A stretch of 43,008 nucleotides of DNA from a virus (IMGVR_UViG_3300031521_000136:1-43008), one strand, 5' to 3'; numbered from the stretch's first letter, positions 1 through 43,008 are shown. Notes: generated from the sequence alone by a model not told the origin. Translations and numbers: made by a program.

Positions 1-133
1 TTGCAATTGGATGATTTATTTCATTTAATAATTTTCTGAGTCTTTCACTTAATATAAATGGTAATTCACTTACCTTAACATTTTCTAATAACATTTGAAA
101 TAAATGTTCACTATATCCTTCTAATAAATTCAT
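1..133 (-). CDS. Hypothetical protein, 5' part only (runs off the window)
   Basis: A minus-strand reading frame starts with ATG at 133 and stays open to base 1, giving 44 residues that begin MNLLEGYSEH. The C-terminal part lies outside the window. The visible part is leucine-rich and predicted helical, without a signal peptide or a motif that I recognise. The next gene upstream on the same strand (211-660) ends at a strong terminator, so this gene probably has its own promoter in 134-182, where I see only A/T-rich sequence. Confidence 0.6.
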   Translation of the reverse strand, partial: MNLLEGYSEHLFQMLLENVKVSELPFILSERLRKLLNEINHPIA

Positions 134-183
134 TTTATAATTTTTATTTTTTCAATATAGTATATATTAAATTATATAAACAA

Positions 184-209
184 AAAAGGGTTGAATAATC
201 AACCCTTTT
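184..209 (-). terminator. Rho-independent terminator after the 211-660 gene
   Basis: An 11-bp perfect stem (184-194 with 199-209, GGGTTGA core) has a 4-base loop and A/T tracts on both sides. It lies just past the stop codon of the minus-strand gene 211-660 and separates it from the partial gene at 1-133. Confidence 0.8.
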
Positions 210-210
210 G

Positions 211-660
211 TTATATTGGACAACCATAAAATTCTTCTTCTGATTTTTTACAAACTATTGTCCATCCATCATCTGAAACTTCTATTTTATTATCACTATC
301 ATTCCCAAAACCCCACCAGCAAGTACACCAATCATATAATGTATTATATAAATCTTTTAGATAATCATGTCTTTCTTTATCGGTATCAAAAAATTTTGAT
401 AACCCATATCCAAGTTTATCATTATGTGGTAATATAAGTCCACCGTCAAATAAACCACCAAGTTTTTTATTTTTTATACATTTTATATATAATTTATCAC
501 CTTTAAATCTAATATATTCACCTAATAATTCACATGGTTCATACCGTTCATCCTTAACTAATACAGTAATCTTAACCATATAAGATAATAGTTTAACATC
601 CATCATAGTTGGAATATCATCAGTAAATAAATCAATCTTTAATTTTAATTTTGTATGCAT
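211..660 (-). CDS. Hypothetical protein, 149 aa
   Basis: I do not recognise a family. The protein is soluble-looking and mixed alpha/beta, with a tryptophan/cysteine-rich stretch near residues 111-117 (WCTCWWGF) and an acidic C-terminus. It is the last gene before the terminator at 184-209 and has its own host-type promoter element at 677-684, so it appears to be a single early-type transcription unit. The ATG at 660 is the only start close to the promoter. Confidence 0.7.
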   Translation of the reverse strand: MHTKLKLKIDLFTDDIPTMMDVKLLSYMVKITVLVKDERYEPCELLGEYIRFKGDKLYIKCIKNKKLGGLFDGGLILPHNDKLGYGLSKFFDTDKERHDYLKDLYNTLYDWCTCWWGFGNDSDNKIEVSDDGWTIVCKKSEEEFYGCPI

Positions 661-676
661 ATTATTTTATTTTTCA

Positions 677-684
677 CAAAGATA
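677..684 (-). promoter_or_regulatory. Bacteroidota-type -7 element (TATCTTTG)
   Basis: Read on the minus strand, TATCTTTG lies about 17 bases upstream of the ATG at 660. The usual -33 TTG is degenerate here (ATG about 19 bases upstream), but the region between resembles the stronger promoters at 4724 and 11160. It probably drives 211-660. Confidence 0.6.
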
Positions 685-713
685 ATATAAAAAAACGAAT
701 TATCATAATATTT

Positions 714-1088
714 TTATTGAAGTTTAACTTTTTTAATGTAAAGTTCGCTTGGAAATTCACCCAATACAAATAATGTAACATCACATAACCAAATACTTAA
801 ATTTATTTCTAAATCATTATATGTTTTTATAAAATAATATGCACCTTCTGATGGACCACCTTGACACTGTAAATCTTCTTCTGCACAAATGCATCTACGT
901 TCTAACATATTAGAACCTTCAAATGGTTTAGTTGAAAACGAACATGATACACTATCAGTATATTTAGAAACAATATCTAATAATTCATTAGCACCCCAAA
1001 CCATTTCTAAGTCTGCTTTATCACCTTCCCATTCAGGTAGGGTGATATACCATTTTGTATCTTCTTTATAGAAATTTAAATTATTCAT
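714..1088 (-). CDS. Conserved hypothetical protein, DUF6717-like
   Basis: 124 aa. The N-terminus reads FYKEDTKWYITLPEWEG and is followed by a GA-x-x-LLD stretch. This resembles, from memory, a small bacterial and phage family annotated DUF6717; no function is known to me. Four cysteines cluster around residues 66-75 (CICAEEDLQC). Its start overlaps the end of the upstream gene 1081-1458 by 8 bases, so the two are probably co-transcribed from the promoter at 1483-1513. Confidence 0.7.
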   Translation of the reverse strand: MNNLNFYKEDTKWYITLPEWEGDKADLEMVWGANELLDIVSKYTDSVSCSFSTKPFEGSNMLERRCICAEEDLQCQGGPSEGAYYFIKTYNDLEINLSIWLCDVTLFVLGEFPSELYIKKVKLQ

Positions 1089-1458
1089 AACTATTCATTT
1101 TTTTTTCATTATATTCTTTTTCAACACATTCCAACAAATTTTTCAATGTTGTATTTTTAAAAGTTTGTCTAATATATATACTTGTATAGTATTCTTTTAA
1201 TTCATCTAATGTTGAATGATACCAACAATAATCACATGTTGCAAATATACCATTATATTCATCATAATGCACGGTTTTTTCTTTACACTGATTCCAAGGT
1301 AATCCACATTTTTTACATGTACCATAACCAGGATTCATAAATCTTAATAAACCAGAAACAAATTTTGTTCTTTTAAAATTATCCATAAATTTTTCTTGTT
1401 TACACAAAATATCATATCTAACAGAATAATATTTTCTTTCTATGTTTCTATTTTTCAT
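1081..1458 (-). CDS. Small zinc-finger-like hypothetical protein
   Basis: 125 aa. The centre carries CKKCGLPWNQC (residues about 48-58), followed about 20 residues later by CDYCW, a likely four-cysteine zinc site. The pattern CxxCGxPW...CxxCW recurs in small uncharacterised phage and bacterial proteins; a function is not known to me. It is the first gene of a two-gene unit with 714-1088 (8-base overlap) and lies directly behind the host-type promoter at 1483-1513, which points to early expression. Confidence 0.7.
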   Translation of the reverse strand: MKNRNIERKYYSVRYDILCKQEKFMDNFKRTKFVSGLLRFMNPGYGTCKKCGLPWNQCKEKTVHYDEYNGIFATCDYCWYHSTLDELKEYYTSIYIRQTFKNTTLKNLLECVEKEYNEKKMNSYE

Positions 1459-1482
1459 ATATTAAATTATTTTATTAATGTA

Positions 1483-1513
1483 CAAAGATATGTCAAATAA
1501 ATTAAACTACCAA
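1483..1513 (-). promoter_or_regulatory. Bacteroidota-type promoter for 1081-1458
   Basis: On the minus strand, TTG (1511-1513) and TATCTTTG (1483-1490) are separated by 20 bases, matching the Bacteroidota sigma-A consensus (TTG-N19..21-TAnnTTTG). The start codon at 1458 is 24 bases downstream. Confidence 0.75.
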
Positions 1514-1517
1514 ATAT

Positions 1518-2447
1518 TTATTTTATAAATGAAAAAATATGTGCAATTGAATCTACTGTCCACCCCATTCCTAACATTCTTGTTCTTTGGTTATCACTAA
1601 CACATGATGTATAACCAAGTGGAACAGTTTGTAATTTTTCACATTCTGTTGGTGTTAACCAACGATATTCAACTTGGTCTAATGACCTACGTGGTCCTTT
1701 ATTTTTAACAACTACATTATCCTTTCTAACAGTTGTCAAACAATTAGATTTATTATCACTCCTACATTCAATATATTGCTTAATAGGTATTTCCCTGTTA
1801 TAATCACTTCTTGAATTTTTATCGGGATCAATTCGTCTACCACGCATTGCACCACAAAACCAACCTTCACCAACAACATCAGTTATAGTTATATTTCTAT
1901 CTTCTGGTACCGTCACATCGGGTATATTAGTCCAATAGAACCGTTTTCTTTCTTGTGCTGACACTAATCTACTATTAATATAAATCGGTTCAACACCTAA
2001 CGTTTCTGTTATTATATTCTTCCACTTATCAACCATCCGTACATTTTCTAAAAGAAAATAAGTTGGTTTAACTTCCTTCAATAATCTTACGTATTCCCAA
2101 AACAAAAAAGATTCACCTTCAAATTCAAACCCATCTTCTTTTAATTGTAGATAAGTTTCTAAATCAGTTATTTCTATTTTATCTTTTGTTACCATTCCTA
2201 TTCTTTTACCAGCGAAAGAAAAATCTGTACATGGACTACCACCAATTAGTAAATCAATCTTAGGTAAGTTAGTTGAATCCAACTTAGTTACATCACCTAA
2301 TTGTATTGTATTTGGGTAGTTTGTTTGTGTAACTTTCATAGCAAACTTATCAATTTCTGCTGCAAAATAGTTATCGTATTTAATACCCACCCTATTTAGT
2401 GCAATTTGACCATTTGACATTCCATCAAATAAACTTAATATATTCAT
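1518..2447 (-). CDS. DNA (cytosine-5) methyltransferase, copy A
   Basis: 309 aa, the usual length of a compact phage C5-MTase. Motif I is LSLFDGMS (residues 4-11), the catalytic Pro-Cys is P72-C73 in GGSPCTDFSFAG, motif VI is ENV at 134-136, motif VIII is QERKR at 165-169, and motifs IX and X (TECEKLQTVP; LGMGWTVDSIAHIF) close the fold. The arrangement GGSPC...ENV...VSAQxRxRxYWxNIP resembles the DNMT3-type branch. The target-recognition region (about 180-255) differs from the neighbouring copies. Motif X has Met where the other three copies have Asn (LGNGW). It overlaps copy B by one base (TAATG), so translation is probably coupled. It is expected to methylate phage DNA against host restriction; its target sequence cannot be read from here. 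Confidence 0.93.
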   Translation of the reverse strand: MNILSLFDGMSNGQIALNRVGIKYDNYFAAEIDKFAMKVTQTNYPNTIQLGDVTKLDSTNLPKIDLLIGGSPCTDFSFAGKRIGMVTKDKIEITDLETYLQLKEDGFEFEGESFLFWEYVRLLKEVKPTYFLLENVRMVDKWKNIITETLGVEPIYINSRLVSAQERKRFYWTNIPDVTVPEDRNITITDVVGEGWFCGAMRGRRIDPDKNSRSDYNREIPIKQYIECRSDNKSNCLTTVRKDNVVVKNKGPRRSLDQVEYRWLTPTECEKLQTVPLGYTSCVSDNQRTRMLGMGWTVDSIAHIFSFIK

Positions 2448-3328
2448 TATAATTCTATGTTTTTAAAAATATGTGCAATAACATCAACAGTCCAACCATT
2501 TCCTAATGCGTTCATGCTATGTCCGTAACTTACACATTGCGTATAACCTTCTGGTACTGTCTGTAATTTTTCTAATTCTGAAACAGTTAATATTCTAAAA
2601 TCATATTTCCCATTTGGTACTTTAGTATTAAACCTAAAAACTTCATTTGGATTTTTACCTTTTGCAAAGGACATATTAATTTTACCTTCTTTAACTTCAT
2701 ATTTACCATTTTCATTTGGTATATAAACGACATTAGATTGACTTTTTTTAAAGTAATCCCTTAATGTACCAGCATGTAATGTTAAACAGTATGCTTTATC
2801 TTTGTCTGTTATACCATCATTCAAAATACTTTGTAATGTAATACCTTTATCTTCGGGTACTGTTACATTAGGTATATTAGTCCAATATAACCGTTTTCTG
2901 TTTTGTGCTGATACTACATTTGAATTTATTAATATTGGTTCAACACCTAAATATTGTGTTATTATATTTTCATATTCTTTATTCATAACAACATTTTCCA
3001 AAAGAAAATATTTAGGTTTTAATTCATCTTTAAGTCTAATGAATTCAAAAAATAATTTACTACGTGGATCTTCAAAATTTAACTGTTTACCCGCAAAAGA
3101 AAATCCCTGACATGGCGAGCCCCCAATTAATAGATCAATTGTAGGTAAATTACATCCTTCGATTTTAGTTACATCACCCAATTGTACGGTATTTGGATAA
3201 TTAGTTTGTGTGATAAACATTGCATCTTGATTTATTTCTGCTGCAAAATACTTATCATATTTAATACCTACTCTATTCAATGCGATTTGACCGCATGATT
3301 GACCATCAAATAAACTTAATACATTCAT
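2447..3328 (-). CDS. DNA (cytosine-5) methyltransferase, copy B
   Basis: 293 aa. The first 80 residues align without gaps to copies A, C and D, with FDG at 7-9 and catalytic P72-C73 (SPCQGFSFAG). Motif VI ENV is at 111-113 and QNRKR at 142-146. Unlike the other three it lacks the ~25-residue insertion between motifs IV and VI (ITDLxTYLxLK...) and instead has the canonical EDPRSKLFFEF, so it is probably the closest to the ancestral form. The motif X LGNGWTVDVIAHIF is intact. Its target-recognition region is unrelated in sequence to the neighbours. It sits 6 bases downstream of copy C and overlaps copy A by one base, consistent with a polycistronic mRNA. Confidence 0.93.
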   Translation of the reverse strand: MNVLSLFDGQSCGQIALNRVGIKYDKYFAAEINQDAMFITQTNYPNTVQLGDVTKIEGCNLPTIDLLIGGSPCQGFSFAGKQLNFEDPRSKLFFEFIRLKDELKPKYFLLENVVMNKEYENIITQYLGVEPILINSNVVSAQNRKRLYWTNIPNVTVPEDKGITLQSILNDGITDKDKAYCLTLHAGTLRDYFKKSQSNVVYIPNENGKYEVKEGKINMSFAKGKNPNEVFRFNTKVPNGKYDFRILTVSELEKLQTVPEGYTQCVSYGHSMNALGNGWTVDVIAHIFKNIEL

Positions 3329-3334
3329 GTTTAA

Positions 3335-4303
3335 TTATATTTTTATATGTGAAAAAATATGTGCTATAACATCGACAGTCCAACCATTACCAAGCATTTT
3401 ATATCTACCTGTTGTTGATACAGCTTTAGTATAGTTATCAGGAACAGTTTGAAGACGTTCACATTCAATTACACTTAATCTACGTAACCTTAAAGGACCT
3501 GCTTTAGTATCTTCTATAATATTACAACTACCACCTGCATTATTACCACCACTTGCACTTAATGAACTTCCTTTACAATAAGGTGAAAAAACCCTATCAC
3601 CTTGATGTACTGATAATTTTCCAATGACACAACTTTTTGTTTTATCCATCACAAAACTTCGGTTAATCATATAACGTTCATATAATTTTTCAGCTAAAAA
3701 TAATTTTTCGTCTGGTTCATCTTCAAGAATATCTTCAAGATGAATATTTTTATTTTCGGGAAGTTGAACATTTGGTATATTAGTCCAATACAAACGTTTT
3801 CTATCTTGTGCTGATACCGATGCACTGTTAATGAAAATAGGTTTAACACCCAATGTTTCAGAAATAATATTTTCCCATTTCTTAACCATCACAACATTTT
3901 CCAAAAGAAAATATTTTGGTTTAACTTCTTTTAGTAATCGTACATATTCCCAAAATAGAAATGATTGACCTTTAAAAGTAAATCCTTCACCTTTTAATTT
4001 TAGATATGTTTCTAAATCTGTTACTTCAACATCCGATTCTTCTGTAACCATACCATATCTTTTTCCCGCAAAAGAAAAATTAGTACACGGACTACCACCG
4101 AACATTAAATCAATTTTAGGTAAAGTATACCCATCAACTTTCATAACATCACCAATTTGCTTGGTCTTAGGGTAATTATCTTGGGTAACTAATATCGCAT
4201 TTGTATCTATTTCAGATGCAAAATACGTATCATATTTAATACCTAATCTGTTCAATGCGATTTGACCGCATGACTGACCATCAAATAAACTTAATACATT
4301 CAT
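3335..4303 (-). CDS. DNA (cytosine-5) methyltransferase, copy C
   Basis: 322 aa, the longest copy. Motif I LSLFDGQS, catalytic P72-C73 (GGSPCTNFSFAG), ENV in FLLENVVM, QDRKR, and the final LGNGWTVDVIAHIF are all present. It shares with A and D an insertion of the form VTDLETYLKLK before FLFWEYVRLLKEVKP. The target-recognition region includes a serine/glycine-rich stretch (CKGSSLSASGGNNAGGS). Upstream lie the two small genes 4322-4525 and 4527-4706, whose promoter at 4724-4753 probably also reads through C, B and A. Confidence 0.93.
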   Translation of the reverse strand: MNVLSLFDGQSCGQIALNRLGIKYDTYFASEIDTNAILVTQDNYPKTKQIGDVMKVDGYTLPKIDLMFGGSPCTNFSFAGKRYGMVTEESDVEVTDLETYLKLKGEGFTFKGQSFLFWEYVRLLKEVKPKYFLLENVVMVKKWENIISETLGVKPIFINSASVSAQDRKRLYWTNIPNVQLPENKNIHLEDILEDEPDEKLFLAEKLYERYMINRSFVMDKTKSCVIGKLSVHQGDRVFSPYCKGSSLSASGGNNAGGSCNIIEDTKAGPLRLRRLSVIECERLQTVPDNYTKAVSTTGRYKMLGNGWTVDVIAHIFSHIKI

Positions 4304-4321
4304 TATTTATATTTTAATTTG

Positions 4322-4525
4322 TTATTCTACTATTGATTCTTGAATTTCTATGACTTTCGGAATATCCAAACTAATTTCAGCACAAGATGTAACCTTTTCA
4401 TATGATTTAACCTTTACTTTTATTAATTCATTTGCGTGTTTTAAATCAGTTGCTATTACTAAATAACTACCACCACACATTTCCCATCTATCACCAGTCG
4501 TTGTTGTATATAAAAATATTTTCAT
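4322..4525 (-). CDS. Hypothetical protein, 67 aa
   Basis: A small soluble protein starting MKIFLYTTTTGDRW, with a predicted beta-rich N-terminus and an acidic C-terminus. I recognise no domain. It begins 1 base after the stop codon of the 4527-4706 gene and ends 18 bases before methyltransferase C, so it is an internal member of the methyltransferase operon. Confidence 0.65.
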   Translation of the reverse strand: MKIFLYTTTTGDRWEMCGGSYLVIATDLKHANELIKVKVKSYEKVTSCAEISLDIPKVIEIQESIVE

Positions 4526-4526
4526 T

Positions 4527-4706
4527 TTATTTATATTTTAATTTGCTACTTAATAGTTGTATATCAGTATATGCAACACACATACTATCTATAACTTTCA
4601 ATTCGTTTTCATCTGTAACTTTTTCTTCTAAAAAAGTTTTTAGATATTCTAATCTATCAATTAATGTTGATACATCTTCGACCATTTTATCTTTATATAA
4701 ACCCAT
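4527..4706 (-). CDS. Hypothetical protein, 59 aa
   Basis: An ATG at 4706 opens a 59-codon frame ending with TAA at 4527-4529. The translation starts MGLYKDKMVEDVSTLIDRLE and is largely helical and acidic, possibly a small coiled coil. It lies 17 bases behind the promoter element at 4724-4753 and is followed after 1 base by 4322-4525, which supports real translation in spite of its size. No family is recognised. Confidence 0.6.
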   Translation of the reverse strand: MGLYKDKMVEDVSTLIDRLEYLKTFLEEKVTDENELKVIDSMCVAYTDIQLLSSKLKYK

Positions 4707-4723
4707 AATTTTATTATTTTTTA

Positions 4724-4753
4724 CAAAGATAGTATAAAATTTTTAATTATCAA
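4724..4753 (-). promoter_or_regulatory. Strong Bacteroidota-type promoter
   Basis: On the minus strand TTG (4751-4753) and TATCTTTG (4724-4731) are 19 bases apart. The 35 bases around it are nearly identical to the plus-strand promoter at 11160-11189 (TTTGATAATT...TATACTATCTTTGTA in both). The -33 element overlaps the stop region of methyltransferase D, so D is in a separate unit upstream, while C, B and A lie downstream. Confidence 0.8.
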
Positions 4754-5673
4754 AATGTTTTTGGTAAAAAACTAAAGATATGTGCAACTGATTCAGCAGT
4801 CCATCCATTTCCTAACATTTTTCTACGTTGTGTTTTACTTACACATTTAGTATAATTATCAGGTAAAGTTTGTAATCTTTCGAATTCTACACAGCTCATA
4901 AACCTTAAACCATCTTCATCTTGATACACATGGTCTTTCATATTTTTATAGCATGTTGCTACAATACATTCCGCTTTTTCTGTTTCAGGTGTATTAAACA
5001 TTTTAGAAACAAATCCTTTTTTCATTCTACCTGCAATATAATTTACACGTGCTTCTGTTGGTATTTCTAAATCTAATAGTGAATCAGTCCTTGGAATTAA
5101 TATATCCTTCAATAATATACCCCTATCTTCTGGTACTGTTACATTAGGTATGTTAGTCCAATATAATCTTGTTCTTTTTTGTGCGGAAACTAAACGTGAA
5201 TCAATTTTAATTGGTTCTACACCCAATGTATCTGAAATTACTTTTTTCCATTTTGCAGACATTCTTACATTTTCAAGTAAAAAATAAGTGGGTTTAACTT
5301 CTTTCATTATTCTAATATATTCCCAAAACAAATAACTTTGTCCAGTGAATTCAAACCCATCTGCTTTTAAACGAAGATAAGTATCCAAATCAGTAATTTC
5401 TATCTTATCAGTAGTTATCATACCCCTTGCACGTCCAGCAAAAGAAAAATCAGTACATGGACTACCACCTATCATTAAATCAATCTTAGGTAAAGTATAA
5501 CCATTTACTTCTTTAACATCACCTATTTCAATCGTATTAGGGTGATTATCTTTAGTAACCATAATAGCATATTTATCTATTTCAGATGCACGATAACTAT
5601 CATAATTTATACCTGCTTTTTTTAAAGCTACTTGTCCAACCGACATCCCATCAAATAAACTTAGTACATTCAT
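4750..5673 (-). CDS. DNA (cytosine-5) methyltransferase, copy D
   Basis: 307 aa. Motif I LSLFDGMS, catalytic P72-C73 (GGSPCTDFSFAG), ENV (FLLENVRM), QKRTR and a closing LGNGWTAESVAHIF are all present, so it should be active. It carries the same ITDLDTYLRLK insertion as A and C. Its target-recognition region (about 175-260) includes a KMKKGFVSKMFNTPET-like stretch not found in the others. It is separated from copy C by two small genes and an internal promoter, and from the upstream gene 5778-6341 by a terminator, so it is probably expressed alone; I could not identify its promoter in 5674-5745. Confidence 0.93.
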   Translation of the reverse strand: MNVLSLFDGMSVGQVALKKAGINYDSYRASEIDKYAIMVTKDNHPNTIEIGDVKEVNGYTLPKIDLMIGGSPCTDFSFAGRARGMITTDKIEITDLDTYLRLKADGFEFTGQSYLFWEYIRIMKEVKPTYFLLENVRMSAKWKKVISDTLGVEPIKIDSRLVSAQKRTRLYWTNIPNVTVPEDRGILLKDILIPRTDSLLDLEIPTEARVNYIAGRMKKGFVSKMFNTPETEKAECIVATCYKNMKDHVYQDEDGLRFMSCVEFERLQTLPDNYTKCVSKTQRRKMLGNGWTAESVAHIFSFLPKTF

Positions 5674-5745
5674 TTTTATTATTATTTTAATTGTTTACAT
5701 CATATAGTTTTTTAAATGATAAAAGTTTGATGTTTGTAAAAAAAA

Positions 5746-5773
5746 ATATCCATATCGTTGTTGATATGGATAT
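5746..5773. terminator. Bidirectional-looking terminator
   Basis: An 11-bp perfect stem (5746-5756 with 5763-5773) with a 6-base loop is flanked by an A tract and a T tract, so it can terminate in both directions. It lies just after the stop of the minus-strand gene 5778-6341. Confidence 0.85.
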
Positions 5774-5777
5774 TTTT

Positions 5778-6341
5778 TTATAATTTTATTTTAATAAAAC
5801 TTTTTTCGGGGAAATAACCTGATTCAATAAAATCATATTTACTATCACAATAAACTAATAATAGACCTGGTTGATCCACTGAATTTCGTCTATATAAGTA
5901 TATATCTTCAACACTATCATCAAACATAACATTATATCTAAATGATTCACAAACTGTTTTTAAATCATATTTTTTATAATTTTCTTTTGACACTAACATA
6001 TTGGTACATGGACCTATTCTACTATCAACAGCAATTAAAGCATTACATGCAGCTACCTTTGAATATAGTTTTCTACTATCAACATCATTAACAGTTAAAC
6101 GTGTTTTTACTGATTCATCTAAACTATCATAATGTATTGATGATAATTTAATTATTCTTCCAACCAACAACTTTTTTACCTTTCTTTTATTTGTCTGTGT
6201 TAATACACATACTTTTGTGAAAACATAAGGTGGTGAAATGCTATTAATTTCTGTTCCATCATATTTAAAATCAACATAAATTAATTCACATCTTTCAGAA
6301 TCACTTTCTTTAACACATACATACTTACTAAATTTTTCCAT
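5778..6341 (-). CDS. Hypothetical protein, 187 aa
   Basis: A soluble protein without a recognised domain, starting MEKFSKYVCVKESDSER. It is moderately basic, with several cysteines scattered through it. It is 8 bases downstream of the IMPDH/GMPR-family gene and ends at the terminator 5746-5773, so the two probably form one transcription unit. Confidence 0.7.
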   Translation of the reverse strand: MEKFSKYVCVKESDSERCELIYVDFKYDGTEINSISPPYVFTKVCVLTQTNKRKVKKLLVGRIIKLSSIHYDSLDESVKTRLTVNDVDSRKLYSKVAACNALIAVDSRIGPCTNMLVSKENYKKYDLKTVCESFRYNVMFDDSVEDIYLYRRNSVDQPGLLLVYCDSKYDFIESGYFPEKSFIKIKL

Positions 6342-6349
6342 ATATTTAT

Positions 6350-7426
6350 TTATTTATTATATCTTAAAAATGAATTATAAGTAATCATAATACATTCAAC
6401 TTTTCCTATAAAATCTTTTATTTCACTTCTACCACAATAACTCATATTACTTTTTAAGTAATCATTAAAGTTTTTTATCCATCCAGGTAATGTATTTTCT
6501 ACTTTGTTATATTTAACAATACCTTCTGATGTTTTAAGAATATCATTACCAAGTAATCGTTGTACTTCCTTAGTACTCATACCTTTATATTGTTTATAAA
6601 CATCTATACCATTTTTATATTTATCTACTGCTTCTTCTTTTGATATTTTAATATATGATACTTGTGTTTGTGTATCATCAAGAAAATAACATTCACCAGC
6701 ACTTTCTATTGTTTTATTTAAAAGTCCACCGAGCATAACATAATCTGCACCAAGTGCAAGTGCTTTAATAGCATCAGAATATTTTTTAATACCACCATCA
6801 GCAATAATCTTTGCGGGTTTTCTTACTGTTAATGATTCTTTGTATGTATCTGCAATCAAAGATGCCATTGGATAACCAATTGCACTTTGTTCGGTTGTTA
6901 AACAAGCAGAACCATTCCCAATTCCAAGACGAATATAATCAGCACCAGCATCAGAAAGAACTGTATATGTACGTGGATTTGCAATATTACCACACATTAT
7001 TATTAAATTTTCACCGTATTTAAGTTTACCTTTTTTAACTGCTTTTACCAATTTAATCATATGAGCATTAGCAATATCAATAAGAATATATGCTTTATTA
7101 TTTTCTGTTATATTTAATTCATCACCTTCTATTAAAATATTAATAAATTCATCTAATCCTAATGCAATAAACTTTTTAGGATTATTAGTTACTAAGTCGT
7201 TTAAATTATATTCACTTTTACGAGGTATAATAGAATAAACACCATTTTCATTAAAAAGTTCACTATTTTCTTCATTAACTACATCAATCATAGGTGCAGT
7301 GAATATTGGTAGCATACCATTTTCATCTAAAATATTAATCACTTTACGATGTTCAATATATGATACCACAGCAGGTGCTATTAAAATATCATTAAAATCA
7401 AACTTCACTTCCATCTTTACTTCCAT
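6350..7426 (-). CDS. IMP dehydrogenase / GMP reductase family enzyme
   Basis: 358 aa TIM-barrel enzyme. The active-site loop is LGIGNGSACLTTEQ (residues 167-180) with the predicted catalytic cysteine C175. It is followed by GYPM, the DGGI phosphate-binding turn (210-213), the ALGADYVMLGG strand-loop (224-234) and a flap-like YKGMSTKEVQ. There is no CBS insert, as in GMP reductases and in CBS-less IMPDHs. The family oxidises IMP to XMP (NAD+) or reduces GMP to IMP (NADPH); I cannot decide which from sequence alone. The N-terminus has two in-frame ATGs (MEVKMEVKFDF); the second at 7414 is an alternative start. Such a gene would adjust the purine pool during infection, together with the dUTPase at 8414-8929. 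Confidence 0.9.
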   Translation of the reverse strand: MEVKMEVKFDFNDILIAPAVVSYIEHRKVINILDENGMLPIFTAPMIDVVNEENSELFNENGVYSIIPRKSEYNLNDLVTNNPKKFIALGLDEFINILIEGDELNITENNKAYILIDIANAHMIKLVKAVKKGKLKYGENLIIMCGNIANPRTYTVLSDAGADYIRLGIGNGSACLTTEQSAIGYPMASLIADTYKESLTVRKPAKIIADGGIKKYSDAIKALALGADYVMLGGLLNKTIESAGECYFLDDTQTQVSYIKISKEEAVDKYKNGIDVYKQYKGMSTKEVQRLLGNDILKTSEGIVKYNKVENTLPGWIKNFNDYLKSNMSYCGRSEIKDFIGKVECIMITYNSFLRYNK

Positions 7427-7506
7427 ATTTCTTATTATTTATTATTTATATACTTATTATATCGTAGATTTAAGTATTTGTTTAAAATTCTTTCACTATT
7501 ATTTAT

Positions 7507-7872
7507 TTAACCCCAAAATTCATCATCAATACTTACAACTTCAATATTCACTTTAAGAATAGCATCAGTAAATTTTACAATATTTTTCGGTTCATATTTT
7601 ATATCTACTTCTTCCATGTTATTCATATTATATTCAATAATTCTTCTTTCTGTCAACGGTTGAACAAAAACTTTTTTTTTATTATATTGTTCATTACTTC
7701 CTATGTGTTTTAATAAACTGTGATATGCACTCTTTTTTGTTTTATATTTTTTAGCAAATTGATAATTTTCTGTAAAATTCCATTTAGGTGTGTTTTGCTT
7801 TTCTGCATAATACCCACAATCTTCTATATATATGATATAGCTATCCACTACATCAACAATCCGTTCTTCCAT
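7507..7872 (-). CDS. Hypothetical protein, 121 aa
   Basis: No family recognised. It is tyrosine-rich in the N-terminal half and acidic at the C-terminus (ends DDEFWG). Its start overlaps the preceding small gene by 20 bases. It is the last gene of the unit 7507-8929; the 80 bases after it (7427-7506) are A/T-rich and contain no clear terminator. Confidence 0.65.
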   Translation of the reverse strand: MEERIVDVVDSYIIYIEDCGYYAEKQNTPKWNFTENYQFAKKYKTKKSAYHSLLKHIGSNEQYNKKKVFVQPLTERRIIEYNMNNMEEVDIKYEPKNIVKFTDAILKVNIEVVSIDDEFWG

Positions 7873-8044
7873 TAATATTCCCCATTATTTTTTTTATTTT
7901 AATATCTCTATCTAACATTACTTTAACTTCTTCAATTGCATTACCTAATAGTTCTAATGAAGCAATTTCATATTTTAAATCATCATTAAAATCTTCTTTT
8001 CTTAAAGTGTTTTTCAATATTAGTTCAATATTAGTTCTTTCCAT
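7853..8044 (-). CDS. Hypothetical protein, 63 aa
   Basis: A short helical protein starting MERTNIELILKNTL. It overlaps both neighbours (20 bases with 7507-7872 and 14 bases with 8031-8411), a packing typical of translationally coupled phage genes. No domain is recognised. Confidence 0.6.
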   Translation of the reverse strand: MERTNIELILKNTLRKEDFNDDLKYEIASLELLGNAIEEVKVMLDRDIKIKKIMGNINGRTDC

Positions 8045-8411
8045 ATTTTTTTATTATTCTTTTTAATTTTAAACTTCTTAACTTTAGTATATAAGTTGGG
8101 TCAAGTTGTGACATAGCTTTTTGATACATTAGTGTATGAAATTTAATATCAAAATCTTCTATATTTTTAATATAATCATTTATGAACATAATCATAAATT
8201 GTTCATTAAAAATACATAGTTCTTCTTCAAACCATTTTCTTAAAGCTGAATTTTTATTGGTTAAATCTAACATAGTTATTCCAAGTGATAAAATACCTTC
8301 TTCTGATGACATACCAACATTGTCATTTAGATACCACCAAACTTTAGGTAATTTAAAAAACGCTGCTGTTTCGAACAGCGTTTTTGGAAATTCATATTGA
8401 TTTATTTTCAT
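8031..8411 (-). CDS. Hypothetical protein, 126 aa
   Basis: A mostly helical soluble protein, starting MKINQYEFPKTLFETAAFF. I do not recognise a family. The gene begins 3 bases after the dUTPase stop codon. Codons 10-18 fall in a strong hairpin with a T tract (8356-8385), which could attenuate transcription into this and the following genes. Confidence 0.7.
   Translation of the reverse strand: MKINQYEFPKTLFETAAFFKLPKVWWYLNDNVGMSSEEGILSLGITMLDLTNKNSALRKWFEEELCIFNEQFMIMFINDYIKNIEDFDIKFHTLMYQKAMSQLDPTYILKLRSLKLKRIIKKYGKN
8356..8385. promoter_or_regulatory. Terminator-like hairpin inside a coding region
   Basis: A 10-bp stem AAAAACGCTG/CAGCGTTTTT (8356-8365 with 8376-8385) has a 10-base loop that can itself extend the pairing. 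It has A/T tracts on both sides like a rho-independent terminator, but lies within the first 20 codons of 8031-8411. It may be an attenuator or a coincidence of coding sequence. Confidence 0.4.
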
Positions 8412-8413
8412 AA

Positions 8414-8929
8414 TTATTTTTTTCCTGTGTGTCCAAATCCACCACTACCACGAAGTGTTTCACCTAATTCTTCAACTGATGTTACTTCAATCCAATTTGC
8501 TTGTCTTACTTCATTTAAAACACCTTGTGCAAGTCTTTCACCATCCTTAATTAAGAATTCTTTATTACTTGTGTTAATAAGAATTAAGCAAACTTCACCT
8601 CTATAATCTGAATCAATTGTACCTGGTGAATTTAATACCGTAATTCCATGATTTAATGCTAAACCGCTACGTGGTCTAATTTGTAGTTCATAACCATCAG
8701 GTACTGCTACAAATAATCCAGTTGGTATTAATATTCTACCACCATTACCTTGTAATGTAACAATATTTGTTTCACTATCAAATACAAAAGTTGTTTTATC
8801 CCCACCAAAATTACCATCTACTACATGTGAAAAATCAGCTCTAATATCTGCACCCGCAGAAAATTCTGTCTGATAATTTGGAATTTCATTATTACTCTTA
8901 TTAAAAATCTTTACTTTTTTCTTATACAT
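8414..8929 (-). CDS. dut: dUTPase (deoxyuridine 5'-triphosphate nucleotidohydrolase)
   Basis: 171 aa, somewhat longer than the usual ~150 because of an insertion at about 32-60. All five motifs of trimeric dUTPases are present: AGADIRA (25-31), RPRSGLA (85-91), [10 protein letters not shown] (103-112, with the catalytic Asp), RLAQGVL (132-138) and the C-terminal lid [10 protein letters not shown] (160-169). It hydrolyses dUTP to dUMP and pyrophosphate, keeping uracil out of phage DNA and supplying dUMP for dTMP synthesis, which suits a genome this rich in A/T. It is followed after 3 bases by 8031-8411, forming an operon with three small genes. Confidence 0.97.
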
Positions 8930-8945
8930 TTTTTTATTTTTATTT

Positions 8946-9113
8946 TTATTTTATATTTTCAATGTCTTCTTTTGTTAAATTTACATATTTTCCTATTTCT
9001 TTAAGTGCTTCTATTTCTGTTATTTCTTTATTTATAAAATTAACCATAGTTTTTCTTATAAAACCTAAAGTTTCTACTTTATCTATTGATAAATTTATTG
9101 GTTTTTCTAACAT
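8946..9113 (-). CDS. Small hypothetical protein, 55 aa
   Basis: ATG at 9113, TAA at 8946-8948, translation beginning [18 protein letters not shown]. Largely helical and charged. It fits tightly between 9132-9335 and the dUTPase gene (17-18 base gaps) on the same strand, which supports it as a gene. The plus-strand frame over the same bases has phage-atypical composition and is a shadow. Confidence 0.5.
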
Positions 9114-9131
9114 ATTTTTATTTTTGTTTAT

Positions 9132-9335
9132 TTACCAACAATCATAGTCAGTTGCATCAAGTTTATCACCAAGTAAATTATCAATGACAGTTACACCCAT
9201 TCCCACACTATTAGGTGAAAAACAATACGTAAACCTACCACCAATTGTAGTTACTTTTTCTTTCTTTTTCTTTTGTTCTTCAATCCATATATTAATAGAT
9301 TGTTCTTCTTTTTCCGTTAAATCAAATTTAATCAT
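9132..9335 (-). CDS. Hypothetical protein, 67 aa
   Basis: A small charged protein with a KKKKEK stretch around residues 22-27 and an acidic C-terminus (DATDYDCW). No family recognised. It overlaps the upstream gene 9328-9537 by 8 bases. Confidence 0.6.
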   Translation of the reverse strand: MIKFDLTEKEEQSINIWIEEQKKKKEKVTTIGGRFTYCFSPNSVGMGVTVIDNLLGDKLDATDYDCW

Positions 9336-9537
9336 TTTTCTTTGTTTTTATAGTTTCTAAAATATTTATTATAAATAATGATGTTACTAACCCAAAAGGT
9401 ATAACCCATATTATTATATCCAAAAATATTAAAAAGTTATTAGTTTTATTATATTTTTTGAAATATAAATATTGAACAGGTAATAACTGTCCAAATTCAA
9501 TTCTTCTTTTAAACTTAAATCTTTTTATTATTTTCAT
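9328..9537 (-). CDS. Small single-pass membrane protein
   Basis: 69 aa. A basic N-terminus (KIIKRFKFKRR) is followed by one hydrophobic segment at about 34-60 (FLIFLDIIIWVIPFGLV...) and a short charged tail. The topology suggests an inner-membrane protein. It is the first gene of the leftward cluster; the divergent promoter for the rightward cluster lies just upstream. Confidence 0.6.
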   Translation of the reverse strand: MKIIKRFKFKRRIEFGQLLPVQYLYFKKYNKTNNFLIFLDIIIWVIPFGLVTSLFIINILETIKTKKND

Positions 9538-9573
9538 ATTTCATTGTAGTACATAAAATAAATAATGTTTTAC

Positions 9574-9604
9574 TTGTGTATGTAATTTTTTTTACTTATC
9601 TTTG
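9574..9604 (+). promoter_or_regulatory. Bacteroidota-type promoter for the 9624-11136 genes
   Basis: TTG (9574-9576) and TATCTTTG (9597-9604) are 20 bases apart. The first start codon is 20 bases downstream. This is the start of rightward transcription of the hypothetical, Sir2-like and following genes. Confidence 0.75.
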
Positions 9605-9623
9605 CTGAAATTTAAAATTAATA

Positions 9624-10037
9624 ATGATAAAATATAAAATCTTACAAAAGAAAAAATCATGTGGTATGTATGGTATGTATAAACTTAATTCTAATATTGA
9701 ATTATTTAATGGATACACATATGAAAAGTACGGTGAACATCTATTGTTTACTGCTTTTTTAGTTTATATATCTAATAGATTTCATAGAAGATTTAGTTTC
9801 AAAAAGATAGAGGTTGCAATACATCAAAGAGGTAATATTAATGTTGATTTACCATATTACAAACGTGATGGTCTACCATATTATGAAGAAGATGGTTTAC
9901 CAACTGATGTATTTAGGTATGATATAAATCTTTTAATTCTTGATGATGAAAAAAAAATATTATACATATTAGATGATATTGAAGAAAAAAATATAATAGA
10001 AAGACAAATTAAAATTAATAAAATATTAAAAAGATGA
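9624..10037 (+). CDS. Hypothetical protein, 137 aa
   Basis: No family recognised. The middle has a short tandem repeat of the form GLPYYxxD (residues about 74-90), visible in the DNA as two ACCATATTA copies. The C-terminal half is acidic and then strongly basic. It ends with TGA, overlapping the start of the Sir2-like gene (ATGA), so translation is coupled. It is one of the few genes here using TGA as a true stop. Confidence 0.7.
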   Translation: MIKYKILQKKKSCGMYGMYKLNSNIELFNGYTYEKYGEHLLFTAFLVYISNRFHRRFSFKKIEVAIHQRGNINVDLPYYKRDGLPYYEEDGLPTDVFRYDINLLILDDEKKILYILDDIEEKNIIERQIKINKILKR

Positions 10038-10732
10038 AAAAAATAGTAGTATTTACAGGTGCAGGATTGGATGCTGAAAGTGGAATTAAAACTTTCAGGG
10101 ATTCATCGGGTATGTGGGAAGAATACAATGTTAAAGACGTTGCAACTCTTACTGGTTGGAGGATGAATAAACAATTAGTATTAGACTTCTATAATGAACG
10201 TCATAAACAAATGTATGCAGCACAACCAAATGAAGCACATTATTTTCTCGCTGAATTAGAAAAAGAATATGATGTATATCATGTAACACAAAATGTTTCA
10301 GATTTACTTGAAAGAGGTGGATGTACAAAGGTATTACATCTTCATGGTGAACTTACAAAGAAACGTTCATATACGACAGGTAAGGTTTTTGATTGGTTGG
10401 AAGATGAAGTTTTAACACTTCAAACAACATGTCCTGATGGATGGTTGTTGAGACCACATATAGTTTGGTTTGAAGAACAAGTTCCTAATATGGGAATAGC
10501 TGAAAAACTTGCACAAGAAGCTGATATATTGGTTGTCATAGGAACTTCTTTGAAAGTTTACCCAGCAGCAAATTTAGTATTTTGTGCTAATACTGATATA
10601 CCTGTTTTTTATATTGATCCAAAATATTTAGAAGTAGGTGTTGATTTTCCACAATTTGATAATTTCACACAAATAAAAGAAACAGCAACTAATGGTGTAA
10701 AAATTTTAAAAGATTATTTAGATAATATGTAA
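10034..10732 (+). CDS. Sir2-like NAD-dependent deacylase family protein (sirtuin)
   Basis: 232 aa. Rossmann and active-site elements are clear: TGAGLDAESGIKTFRD (8-23), TQNV (85-88), catalytic-position HG (H104-G105), LRPHIVWFEEQVP (139-151) and VIGTSLKVYPAA (168-179). It resembles bacterial CobB-type sirtuins. Differences from the usual pattern are Asp for Ser in GxS (GLDAESG), Ser89 where QN(I/V)D has Asp, Leu for His in DLH, and no paired CxxC zinc cysteines. The fold binds NAD+; whether the protein deacylates lysines, cleaves NAD+ or has lost activity is open. It lies in an early-type operon, so a role in host takeover or NAD-related counter-defence is possible but is inference. Confidence 0.88.
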   Translation: MKKIVVFTGAGLDAESGIKTFRDSSGMWEEYNVKDVATLTGWRMNKQLVLDFYNERHKQMYAAQPNEAHYFLAELEKEYDVYHVTQNVSDLLERGGCTKVLHLHGELTKKRSYTTGKVFDWLEDEVLTLQTTCPDGWLLRPHIVWFEEQVPNMGIAEKLAQEADILVVIGTSLKVYPAANLVFCANTDIPVFYIDPKYLEVGVDFPQFDNFTQIKETATNGVKILKDYLDNM

Positions 10733-10743
10733 AATAATTTATT

Positions 10744-11136
10744 ATGAAAACAATTAAATTAATGAAGTCAGAAATTATTGAAAAAATAATTAAAAACGAT
10801 TTATCGAAAAAACATTTATTGTTATTATCTGAATATGTCGATAATATGCTTCGTGATAATATAGTGGAAACTATAACATCATTTGATGATTATTTAAACG
10901 AATTAGATTATGGTGATATTATGAAACCTACTATTGTTTTTGATGGTAAGTATAATATAGCATTCGAAATATGGGATACGCACCGTGATACAAAAGAGAT
11001 ATTGGTTAAAGCATATGTTATTGAACGTTTTAACTTAACTAACCAAGAATTTTTAATAACATTACAGAAAGTTATTACAGAAAAAGGTTCACCAAGAAAT
11101 ATATTAAATTATAAGGTAATAGTTTTAGAAGATTAA
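10744..11136 (+). CDS. Hypothetical protein, 130 aa
   Basis: No family recognised. It has an N-terminal helical half (MKTIKLMKSEIIEKIIK) and a beta-rich C-terminal half. It follows the Sir2-like gene by 11 bases on the same strand and probably shares its mRNA. The region after it contains the next host-type promoter. Confidence 0.65.
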   Translation: MKTIKLMKSEIIEKIIKNDLSKKHLLLLSEYVDNMLRDNIVETITSFDDYLNELDYGDIMKPTIVFDGKYNIAFEIWDTHRDTKEILVKAYVIERFNLTNQEFLITLQKVITEKGSPRNILNYKVIVLED

Positions 11137-11159
11137 ACTGTTAAAAGTATATAAAAAGT

Positions 11160-11189
11160 TTGATAATTCAAATCTTTATACTATCTTTG
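11160..11189 (+). promoter_or_regulatory. Strong Bacteroidota-type promoter for the SprT-like gene
   Basis: TTG (11160-11162) and TATCTTTG (11182-11189) are spaced by 19 bases, with start codon 11213 24 bases downstream. The whole block is nearly identical to the minus-strand promoter at 4724-4753, which suggests a conserved high-affinity early promoter. Confidence 0.85.
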
Positions 11190-11212
11190 TAGTCTAATCA
11201 AAACAAAATAAT

Positions 11213-11695
11213 ATGACTATCAACGAAGCAGCAGTTCTATCAACAGAGTTATTACATGTACATGATGTATTAAGTTTATGGAAAGTATCTTTCAATAAAA
11301 GAAAAGGTTCATTCGGTCTTTGTAGTTATAAAAAGAAAGAAATTCAACTTTCTTCTATAATGGTTCCAGTGATGACAGATGAAGCAATACGAATGACTAT
11401 TTTACATGAAATTGCACATGCTTTGACATTAGGACACGGACACGATTATGTATGGAGTCGTAAATGCATTGAACTCGGTGGTGATGGTAAAAGAGTTGGT
11501 GAATCAGATAAATATGAAGGTGGTAAAGAAGGTAGAACTATGCACCAACAAGCTATTTCTAAATACACTTTATCTTGTCCGTGTTGTGGTGAAAAATATT
11601 ACAAAAATAGATTACCAAAAAGAGCTTCTTCATGTGGAAAACATAGAGGTAGTTATAACCCAATGTATAAACTTATCGTAACCCAAAATTATTAA
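11213..11695 (+). CDS. SprT-like zinc metalloprotein
   Basis: 160 aa. HEIAH at 65-69 in the context TILHEIAHALTLGHGHDYVW is the SprT-type zinc-binding helix, with a third ligand probably H75 or H77. The C-terminal region has CPCC (124-127) and C143 followed by GKHRG, a likely small zinc ribbon as in SprT and Spartan proteins. Eukaryotic Spartan cleaves proteins crosslinked to DNA; bacterial and phage SprT-like proteins are less well understood. It is under a strong early promoter and is followed 1 base later by a small membrane protein. Confidence 0.88.
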   Translation: MTINEAAVLSTELLHVHDVLSLWKVSFNKRKGSFGLCSYKKKEIQLSSIMVPVMTDEAIRMTILHEIAHALTLGHGHDYVWSRKCIELGGDGKRVGESDKYEGGKEGRTMHQQAISKYTLSCPCCGEKYYKNRLPKRASSCGKHRGSYNPMYKLIVTQNY

Positions 11696-11696
11696 G

Positions 11697-11870
11697 ATGA
11701 TACTATTAATAAATGCTTTTATAGCTATGATTACTTTTATTTTATGCATTATTGGATTAATAGTTTTTCCTATTTTCACAATAGGTTGTATATTAATTCA
11801 TTATGATTGGACGTTTTTAGGATGGTGTTTCATCATTTACAGTATTTATCACTACACAAAAACAAATTAA
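11697..11870 (+). CDS. Small membrane protein, 57 aa
   Basis: ATG at 11697 lies 1 base after the SprT-like stop; TAA at 11868-11870. The translation is almost all hydrophobic, starting MILLINAFIAMITFILCIIG, with two membrane segments at about 3-35 and 40-52. The next gene starts 5 bases later. The tight spacing on both sides supports it as a real gene. Confidence 0.6.
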   Translation: MILLINAFIAMITFILCIIGLIVFPIFTIGCILIHYDWTFLGWCFIIYSIYHYTKTN

Positions 11871-11875
11871 ATAAT

Positions 11876-12442
11876 ATGGATTCAGAAAAATTAAAAAATG
11901 ATATTTCACTTGTGTTATCTTTATATTCTAAAGGTATAATATTACAAGAAAAAATAGATAATATAAAGGTTAAACACCAATCAGAATTAGCTGAATTATA
12001 TAGTATTGGAAATATTATAGAGGGTAACATTTATAAAACAGATGTTATTAATAATATAATGGAATATATTAAATCATGTGAAATTTCTGCTTATATTTCT
12101 ACTACAACAGGGTGTTCCAAAAAAAATCCAAGATTTCCTGAACTGATAAAAGAGCATCAGTTAAAAATGGAAAATTGGGAAGGAAGTGAACTAAATACAA
12201 TCTTTGATTTTGGTAAACATGTTTATCATTATTATTACTTAGATGATATACCCGATTTTGATACGATTGATGCAGAATTTAATTTGGAAATAATTGATTT
12301 GAAAGATGAATATATAACAGTTAAATTATTTGCTAAACTTGGTGCATATAGTGATAATTTAGAATTTGATTATATTCTTGAAACTGAACGTGTTGTGGAA
12401 TTTTTCAATAAAAAAGTTAAAAAAGTTAAAAAAGTTTTGTAA
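11876..12442 (+). CDS. Hypothetical protein, 188 aa
   Basis: I chose ATG 11876 (MDSEKLKNDISLVLSL) rather than the further upstream in-frame ATG at 11807, because the latter would overlap the membrane protein 11697-11870 over 64 bases and its extra residues are unlike the rest. The N-terminal third is helical, the C-terminal part beta-rich, and the last residues are a lysine repeat (KKVKKVKKV) from three copies of AAAAAAGTT. No family recognised. Confidence 0.65.
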   Translation: MDSEKLKNDISLVLSLYSKGIILQEKIDNIKVKHQSELAELYSIGNIIEGNIYKTDVINNIMEYIKSCEISAYISTTTGCSKKNPRFPELIKEHQLKMENWEGSELNTIFDFGKHVYHYYYLDDIPDFDTIDAEFNLEIIDLKDEYITVKLFAKLGAYSDNLEFDYILETERVVEFFNKKVKKVKKVL

Positions 12443-12465
12443 TTCAATATTTTATATTATCTTTG
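12437..12465 (+). promoter_or_regulatory. Bacteroidota-type promoter for 12488-12733
   Basis: TTG (12437-12439) and TATCTTTG (12458-12465) are 18 bases apart; the start codon is 22 bases further. The -33 overlaps the last codons of the upstream gene. Confidence 0.7.
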
Positions 12466-12487
12466 TATAGAATTAAAACTAATAATT

Positions 12488-12733
12488 ATGACAAAAGAAG
12501 ATATTAAATCAAAAGGTATTCCGTGTGATACACTTAGTAAATACAAAGGTGCTTACACATTACGTAAATCATTTTTTTGGAAAGATAGTTCATCAATTGA
12601 AATATCAGAAAAATTAAAAGATAATTTTCCAAATGTTGATATTCTTGATACTTGGGATAAATATGTTCCTTTTCGGGGTGGTGATACGATTAAAGAAGGT
12701 AGTCATTATGGTGTTAAATTTATAGTAAAATAA
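12488..12733 (+). CDS. Hypothetical protein, 81 aa
   Basis: A small soluble protein starting MTKEDIKSKGIPCDTL. No family recognised. It is the first gene behind its own host-type promoter, followed by a possible 34-aa ORF and the nucleotidyltransferase-like gene. Confidence 0.65.
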   Translation: MTKEDIKSKGIPCDTLSKYKGAYTLRKSFFWKDSSSIEISEKLKDNFPNVDILDTWDKYVPFRGGDTIKEGSHYGVKFIVK

Positions 12734-12736
12734 AAT

Positions 12737-12841
12737 ATGAGAAAAGTTCCCTTTAACTTTAAAAAGGGTGGTGGACGTTGTATAGGTTTACGTTTTCAAA
12801 TAACCTATCAAAAACAAATAATTAACGTCTATGGGTGGTAA
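12737..12841 (+). CDS. Possible 34-aa peptide upstream of the nucleotidyltransferase gene
   Basis: ATG at 12737 begins 3 bases after the previous stop and the frame ends with TAA at 12839-12841, inside the first codons of the next gene (overlap 11 bases). The peptide is basic and glycine-rich near its start (begins MRKVPFNFKKGGGRC). The start context TAAAATATG matches other genes here. The same bases form a nested hairpin, so this could instead be an RNA leader; I cannot decide. Confidence 0.35.
   Translation: MRKVPFNFKKGGGRCIGLRFQITYQKQIINVYGW
12774..12829 (+). promoter_or_regulatory. Nested hairpin directly before a start codon
   Basis: An outer stem GACGTT/AACGTC (12774-12779 with 12824-12829) encloses an inner 7-bp stem ATAGGTT/AACCTAT (12782-12788 with 12802-12808). 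The outer stem ends one base before ATG 12831, a position suited to control of translation initiation. Confidence 0.4.
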
Positions 12842-13829
12842 TGCATTAAATTTCGTAACAGAAAGAAAAACTACTGAACAATTCAATGAAATTTTCAGTA
12901 AAATTGAACCAATTCTTATTGGTTTAGGTATTGATTACTTTTTAACTAAAAGTTTCCGTAATAAACCGACACATGGTGATATGGATATTTTGATTAAAAA
13001 TGATAATCTACCAAAGGAAAAATTGCTTGGTATTATAATCGAACAATTCAATCCTACATCTCTTAGTCCAAATGATAGAACTATTTCATTTGATTATGAC
13101 CAATTCCAAATTGACTTCATCTTAATTGATAATGATAGTTGGGATATCGCAAAAGTTTGGTATTCTTATGACCCATTTTCTAATGTAGTTGGTAAGACTT
13201 GTCACAAATTTAGATTGAAGTATGGTCCTAATGGTTTAATTTTTCCTTTTAGAGGGATTAATGACACATTAAATGATAATATTATTATTTCTAAGGATGC
13301 TAAAAAAATCTTTGAATTTTTGAATTATGATTACGAAAGGTTCACACAAGGGTTTGATGACATCGAAGAAATTTTTGATTTTATCTTCACATCTAAATAC
13401 TTTAACAGTGAAGTTTTTCAATTTGATAATTTAAATAGGATTGATAGAAAAAGAAACAGACGTAGAAAGTCTTATAATGAATTTTTAGTATATATTGCTG
13501 ACAATAATATTGATAAGAATTATCAATTCTTAGAAGATAGGGATCAATATATTCAAATAATCAATGACTTCTTCCCTGAATCTAATTTAATCGGTAGAAT
13601 CGAAGAATTAAAAGAAAATGATAGGATTAATACTGCTATCAAGGAAAAATTCAACGGTAAATTGATTATGAATATTCATCCTGAATTAAAAGGTAAGGAA
13701 TTGGGATTTTATATTGAAGAATTTAAAAAATGTGTTGAAAACTTTGAAAGATATATTTTATCTTGGAATGAAGAAGATATTATGAATGATTTCAGTAAAT
13801 TCTATGAAAACAAAAAGGGAAGTATTTAA
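12831..13829 (+). CDS. Nucleotidyltransferase-fold protein
   Basis: 332 aa. The N-terminal domain has HGDMDILI (48-55) with D50 and D52, and QIDFILI (93-99) with D95, which together make the three-carboxylate metal site of the polymerase-beta-type nucleotidyltransferase fold. The start MGGNALNF...TER is, from memory, typical of a protein family in large phages and large DNA viruses of unknown substrate. The C-terminal half is helical and charged. It ends in a terminator hairpin that overlaps the last codons. Substrate (RNA, protein or small molecule) is unknown. Confidence 0.75.
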   Translation: MGGNALNFVTERKTTEQFNEIFSKIEPILIGLGIDYFLTKSFRNKPTHGDMDILIKNDNLPKEKLLGIIIEQFNPTSLSPNDRTISFDYDQFQIDFILIDNDSWDIAKVWYSYDPFSNVVGKTCHKFRLKYGPNGLIFPFRGINDTLNDNIIISKDAKKIFEFLNYDYERFTQGFDDIEEIFDFIFTSKYFNSEVFQFDNLNRIDRKRNRRRKSYNEFLVYIADNNIDKNYQFLEDRDQYIQIINDFFPESNLIGRIEELKENDRINTAIKEKFNGKLIMNIHPELKGKELGFYIEEFKKCVENFERYILSWNEEDIMNDFSKFYENKKGSI

Positions 13830-13840
13830 CTTCCCTTTTT
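13812..13840. terminator. Terminator between convergent genes
   Basis: A 12-bp stem AAAAAGGGAAGT/ACTTCCCTTTTT (13812-13823 with 13829-13840) has a 5-base loop and T tracts in both directions. It serves the plus-strand gene 12831-13829 and the minus-strand gene 13841-14593. Confidence 0.9.
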
Positions 13841-14593
13841 TTATTTATCATTCTTTTCATCATAGTATTTATACAGTGCTTTAGTTAGTCTATTCTTCTC
13901 CATTTCAGACAATAAGTTATACTTACGGAACTTACTCTTGAATTGATTCATTACGTCCTTAAAATCAGCATTAAAATCCAAATCTTCTATTGTTTCAGTA
14001 AATCTTGCCCATTGTTCATGTGGAAGTTTAAAATATAATTCCTGTGCTATTTTGTTTGTTTCTAATCCCCTTTCATCTACTTCTTTTCTATATTCATCAG
14101 TCTTTTTATTTCTTGAATACTTTCCCTTCGACCTAAAATAATCATAAGCATGTTGTAATTCATGTGCTAACACCTTTCTATATGTCATTGATAATGCATT
14201 TTTAAGAATATCATTAGGTGTTTTATATTTAACACGACATATTTGTAGATTTTTATTAAATTGTTCAAGTTTTATATTTACTACTATTGAACCCTTATCT
14301 TCATATTCATCTTCACCTTCTTCCATAAATACTGCAACATTTCTTTCACTGTCAATTTTACTAAATTCAATTACTAATTCAAATTCTGTGATAAATGGAA
14401 TAAGTATTTTATAATCACTTGGATTATATATCATATCAATTAAATTCTTACTTATATAATCATCTTCTTTTAGTTCTTTATAAAAAACAGAACTTCTTTC
14501 ACCAAAATAAGTAATAACTTGGTCAGCTAATAAATATATTTCATCTATTTCGTTATGTCCTTCATTAATGAACATATTAAAATCAGTTATCAT
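13841..14593 (-). CDS. HExxH metallopeptidase-like protein with capsid-targeting-type N-terminus
   Basis: 250 aa. The zinc motif is HELQHAYDYF (about residues 143-152), with a downstream EVDERGLET that could supply the third ligand, so a gluzincin-like peptidase is plausible. The N-terminus MITDFNMFINEG matches the T4 capsid-targeting sequence plus cleavage site (I-N-E|G at 9-12). If used, a prohead protease would trim the first 11 residues and leave the enzyme inside the head. A TATAAAAG promoter (14607-14614) lies 14 bases upstream, consistent with late expression. No signal peptide or membrane segment. Confidence 0.75.
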   Translation of the reverse strand: MITDFNMFINEGHNEIDEIYLLADQVITYFGERSSVFYKELKEDDYISKNLIDMIYNPSDYKILIPFITEFELVIEFSKIDSERNVAVFMEEGEDEYEDKGSIVVNIKLEQFNKNLQICRVKYKTPNDILKNALSMTYRKVLAHELQHAYDYFRSKGKYSRNKKTDEYRKEVDERGLETNKIAQELYFKLPHEQWARFTETIEDLDFNADFKDVMNQFKSKFRKYNLLSEMEKNRLTKALYKYYDEKNDK

Positions 14594-14606
14594 AGGAATA
14601 TTTTTT

Positions 14607-14614
14607 CTTTTATA
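14607..14614 (-). promoter_or_regulatory. T4-type late promoter candidate (TATAAAAG)
   Basis: Minus-strand TATATATAAAAG, 14 bases before the ATG at 14593. It resembles the T4 late consensus TATAAATA and the other late candidates in this window. Confidence 0.5.
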
Positions 14615-14619
14615 TATAA

Positions 14620-14649
14620 AAAAAAGACTATTGTTTAATAGTCTTTTTT
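14620..14649. terminator. Terminator after the CDF transporter gene
   Basis: A 13-bp stem (14620-14632 with 14637-14649, core AGACTATT) has a GTTT loop and A and T tracts on the two sides. It overlaps the last codons of the minus-strand gene 14635-15531. Confidence 0.85.
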
Positions 14650-15531
14650 GTTTTCTGATTTAATATGTTCTTCTGTATGTGGTTCCACATGTATATATAT
14701 TTCACTCCTTGGAATTATATCATGTAAATCTTGTTCTATCTTATCACATATCTTATGACCGTTGGATACTGATATACGTGGGTTTAAATGCAAGTCAAAT
14801 TTAATAAAGGTATCTGCACCTGCTGAACGTAATTTAAGGTCGTGATAACACATAATATCAATATTATTATCCAAATAGTTTTTAACTATATTTCTACTAT
14901 CTTTTGGTGCTTTATCTAATAAAACATCAATTGCTCTTTTACCTAAGTTATAAGATACACCTAAAACAACTAACGCAACCCCTAATGCTGCTATTGAATC
15001 TGCTAAGTACCAATTAAAGTTAGATAGAATTAATCCTGTTAAAACTACAAATGAACTTAATATATCAGTTGAAAAATGCAATGCATCAGCTTCTAATGCT
15101 TGACTATTCGTTTCCTTTGCTATCTTATGTAATTTCTTTGCACGATTATAATCTACTAAAATAGATGTTACAATAACAATATAACTCCATATACTTATTT
15201 CAATATGGGTATTCCCCGACATAATTCGAGATATAGCTTCATTTATAATCCATACACAAGTTATAAGTAATAAAACGGTTTCAATTAAAGCTGATAGATT
15301 TTCTATTTTACCATGTCCATAGTTATGTTCAGTATCTGCTGGTTTATCTGACACACGAACTGCAATATATGTTACAATAGCTGCAACCATATCTAAGGTA
15401 GAATGTAATGCTTCTGACAATATACCCAAACTACCAGTAACTAACCCAATAATCAATTTAAAAATAGTTAAAAATGCTGATGCAAAAACCGACATTAATG
15501 CAATACTTCTTTTTTCTTTGCTCTTATTCAT
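14635..15531 (-). CDS. Cation diffusion facilitator (CDF) family metal transporter
   Basis: 298 aa, normal CDF length. There are about six membrane segments between residues 10 and 205. The metal-site signatures are SEALHSTLDM in TM2 and ADALHFSTDI in TM5, with the HxxxD arrangement common in bacterial CDFs. HNYGHGKIE follows TM2, and the C-terminal cytoplasmic domain (about 208-290) ends HVEPHTEEH. The family exports Zn2+, Fe2+, Co2+ or Mn2+ in exchange for protons; the ion cannot be told from sequence. A complete transporter is unusual in a phage. It has its own host-type promoter (15555-15584) and terminator, like an independently acquired cassette. Confidence 0.92.
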   Translation of the reverse strand: MNKSKEKRSIALMSVFASAFLTIFKLIIGLVTGSLGILSEALHSTLDMVAAIVTYIAVRVSDKPADTEHNYGHGKIENLSALIETVLLLITCVWIINEAISRIMSGNTHIEISIWSYIVIVTSILVDYNRAKKLHKIAKETNSQALEADALHFSTDILSSFVVLTGLILSNFNWYLADSIAALGVALVVLGVSYNLGKRAIDVLLDKAPKDSRNIVKNYLDNNIDIMCYHDLKLRSAGADTFIKFDLHLNPRISVSNGHKICDKIEQDLHDIIPRSEIYIHVEPHTEEHIKSENKKDY

Positions 15532-15554
15532 ATTTTGGTTTTAAATTTAGAATA

Positions 15555-15584
15555 CAAAGATAATAATAAAAAATGAAACTACAA
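15555..15584 (-). promoter_or_regulatory. Bacteroidota-type promoter for the CDF transporter
   Basis: Minus-strand TTG (15582-15584) and TATCTTTG (15555-15562) are 19 bases apart, 24 bases before ATG 15531. It lies among genes that otherwise have late-type promoters. Confidence 0.8.
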
Positions 15585-15631
15585 AATAAAAGAAGAAATA
15601 TATTATAAATAAATAGTATATAAGTTATATA

Positions 15632-16558
15632 TCATGATCTTGCATCTTTTTTGTCAGTTTCTATTTGTGCTAAGAACATTTCTTGTTCAGATTTTCTTCT
15701 ATTATTCAATCCACCAAACTTTCCACTGTTTCTGGTAGATGGTATAAGTTGTGCAGCAGCGATAAAATCACCTGTTTTTAAAACATCTGTAAATTCACTA
15801 TTTCTGAAACCACTAACACCCATATTATATACCATAGAAACCATAGAATCATACATAGATTGTGTTATTTCCATGTCAGTTCCTTCTTGTTTCCATTGGT
15901 CAAACATTCTTTTAACACCATCTTCTGCTACTTTCAAGTCAGCTCTAAGTAATTCATCAGCTTTTTCTTCGGTAATATGTTGACCTATTTTAAATTTTGA
16001 TTTTTTTATTGGTTCAGCATGTCCATATCCTATTGTTACTTTACCATCACCTATACTATATCCTACTAATTTTAATTTTTCGTGTTGTTTAATAGAATCA
16101 ATTCCATTTTCAGAAATAGTAAGGTGTTGTGGGTCTTTTTCTTTATATACAATTGGTGCTTTTACATTAGGTTCTTTATGATGACTAAAAAAATCAAAGA
16201 ATTTAAATATTGATTTTAATGTTATATGTTCATCTTGTGCAACTTTTTCTATTTCCTTATCATTTATTACATTAGTTGCATTAATTTTTTCTATTGAAGT
16301 GAATCCCATTGTAGATGTTACATAAATTATAAATAATAATTTAATAATATTTTTCCTTCTTCCTAAGTCTTTTACAGATGTTAGTAAATTAAAAGTTTTA
16401 TTGAATATGTTTTTTAATTGTTCTTTATTAAAGTTTTTTAAATTACTTATATTAAATTCTTCATTTAAACTAATATCAGTATTAAAGTCAATACTATTTA
16501 AATTAAATTCTTCAAATAAAAATCTTTCTACTATATAATCTTCAAAATTCTTAACCAT
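15632..16558 (-). CDS. GH24 (T4-type) lysozyme with N-terminal extension and capsid-targeting-type start
   Basis: 308 aa, far longer than T4 lysozyme (164 aa). The C-terminal domain (about 148-300) carries catalytic-position E160 in KQHEKLKL, then GDGKVTIGYGHA (170-181) with D171 and T175, and later SMVYNMG and NNRRKSEQEMFL, typical of GH24. The position equivalent to T4 Asp20 is Ile169 and an Asp sits two residues later. The first 145 residues hold one hydrophobic segment (about 72-86). The start MVKNFEDYIVE|R matches the T4 capsid-targeting pattern at the same positions (I9-x-E11) as the metallopeptidase. It cleaves peptidoglycan; context suggests a virion-associated entry lysozyme rather than, or as well as, an endolysin. 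Confidence 0.85.
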   Translation of the reverse strand: MVKNFEDYIVERFLFEEFNLNSIDFNTDISLNEEFNISNLKNFNKEQLKNIFNKTFNLLTSVKDLGRRKNIIKLLFIIYVTSTMGFTSIEKINATNVINDKEIEKVAQDEHITLKSIFKFFDFFSHHKEPNVKAPIVYKEKDPQHLTISENGIDSIKQHEKLKLVGYSIGDGKVTIGYGHAEPIKKSKFKIGQHITEEKADELLRADLKVAEDGVKRMFDQWKQEGTDMEITQSMYDSMVSMVYNMGVSGFRNSEFTDVLKTGDFIAAAQLIPSTRNSGKFGGLNNRRKSEQEMFLAQIETDKKDARS

Positions 16559-16563
16559 TTTAA

Positions 16564-17328
16564 TTAATCTCTTTTTTTACATCTATATTTAAAATAGAAG
16601 AAGTCGTTATCAACTATTTTGAAAACATTTTCATTACTGTGTATTATTAAAAATGGTTGATTGTCTACATCTAAATTAAATCCTTTAATAGTTATTATTT
16701 TTCCCTTTTTAAATATAGTATTATTACCCAATGCATCTTTTACTTTTAATTCATCTGCTAAAACAACATAATCACCATTATCAGGAACAAACCAATTAAA
16801 TAAAATTTTATATAAATAATTACTTAATTTTAATTTATATTCTACATCTATATAACCGAATCTTGGATCTGTAAATAGATCAGTTGATAATTTTGTTTTA
16901 TTTAAACCATTATAATTACGATAAACCCCAAAAAATTCTTCTTCCATAAATTCAAATGATATAAATACATCAACATTCAATGTATTATTAATGAAAATTC
17001 TTAATATTTTTAAATTTTGGTATTCTTCTAAGTCTTCTAAGAAGTAATCTAATTTATGACCAATTATTGATGTACTACCTTGTGCGTATAGGTCTTTCAT
17101 AACCCTATTTAAATCTTGCACAACTTGACTCATTCTTGCATAACTATCAAGATAAGGACTACTACCATCTGAATAAATAGACATTTGTGGATCTTGTGCA
17201 AATCCAAATCCAGCACCAAGGGGCATTTGACCCATTTGCATATCCGCAAATTCAGTACTTTCTTTTAATATTTCTTCGGGTAAGTTATCCACTATAAAGC
17301 TATACTTATTATATTTCAATATATTCAT
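16564..17328 (-). CDS. Putative virion protein, 254 aa
   Basis: No family recognised. The N-terminus (MNILKYNKYSFIVDNLPEEILKES) fits the targeting pattern loosely, with candidate cleavage sites after LPE or LKE (16-18, 21-23). A Met/Gly/Gln-rich low-complexity stretch follows (about 29-50). The C-terminal ~70 residues look beta-rich and SH3-like (KGKIITIKGF). It is 5 bases upstream of the lysozyme gene on the same strand and has a late-type promoter at 17347-17354, so the two form a late unit. Confidence 0.65.
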   Translation of the reverse strand: MNILKYNKYSFIVDNLPEEILKESTEFADMQMGQMPLGAGFGFAQDPQMSIYSDGSSPYLDSYARMSQVVQDLNRVMKDLYAQGSTSIIGHKLDYFLEDLEEYQNLKILRIFINNTLNVDVFISFEFMEEEFFGVYRNYNGLNKTKLSTDLFTDPRFGYIDVEYKLKLSNYLYKILFNWFVPDNGDYVVLADELKVKDALGNNTIFKKGKIITIKGFNLDVDNQPFLIIHSNENVFKIVDNDFFYFKYRCKKRD

Positions 17329-17346
17329 AGTTTGTACTATAATTTT

Positions 17347-17354
17347 ATTTTATA
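17347..17354 (-). promoter_or_regulatory. T4-type late promoter candidate (TATAAAAT)
   Basis: Minus-strand TATATATAAAAT, 19 bases before the ATG at 17328. It forms the left half of a divergent promoter region that is repeated at 27363-27407. Confidence 0.55.
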
Positions 17355-17369
17355 TATAAAATTTGCATC

Positions 17370-17388
17370 ATTATATTTTTATATATAA
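17370..17388 (+). repeat. 19-bp element shared with 27386-27404
   Basis: ATTATATTTTTATATATAA is identical at 27386-27404. In both places it is preceded by TTGCA and, 20-30 bases to the left, by a leftward TATATATAAA. Both copies lie between divergent virion-type genes. It includes a rightward promoter-like TATATATAA. Confidence 0.6.
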
Positions 17389-17421
17389 TCTATTATTTAA
17401 AATATAAAAAATAATAATATT

Positions 17422-17736
17422 ATGGAAAAAAATAACAACACAGTTAATAAAAAAACTATTAAAAAATCAACTATTGAACCACAAGAAATCATTGTTGAAA
17501 AAGAACCAATATTAGAAACACCTATAAGTGAAATAGTTAAAGAATTACCTAAACTTAAAATATACGAATTATATAAACAAATTATAATTGATGGTAATTC
17601 ATTTAAAGTTTATTTAAGGGATGTAATAATTTATGATACTAAAAATAAGGAAAAATACCCTATTTTTGAAGAAGAATATTTTATTGTAGGTGGAAAAAAA
17701 TATATATACAAAGGTACAAGAATAGAAATATATTAA
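17422..17736 (+). CDS. Hypothetical protein, 104 aa
   Basis: The first ~50 residues are Lys/Glu/Thr-rich and probably disordered (MEKNNNTVNKKTIKKSTIEP); the rest is beta-rich with many tyrosines. No family recognised and no capsid-targeting start. It is first in the rightward virion-type operon, behind the divergent late promoter region. Confidence 0.6.
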   Translation: MEKNNNTVNKKTIKKSTIEPQEIIVEKEPILETPISEIVKELPKLKIYELYKQIIIDGNSFKVYLRDVIIYDTKNKEKYPIFEEEYFIVGGKKYIYKGTRIEIY

Positions 17737-17754
17737 AAAATATTATAATAAAAT

Positions 17755-20034
17755 ATGAATAACTTAAATAATTTAAATAAATACTCAGAATTTATAAAAT
17801 ATAAAAGAATTAATGAAGCTGATGGTTTTAAAACAAGTGCGGGTTCTTATGCTGGTCCAAGTAGTGGTGGTATAGTTGATTCAAATACAATGTTTGCTAA
17901 CGTACATGGTAATTTAGCAGGTGCTGAATATACATTAGTTGGTTCTGCTGTTATTAAACTTTTCGGATTTATCAAAAGAAAAGGTATGGAAGTATATATG
18001 AAAACTATTTTAAAACCAAGATTAGGTAAAATATTAATGAATGGTGTTTTAAGATATACTATTAAAGCTAATCTTAGAGGACCAGGTGTAAAAGAATGGT
18101 TTGTTATTAGAAAAGAAGAAGCGGAAGAAGAAGTCGCATTTGATAATATGGTTTCATTTAGTAATGGAACTGAAAAAGGTTTAAGTCAACTTATAGTTGG
18201 TGCAACTGTCACCACTCAAAAAACAACACCCGAATTAGTTGATGGTAAATATATTTGCCCTGCAAATAATGCAACTTTTGAAGTTGTGAATAAAATAATC
18301 ACAACTGTAAGCGGTGGTGGTGTGTTACCACAACCTAATGTTCAACCACAAGATGAAACACAAGATGAAACAGAAGGTGAAACAGAAGATGTTCAAATAG
18401 AAGATGTAAGCGATGAAGAAATTAAAAAGAAAAGAGATGAATTTGAACAACAAATAATAGATGGTACTATTGATTTAGAACCAGATCCATCAATTAAAGG
18501 TGATATTGAATATCTTAATACAGTACTTGAAAAAATCAAAAAAGAATGTGATACAAGTGGTTTAAGTAAAGAAAACGAAAAAATATTAATAGATTGGCAA
18601 CGAAATTTAAAACGTGATATGAAAACACTTAAAATTGAAGGTGTAGATGTAATTGAAGAATTATTAAGAAATAAACAAGTTGAAGATAAATTAAAATTAC
18701 AGATTGATAAACAACAATACATGGTTGATATTAAAAGTTTACTTGAAATGAATGATAAAATAGATTTATTTTTAACAACGTATAAACCAGTAACTACAAC
18801 AGGAAAAACTGTTGGTGTAGTAGCAGATAGTATTCATAGTTCATATGATGAATTTTTACTTGAATTAAAAGCTGCTGTTGTAGTAGGTGATAAAAAATTA
18901 ACTACCCATAAACCAGTTGTTAGTAGATTAGGTGATGAATTAGTTGAATTAGCTAAAAAAGGTGAAGCAATTGATTTAAATGATCCCGAATTTTACAAAC
19001 AATTTGAAAGTGATGAAGTTAGAAACGCAGTTACTAAAGAAGTATTAACAGATAAACCAAGTTTAGTAAAATTACAACTCACTGCGGAAAATATTATTGC
19101 AGGTGGTGTTGCTACACCAGGTACAAGTGGTGGTGCAAATACAATGTCAGATAAAAATAGATGGAAATTAGATAATTATTGGAAACGAACTGTTGAAGAT
19201 GTTATGGCATTATATGGTAAATTTATGGTAACTGACCCCGTAAATCCATATAAACTTAAAGGTGAAGAATCACCCGCAAAAATAGAAGAATTTAAAAAAC
19301 AAAATAATGCTATGGGTGGTCAAGGTAAAGCATTAGCTAATACATTACTAATGAAAACAGCAAGTGATAATAAACTATTTAACGATAGTGCAACTGTTGT
19401 AAGTGATTTAAATAAAATAGATAAAAATGAATATTGTATCTTAAATATGTCTTTTCAACAAGATAAAAATGATACGGGAAATGATTATTATGTATTAAGA
19501 AGAGTCACAGCAGCAAGAGATACGTTAAAAATATTTAGAATTCTTGGTAAAATTGATTTATCTAAAATAAACGCTGAATTCAAAGAAACAGATTTTTCAT
19601 CTTTAATAAAGAAGGAATATAGTAAATTTTTATTACCTAAAATGGAAGGTAGTTTAGATGCAAATAAAAATGGACTTAGAGGTATTTATATTATCCAAGA
19701 TAAACAAGGTAACTTTAGTACAGGTGAAGCATCAAACAAAGTATCGTTAATGTATTTATTTTCAAAATTTGAAAAAATAGATTGGACTGATAAAAGTAGT
19801 TACTATTTTAAAATAAAAGTATTCAAAGGTGATGGATATGAAAGAATATTAGGTGATAAATTTCAAGAACATTTCGAAGAAGAAAAACAATATTATAAAG
19901 TAAACCTTTCTATTGATAGTACACTTAAATATAAAATAACTTCTATTGATTCATTTGGTAAATTTAATAACTATGATATTTTACAAGTAAAAGATATGTT
20001 TGAAACATTCAAACAATATTTAGGACAAAAATAA
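17755..20034 (+). CDS. Large putative internal virion protein, 759 aa
   Basis: No enzymatic domain recognised. The start MNNLNNLNKYSEFIKYKRINE|A ends in a textbook I-N-E|A prohead cleavage site (19-22). Residues about 40-75 contain a weakly hydrophobic helical stretch. An acidic Q/E/T repeat (QDETQDETEGETED) occurs near 202-216, followed by long charged helices. The C-terminal ~200 residues are mixed alpha/beta. Size, targeting-type start and position in the late operon suggest an internal head or ejected protein; the biochemical function is unknown. Confidence 0.65.
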   Translation: MNNLNNLNKYSEFIKYKRINEADGFKTSAGSYAGPSSGGIVDSNTMFANVHGNLAGAEYTLVGSAVIKLFGFIKRKGMEVYMKTILKPRLGKILMNGVLRYTIKANLRGPGVKEWFVIRKEEAEEEVAFDNMVSFSNGTEKGLSQLIVGATVTTQKTTPELVDGKYICPANNATFEVVNKIITTVSGGGVLPQPNVQPQDETQDETEGETEDVQIEDVSDEEIKKKRDEFEQQIIDGTIDLEPDPSIKGDIEYLNTVLEKIKKECDTSGLSKENEKILIDWQRNLKRDMKTLKIEGVDVIEELLRNKQVEDKLKLQIDKQQYMVDIKSLLEMNDKIDLFLTTYKPVTTTGKTVGVVADSIHSSYDEFLLELKAAVVVGDKKLTTHKPVVSRLGDELVELAKKGEAIDLNDPEFYKQFESDEVRNAVTKEVLTDKPSLVKLQLTAENIIAGGVATPGTSGGANTMSDKNRWKLDNYWKRTVEDVMALYGKFMVTDPVNPYKLKGEESPAKIEEFKKQNNAMGGQGKALANTLLMKTASDNKLFNDSATVVSDLNKIDKNEYCILNMSFQQDKNDTGNDYYVLRRVTAARDTLKIFRILGKIDLSKINAEFKETDFSSLIKKEYSKFLLPKMEGSLDANKNGLRGIYIIQDKQGNFSTGEASNKVSLMYLFSKFEKIDWTDKSSYYFKIKVFKGDGYERILGDKFQEHFEEEKQYYKVNLSIDSTLKYKITSIDSFGKFNNYDILQVKDMFETFKQYLGQK

Positions 20035-20045
20035 ACAATAAAAAT

Positions 20046-21176
20046 ATGTTAAAAGAATATAATAGCTTTTTAAATAATGATTTATTAAATGAAGGTGTTA
20101 CAACATCAGCAGAAATAAAAAAATCTATGAGTAATATTGTAAATAATGCTACAAAATCATTAAAAAATATTAAATATAAATATTATAATGAATATACTAA
20201 TGATAAACAAGAAATTGAAGACAAGGGTATTTATTATGCTGTTGTTAGATTTGAACCAAGTGTATTAAGTGAAGAAACAAAAGCAATAGAAAATTTCATT
20301 TTTTGGGTTAAAGTTCAAATTTTATCAAAGTCAACAAAAGAAATTGTTGATATTAATAAAATTCCAATAACTATTTGTCAATATAAAATAGTAGGATATG
20401 ATGATGCAATGAGTCAATATTTTGATTTATTAAATAAAAATATATCTGATATTAAATTATTTAAAAATAAAAAAGATTTTTTTGCAAGTAAAATAAATGA
20501 AATTCTTGGTGATAGAGATATAAATGGTTTTTATTTATTTAAATCAAAACAAAATATCACTACTACTATAAGCGATAAATTAAGAATTGATAAATCTGGT
20601 TATAAAGGTGAAATTATTTCTGAAAAAGGTAGTGAAAAACTTACTGGTGTTAGGTCAAAAAAACAACAATTAGGATTATATAAAAATTCACTCGGTAATG
20701 TCATTCTTGTGTTAAATTATAAAGATGATGATGTGAATTATTTAAATTTATCTGATAATAAGTTAGGTGTTATTCAACATGATGAAATGACACAAAAATT
20801 TAGAGCAATAAAGGATAAAGAAAATAAAATATTATCATTATCACCATACATAGAAAGTAAATTATCTGAAAATGATAGTCAACCAGATTTAACAAAGAAA
20901 ATAAACACGTTGAAATTTTATATAGAAACAGTTAGAATAGCAAACGATAATATTCAAGATGAATTACTCAAAAAAAGTTTAAAAGTATTATTACAAAATA
21001 TTTTTATTAAATATGATGATTTAATAAAAAATATAGTATTAAATAAAACAAGTGATATTAAAAGTAACAAAATACTAAAACAAGCAACTGCTGATATTAT
21101 TAATTATATTAGAATTTTCAATTCAGATAAAATAATTGTAAATATGCTAACTGAATTAAATAAAGTCTTATCTTAA
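20046..21176 (+). CDS. Putative internal virion protein, 376 aa
   Basis: No domain recognised. The N-terminus MLKEYNSFLNNDLLNE|G has the K-x-Y-x-x-F pattern and an L-N-E|G cleavage site (14-17). The protein is lysine- and asparagine-rich, with helical N- and C-terminal thirds and a beta-rich middle. It follows the 759-aa protein by 11 bases and shares its strand and presumed late transcript. Confidence 0.65.
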   Translation: MLKEYNSFLNNDLLNEGVTTSAEIKKSMSNIVNNATKSLKNIKYKYYNEYTNDKQEIEDKGIYYAVVRFEPSVLSEETKAIENFIFWVKVQILSKSTKEIVDINKIPITICQYKIVGYDDAMSQYFDLLNKNISDIKLFKNKKDFFASKINEILGDRDINGFYLFKSKQNITTTISDKLRIDKSGYKGEIISEKGSEKLTGVRSKKQQLGLYKNSLGNVILVLNYKDDDVNYLNLSDNKLGVIQHDEMTQKFRAIKDKENKILSLSPYIESKLSENDSQPDLTKKINTLKFYIETVRIANDNIQDELLKKSLKVLLQNIFIKYDDLIKNIVLNKTSDIKSNKILKQATADIINYIRIFNSDKIIVNMLTELNKVLS

Positions 21177-21213
21177 TAATGAAAATTATTATTAAAAATT
21201 AAATATATAAATA

Positions 21214-21564
21214 ATGAAACATATAAAACAATATTATCTATTTTGTGAAGGTAATGAGGAACAAGGTGTTATGGATAATATGGCACTTGATATTGATTTT
21301 AAGCAGATTGAAGATACTAATACACAGATTGAAAACACAAAAGAAAATATAGAAAATAAGAAAAAAGAATTAGAAGCTAACTTAGAAATGCTTCAAAACC
21401 TTCAAGTACAAGGATTCACCGAAGATAATAAAAAAATATTAGAGGCAAAGAAAAAATCTATAAAAACTTCAATGGATAATATTACAGCAGAAATAAAAAC
21501 ACTTGAAGATACTATTAAAATATTCAAAGATAGAATATTACTCTTGAAAAAACAAAAACAATAA
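21214..21564 (+). CDS. Coiled-coil protein, 116 aa
   Basis: Residues 25-115 are a nearly continuous heptad-like helix rich in Glu, Lys and Ile (IENTKENIENKKKELEANLE). The start MKHIKQYYLFCE|G is a weak match to the targeting sequence, with Phe rather than Ile/Leu at the third position before the cut. It probably oligomerises. The next gene starts 6 bases later. Confidence 0.6.
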   Translation: MKHIKQYYLFCEGNEEQGVMDNMALDIDFKQIEDTNTQIENTKENIENKKKELEANLEMLQNLQVQGFTEDNKKILEAKKKSIKTSMDNITAEIKTLEDTIKIFKDRILLLKKQKQ

Positions 21565-21570
21565 TAACAC

Positions 21571-23316
21571 ATGCCTTCTAAAATAGAAAAAGATTTTATT
21601 GATAATTTACAAAATTTTACTGATTCATTGGAAAATTTAGTTGAATTACTAAAGAAACAACATGAAAAAGGTGGTGATGCAGTGAATAAAATGTCTGCTT
21701 CTATGGATGGTGAAAGATTAAAAACCATTTCAGAAGAAATAAAAGTGTTATCCGAAACAACTGGTAGAATTGATAGTAGAACAAAAGAAATTTTATCAGA
21801 AGTAAAGCAAGCACGTAAAGCAAAAGAAGGTGGTGTTTTTCAACAAACATCTGATAAAGGGAACACTAAAAAAGTAGTTGATGGTGTTAAACTTATTCTT
21901 CTAATCGCAGTTGGTGTTTTAGCTATTGGCATGGCATTTAAAATAATTGGTAAGGTTGATCCATTATCAGTTTTAGCACTTAGTATAGCAATTTATACTA
22001 TTGCAATTGCATTTGAAAAGTTAAGTAATATAAAAGGTATGACAACTAAAAAAGCAGTAGCAGTTAGTGGTCTTATGGTTATAATGGCAATGGCTATAAT
22101 GCTTTCAAGTCAAATTTTAAGATGGACTGCACCAATTAGTTTGATTACAGCATTTAGTATTTTAGCTGTTTCTGCAACATTAGGTGTCGCTGTATTCCTA
22201 TTATTTAAAGCAGTTGAACATCTTGATTTATCAAAACCAAAAGTATTAAAGAATATGCTATTGCTACCTATAATACTACCTATAATAGCATCAGCTATTG
22301 TTTTATCAAGTTTCATACTTTCATTAACACAACCAATAACATTAGAACAAGGCTTAACAGCATTAGCAATTGGTGCAATATTAGGAATAACAGCATATCT
22401 GTTATTAAAAGGTCTTAAAGGTCAAGATTTATCAAATCCAAAGACATTGAAAAACATATTATTACTACCATTGATATTACCAATGATAGCAGCATCAATA
22501 GCATTATCAAGTTTACTTTTAAAATTAGTACAACCAATATCATTACAACAAGGACTTAGTGCATTAGCAATTGGTGGTATATTAGGACTTACAACATTTT
22601 TATTATTAAATGGTCTTAAAGGACAGAATTTATCAGATTCAAAAATGTTAAAAAATATTTTATTATTACCATTAATAATACCTATTATTATGGGTGCTAT
22701 TGTAATATCAAGTATGATATTACAAGCATTTTCACCAATAAAAAATCCGACTGATGTTCTAATTACGGGAAGTATTATAGCATTAATGACAGCAGGATTT
22801 GGTGTATTAGCATGGCAAATTTCTAAATTAGGGATAAGCACAACTGATATATTAAAAGCGGGTCTAACCATTGTATTAGTAAGTGCTGCATTAGTAGCAT
22901 CTTCATATATTTTAGCATCATTTAAACCATTAACAATGAATTCATCTACATTGATGGGTAATTCATTAGCAATGGGTGTAGCTATATTAGCATTTTTACC
23001 AGTCGTTTTTGTAATAAGTAAATTTAATATAAGTGCAAGTTCTATATTAAAAGCAGGTTTAGCAATAGTATTAATTGCAACAGCTATCACAGCATCAAGT
23101 TGGATTTTATCATTAGGAAAATATGATAAATACCCATCGTTAGAATGGGCTGGTGGGGCAGGTTTAAGTTTATTGGCATTTGGTTTAGCAGCATTTGCAA
23201 TATCATTTATAGCAGCTAATCCATTGTTTTATGCGGGTATTGCAATTATTCCGTTAATCGCTGCTTCTATCGTTGCTACAAGTTATATACTTTCAGCAGG
23301 TAAATATACAGGTTGA
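21571..23316 (+). CDS. Hydrophobic repeat protein, N-terminal part up to an in-frame TGA
   Basis: 581 aa before TGA 23314-23316; the same frame stays open for another 361 codons. Residues 1-90 are charged and coiled-coil-like. From about 105 on there are many membrane-type hydrophobic segments. A ~66-residue unit occurs three times (about 215-410), with the pattern LS(N/D)xKxLKNILLLPLILP followed by Q-G-L-xALAIG-x-ILG. Later units carry GKYxxxPxxxW. The stop falls inside one of these (KYTG-stop-PTVDW) where sister units have Gly or Tyr, so a GGA-to-TGA change or stop readthrough is likely. Topology recalls tape-measure or membrane-spanning injection proteins, but I recognise no family. Confidence 0.7.
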   Translation: MPSKIEKDFIDNLQNFTDSLENLVELLKKQHEKGGDAVNKMSASMDGERLKTISEEIKVLSETTGRIDSRTKEILSEVKQARKAKEGGVFQQTSDKGNTKKVVDGVKLILLIAVGVLAIGMAFKIIGKVDPLSVLALSIAIYTIAIAFEKLSNIKGMTTKKAVAVSGLMVIMAMAIMLSSQILRWTAPISLITAFSILAVSATLGVAVFLLFKAVEHLDLSKPKVLKNMLLLPIILPIIASAIVLSSFILSLTQPITLEQGLTALAIGAILGITAYLLLKGLKGQDLSNPKTLKNILLLPLILPMIAASIALSSLLLKLVQPISLQQGLSALAIGGILGLTTFLLLNGLKGQNLSDSKMLKNILLLPLIIPIIMGAIVISSMILQAFSPIKNPTDVLITGSIIALMTAGFGVLAWQISKLGISTTDILKAGLTIVLVSAALVASSYILASFKPLTMNSSTLMGNSLAMGVAILAFLPVVFVISKFNISASSILKAGLAIVLIATAITASSWILSLGKYDKYPSLEWAGGAGLSLLAFGLAAFAISFIAANPLFYAGIAIIPLIAASIVATSYILSAGKYTG

Positions 23317-24402
23317 CCAACAGTCGATTGGGCGAAAGGTGTAGCTTTAACATTGTTAGCATTCGTACCAGCTATGATTATTGCGGGTGTTGGATTTATT
23401 GCAATTGGGTTAGGTGTAGCAAGTATATTATTAGTTGCTAATTCAATAGTAGATTCTGCAAATATATTATCAAAAGGTACATATACAGGTGGTCCTTCAA
23501 CTGAATGGGTAGCAGGTGTTGCTTCAATTATGTCAGCATTCGCACCAATTATGATTATTGCTGGTTTAGGGTTTGTACCAATTGGATTTGGTGTTCTTAG
23601 TATGAAATTAGTTGCTAATTCAATAGTAGATTCTGCAAATATACTTTCATCAGGTAAATATTCTGGTGGACCAACAAAGGAATGGGCAGAAGGTGTTGGA
23701 ACAGCATTATCAATATTTTCCAATGTATTAAAAAATTCATCGGGGTTAAATATAAGTGGAAATGACATTTCTAATTTTATTTCTAATGTAGCAAAGGGTA
23801 TGAAATTATTGAATGATGCTTTTGTCGGTTCTAATTTCACTGTCTTCCCTAATAAAGATTGGATTACATCATTAGATTCACTTTCTAAAGTAATCGTATA
23901 TATTAGTAAAAATATAGATGAAAAGAAAATAGATTCTTTAAATAATTTTGCGGAAGCTGTTAAAAATATTTCATACAGTTTTGCTGATTTAAGTCAATCG
24001 GGTATTGATAAACTATCAAATTTAAGTGCAAACATTAATTTCTTATCAGTTGTTGATACAGGAAGATTAGATGTAGTTATTAAATCTTTAGATACAAATA
24101 AAGGTATGCTACAAAATGCAGTTAATTCAATTTCAAATCAAGGAAATCAACAACAAACAGGTATATTTGATTCTATTAAATCAGTTTTTGATTCATTTTT
24201 ACCAAAAACTGATTCGAATGACCAAAGTAAAGTTTCATCAAGTAAAGGAATAGGTAAATCAGAACCATTAAGAGTGGATCACAAAGCAATAACAGAAAGA
24301 ATGGACCAAATGCTTAAAAAGATGGACCAAATGATTGAAGTTATGGGGGGTACACCAATGAAAACACCTGATTTATCAAAAGCTGAATCACCAGTAAGAT
24401 AA
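23317..24402 (+). pseudogene. In-frame continuation of the hydrophobic repeat protein after TGA
   Basis: 361 codons directly continue 21571-23316 in the same frame. There is no ATG until 23374 and no separate translation signal. It begins inside a repeat unit (PTVDWAKGV) and continues with two more units (KGTYTGGPSTEW, SGKYSGGPTKEW), then a helical region and a C-terminal tail ending with a Met/Asp-rich coiled stretch (KRMDQ-type repeats) before TAA. It is either the product of stop readthrough, or the second half of a gene broken by one substitution or a sequence error. I mark it as pseudogene only because standard reading stops upstream. Confidence 0.6.
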
Positions 24403-24418
24403 TATTTTTAACCAAAAT

Positions 24419-24450
24419 AAAAAACATCTAAGAAATTAGATGTTTTTTTT
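24419..24450 (+). terminator. Terminator of the 17.4-24.4 kb operon
   Basis: An 11-bp stem AAAACATCTAA/TTAGATGTTTT (24421-24431 with 24436-24446) with a GAAA loop and T run, 19 bases after the TAA at 24402. Confidence 0.85.
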
Positions 24451-24482
24451 ATTTTATTTCAAACATTTTATAAATTATGATA

Positions 24483-24490
24483 TATAAGTA
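24483..24490 (+). promoter_or_regulatory. Late promoter candidate (TATAAGTA)
   Basis: TATATAAGTA lies 10 bases before ATG 24500 and 19 bases before the alternative ATG 24509. The usual spacing of 17-19 at the other candidates favours the second start. Confidence 0.4.
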
Positions 24491-24499
24491 GTAAAAATA

Positions 24500-24994
24500 A
24501 TGCTTATTATGTTTAGAAATATTGGTTGGTATTTGTTTTACAGAAGAACAATACATAAAAATAGAGAATTATTATATAATGACCACAATGTTAAAATAGA
24601 TTGGGTAAATAGATTATATAAAACATATACATTATCAGATAGTGAATTAGAAGACATAAAAACATATGGTAATGTCTTTCTCAATAATCTAATTCAAAAA
24701 GATAATCAAAAATTAGAAAAAACCTTATTTAATTTAGGTATTCAAGAATTAGTTGCATTAATCGAATTAGAACAGTTAAATGATAAACAAATTGGTGTTG
24801 CTTTTCGTTTCAAGTATTTCGATACTGCTAAAATAGCAAGTATTTTATTATGGTCAACAATAACAATTTTAACTACGTTGACTTTTTATTTAGTAAATTA
24901 CGAAATTAGGTCAATATATTTTGGACTTATTGCATCTTTAGTAATATATCTTATAACAAGAATATTTAAATTAAATAGAATAGATAATAAATAA
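24500..24994 (+). CDS. Membrane protein with two C-terminal transmembrane segments, 164 aa
   Basis: A soluble N-terminal two-thirds (helical, charged) is followed by two hydrophobic segments at about 113-132 and 136-153 and a short basic tail. No family recognised. The longest frame starts at 24500; ATG 24509 (MFRNIGWYLF) fits the promoter spacing better and would remove three residues. It follows a terminator, so it begins a new unit that may include 25016 and 25463. Confidence 0.65.
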   Translation: MLIMFRNIGWYLFYRRTIHKNRELLYNDHNVKIDWVNRLYKTYTLSDSELEDIKTYGNVFLNNLIQKDNQKLEKTLFNLGIQELVALIELEQLNDKQIGVAFRFKYFDTAKIASILLWSTITILTTLTFYLVNYEIRSIYFGLIASLVIYLITRIFKLNRIDNK

Positions 24995-25015
24995 CAATTA
25001 AAACAATTAAAAATT

Positions 25016-25444
25016 ATGTTAAAAACAGAACAATTTTACGAATTAGATGAAGATGTAATTGATTTCTTCAAAGTACTTGAAAAGGAATTTGTATTTCCAC
25101 TTAATGTTAAATACAAATTTCAAGCAAATAATAAATTAAAACAAGTTATTGAAATTAAAAAATTAGCAGATAACCTTGCAGTATTACTAAATGCAGAAGT
25201 ATTAGTTACAGTAAATGAAGATTTCTATAATAAAATGGATGAAGAAATAAACAAAATCTTATTTGAACAAGAAATTGACAAAATCCATATGAATTTAGAA
25301 AAAGGTACTATTCAAATTAAACAACCTGGTTTAAAAACAACAACAGGTTTGGTTAAGAAATTTTCATATGAAAAGGTAGAACGTGCATATGAAACACAAA
25401 GATTATTGGTTGAATCAAAAAATGTTGATGAAACCGCACAATAA
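25016..25444 (+). CDS. Hypothetical phage protein, 142 aa
   Basis: Starts MLKTEQFYELDEDVIDFF. The second half reads NEDFYNKMDEEINKILFEQE...NLEKGTIQIKQPGLKTTTGLV, which from memory resembles small conserved proteins of Bacteroidota phages, some annotated as putative phage metallopeptidase; no HExxH motif is visible here, so I do not assign that function. It has no capsid-targeting start. It precedes 25463-26263 by 18 bases. Confidence 0.6.
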   Translation: MLKTEQFYELDEDVIDFFKVLEKEFVFPLNVKYKFQANNKLKQVIEIKKLADNLAVLLNAEVLVTVNEDFYNKMDEEINKILFEQEIDKIHMNLEKGTIQIKQPGLKTTTGLVKKFSYEKVERAYETQRLLVESKNVDETAQ

Positions 25445-25462
25445 AAAATAAATATTAAAAAA

Positions 25463-26263
25463 ATGTCAGAAAAAGAAGTATTTCAAGCTGCGTTAGAAAA
25501 AGCAGGTGAATTAGAAACAATGGTATTCACAGAAAAAGGGATTGATATTAATGAATATTATTCTGCATTGGAACAAATTGCTATTAGAAACAATAGCTTA
25601 AAAAACGATGAAGCAGAAAATGTTATTAACGACCAATCAGGTAAATTTATAAATGAAGAATTTGTTACAGGATTAGAAGAAAGAAGATTGAAAGTAGAAA
25701 ATTTTATTCGTACTTATGACCCAAATAAACCAATCGTGAAAGATTTGGAATTAGCGGATGTTGATAAAATTTATGCTATTTCTAATTATTTATTGAATTC
25801 TTATATTCAATATGTTAATGAAATGAAGTTTAATTTCACCTTATCAATTAATGAATTTAAATTTGTAGATAAAGCATTAACACGTGAAATTAGTTATAAT
25901 GCGGATGAAGTATTTAATTATGCTGAATTTATGAATAACTTATGGTATGGTGTTCAAGAACAAGCAGAAGAAAATAAATCACTTGGTGAATTTACTGTTG
26001 TAGTTGATATCAAAAAGATTTTAATTTTACATCACCTTATTAAAGGTTATACTGTAAAAGGTCGTACAAATGATTATGATTTATTCAAAAACGTGTTGTA
26101 TAAAATCGCACAATTTAATAAATTGTTTAATGCATATAGTATTGTAATTGAACGTATTAAAGCTGATAGGGAAATTTGGGGTGCTGCATTAGATGTGGTA
26201 GCAAATGAAAAAGAAGCTGAACGAATGGGTGCATTACCCGTTGATGAAATAGAAGTTAAATAA
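25463..26263 (+). CDS. Hypothetical protein, 266 aa
   Basis: A helical, acidic soluble protein (starts MSEKEVFQAALEKAGELETM). No family recognised. It is last in the unit 24500-26263 and ends at the strong terminator 26263-26292. Its codon use and length suggest a well-expressed structural or assembly protein, but there is no direct evidence. Confidence 0.65.
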   Translation: MSEKEVFQAALEKAGELETMVFTEKGIDINEYYSALEQIAIRNNSLKNDEAENVINDQSGKFINEEFVTGLEERRLKVENFIRTYDPNKPIVKDLELADVDKIYAISNYLLNSYIQYVNEMKFNFTLSINEFKFVDKALTREISYNADEVFNYAEFMNNLWYGVQEQAEENKSLGEFTVVVDIKKILILHHLIKGYTVKGRTNDYDLFKNVLYKIAQFNKLFNAYSIVIERIKADREIWGAALDVVANEKEAERMGALPVDEIEVK

Positions 26264-26292
26264 AAAAAGGTGGTTTAAATACCACCTTTTTT
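26263..26292. terminator. Bidirectional terminator between convergent units
   Basis: A 12-bp stem AAAAAAGGTGGT/ACCACCTTTTTT (26263-26274 with 26281-26292) with a 6-base loop; T tracts on both strands. Confidence 0.9.
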
Positions 26293-26295
26293 GTT

Positions 26296-26796
26296 TTATA
26301 TATTTATCTTTTCTTTTTTTATAAATTTAATCTTTTTTTCTTTATCTTTTATTGACCATGCTGATATAAAATAACTTTTATTTTTACATGTAATTTCAGT
26401 CTGTTCAAAATTTTCACCCCATCCATCTGAACATTGACCTTCTATATAATCCATAATTTCTACAATATCATCTTCTGATGGTTCACCTTTAATTCTTACT
26501 TCAATATTAAATGTATTATTTTTTACATTATAAATAGTTGCAGTAATACTTTTTATTCTAAATGAATTTTCAATATCACTATCATCAATATAATCTACTA
26601 ATGAATTTTCATTAAAATCATTTATAAGTTCATTCATCATACAATCTACATCTTTTGTATCAAAATCTTCTAATTCGTAAATATTTTGATTATCATCGTG
26701 TATAAATAATGGATTTTCATATACAATAATATATTCTGATTGTTCATCATAATTTATAAACTTATTAAATTCTAATATTAATTTATTTTTCATCAT
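26296..26796 (-). CDS. Hypothetical protein, 166 aa
   Basis: An acidic protein without a recognised domain. The start MMKNKLILEFNKFINYDE has the F-x-K-F-I-N core of the targeting sequence but no clean (I/L)-x-E cut site, so it is a weak candidate. It overlaps the upstream gene 26783-27346 by 14 bases and shares its late-type promoter. Confidence 0.6.
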   Translation of the reverse strand: MMKNKLILEFNKFINYDEQSEYIIVYENPLFIHDDNQNIYELEDFDTKDVDCMMNELINDFNENSLVDYIDDSDIENSFRIKSITATIYNVKNNTFNIEVRIKGEPSEDDIVEIMDYIEGQCSDGWGENFEQTEITCKNKSYFISAWSIKDKEKKIKFIKKEKINI

Positions 26797-27346
26797 CCTT
26801 TTTAAATTTTTTAAGAACTTTAGCTAAATCATATTCTTTATATTCATGTTCATTTTCTTTATTAATAATGTCAAGGACTAATACTTGATTTTTAATGCTG
26901 TTAATAACACCTTCTACCCCATCTATCTTTATAGTTTTACCAATAGTTAATATATCTATTGGATATCTATCAGCTTTATTAGGGTGATTGTTAAACATTG
27001 GTCTTAACATATCATCTTTTGTTCCTTTAATCCACCTATCATCATCTAAATCAATACCACTACCTTCTCTACTTGTATACATATCTTCCAATGATTTAAC
27101 TTTATTCGATTCTTTCAAACAAAAACTTTCATATGTATCAACATGTCTTTTACCATCCCAAGGATTATTCATGTAATAACAATTTGGTTCTTTATCTTCT
27201 TTAGTTTTCTGATCTCTTCTTACCTTATCACCAATGTCACCACCTTGTTTTTTAATATCATTATATAATTTTTCCCATCTTTTTTTTGAATCTTGTCTAA
27301 GCATTCCACTTTCATTAATTTCATCCGAATTATTAATATTTTTCAT
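26783..27346 (-). CDS. Hypothetical protein, 187 aa, with possible prohead cleavage site
   Basis: Highly charged. Residues 1-13 (MKNINNSDEINE|S) end in I-N-E|S, compatible with prohead-protease cleavage, though the F/Y positions of the targeting pattern are missing. The C-terminal ~65 residues look like a small beta-barrel (TIGKTIKIDGVEGVINSI), reminiscent of SH3-like folds. First gene of a two-gene leftward unit with a TATAAATA promoter 17 bases upstream. Confidence 0.6.
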   Translation of the reverse strand: MKNINNSDEINESGMLRQDSKKRWEKLYNDIKKQGGDIGDKVRRDQKTKEDKEPNCYYMNNPWDGKRHVDTYESFCLKESNKVKSLEDMYTSREGSGIDLDDDRWIKGTKDDMLRPMFNNHPNKADRYPIDILTIGKTIKIDGVEGVINSIKNQVLVLDIINKENEHEYKEYDLAKVLKKFKKDDEK

Positions 27347-27362
27347 TATTGTAACATTTTTT

Positions 27363-27370
27363 TATTTATA
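27363..27370 (-). promoter_or_regulatory. T4-type late promoter (TATAAATA), leftward
   Basis: An exact TATAAATA on the minus strand, 17 bases before ATG 27346. It is paired with a rightward copy at 27400-27407. Confidence 0.65.
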
Positions 27371-27385
27371 TATAAATTATTGCAA

Positions 27386-27404
27386 ATTATATTTTTATAT
27401 ATAA
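27386..27404 (+). repeat. 19-bp element shared with 17370-17388
   Basis: Identical to 17370-17388 and in the same arrangement: leftward TATATATAAA, TTGCA, then this element, between divergent virion-type genes. Confidence 0.6.
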
Positions 27405-27407
27405 ATA
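27400..27407 (+). promoter_or_regulatory. T4-type late promoter (TATAAATA), rightward
   Basis: An exact TATAAATA, 17 bases before ATG 27424, the same spacing as at 38816-38823 and, on the other strand, 27363-27370. Confidence 0.65.
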
Positions 27408-27423
27408 AAAGAAAAATTTTAAC

Positions 27424-27687
27424 ATGAGTAAGATTAAAAAATTTGATGAATATTTTGATATTGATAACATACAAGAAGGTGCAATTGCTGACCCCGTTGT
27501 AAGACCAACAGTTAAACCAGATATTAAAAAAGCACCAGGAAAAGCATCACCACTTAGAAAAGATAGACCATCTGTTTTACCTGGTCCAAATGCTATGACA
27601 GATATTGAATTAGCAAATAAATTCTTAGGTTTATCTAAGAATATTAAAGTTGTACAAGACTTATTAAGAAAAAAATATAAGAAATAA
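27424..27687 (+). CDS. Small putative internal virion protein, 87 aa
   Basis: Starts MSKIKKFDEYFDIDNIQE|G: lysines, then F-x-x-Y-F, and an I-Q-E|G cut site (16-19) as in T4 capsid-targeting sequences. The remainder is Lys/Pro-rich and probably disordered, with a short C-terminal helix ending in KKKYKK, suggestive of nucleic-acid contact. It lies 1 base before the next gene. No family recognised. Confidence 0.65.
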   Translation: MSKIKKFDEYFDIDNIQEGAIADPVVRPTVKPDIKKAPGKASPLRKDRPSVLPGPNAMTDIELANKFLGLSKNIKVVQDLLRKKYKK

Positions 27688-27688
27688 A

Positions 27689-29098
27689 ATGGAAATAAAG
27701 AAATTCGGTAAATTATTCGAAGCAGATATAGAAACTAATTTAGGTGTTCCACCCGCATATTTAGAAGGAATAGATAAACTTGGTAAAGAAACGTTTGGTA
27801 CAACAGGTCCAAATGGTAGAGAAATGCAAAGAGCAGGATTCTTGTTTCATAATATGATGCGTATTCAATACGGTAATGAAGCAAAATTAACTGAAATCGG
27901 TAAACAAATTATATTAGATGAATATGGTGATATATTAGATGGTGTTAAATTAGATATAAAAATTGTTAGACCTGGTGATAATGACCAAATGCAAATGGTC
28001 GATAAATTATTGAAAGAAAAGACAAACGATAAGAATAAAGAAGAAAAACCAACTTTTAAGTCACCCGCATCACCTGATTTTGGTCAAAAAGTTGTAGCAC
28101 CTGATGAAGAAATAGATAAAAGTAAAGTATTAAATAATATAATGCAAGGTGAAGCTCAAAATGTTCAAAACTTAATGTATTATAAAAAGGATGCAATAGA
28201 TAAAATTGATCCAAATTATTTAGAATATTTGGTTGAATTTTTTAATATAAATAAAAAGTTTGATTGGAAAGAAGGTATTGATATGGAAGAACCAATGAAG
28301 GAACACCCTGAAATGTCAAATGTATCTGATACTGATTATGAAGAAAATGAAGAAGGTGAAACAGTTCCTGTTATCAAAGTAAGAGCATTAGACTTACAAA
28401 TGTTAATACACGAAACAATTAAAGGTGTTTATAGTTTAATCATGGCACATTCAATTCCAGATGATCCCGAATTAGCACAAGCTATTAAAGATGCAACTGC
28501 ATCATTTGCAGATGAAAACCAAGATGTTAAATTTGGTCCTTATATCGCAGCAGATGTTAGAGATTATGTAATGGGATTTCTTGATAGAAAATATTCAGGG
28601 CAAACAAAAAGTATTAAAAATATAAAAGAATTTGTTTATGGTAAAATGGCTGGTTTAAAAGCTGATGTATTTATTGATTTAATTTATTTTATATTAAATA
28701 AAGAAATGGTTAAAGCAGATTTTATTATGGTTAAAAATAAAATAGTAGAACAAATTCTTGAAGATATAAATGGTGAAGAAGATTACGAAGATAGCTATAA
28801 AGGCGATGGTGATTTTGTACAAAAATATGATGAATTTGATGATGAAGGTTATGCACCACAAGGTCAAGAAGAAGAACCAGAATCATGGAAACAAAAACCA
28901 CAAGAAAAATCTGAAATAGTAAACGGACCAGTAGAAGATATTAAGAAAATAAAATCTATGAGTAGTTCAGAAGTATATACATATTTAAAAAGTAAAACTT
29001 CACCTTCACAACGTATGAAAATAATTGACCAAGCGTTAGATGATGAAGATTATGCAACTGTTAAAATTGTAAGCGATTTCAATAATAACAATAAATAA
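27689..29098 (+). CDS. Putative internal virion protein, 469 aa
   Basis: The start MEIKKFGKLFE|A gives a compact targeting sequence with an L-F-E|A cut (9-12). The central domain (about 170-365) is helical, with strings such as MLIHETIKGVYSLIMAHS and FGPYIAADVRDYVMGF. The flanks are acidic and disordered (YEENEEGETV; an E/D/Q-rich stretch near 360-410). I recognise no enzyme motif; the acidic tails resemble proteins packed in phage heads. It is in one late operon with 27424 and 29115. Confidence 0.65.
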   Translation: MEIKKFGKLFEADIETNLGVPPAYLEGIDKLGKETFGTTGPNGREMQRAGFLFHNMMRIQYGNEAKLTEIGKQIILDEYGDILDGVKLDIKIVRPGDNDQMQMVDKLLKEKTNDKNKEEKPTFKSPASPDFGQKVVAPDEEIDKSKVLNNIMQGEAQNVQNLMYYKKDAIDKIDPNYLEYLVEFFNINKKFDWKEGIDMEEPMKEHPEMSNVSDTDYEENEEGETVPVIKVRALDLQMLIHETIKGVYSLIMAHSIPDDPELAQAIKDATASFADENQDVKFGPYIAADVRDYVMGFLDRKYSGQTKSIKNIKEFVYGKMAGLKADVFIDLIYFILNKEMVKADFIMVKNKIVEQILEDINGEEDYEDSYKGDGDFVQKYDEFDDEGYAPQGQEEEPESWKQKPQEKSEIVNGPVEDIKKIKSMSSSEVYTYLKSKTSPSQRMKIIDQALDDEDYATVKIVSDFNNNNK

Positions 29099-29114
29099 AA
29101 TAAAATAAAATATT

Positions 29115-29516
29115 ATGATTAAGAAATTTAATGAATATATAATTAATGAAGAAATAAACCCACTTGTAGGAATTGATAAAACAAAAATGTTTTATGATGG
29201 TATGAAAAAAATTACAGAATATGATGAATCTGAATATGAACAAGGTGATGAACCATCAAGAGCAGATTTAGCAGATGAAGTTGGTGATTTAATGGATAAA
29301 ATGTTAATGACAACTGATGATTTACAACAAGTTGTTGATAAATATCCAAATGATATAGATGTAGAATATTATGTTAAAGGTCAGTTAGAATATGAACTTA
29401 AACATAGACAAGAAGAACAATCTCTTGAAGATATATTGAAAAAACATGGGGTAAATGACATAAATGGTCTTAAAAAGGACTTGAAAAAAATAGGTTATGG
29501 TATAACATTAACATAA
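29115..29516 (+). CDS. Small putative internal virion protein, 133 aa
   Basis: Starts MIKKFNEYIINE|E, the closest match in the window to the T4 targeting peptide (M-K-x-Y-x-E-F-I-x-E). The rest is acidic and helical (ADLADEVGDLMDKMLMTTDDL). No family recognised. It ends just before a cluster of hairpins at 29526-29592. Confidence 0.65.
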   Translation: MIKKFNEYIINEEINPLVGIDKTKMFYDGMKKITEYDESEYEQGDEPSRADLADEVGDLMDKMLMTTDDLQQVVDKYPNDIDVEYYVKGQLEYELKHRQEEQSLEDILKKHGVNDINGLKKDLKKIGYGITLT

Positions 29517-29525
29517 TTAGGAAAT

Positions 29526-29592
29526 ACGATTTAGGATCGTTGTGGTTACGACCATTTTGAACCGAATTAAGTGTCGCTACCTGATTCGGTTC
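29526..29592 (+). terminator. Three consecutive hairpins ending in a terminator
   Basis: Hairpin 1 ACGAT/ATCGT (29526-29530, 29536-29540); hairpin 2 TGGT/ACCA (29543-29546, 29551-29554) with a TACG loop; hairpin 3 GAACCGAAT/ATTCGGTTC (29559-29567, 29584-29592), followed by a T tract. The block is visibly richer in G/C than its surroundings. The third hairpin overlaps the C-terminal codons of the minus-strand nuclease gene. It terminates the 27.4-29.5 kb operon and may be part of the nuclease insertion. Confidence 0.65.
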
Positions 29593-30307
29593 TTTTTATT
29601 AATAAATAATCAGTTAATATTTCTTCAATTTTATTATAATTTTTATATGAAATTCTTAATAAATGAATATTGTTATTTTTACAGTATTCATTTTTTATTT
29701 TATCACGTTTTCGTGCAGATTTAAAATCATCTTCATTTCCAAAAATGTGGTTTATAATGTAATGCTGTTTACCATCAAACTCAATACATGTATTATATTC
29801 AGATAAATAAAAATCAAATCTTAAACGTTTAATATCAATACATTTATTGAAAGTTTTTTCTTTTTGAAATAAAATATTATTTTTATCTAAATATATTCCT
29901 ATTCTATTTTCACCTAACGATCCATTACAATAAGGACAACCTTGTCTCTTTGAAATATGATTATTTGGTGATTTTTCAAATTGCCCATGTTCTTTACATA
30001 TAATTTTAACTTTTGTATGTGAATTTATGTAATTAGTTAAACTATAATCATATCTATCTTCACCAAATATTTCTTTAGATTTAATAATAAATTCATTAGT
30101 TGTATATTTTTTATTTTTGGTACAATATGGACATCCATGATTTTTAATGTGATTATTTGGTGATTGTTCAAAAGAACCATGTTCTTTGCATATTATTTTT
30201 ATTTTTTCATCATAATTGTTATATATCATCAAAGAATAATCATATTTATCACCATGAGATATATTAAATAATTTAATTACTTCATCTTTTGTTAATTTTT
30301 TACGCAT
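29567..30307 (-). CDS. Homing-endonuclease-like protein with two zinc repeats and a PD-(D/E)XK/Vsr-like nuclease domain
   Basis: 246 aa. Two ~65-residue repeats share the pattern YDYSL...IICKEHGxFExSPNNH...GCPYC, each a likely C/H zinc-binding DNA-contact module (similar to DUF723 repeats). The C-terminal part has CIEFDGKQHY, RDKIKNEYC and HLLRISY, the arrangement of Vsr/EDxHD-type and PD-(D/E)XK nuclease domains seen in free-standing phage homing endonucleases. The last residues (RTESGSDT) are encoded by one arm of the terminator hairpin. The gene sits opposite to its neighbours and directly behind a small RHH gene, a typical position for a mobile nuclease. Confidence 0.82.
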   Translation of the reverse strand: MRKKLTKDEVIKLFNISHGDKYDYSLMIYNNYDEKIKIICKEHGSFEQSPNNHIKNHGCPYCTKNKKYTTNEFIIKSKEIFGEDRYDYSLTNYINSHTKVKIICKEHGQFEKSPNNHISKRQGCPYCNGSLGENRIGIYLDKNNILFQKEKTFNKCIDIKRLRFDFYLSEYNTCIEFDGKQHYIINHIFGNEDDFKSARKRDKIKNEYCKNNNIHLLRISYKNYNKIEEILTDYLLIKRTESGSDT

Positions 30308-30308
30308 A

Positions 30309-30473
30309 TTATATTATTATTTTATCCAAACCAATAACTTTATTAGCAGTTAAATCTTTAATTATTAACCATTCTACATATTCAGATTTATTATTAAATA
30401 ATTCAGTTATTATTTTATTTATTTCAGCATCAATAGAAATTGTAATTTTGGTCTTAGTTATTTTTCTTTTCAT
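30309..30473 (-). CDS. Small ribbon-helix-helix (CopG/Arc-type) protein, 54 aa
   Basis: ATG 30473, TAA 30309-30311, 1 base before the nuclease start. The N-terminal TKITISIDAEI is a ribbon strand, followed by two helices (NKIITELFNNKSEYVEWLIIKDL), the layout of an RHH dimer. It would bind DNA as an autoregulator. The divergent gene at 30610-30798 is another RHH protein. Confidence 0.6.
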   Translation of the reverse strand: MKRKITKTKITISIDAEINKIITELFNNKSEYVEWLIIKDLTANKVIGLDKIII

Positions 30474-30513
30474 AGACTTATTTCTTTTTATAGTATATAT
30501 TAATTATTAAAAG

Positions 30514-30585
30514 TCAAAAACAGTCATTTTTGAATTATTTTTCTAATACTTTAAAATAATTAAAACAAATATAACATTTTTGAAT
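30514..30585. promoter_or_regulatory. Operator-like repeats between two divergent RHH genes
   Basis: An inverted repeat TCAAAAA-N6-TTTTTGA (30514-30533) and an 11-bp direct repeat CATTTTTGAAT at 30525-30535 and 30575-30585. Both lie in the 136-base gap between the divergent RHH genes and are natural binding-site candidates. Confidence 0.45.
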
Positions 30586-30609
30586 ATAAAATATAAAAAT
30601 AATTATTAT

Positions 30610-30798
30610 ATGGCAAGAAATAAACTACCTGATGATGAAAAAAAACCATCAATAGGTGTAACAATTAATACTGAATTATTAAATAAATTAGAAGAACATA
30701 TTAAAGATAAAACTGTTAATAGATCTAAATATATTGAAACCCTAATTAAAGAAGATATTAAAAATAGAAATATAAAAATAAAAAATAAATTTGATTAA
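30610..30798 (+). CDS. Ribbon-helix-helix DNA-binding protein, 62 aa
   Basis: I take ATG 30610 (MARNKLPDDEKKPSIG) over the upstream ATG 30580, whose extra residues (MNIKYKNNYY) are mere A/T-rich leader. The region KPSIGVTINTELLNKLEEHI...NRSKYIETLIKEDI matches the strand-helix-helix pattern of CopG-type regulators. It begins 2 bases before the polymerase gene ends upstream spacing (stop 30798, polymerase ATG 30801), so it may regulate its own operon including the polymerase. Confidence 0.72.
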   Translation: MARNKLPDDEKKPSIGVTINTELLNKLEEHIKDKTVNRSKYIETLIKEDIKNRNIKIKNKFD

Positions 30799-30800
30799 AT

Positions 30801-32309
30801 ATGTTGGTAGACTATGAATATCGCAATAGAAATTTAGTTGTTAGTTATATTAACAATGATGGAATTATTAAAATAGAATATTATCCTTGGAACAACCCAA
30901 CAAAATTTGTTGTTTGTAGTGATGAAGATATGGATAAATCAGGAAAATTTACCACATGGGATGGTAAAGCAGTTAAAGAAATATATACATCAAGACCAAA
31001 TAGAAATTCAATTTACGATTTTATTGGTAGCTTAGATGTTAAAGAACAAGAAAAGATATTTGAATATAATGATGCTAATGTTTTTTTCATGGATATTGAA
31101 AATGAAATAGTAGGTGAAAAAGTTGCACCCGAATTAGCACAAGGTGAAATTCAAACAATTTCTATTGTAAATAAAGATAAAGTTTTAATTATTGGTACAA
31201 AGAAGTTTTCAAGTGATAATAATGAATCAATGGAAGATGATATGAATAATTACTTTTCTAAATATAATACTGATTATAAATTCATGTATAAATATTACGA
31301 AAGTGAATATGATATGTTATTGAACTTGTTTAAAGTAATGATACCAAAAATGCCCATTCTTACTGGATGGAATTTTGTAGAATATGATTGGGTTTACTTA
31401 GTTAATAGAGCACGAAAATTAGGAATTGATCCAACTATTGCATCTTTTACAGGTGTATTAAGAGAATCATATTTAGATACTTCAAAAGCAGAATTACCAG
31501 CGCATCGTGTTGTAGTCGATTATATGGAACTATATGAAAAATATGATACAAGTGTTAAGGTTAAGGAATCAAGTAGCTTAAACTTCGTGTCAGATGCATT
31601 GTTAGGTGTTCAAAAAGTAAATTACGAAGGTAACTTAAAATATCTACATGACCATGATTATTATAAGTTTGTGTTATATAATGCTATTGACTCAATACTT
31701 GTTCAACAAATTCATTATAAAATGAAATATATTGATATTCTTTATGGTATATCTGCTTTATCACGTAATCGTATTATAGATTCATTCAGTACAATTCCAG
31801 TAACAGAAGGTATTTTACGTAAGAAATTTAAAGATGAAAAGAATGTAGTATTTGCACGTGAAGAAGGTAAAAGAGTAGATTCAAGTGAAGAAATGGGTGT
31901 AAAAGGTGGATGGGTAAAAGATCCAATTGTAGGAATGTCAAAGTGGACAAGTTGTTATGACTTCTCTTCACTTTATCCAACAACTATTAGACAATTTAAT
32001 ATTTCAGCAGATTCTTATAAAGGTAATATTATAAAAGACCGAAATAAAAATGTAATGGATATGATTCTTAAATTAAGAAGTGGTCAAGAAGTATATTCTA
32101 CCTTTAATGGTCATAAAATATTATTGGAAGTAGATGATATTGTTACATTGAACGGTGCTGTATTTAAAAATGAAGATGGTATTGTTAAAAATGTTATGGG
32201 TGATATCTTTAAAGAACGTAAGCGTTATAAAAAGATGATGATGGAAGCTAATCTTGAATTAAATGATTTAGAAAAAGAATTAGAACAACTAAAAAAAGAA
32301 TTATGTTAA
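30801..32309 (+). CDS. T4-type family B DNA polymerase, N-terminal half only (exonuclease plus first palm motif)
   Basis: 502 aa; T4 gp43 has 898. Exonuclease motifs are complete: FMDIEN (D98, E100), TGWNFVEYDW (N191, D196) and YNAIDS (D297). The YxGG-like region is GVKGGWVKDP (366-375). Polymerase motif A is DFSSLYPTTIRQFNIS (387-402, D387). The frame ends with TAA shortly after a basic helix (KERKRYKKMMMEANLELNDLEKELEQ), before motifs B (KxxxNSxYG) and C (YGDTDS). Neither motif occurs in the rest of the window, so the C-terminal half must be encoded elsewhere. Split gp43A/gp43B polymerases are known in some T4 relatives. The next gene starts 1 base later and is unrelated. Confidence 0.92.
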   Translation: MLVDYEYRNRNLVVSYINNDGIIKIEYYPWNNPTKFVVCSDEDMDKSGKFTTWDGKAVKEIYTSRPNRNSIYDFIGSLDVKEQEKIFEYNDANVFFMDIENEIVGEKVAPELAQGEIQTISIVNKDKVLIIGTKKFSSDNNESMEDDMNNYFSKYNTDYKFMYKYYESEYDMLLNLFKVMIPKMPILTGWNFVEYDWVYLVNRARKLGIDPTIASFTGVLRESYLDTSKAELPAHRVVVDYMELYEKYDTSVKVKESSSLNFVSDALLGVQKVNYEGNLKYLHDHDYYKFVLYNAIDSILVQQIHYKMKYIDILYGISALSRNRIIDSFSTIPVTEGILRKKFKDEKNVVFAREEGKRVDSSEEMGVKGGWVKDPIVGMSKWTSCYDFSSLYPTTIRQFNISADSYKGNIIKDRNKNVMDMILKLRSGQEVYSTFNGHKILLEVDDIVTLNGAVFKNEDGIVKNVMGDIFKERKRYKKMMMEANLELNDLEKELEQLKKELC

Positions 32310-32310
32310 A

Positions 32311-32649
32311 ATGGAAGATAAAGAACTTATTATAATTGTAACTTATATAAATGTTTCTGGTTTATCAAGAGTACAAGCACAAAATAGTTTTGGTAATCTT
32401 ATAGCAGAATCAGATATAACATTTGCAGACGTTAATAATAAAAATATTAAACGGATATTTTTACCAATTGAACAAGGACAAACAAGAGTAGAATGTATTT
32501 ATCCTATTAGTAATTCTAAAATAGAAGGTGAATCCGAAATTATATCACTTTATAAAGCATTATTAAATTCAAGTGATGAAGAAGTAAAAATGATTGCAAA
32601 TGATATAGAACGAAAGTTGAAACTTATTAGATTAAAAAAAGCTGAATAA
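32311..32649 (+). CDS. Hypothetical protein, 112 aa
   Basis: A beta-rich N-terminal half (LIIIVTYINVSGLSR) and a helical, basic C-terminus. It is not the missing polymerase C-terminus. It starts 1 base after the polymerase stop and ends at its own terminator hairpin. No family recognised. Confidence 0.7.
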   Translation: MEDKELIIIVTYINVSGLSRVQAQNSFGNLIAESDITFADVNNKNIKRIFLPIEQGQTRVECIYPISNSKIEGESEIISLYKALLNSSDEEVKMIANDIERKLKLIRLKKAE

Positions 32650-32664
32650 TATTCAGCTTTTTTT
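32634..32664 (+). terminator. Terminator after the polymerase operon
   Basis: A 7-bp core stem GCTGAAT/ATTCAGC (32641-32647 with 32651-32657), extended by A and T tracts. It overlaps the last codons of 32311-32649. Confidence 0.85.
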
Positions 32665-32685
32665 ATGGACACATATTTTAAAATA

Positions 32686-32693
32686 TATAAAAT
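32686..32693 (+). promoter_or_regulatory. Late promoter candidate (TATAAAAT)
   Basis: ATATATAAAATA, 17 bases before ATG 32710, the same spacing as the exact TATAAATA copies. Confidence 0.5.
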
Positions 32694-32706
32694 AAAAATA
32701 TTTTAA

Positions 32707-33246
<540 letters not shown>

Positions 33247-33265
33247 ATATGGACAGAACAGAAAT

Positions 33266-33292
33266 AGATAAAATAATGATATAATTTTATCT
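33266..33292 (+). other. Hairpin in the 118-base gap after the exonuclease gene
   Basis: A 9-bp perfect stem AGATAAAAT/ATTTTATCT (33266-33274 with 33284-33292). It is A/T-rich and has no clear T tract, so it is a weak terminator at best. Nothing else is seen in 33247-33364 apart from a TATAATAA (33345-33352) 13 bases before the next gene. Confidence 0.4.
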
Positions 33293-33364
33293 ATGTTAAA
33301 TAATTCAGAATACAATAATATTAAACTTTTTAGTTATTTTAAACTATAATAAATAAAAAGTTTT

Positions 33365-33652
33365 ATGAAAAATTTAAGTACATGGTGGAAAGCTCTACCA
33401 AAACGATTGAAATTTAATTTAACTACATGGTTAGCATATTCTATACCAACTTATATCTTATTATTACCTTTGTGGTTATTTAGTGCTAATTTTTTATTGG
33501 TAAATATATCTATATCAATAATTTTAGGTTTTCTATTTGGATTTTTAAATAATATAATTATCGAATTAAGAATAATTAATGGTGAAAAATTCCCTAATTT
33601 AGAAGAAACAGATGAAACAATTGTAAAAAAAGATGAATTAATTAAAAGTTGA
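33365..33652 (+). CDS. Membrane protein with two transmembrane segments, 95 aa
   Basis: The N-terminus is basic (WWKALPKRLKFN). Two hydrophobic segments lie at about 23-43 and 45-64, with a short loop, followed by an acidic tail ending with TGA. Size and topology would fit a holin, but there is no lysis neighbour and no family match, so this is only a possibility. Confidence 0.6.
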   Translation: MKNLSTWWKALPKRLKFNLTTWLAYSIPTYILLLPLWLFSANFLLVNISISIILGFLFGFLNNIIIELRIINGEKFPNLEETDETIVKKDELIKS

Positions 33653-33701
33653 ACTATAAACTTTAATATATAGTAGTATAATTTTGGTTTTGTTGGTTTT
33701 G

Positions 33702-33721
33702 AGTCTCACTGACTTCGGACT
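33702..33721 (+). promoter_or_regulatory. Possible structured leader of 33778-34689
   Basis: In the 125-base leader, AGTC (33702-33705) can pair with GACT at 33711-33714 or with GACT at 33718-33721, giving mutually exclusive hairpins. The segment is richer in G/C than its surroundings. No known riboswitch is recognised. Confidence 0.25.
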
Positions 33722-33777
33722 TATAGCGATGTAAGGAAAAAATTTGCAAAATAAAAATAAAAATAAAAATTATAATT

Positions 33778-34689
33778 ATGACACACTATCTCATGCAAGA
33801 TGGTATGCCTTCTGGCATCGTACTTGCGAAAAATCCCCGAACAGGTTCATTAGATGAACTTAAAAATTACAAAGACAATACCATTTATTTAAATGATGGT
33901 AATGAATTTCAAATTAGATTATTTAATCCACTCCGTGAAAAAATCGGTGTACAAATTGGTTTAAATGGTGAAAACTCAACTTCTTATTTAGTTTTAAATC
34001 CTGGTGAAGATGTAACAATTGACCGTTTCATTGATACCCAAAAGAAAATGTTATTTGAAACATATAATTATGATTCAAGTAATTCTGCTGCACAAAATGC
34101 AGTAGCTAAAAACGGAATAGTTACTATTAAATTCTTTAAAGAAGTCAAAGCACTTATTACTACTACACCATTTAATAGCACAGGTGGATACAATCAATTG
34201 TATAGAACACCAGGTGTATATACAAATGATGTTGATTTATCAGCAGTTATTTCAAATTCGGGTACACTTAATTTACATGATGCTAATGTATTTAATACTA
34301 CATCACTTTCATCAACAAATAATTTAAAATCTGGTAATTTAGATATGAGTACATGTACAACAGCCAACCCTGTAAACGCTACTTATACAACTACATCAAT
34401 GGATAATTTAGTATTTAATTCAGATGAAGAAGTAAAAACTAAATCTTATCAACCTAAAAGTAGGATGAAAGAAACAGGTCGAGTTGGAAAAGGTAACAGT
34501 TCTACACAAAACTTTAAAAAAGTTGAAGTTGAATTCTATTCAGTACCATTTCACGAAATCATTTATAGTTTAAAACCAGTATCTGAAAAATCAGAAGATA
34601 TTGAAATCCGTGAATTTTGCACTGATTGTGGTTATCGAATCAGGAATGCTAAATATAACTTCTGTCCAAAGTGCGGTACCAAAATTTAA
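33778..34689 (+). CDS. Putative virion-associated protein with C-terminal zinc ribbon
   Basis: 303 aa. Residues about 38-100 (YLNDGNEFQIRLFNPL...VQIGLNG...LVLNPGEDVTIDRF) look like a beta-sandwich domain seen, from memory, in proteins of large phages and large DNA viruses. The middle is Ser/Thr/Asn-rich low complexity. The C-terminus is a clear zinc ribbon, CTDC (281-284) and CPKC (296-299). No enzyme motif. It has a 125-base leader and is followed by the vWA gene after 22 bases. Function unknown; DNA or protein binding through the ribbon is likely. Confidence 0.65.
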   Translation: MTHYLMQDGMPSGIVLAKNPRTGSLDELKNYKDNTIYLNDGNEFQIRLFNPLREKIGVQIGLNGENSTSYLVLNPGEDVTIDRFIDTQKKMLFETYNYDSSNSAAQNAVAKNGIVTIKFFKEVKALITTTPFNSTGGYNQLYRTPGVYTNDVDLSAVISNSGTLNLHDANVFNTTSLSSTNNLKSGNLDMSTCTTANPVNATYTTTSMDNLVFNSDEEVKTKSYQPKSRMKETGRVGKGNSSTQNFKKVEVEFYSVPFHEIIYSLKPVSEKSEDIEIREFCTDCGYRIRNAKYNFCPKCGTKI

Positions 34690-34711
34690 TAAAAAAATAA
34701 TCAATAATAAA

Positions 34712-35377
34712 ATGAAAGAATATATAAAAATAATTAATATAATAGATAAATCAGGTTCAATGAATTCTATGATTGAAACAGCAATAAATGGTTTTAATGA
34801 ATTTATAATAGAACAAAAAAGTTTAGACGGTGATGCATTAGTATCAACTATCTTATTTGATAGTCAATATCAACCATTATACGAAGATATGGATGTAAAG
34901 AATTGCTACTTGTTAGACAAAAATAATTACAAACCATCAAGTATGACAGCATTGTATGATGCAATTGGATACACGATTGATAAAGAAATAGATAAATTAG
35001 GTAATTTACCATTAGAAGAAAGACCAATAAAAACTTTATGTATAATACTTACTGATGGTGCTGAAAATTCAAGTAAAAAATATACTAATGTTAAGATAAA
35101 GGAAATGATTACTGAAATGAAAAAGGAATTCAATTGGGAATTTATCTTTTTAGGTGCGGATGAAAATGCATCTTTAACAGCAGAAATAATGGGTATTTCA
35201 ACAAGTAATTCTTATTCCTTTACGAATAATAGTAAAGGTTTATCTGATGCTTATAGGGGTGTTAATTATGCATCTACTGTATTTAGAAGTAGTGTTTCAG
35301 CAGATAGTATGTCATTCAATTCTGAAACACTTATGGATGATTATCGTAAAGAAAGTGAAAAGAAAGAAACTAAATAA
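34712..35377 (+). CDS. von Willebrand factor A (vWA) domain protein
   Basis: 221 aa. I chose ATG 34712 because the upstream in-frame start at 34601 lies inside the zinc-ribbon gene. The MIDAS metal site is visible as IDKSGSM (11-17), the TAL in SSMTALYDAIG and ILTDGAENS, so a functional divalent-metal site is expected. The fold resembles the TerY/stand-alone vWA proteins that act as adaptors. It is co-oriented with the zinc-ribbon gene and ends at a bidirectional terminator. A partner is not identifiable in the window. Confidence 0.85.
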   Translation: MKEYIKIINIIDKSGSMNSMIETAINGFNEFIIEQKSLDGDALVSTILFDSQYQPLYEDMDVKNCYLLDKNNYKPSSMTALYDAIGYTIDKEIDKLGNLPLEERPIKTLCIILTDGAENSSKKYTNVKIKEMITEMKKEFNWEFIFLGADENASLTAEIMGISTSNSYSFTNNSKGLSDAYRGVNYASTVFRSSVSADSMSFNSETLMDDYRKESEKKETK

Positions 35378-35378
35378 T

Positions 35379-35409
35379 AAAAAAGGGGAATTAATTATTC
35401 CCCTTTTTA
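35379..35409. terminator. Bidirectional terminator between convergent genes
   Basis: Stem GGGGAAT/ATTCCCC (35385-35391 with 35397-35403), flanked by A and T tracts, between the vWA gene and the minus-strand cluster. Confidence 0.88.
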
Positions 35410-35768
35410 TATTCATTAAATTTTAGTATACCTTCATAAATATTAGTTTTTGGTCTATATAAATTTTCAAAATTAGGATTTAGACCATTTGGTGTTATCA
35501 TTGCACCTGATATATACCATGTGTTATTATAAATTGGATCATATATCCTAACACTTTCATTTCGTTCCCCTAATAATAATTTAATTTCTTCATCAGAACA
35601 ATCAATATTCTTACCAAAAAATACATTCATTTCGTCATCACCATAACTCCATGATTGAGGAACTAAACCTGTCCAATTCCCACCATATTCTTCTTCAAAT
35701 TCTTTTTCAGTTTTAAAGCGATATGGATGCAAAGTTTCTTCTTTTGTTATTGGATTATAATATTTCAT
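35391..35768 (-). CDS. Paralogous ~120-aa family, member 1
   Basis: 125 aa. It shares with the three genes at 37681-38779 the N-terminal pattern MKYYNPITKEETLHPYRFKT, then EFEEEYGxNW, a central N-x-x-FG segment, and a C-terminal K-x-YE-x-x-LKFN-like end (here YEGILKFNEY). No known domain is recognised. It is separated from the other three by the glycosyltransferase gene, which suggests tandem duplication and later insertion or rearrangement. Confidence 0.7.
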   Translation of the reverse strand: MKYYNPITKEETLHPYRFKTEKEFEEEYGGNWTGLVPQSWSYGDDEMNVFFGKNIDCSDEEIKLLLGERNESVRIYDPIYNNTWYISGAMITPNGLNPNFENLYRPKTNIYEGILKFNEYKKGNN

Positions 35769-35792
35769 ATATTTATATATTAAAATTCGATA

Positions 35793-37622
35793 TTATTTTT
35801 CCCAATGTTTAAAATAAAAATACGGATTATCATATATAGTTGTTTCAAAAAATTTGAATTTTATTTTAAATTTCTGTAATAAATAAGGTAAACTTAATTG
35901 GTCTAATATAGACCATTTACAATTATTATAAAACCATTCCTTCATCATATTATATTCTTTATTTTCCACTATATTATTTTTGTATATGAAAAGACCAGCT
36001 TCTATTAAAAATGTATCATTAAAGTCACTATCTAAAAAATAACTATTAACTTCTTCAACAAGTGGTTCATTGTAATATCTATTTTTTAAATATTTATTTG
36101 TTGTTATTTGATCCATTACAAAACACAATTCTTCTTTTACAGATTTTCTTGCACTGTGTTTGAAAAAAACAGCATCAACTTCATCTGTGCATTGGTCAAC
36201 AATCCATTGTATTGAATCTTCTTTTAGTATTGAAAAAGATGAATCTAACCAAACATAATAATCATAATTTGGTTGTAAATCCCACATAATCATTCGTTCT
36301 GTTTTTGCTCTTAGTCTTGGTAACATTGAATCACTTTTAGATGATATACCTTTAACATCAGCACTAACTCTATTAAATACAACTTCTATATCATTGTTAG
36401 TTATTTGATTAACCCATTCTGAATCTAAAGGTTGTCCAAATGATGATGTTGTTACTAATATTCTTTTTTTTGCAGTGTGTTGTAATTTTATATTACTTAA
36501 ATTTTTAAACTTATCTGATATATTACCTTTCTTCCAAATATCAAATTTCAGAATAAAATCTATTTTATTTACCATATCAATTTCATCATTGAATTCATAA
36601 ATAATATTTTCATATGTATTCCTTTTTGATTTTTCAGATAAGACAAACTTATTATTTATTAATAATTCGAAAATTCTAACTTGTTCTTGTATATTACTAT
36701 CATAATAGTGTAGATTTATTATTATTTTAGAATCAAAAACATAACTAAATAGTTCATCACCATAAACAGATTCTATCATTTGTTTTTTTAAATTAGGGTA
36801 TGTTTTAGTGTATCTATTAATTTCATTTTTAGGTGCTATTATACAAATATTATATTTACTACTTAAAATATCTAAATATTTTAAACGCTTATCATTTAAA
36901 CTACCAAAAAATAAAATATCATATTTAGGTTTTTTTATTTTATTTTTTTTTAATAATGCTTCACTGTATTGTAAAGGAATGTATTTAACATTCTTAAACC
37001 CTTCCGATTTTAAGAATTTTATATTATCTAAATCATAATCCCATATTTCATCACATTTCTTTAACTTCTTCTTATTTGAATTTGTTGCTTCTATTATATA
37101 TGGATCTTCACTTTTTGTGTTATACCAATGACTATTACAATCATTTAATTGTTCTAATTGATAAATAACTATTTTTTTAGTTGGATATTTCTTTTTAAAA
37201 TCTGAAATACTCATATTCATCTTATTATATCCTAATATAACTAAATAATTATCGTATTCTGAAATTTTTGAATAAATATCAATTATCATTTTTTTAATTG
37301 GTTCAAATGGATTAATTGCATCCATCTCACTTGATATTATACATTCAATATGTTTAGTTTTAGGTGAATCCTTTTTAATGACTGTTGATTTTGTTATTAG
37401 TTTCGGTATGGGTTTCGTTAATGACTTAACAATAACTTTTTTATATTTCCTTTTTTCAGTATAACCAAAAGTCTTCCAATGATACATTGCACCGTATTCT
37501 GAATTATAAAAATTATATAGTGCAACATCAGGGTTTAATTCTAAATAAATCTTCCAATCAAAATCTTTTGGTACCTTATTTTCAGATGATATATTATCAC
37601 CGTTTAAATCATTTTCAATCAT
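35793..37622 (-). CDS. Two-domain glycosyltransferase
   Basis: 609 aa. Residues 21-60 (FDWKIYLELNPDV...YHWKTFGYTEKRKY) are a short module commonly found in front of glycosyltransferases of large phages and giant viruses. Residues about 120-365 look GT-B/CgeB-like (PKYDILFFGSLNDKR; YVFDSKIIINLHY; EQVRIFELLINNKF). Residues 385-605 look like a second, DUF616/TOD1-type transferase (LRAKTERM, YYVWLDSSF at 455-463, LDQLSLPY at 573-580). Possible acceptors are phage DNA, virion proteins or host envelope. A TATAAATA late promoter lies 18 bases upstream, favouring a virion-decorating role. Confidence 0.78.
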   Translation of the reverse strand: MIENDLNGDNISSENKVPKDFDWKIYLELNPDVALYNFYNSEYGAMYHWKTFGYTEKRKYKKVIVKSLTKPIPKLITKSTVIKKDSPKTKHIECIISSEMDAINPFEPIKKMIIDIYSKISEYDNYLVILGYNKMNMSISDFKKKYPTKKIVIYQLEQLNDCNSHWYNTKSEDPYIIEATNSNKKKLKKCDEIWDYDLDNIKFLKSEGFKNVKYIPLQYSEALLKKNKIKKPKYDILFFGSLNDKRLKYLDILSSKYNICIIAPKNEINRYTKTYPNLKKQMIESVYGDELFSYVFDSKIIINLHYYDSNIQEQVRIFELLINNKFVLSEKSKRNTYENIIYEFNDEIDMVNKIDFILKFDIWKKGNISDKFKNLSNIKLQHTAKKRILVTTSSFGQPLDSEWVNQITNNDIEVVFNRVSADVKGISSKSDSMLPRLRAKTERMIMWDLQPNYDYYVWLDSSFSILKEDSIQWIVDQCTDEVDAVFFKHSARKSVKEELCFVMDQITTNKYLKNRYYNEPLVEEVNSYFLDSDFNDTFLIEAGLFIYKNNIVENKEYNMMKEWFYNNCKWSILDQLSLPYLLQKFKIKFKFFETTIYDNPYFYFKHWEK

Positions 37623-37639
37623 TAATAATGTTATTTTTA

Positions 37640-37647
37640 TATTTATA
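37640..37647 (-). promoter_or_regulatory. T4-type late promoter (TATAAATA), leftward
   Basis: An exact TATAAATA on the minus strand, 18 bases before ATG 37622 of the glycosyltransferase. Confidence 0.6.
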
Positions 37648-37680
37648 TATTATGAAAGCAGTGTTCATAACTATTTGTTT

Positions 37681-38049
37681 TTAGAAATTACTAAACCTTA
37701 TTACTGTGTTTTCATACACTAATTTAGTATCCATATAATTATATATATCAAGTATCTTTGTATTTAGTGTTAACATACGTTCAGTTGCAGACCATTCTGA
37801 ATTAGGTATTCTTAAATAACTTAAACCATTATACATATTATTATTTTCACTGAATTCATTATCTATAATATTAGTATCAACACTGTATTCAAAATTTTTA
37901 CCGAATAAATAATTCATACCTTCATCAAAAGTATTCCAACCAACATATACTTTCCAATCTTCCCCATACTCATTATAAAATTCGTTTCTTTTTTTAAATC
38001 TATATGGATATGATGTTATTTCACCAGATATTGTATTTTTATATTTCAC
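37681..38049 (-). CDS. Paralogous ~120-aa family, member 2
   Basis: 122 aa, starting MKYKNTISGEITSYPYRFKK, with a YGEDWKV segment, MNYLFGKNFEYS and an ending KLVYENTVIRFSNF. The MNYLFG...EYS centre and the xLVYENxxLKFNNF end are shared with members 3 and 4. It overlaps member 3 by 4 bases (coupled start/stop). Confidence 0.7.
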   Translation of the reverse strand: MKYKNTISGEITSYPYRFKKRNEFYNEYGEDWKVYVGWNTFDEGMNYLFGKNFEYSVDTNIIDNEFSENNNMYNGLSYLRIPNSEWSATERMLTLNTKILDIYNYMDTKLVYENTVIRFSNF

Positions 38050-38423
38050 TTTCTAAAATTATTAAATTTTAATATTCTATTTTCATATACTAATTTATTA
38101 GTTGGGTTTTCTGTGTACGTACTTATAACAGGTTTTGCTTTGTTTTGTTTTAACATAAGTCTACATGCCGTCCAACCCGAATTAGGTATATTTATAAATT
38201 CTATATCATTAAATATATTGTTAGTATTTTTAAATTCTTCTTGTATTATTTCTTTATCTGTACTATATTCAAAATCCATACCAAATAGATAATCCATCCC
38301 TGGTACACCCCAAGAAACATCAGTTGTCCAAGTGTTACCAAACACTTTAATAAATTCTTCTTCTGTTTTAAACCTATATGGGTATAATGTTATTTCATTA
38401 GTTATTTCATTTATATATTTCAT
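38046..38423 (-). CDS. Paralogous ~120-aa family, member 3
   Basis: 125 aa, starting MKYINEITNEITLYPYRFKT. It has MDYLFGMDFEYSTD, PNSGWTACRLML and an ending NKLVYENRILKFNNFRK. Member 2 has the similar PNSEWSATERML, so members 2 and 3 are the closest pair. It overlaps both neighbours by 4 bases. Function unknown. Confidence 0.7.
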   Translation of the reverse strand: MKYINEITNEITLYPYRFKTEEEFIKVFGNTWTTDVSWGVPGMDYLFGMDFEYSTDKEIIQEEFKNTNNIFNDIEFINIPNSGWTACRLMLKQNKAKPVISTYTENPTNKLVYENRILKFNNFRK

Positions 38424-38779
38424 TTATTAAAATTATTAAATTTAAGTAATTTATTTTCATAAACTAATTTTTTTGTTTTGTATAAGTTATCAAAATCTAT
38501 ATTCAGGTTAGGTTTAATCATACTATCTGATACTAACCATTCTTCATGTGTTAAATCATAAACTGATAATCTTCTACTACCATCACCAAATAAATATTTA
38601 ATGGAATCCATATTAAATTCAAGTGTTGTTCCTAATAAATAACGCATTCTATTATAATTCCAACTACTATGTTCCAAATTACCTGTCCAATTTTCACCAT
38701 AATCTGCTTCAAATTCTTGTTCAGTTTTAAAGCGATATGGATATATTGTTCTTTCTTTTGTTATTTGATTATAATACAT
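38420..38779 (-). CDS. Paralogous ~120-aa family, member 4
   Basis: 119 aa, starting MYYNQITKERTIYPYRFKT, with YGENWTGNL, MRYLLGTTLEFNMD and an ending KLVYENKLLKFNNFNK. Its W-L-V-S-D-SMI-PN segment resembles the GAMITPN of member 1, so members 1 and 4 are the closest pair. It is the first gene of the three-gene overlapping block. Its start lies in the divergent region shared with 38840-39700. Confidence 0.7.
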   Translation of the reverse strand: MYYNQITKERTIYPYRFKTEQEFEADYGENWTGNLEHSSWNYNRMRYLLGTTLEFNMDSIKYLFGDGSRRLSVYDLTHEEWLVSDSMIKPNLNIDFDNLYKTKKLVYENKLLKFNNFNK

Positions 38780-38815
38780 CTATTATATATTATTTTTCAA
38801 TATCAAAAAAAAATA

Positions 38816-38823
38816 TATAAATA
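38816..38823 (+). promoter_or_regulatory. T4-type late promoter (TATAAATA), rightward
   Basis: An exact TATAAATA within ATATATAAATAAAA, 17 bases before ATG 38840. Confidence 0.65.
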
Positions 38824-38839
38824 AAAAAGAAATATAAAA

Positions 38840-39700
38840 ATGGGAGTAGTTAGAAGTCTTGGTGGTGAAAGTTACCTTAATTCAGATGATAAAGCACAAG
38901 TTAAATACGAAGGTGATGGATATGAAAATTCACAAGTAAATAATAATAAACTTACAATAGAACAATTAGTTGATTATGTTCAAGCTGATTTAACTTTTAG
39001 TGGATTAATGCCGAAAATTTTACCTGATTTAGAAATTGCACGTATAATAAAAGACCATACATTACAATGGTTTTATAAAAATTATCAATGGGCTCTTATT
39101 AAATCATATTATAAGTTAGATAGAAGAGTTATAAACACTGATGAATTTACTACAAACGGATATATTATATTACCAGAAGAATGCGAAAATGTAGTTAAAA
39201 TTTATAATATTTCAGACCCATCATTATTTAGAATAGGTGTACAAGCTCCAAATTTATCAATAAACTTTGGTGTAACTAATCAACCTTATCTTACATCATT
39301 TGTTACGAATGTTGGTGAATTAGGTGTTTATAGACAAATATTAAGTGCATTTAGTAGTGAAATAAATAAATTAGCAAAACTATATAATAAATATGCATTT
39401 AATCCTGAAAGTCATAGATTACATCTACTTGGTGAAGTTAAAAATGATTTAATGTTAGAAGTTTATTTAAGAATAGAACAAGATGAATTATTTAATTCAC
39501 AATTATTTAAAGATTATGTAGTTGGATATAGTAGAAAACGTTTAGGTGAACTATTACAACGTGTCACCTTCAATCTACCAGGTGGTTTTGCATATAATCC
39601 AGCAGACATTATTTCACAAGGACAAGATTTATTAGATAAAACAATTGAACAAGTTAAAGGTCAAAGTCCAAGTACATCATTCTTTATTATGGCACTATAA
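38840..39700 (+). CDS. Putative structural (neck/connector-like) protein, 286 aa
   Basis: Soluble alpha/beta protein. Features such as LPDLEIARIIKDHTLQWFYKNYQWAL, YIILPEECENVVKIYN and a C-terminal GYSRKRLGELLQRVTFNLPGG followed by an SPSTSFFIM tail are, from memory, shared with proteins of large phages that are usually placed among head-tail connector or neck proteins. I cannot confirm this without a search. It stands alone between a late promoter and a terminator, consistent with a virion gene. No capsid-targeting start. Confidence 0.6.
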   Translation: MGVVRSLGGESYLNSDDKAQVKYEGDGYENSQVNNNKLTIEQLVDYVQADLTFSGLMPKILPDLEIARIIKDHTLQWFYKNYQWALIKSYYKLDRRVINTDEFTTNGYIILPEECENVVKIYNISDPSLFRIGVQAPNLSINFGVTNQPYLTSFVTNVGELGVYRQILSAFSSEINKLAKLYNKYAFNPESHRLHLLGEVKNDLMLEVYLRIEQDELFNSQLFKDYVVGYSRKRLGELLQRVTFNLPGGFAYNPADIISQGQDLLDKTIEQVKGQSPSTSFFIMAL

Positions 39701-39722
39701 AAAATACTTTAAACAAAATAAA

Positions 39723-39746
39723 AAGGGTTGCAATATTGCAACCCTT
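39723..39746. terminator. Bidirectional terminator between convergent genes
   Basis: A perfect 12-bp palindrome-like stem AAGGGTTGCAAT/ATTGCAACCCTT (39723-39746). It separates 38840-39700 from the minus-strand unit 39763-40953. Confidence 0.85.
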
Positions 39747-39762
39747 CATTGTTTCATTTTGG

Positions 39763-40224
39763 TTAGATACCCATCACCGATAGAATCGACTTCACACCTT
39801 TAGATGTTTTTTTTGTCTTTTTTTTATCATAAATTGTCAAACCCTTTTCGTTACTATTTTCATTGTCACTTTTTACAATTTCACTATTTTTATTAACTTG
39901 AACTTCATGATTTTCATCACTATCATCATCTTTATAAATATTAGTAATATTAGTAATATTCACAACAACATCACTATTATTAGCAACAACTTGATTTTCA
40001 TTATCAGAATCAATAACAACATCATCATCATCATCATCCCAAGCCGTCTTTGATAATTGGCTATCATAATTACTATTTACAACACCATTATTTATAGTCA
40101 AATCACTTGTTATAATGGGTTCAGTGGAACTACTGTTTCCAGTAGTTTCACTTTTACCATTGGTGTTAATTCCTGATACATTAACTGCACCATTATTAAA
40201 ATCGTCTAAATTCAGGTATTCACC
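39763..40224 (-). pseudogene. In-frame extension of 40225-40953 after a TGA stop (possible readthrough domain)
   Basis: 153 open codons directly follow the TGA at 40225-40227 in the same frame and end with TAA just before the terminator at 39723. No ATG is present except close to the C-terminus, so the segment cannot easily be translated on its own; a TTG at 40101 is the only alternative start noted. The extension begins GEYLNLDDFNNG and is rich in Asn, Asp and Ser with an Asp run (DDDDDD), ending in a Lys/Thr-rich tail. The long open frame suggests it is translated, by readthrough or before a recent mutation. Confidence 0.6.
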
Positions 40225-40953
40225 TCAACCTTGATTAGCTGTTTGGTTAGTTCCTGATGTATTACCAGTTCCAAATTGAGTTGTTTTAGAAGCAAATCTT
40301 TGTTGTTGGTCAACAGAATTTACCATTTGTTTCAAATCAGCTTGTTGATAATTTAAAAGACCAAATGCGCCATCATATCTTTCATGTTCACATCTTTCAC
40401 GAAGAGCGTCAATTTTATCTTTAGCCCAATCGTATTTATCAGTTGCCATTTGTTGAAGAATAGCATTAGTATTAACTAAACCAGCATATTTTACATCAGC
40501 AGTTGTAGCAACTTGTGCTAATTCAATACCACGTAATTGATTTTTAATATCAACAAACGCATCAGCTTGTCTTGCTGTTATTAAATCAGCTTGTTCATGA
40601 ACTTCTTTAGTTACAAACCAACGAGAATCAGCAACTCTATTTTGAAGATCTCTTTCAAATTGAGTCATTTGTTGCAAATTAATTGCACCAAGATCAGTGA
40701 TATTTTTAGTTTGAAGCGAATTCAATATTGAAGCATTAGCTGCATCATCTGTAATTTGTTTAGTTTGAAGCGCACTTAATATAGTTGCATTATCTGCGGT
40801 ATCAACTATTTGTTTAGTTAATATAGCATTTGATAACGTTGCATCTGATGCTTGTTGTCTTGCTGTATCACTGTTGTCTTTAATTAAATTACCGTACATA
40901 TCACCGTAACCTCCACCGAAGTCAGCTCCACTTGTTGTTAATGTTGTTTCCAT
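40225..40953 (-). CDS. Putative virion protein with repeated helical units, 242 aa up to TGA
   Basis: Starts METTLTTSGADFGGGYGDMYG. Residues about 35-95 contain three copies of a ~18-residue unit of the form (S/N)xxIL-x-x-LQTKxITDxAAN, then long helices rich in Gln and Ala (LITARQADAFVDIKNQL; ERCEHERYDGAFGLL). It looks like a fibrous or minor virion protein; I recognise no named family. The frame continues for 153 codons after TGA in the context GGT-TGA-GGT. It is transcribed leftward to the terminator 39723-39746. Confidence 0.68.
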   Translation of the reverse strand: METTLTTSGADFGGGYGDMYGNLIKDNSDTARQQASDATLSNAILTKQIVDTADNATILSALQTKQITDDAANASILNSLQTKNITDLGAINLQQMTQFERDLQNRVADSRWFVTKEVHEQADLITARQADAFVDIKNQLRGIELAQVATTADVKYAGLVNTNAILQQMATDKYDWAKDKIDALRERCEHERYDGAFGLLNYQQADLKQMVNSVDQQQRFASKTTQFGTGNTSGTNQTANQG

Positions 40954-41065
40954 TATTAATATATTTTTTTTTGTTGATTATATATGATGTATATTTCCAT
41001 GGTACCACATCATTTTCGAATCCATCAATAAATACTTAAAGTTTTATAGAAATACACAAACATTT

Positions 41066-41144
41066 GTTATATAATGTTATATAATGATATAATAAATGAT
41101 AAAACATAGTTTATTTCCTTTTTTATGATAAAAAATGATAAAAA
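41066..41144. repeat. Two sets of tandem 10-bp repeats upstream of an RHH gene
   Basis: GTTATATAAT occurs twice in tandem (41066-41075, 41076-41085), followed by a related GATATAAT. ATGATAAAAA occurs twice in tandem (41125-41134, 41135-41144), with another ATGATAAAA at 41096. The 10-bp period places the copies on one DNA face. The 269-base gap 40954-41222 has no other feature I can support. Possible operators for the RHH protein 41223-41393. Confidence 0.5.
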
Positions 41145-41222
41145 ATATTTTTTTTTGTCTTTTATTATAAAAAATACTACTTTTTTGAAATCGTAAAGTA
41201 TTTATATAAAAAAATATTAAAT

Positions 41223-41393
41223 ATGGAAAAATTGACCGAAAAAATAAACGCATTTAAAGTTTCAAAATCTATAAAAGATAATATTATTAAAATATCAGAT
41301 TTAGAAGAAATTAATATACAACAGACTTGTAGAAAACTACTTAGAATTGGTATTGATGAATATTTTAATAAACATAATCAAAATAACAAATAA
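41223..41393 (+). CDS. Small ribbon-helix-helix-like protein, 56 aa
   Basis: ATG 41223, TAA 41391-41393. The strand INAFKVSKSI is followed by two predicted helices (KDNIIKISDLEEI; QQTCRKLLRIGIDEYF), as in Arc/CopG-type RHH proteins. It starts after a long non-coding gap with tandem repeats and is followed 5 bases later by a membrane protein and then the sigma factor, so it may control that operon. Confidence 0.55.
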   Translation: MEKLTEKINAFKVSKSIKDNIIKISDLEEINIQQTCRKLLRIGIDEYFNKHNQNNK

Positions 41394-41398
41394 AAGTT

Positions 41399-41614
41399 AT
41401 GGAAATTGCAATTTTAATTTGTGTATATTGGATTTGGATTATTGATACTCTTAAATCTATCGGTGGTAATGTAAACACCCTTGTTCCATCAACAGGTGCA
41501 ATGGTGTTATTGTCATGGAATCAAAATCAAGCATGGGGGATTATAATGACATTGATAGGTATTGTTGGTATTATCTTTAGTTTAATTAAGTACACACAAA
41601 AAAATAGTAAGTAA
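41399..41614 (+). CDS. Small membrane protein, 71 aa
   Basis: Two hydrophobic segments (residues about 2-17 and 44-63) are joined by a Gly/Ser/Asn-rich loop, with a basic tail (KYTQKNSK). No family recognised. It lies 5 bases after the RHH gene and 26 bases before the sigma factor gene. Confidence 0.6.
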   Translation: MEIAILICVYWIWIIDTLKSIGGNVNTLVPSTGAMVLLSWNQNQAWGIIMTLIGIVGIIFSLIKYTQKNSK

Positions 41615-41640
41615 CATAAAATAAAACTAATTATAATATA

Positions 41641-42366
41641 ATGGAAAAAACGAATGGTCATTATTTTAGTGGGAAAGAAGAACAAGCTGTAATTAATTTC
41701 ATAAATTCTGATTCTTTAGAAGAAAGAAATAACATTTATAATAAAGTATTAAAAGAACCATTTAAAATAATGATTCAATCCATATTAAGAATATATCCAA
41801 TATACATTGGAAATTACACTTTATATGAAGTAGAATCTGATGCATTGGTTCATTTAATAGATAAGATGTGTAGTTTTAATCCAAATGCTATTACAAAAAA
41901 TGGTAATAAAACAAAAGCATATAGTTATTGTCAAACAATTATTAGAAACTATTTCATAGATCACGGTAGAAAAACATACAATGAAAAGAAAACAAATTTA
42001 GATTATGATGATTATGCTGATGAACTATCAAATGATAACAAATATTCATATGAGATAGATTCTGACTCAACAAATTATTTAGAATTATTAATTAATGAAA
42101 TAATATCTAAAATTGAACAAAAAATATCTATTGAAAAATCTACATTAAAGAAAAATGATATTATCGTTGGTAATGCAATTATTGATATATTAAAAAATTG
42201 GAAAATATTATTTATCTTAGATAGTTCCTTAAAAAAAGATAAAATACTTTTTTTGATAAGAGAACATACTGGTTTAAGCACCAGGAATATTAGAAATTCT
42301 ATTAAACGTTCCTACGAAAAAATATATTTATTTGAAAAAAAAAGTTATAATCATGGAACAGAATGA
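41641..42366 (+). CDS. RNA polymerase sigma factor for late transcription (T4 gp55-like)
   Basis: 241 aa. The start pattern YFSGKEEQAVINFINS...RNNIYNKVLKEPFKIMIQSILR, then DALVHLIDKMCSFNP and TKAYSYCQTIIRNYFIDHGRK (91-111), corresponds to the region-2-like core of gp55-type sigma factors of T4-related phages (compare the KAFSY motif). The C-terminal part is helical and ends with a possible DNA-binding helix (TGLSTRNIRNSIKRSYEKI). In T4, gp55 with the clamp and gp33 recognises TATAAATA; exact copies of that motif occur in this window before virion-type genes. Its end overlaps the next gene by 14 bases. Confidence 0.8.
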   Translation: MEKTNGHYFSGKEEQAVINFINSDSLEERNNIYNKVLKEPFKIMIQSILRIYPIYIGNYTLYEVESDALVHLIDKMCSFNPNAITKNGNKTKAYSYCQTIIRNYFIDHGRKTYNEKKTNLDYDDYADELSNDNKYSYEIDSDSTNYLELLINEIISKIEQKISIEKSTLKKNDIIVGNAIIDILKNWKILFILDSSLKKDKILFLIREHTGLSTRNIRNSIKRSYEKIYLFEKKSYNHGTE

Positions 42367-43008
42367 AAGTATACGAATTTTATTTATATTAAAGAAAAGA
42401 CATAACTATGGTGATACACATATAGGATTAAGTACAGGATTATATAATTCAGCGATGTATATAGTTGATATGTTAGAATCGAATGATATTATATCAAAAT
42501 TTGTTGTTGTTCAAGATAACAATGATATTGATAGAGAAGTTACATTATTTAAACCAACACATGTAATCATTGAAGCTATATGGGTTGTACCTGACAAATT
42601 TGTAATTTTAACTAAATTACATCCAACAGTAAAATGGATTATACGTTTACATAGTCAATTACCATTTTTATCAATGGAAGGTGTTGCAATGAAATGGATT
42701 TGGAAATATATTGAACTTCCAAATATTATAATTGCTGTTAATTCATCTGAAATGTTAAGTCAAATTAGATTTCTATCTAAAATTAAAATGAAATGGGTTA
42801 ATAATGAAGAACATGATAGAATAATATATTTACCTAATTTTTATCCAATGGTAAGTAAGGTGAAAAAATATTGTCTTGAATATGAATATATTGATGTATC
42901 ATGTTTCGGTTCTATTAGACCACTAAAAAACCATTTAATCCAAGCAGAAGCAGCAATTAAATTTGCAGAAAAAATTGGTAAAAACTTGAATTTCCATATA
43001 AATGGGAA
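42353..43008 (+). CDS. Glycosyltransferase (GT-B type), 3' end outside the window
   Basis: ATG 42353 opens a frame that stays open for 218 codons to the window edge. The sequence RILFILKKRHNYGDTHIGLSTGL...NSAMYIVDML, then NNDIDREVTLFKPTHVIIEAIWVVPDKF, WIIRLHSQLPFL and a later CFGSIRPLKNH is typical of a glycosyltransferase family common in jumbo phages; the last motif starts the donor-binding half of a GT-B fold. It overlaps the sigma factor gene by 14 bases, so both are on one transcript. With 35793-37622 it is the second glycosyltransferase gene of the window. Confidence 0.82.
   Translation, partial: MEQNESIRILFILKKRHNYGDTHIGLSTGLYNSAMYIVDMLESNDIISKFVVVQDNNDIDREVTLFKPTHVIIEAIWVVPDKFVILTKLHPTVKWIIRLHSQLPFLSMEGVAMKWIWKYIELPNIIIAVNSSEMLSQIRFLSKIKMKWVNNEEHDRIIYLPNFYPMVSKVKKYCLEYEYIDVSCFGSIRPLKNHLIQAEAAIKFAEKIGKNLNFHING

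What the first reader, a model, noticed from the sequence alone, without database searches (positions are those of the whole stretch)
13841..29516. A large set of proteins with T4-like capsid-targeting N-termini
At least nine genes in this 16-kb stretch start with a short Lys/aromatic peptide ending in (I/L)-x-E|(G/A/S/E/R): FINE|G (13841), YIVE|R (15632), LKE|S (16564), RINE|A (17755), LLNE|G (20046), NIQE|G (27424), LFE|A (27689), IINE|E (29115), INE|S (26783), plus weaker cases at 21214 and 26296. The proteins are otherwise unrelated. T4 internal proteins carry a ~10-residue capsid-targeting sequence (MKTYQEFIAE) cut by prohead protease gp21 at (I/L)-x-E. The set here is larger than the four classic T4 cases (IPI, IPII, IPIII, Alt) and includes predicted enzymes. 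It suggests a large packaged and injected effector arsenal, testable from the N-termini alone.
Basis: partly seen in the sequence, partly recalled or inferred. Interest (0 to 1): 0.88.

Follow-up and report, generated by a model that had tools for sequence, protein, structure and literature searches.

The report
Capsid-targeting tags in huge phages
This contig from a huge bacterial virus carries at least nine otherwise unrelated proteins that begin with the same kind of short, cut-off address label that phage T4 uses to load proteins into its head, and its relatives carry dozens more, which suggests that the largest known phages pack a big set of enzymes and other proteins into their particles.

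Summary
The other three belong to families whose relatives carry clear tags. Run blind on T4, the model puts the proven internal proteins IPIII, IPII and IPI in its top four of about 250 ORFs.

The motif is [FY]xx[FY]-[ILV]-x-E|: the spaced aromatics match T4's targeting residues, I-x-E its cleavage residues. It is massively over-represented in the clade: 83 proteins in LR756501 (about 2 expected), 50, 35 and 24 in the 642-, 636- and 462-kb phages. Tagged proteins include GltX, PPK2, DeoC, RNA ligase 1 and Acb1-like enzymes.

Relatives encode a gp21-type (S77) protease fused to a scaffold with about 8-13 tandem 14-residue repeats of the same motif. Best explanation: each cargo tag is one scaffold repeat, which docks in the prohead core and is cut off by the protease.

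Packaging and cleavage are strongly inferred; ejection into the host is plausible but untested; the window contig itself has no protease gene. New variant of a known kind.

The parts
13841..14593 (-). Metallopeptidase-like protein (HELQHAYD), 250 aa; tag MITDFNMFINE|G (14561-14593)
   Evidence: 13.5 bits; in 17 aligned sequences the tag's P1 Glu (E11) is invariant together with HELQHAYD, Y187 and E193; residues 1-8 disordered in the AlphaFold2 model
15632..16558 (-). T4-type lysozyme domain, 308 aa; tag MVKNFEDYIVE|R (16526-16558), or 16 residues ...RFLFE|E
   Evidence: 10.6 bits; PF00959 E=7e-23; homologues with differing N-termini before the conserved domain
16564..17328 (-). 254-aa protein of unknown function; tag MNILKYNKYSFIVDNLPEEILKE|S (17260-17328)
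   Evidence: 2.7 bits alone; tagged homologues in LR756504, G002 and LR756501
17755..20034 (+). 759-aa protein; tag MNNLNNLNKYSEFIKYKRINE|A (17755-17817)
   Evidence: 9.9 bits; no homologue in the genomes compared
20046..21176 (+). 376-aa protein; tag MLKEYNSFLNNDLLNE|G (20046-20093)
   Evidence: 13.6 bits; no homologue in the genomes compared
26783..27346 (-). 187-aa protein; tag MKNINNSDEINE|S (27311-27346)
   Evidence: 2.6 bits alone; LR756501 homologue begins MITKFNKYDKVFE|S
27424..27687 (+). 87-aa protein; tag MSKIKKFDEYFDIDNIQE|G (27424-27477)
   Evidence: 9.4 bits
27689..29098 (+). 469-aa protein; short tag MEIKKFGKLFE|A (27689-27721)
   Evidence: Not found by the long-form model but by the short-form pattern; homologues begin MKNFSKFLE|E and MTKIKRFSEMNE|S
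29115..29516 (+). 133-aa protein; tag MIKKFNEYIINE|E (29115-29150)
   Evidence: 18.4 bits, best in the window
26296..26796 (-). Possible further member: MMKNKLILEFNKFINYDE..., aromatic core present but no Glu at P1
   Evidence: 4.7 bits; unresolved
21214..21564 (+). Possible further member: MKHIKQYYLFCEGNEEQG...
   Evidence: 2.2 bits; unresolved

Best explanation
The shared N-termini are T4-type capsid-targeting propeptides. During head assembly each tag, a single copy of the scaffold's own repeat unit ([FY]xx[FY]-[ILV]-x-E), docks with the core formed by the scaffold's long helical array of 14-residue repeats, so that the prohead is filled with tens of different cargo proteins. The S77 (gp21-type) protease, which in this clade is the N-terminal domain of the same polypeptide as the scaffold, then cuts after Glu in the scaffold repeats, the major capsid protein and the cargo tags. 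The scaffold becomes small peptides and mature cargo is left in the head. By analogy with T4 IPI and Alt, at least part of the cargo is ejected with the DNA and acts in the host at once (counter-defence, RNA repair, translation, nucleotide metabolism, peptidases, lysozyme). Shown here: motif enrichment, its spread over unrelated proteins, tag-free homologues, an invariant P1 Glu, matching scaffold repeats, and the protease and an MCP cleavage-type site in relatives. Inferred: docking, cleavage, presence in the virion, ejection, and that the window's phage has the same head genes.
For: Held-out model: 6 window genes vs 0.2 expected; 83 in LR756501 vs about 2, 50, 35 and 24 in three other huge phages. 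Blind recovery of T4 ipIII, ipII and ipI at ranks 2-4. 218 tagged proteins in 184 families, 171 singletons. Spacing equals the T4 IPIII targeting (4, 7) and processing (8, 10) residues (PMC9026906). S77 domain fused to a scaffold, next to portal and MCP; 77 of 77 complete scaffold ORFs carry the core at exact 14-residue steps; the N-terminal model, slid over proteome interiors, hits only the scaffold more than once in four genomes. MCP and protease N-terminal sites have [ILMV]xE without the aromatic pair. P1 Glu invariant in the 13841 family. GltX with tag in two phages and without in a third. In PAU, 4 of 5 proteins annotated 'internal capsid protein' carry a related tag, P=8e-5.
Against: No virion proteomics exists for this clade. 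The window contig has no S77 or head gene, so its protease is inferred from relatives. S77 matches in LR756501, LR756502, LR756504, LR745206 and G002 are below Pfam's cut-off, though position and architecture fit. T4 gp22 lacks the repeat, so docking on scaffold repeats is not known from T4. LR756500 has tagged proteins but only degenerate scaffold repeats. The basis of the PAU annotation could not be checked.
Confidence: 0.87

Rival explanations
1. The tagged proteins are packaged and cleaved but are mainly head-core or structural components that stay in or shape the head; few or none are injected effectors.
For: Most tagged proteins have no recognised function. T4 IPIII affects head assembly (PMC9026906). 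Some tagged mini-proteins carry the N-arm of the mature major capsid protein.
Against: Tagged GltX, PPK2, DeoC, RNA ligase 1, Acb1-like phosphoesterases, methyltransferase and radical-SAM proteins are not structural. Rapid turnover (171 singletons) is unlike structural genes.
Confidence: 0.25
2. The N-terminal motif is only a prohead-protease site on proteins that reach the head by other means; it does not itself target them.
For: The cleavage half [ILMV]xE is shared with MCP and protease sites.
Against: The aromatic pair is conserved in tags and scaffold repeats but absent at MCP and protease sites, and in T4 these two positions govern targeting, not cutting.
Confidence: 0.07
3. The tag is a different sorting signal, for example localisation within the infected cell or controlled turnover, unrelated to the head.
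For: No direct experiment in this clade.
Against: Identity with T4 internal-protein tags, with the scaffold repeats, and the PAU annotation.
Confidence: 0.04
4. Chance, amino-acid composition, or expansion of one gene family.
For: Proteomes rich in Lys, Asn, Phe and Glu; loose patterns match often.
Against: Composition-preserving shuffles and interior segments give about 2-3% of the LR756501 count at 8 bits; the Glu peaks at residues 10-14; mature parts are unrelated.
Confidence: 0.01

Closest known systems
Phage T4 capsid-targeting sequence (IPI, IPII, IPIII, Alt; MKTYQEFIAE) with protease gp21
   Same: Position, length, the aromatic pair three residues apart, I/L-x-E|, use on unrelated proteins, gp21-family protease; the model finds ipIII, ipII and ipI blind.
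   Different: About 25 to more than 80 tagged proteins per genome against a handful; many enzymes among them; protease fused to the scaffold; scaffold built of tandem copies of the tag, which T4 gp22 is not.
Sphingomonas phage PAU internal capsid proteins
   Same: Short N-terminal tag ending in Glu on 20 ORFs; 4 of 5 annotated internal capsid proteins and the annotated scaffold carry it.
   Different: Different tag, MK[TS][LI]xx[LI][FY]E; stand-alone protease; no 14-residue repeat array seen.
phiKZ/SPN3US giant-phage inner-body and ejection proteins
   Same: Many head proteins, a gp21-related protease cutting after Glu, ejected cargo (PMC5694885; PMC13282480).
   Different: Propeptides mostly much longer (over 100 residues for several SPN3US proteins) and not one shared short tag.
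Phage P1 DarB capsid-targeting signal
   Same: N-terminal signal that carries a protein into the head (PMC9024508).
   Different: No consensus found among the Dar proteins; the signal needs more than 9 residues; P1 seems to lack a separate scaffold.

Membership tests
T4-type capsid-targeting sequence proteins | Short N-terminal propeptide (about 7-20 residues) ending in I/L-x-E | tested here: met
T4-type capsid-targeting sequence proteins | Targeting residues 4 and 7 (aromatic pair, spacing 3), directly before the cleavage residues | tested here: met
   matrix against PMC9026906; some window tags have 1-5 extra residues between the two halves
T4-type capsid-targeting sequence proteins | Same tag on otherwise unrelated proteins | tested here: met
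   184 families among 218 tagged proteins
T4-type capsid-targeting sequence proteins | gp21-type (S77) prohead protease in the same genome | tested here: inconclusive
   Absent from the 43-kb fragment; matches in all relatives searched, some below Pfam's cut-off
T4-type capsid-targeting sequence proteins | Protein found inside the virion, cut after the Glu | not testable with these tools
   Needs virion proteomics; only indirect support from PAU annotation
T4-type capsid-targeting sequence proteins | Ejected into the host with the DNA | not testable with these tools
   Known for some T4 proteins; analogy only here
phiKZ-type inner-body proteins | Long propeptides, often over 100 residues | tested here: not met
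   Tags here are 10-23 residues
Huge-phage (Mahaphage) clade | Core-gene relationship to the 634-735 kb genomes | tested here: met
   PolB 54.5% identical to LR756501 and several further shared genes; no tree was built

The most novel reading that the evidence does not exclude
Cargo loading by scaffold mimicry: in this huge-phage clade the head scaffold is a helical rod of about 8-13 repeats, each of which is a capsid-targeting sequence, and a protein is loaded by carrying one such repeat at its N-terminus. Genomes of 460-735 kb use this to pack roughly 25 to more than 80 different proteins, including a tRNA synthetase, a polyphosphate kinase, an RNA ligase and Acb1-like anti-CBASS enzymes, for immediate delivery.
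Probability: 0.65. Interest if true: 0.88.

Novelty: new variant of a known kind. Interest (0 to 1): 0.82.

Why it matters
It would make the head cargo of the largest known phages readable from sequence alone: any protein with the tag is a candidate virion protein and possible first-minute effector. It also suggests what a capsid-targeting sequence binds, namely the scaffold, whose repeats look the same. And it offers a large natural set of N-terminal packaging tags that simple reporter fusions can test. None of the papers searched describes it; the paper on the 735-kb phage and a 2026 jumbo-phage review do not mention capsid targeting, but most subscription literature is not held here.

Tried and rejected
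Loose regular expressions over-call (129 of 1016 ORFs); replaced by a tight core and a weight matrix with shuffled and interior controls. The short form (FE|A, as in 27689) is not enriched in LR756501 (2 vs 1.1) but is in LR756502, LR756504 and PAU. Own-contig search for S77: nothing. Near-identity DNA searches in phages and plasmids: nothing. Relatives of 27689 in viral contigs: none found. Pfam hits MavL (20046) and M91 (13841) are below cut-off and not used. PDB fold search with the 13841 model: no match at E<=0.001; the viral library gave only unnamed phage proteins. Late-promoter idea: ATATATAG is enriched upstream of tagged genes in LR756501 (22/85 vs 64/889, p=7e-7); window numbers (5/9 vs 7/52 for TATATA[AT]A) are too small and AT-rich to rely on. 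T4 gp22 does not carry the repeat, so it is not a general T4 feature. Counts of untagged homologues can be inflated by start-codon choice; one case was corrected.

Full report
What the window is. The 43,008-base window is a whole IMG/VR virus record. Its DNA polymerase (30801-32309) is 54.5% identical to that of the 735-kb huge phages LR756501/LR756503 and 40-42% to the 634-642 kb phages. Several further genes have LR756501 homologues. The largest of these phages were placed in the Mahaphage clade with predicted Bacteroidetes hosts (PMC7162821). The window is a fragment, and no S77 protease is on it.

Checking the observation. The nine ORFs and N-termini are as described. I fetched LR756501 and further genomes and called ORFs with a simple script, so some starts will be wrong. 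The tight core [FY]xx[FY][ILV]xE occurs in the first 22 residues of 57 LR756501 proteins against 3.2 in shuffles (maximum 8), with the Glu peaking at residues 10-14. A gapped weight matrix trained on LR756501 alone finds six window genes at 8 bits or more against 0.2 expected. The three remaining named genes are supported by tagged homologues.

Positive control. The same matrix, never shown T4, puts ipIII, ipII and ipI, annotated as internal virion proteins, at ranks 2-4 of about 250 T4 ORFs. Rank 1 is a 54-aa ORF, MKTFKEFIKEDM, which I did not identify. Cyanophage S-T4, Lak and PAU are near background with this matrix.

Scale. At 8 bits or more: LR756501 83 (about 2 expected), LR756502 50, LR756504 35, LR756500 24, and two incomplete contigs 9 and 8 (LR756501 is the training genome, the others are not). 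The mature parts of 218 tagged proteins form 184 families, 171 of them singletons, so the tag sits on proteins that are otherwise unrelated.

The protease and the scaffold. All 12 relatives and comparators searched have S77 matches; in LR756501, LR756502, LR756504, LR745206 and G002 these are below Pfam's cut-off. In the clade the S77 domain is the N-terminal part of a protein of roughly 630-850 aa, in LR756501 lying between portal and MCP genes, as gp21 and gp22 do in T4. Its C-terminal part holds tandem 14-residue repeats, consensus I-x-Y-S-E-Y-I-A-E-N-L-D-K-N. A scan of IMG/VR found 370 loci encoding relatives, of which 80 were kept. All 77 complete ORFs carry 10-15 cores with 7-12 exact 14-residue steps; several of these loci are near-duplicates. 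Sliding the N-terminus-trained matrix over the interior of whole proteomes gives the scaffold as the only protein with more than one hit in LR756501 (6), LR756502 (5), LR756504 (5) and G001 (4). AlphaFold2 models the repeat region as one continuous helix, with wide disagreement in confidence between the five models. The more distant LR756500 keeps only degenerate repeats.

Targeting half and cleavage half. In T4 IPIII, residues 4 and 7 govern targeting and residues 8 and 10 processing (PMC9026906). Those are the conserved positions here. MCP sites inferred by alignment to gp23 (HQMNE|N, HSLNE|N, HQINE|N) and the protease's own N-terminal sites have the cleavage half without the aromatic pair, which separates the two functions as in T4.

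Evolutionary test on a window protein. The 13841 metallopeptidase gave 18 loci in viral contigs, one of them near-identical to the window; 16 distinct homologues were aligned with it. At 20-37% identity the only invariant columns are E11, the tag's P1 Glu, then HELQHAYD, Y187 and E193. The tags themselves differ (MKRLIKHLLRE|D, MIKSFKIFE|S, MKIKFIIE|G), as expected of phage-specific tags on one cargo. In the structure model residues 1-8 are disordered and the rest is well folded.

Cargo. Tagged proteins with recognised domains in LR756501: glutamyl-tRNA synthetase (E=1e-90), polyphosphate kinase 2, deoxyribose-phosphate aldolase, a methyltransferase and a radical-SAM protein. In LR756502 and LR756504: PPK2, T4-type RNA ligase 1, two 2H phosphoesterases that match Acb1 just above its cut-off, and an aminotransferase. 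GltX shows the modularity: MKKMELKNLTEFEQFRLLMKE|SVSGTVRCRFAPSPTG in LR756501, a tag-like form in LR756504, and a start at MNIVTRIAPSPTG with no tag in LR756502. In the window the recognisable cargo is a lysozyme and the metallopeptidase.

Independent hint from PAU. This distant phage uses another tag, MK[TS][LI]xx[LI][FY]E|, on 20 of 289 ORFs. Four of its five proteins annotated 'internal capsid protein' carry it (hypergeometric P=8e-5), as does the annotated scaffolding protein. I could not check the basis of that annotation.

Mechanism and limits. The simplest account is that a tag is one scaffold repeat, so cargo co-assembles with the core and is released by the S77 cut that also shreds the scaffold. 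Docking, cleavage and virion location are inferred; ejection is by analogy with T4. I file this as a new variant of the T4 capsid-targeting system: same logic, much larger scale, and a scaffold built from the tag.

Noticed in passing
LR756501 (loci L003-L017), 92 ORFs: A second short peptide, DPYGEE[NDE]W, occurs 107 times in 92 proteins of the 735-kb phage, often as the last 10-13 residues (39) or just after an N-terminal tag (22), with varied codons, and 0 times in the other genomes compared. Looks like selection on the peptide; function unknown.
   Followed up: partly
window 5778-6341 (-); LR756501 145891, 276342, 542326, 552409, 565330, 730457; LR756502 80294; G002 156397: Scattered small genes encode different fragments of the major capsid protein. 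Three in different phages are a tag followed by the N-arm of the mature capsid protein.
   Followed up: partly
window 1518-5673 (-): Four tandem, related ORFs that look like C5-cytosine DNA methyltransferases (MNVLSLFDG...).
   Followed up: no
window 21571-24402 (+): Two ORFs that both match one 1691-aa ORF of LR756501 (residues 1-577 and 678-840): a split or frameshifted long hydrophobic protein.
   Followed up: no
window 29567-32309: The family B DNA polymerase ORF stops at about 500 residues (split polymerase), close to a putative endonuclease ORF at 29567-30307 that has many relatives in the clade.
   Followed up: no
LR756501, upstream regions: TATATATAG occurs only 48 times in 735 kb; 36 genes have it within 120 bases upstream, among them 11 tagged genes and large ORFs that look like tail genes: a candidate late promoter.
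   Followed up: partly
L206-L222, N-termini of 13841 homologues: Other large phages use other tag types before the same mature protein, for example MKRLIKHLLRE|D and MKIKFIIE|G, so tag families beyond the T4 form seem common.
   Followed up: partly
LR756501 11314-11850 (-): A second, 178-aa S77 paralogue without a scaffold part, ending in DPYGEENWSE.
   Followed up: no
LR756501 84154-86163 (-): A 669-aa ORF with a tag-like sequence (KKYKGFLNE|N) in its middle, after a phosphoribosyltransferase-like part: possible fusion or mis-called start.
   Followed up: no
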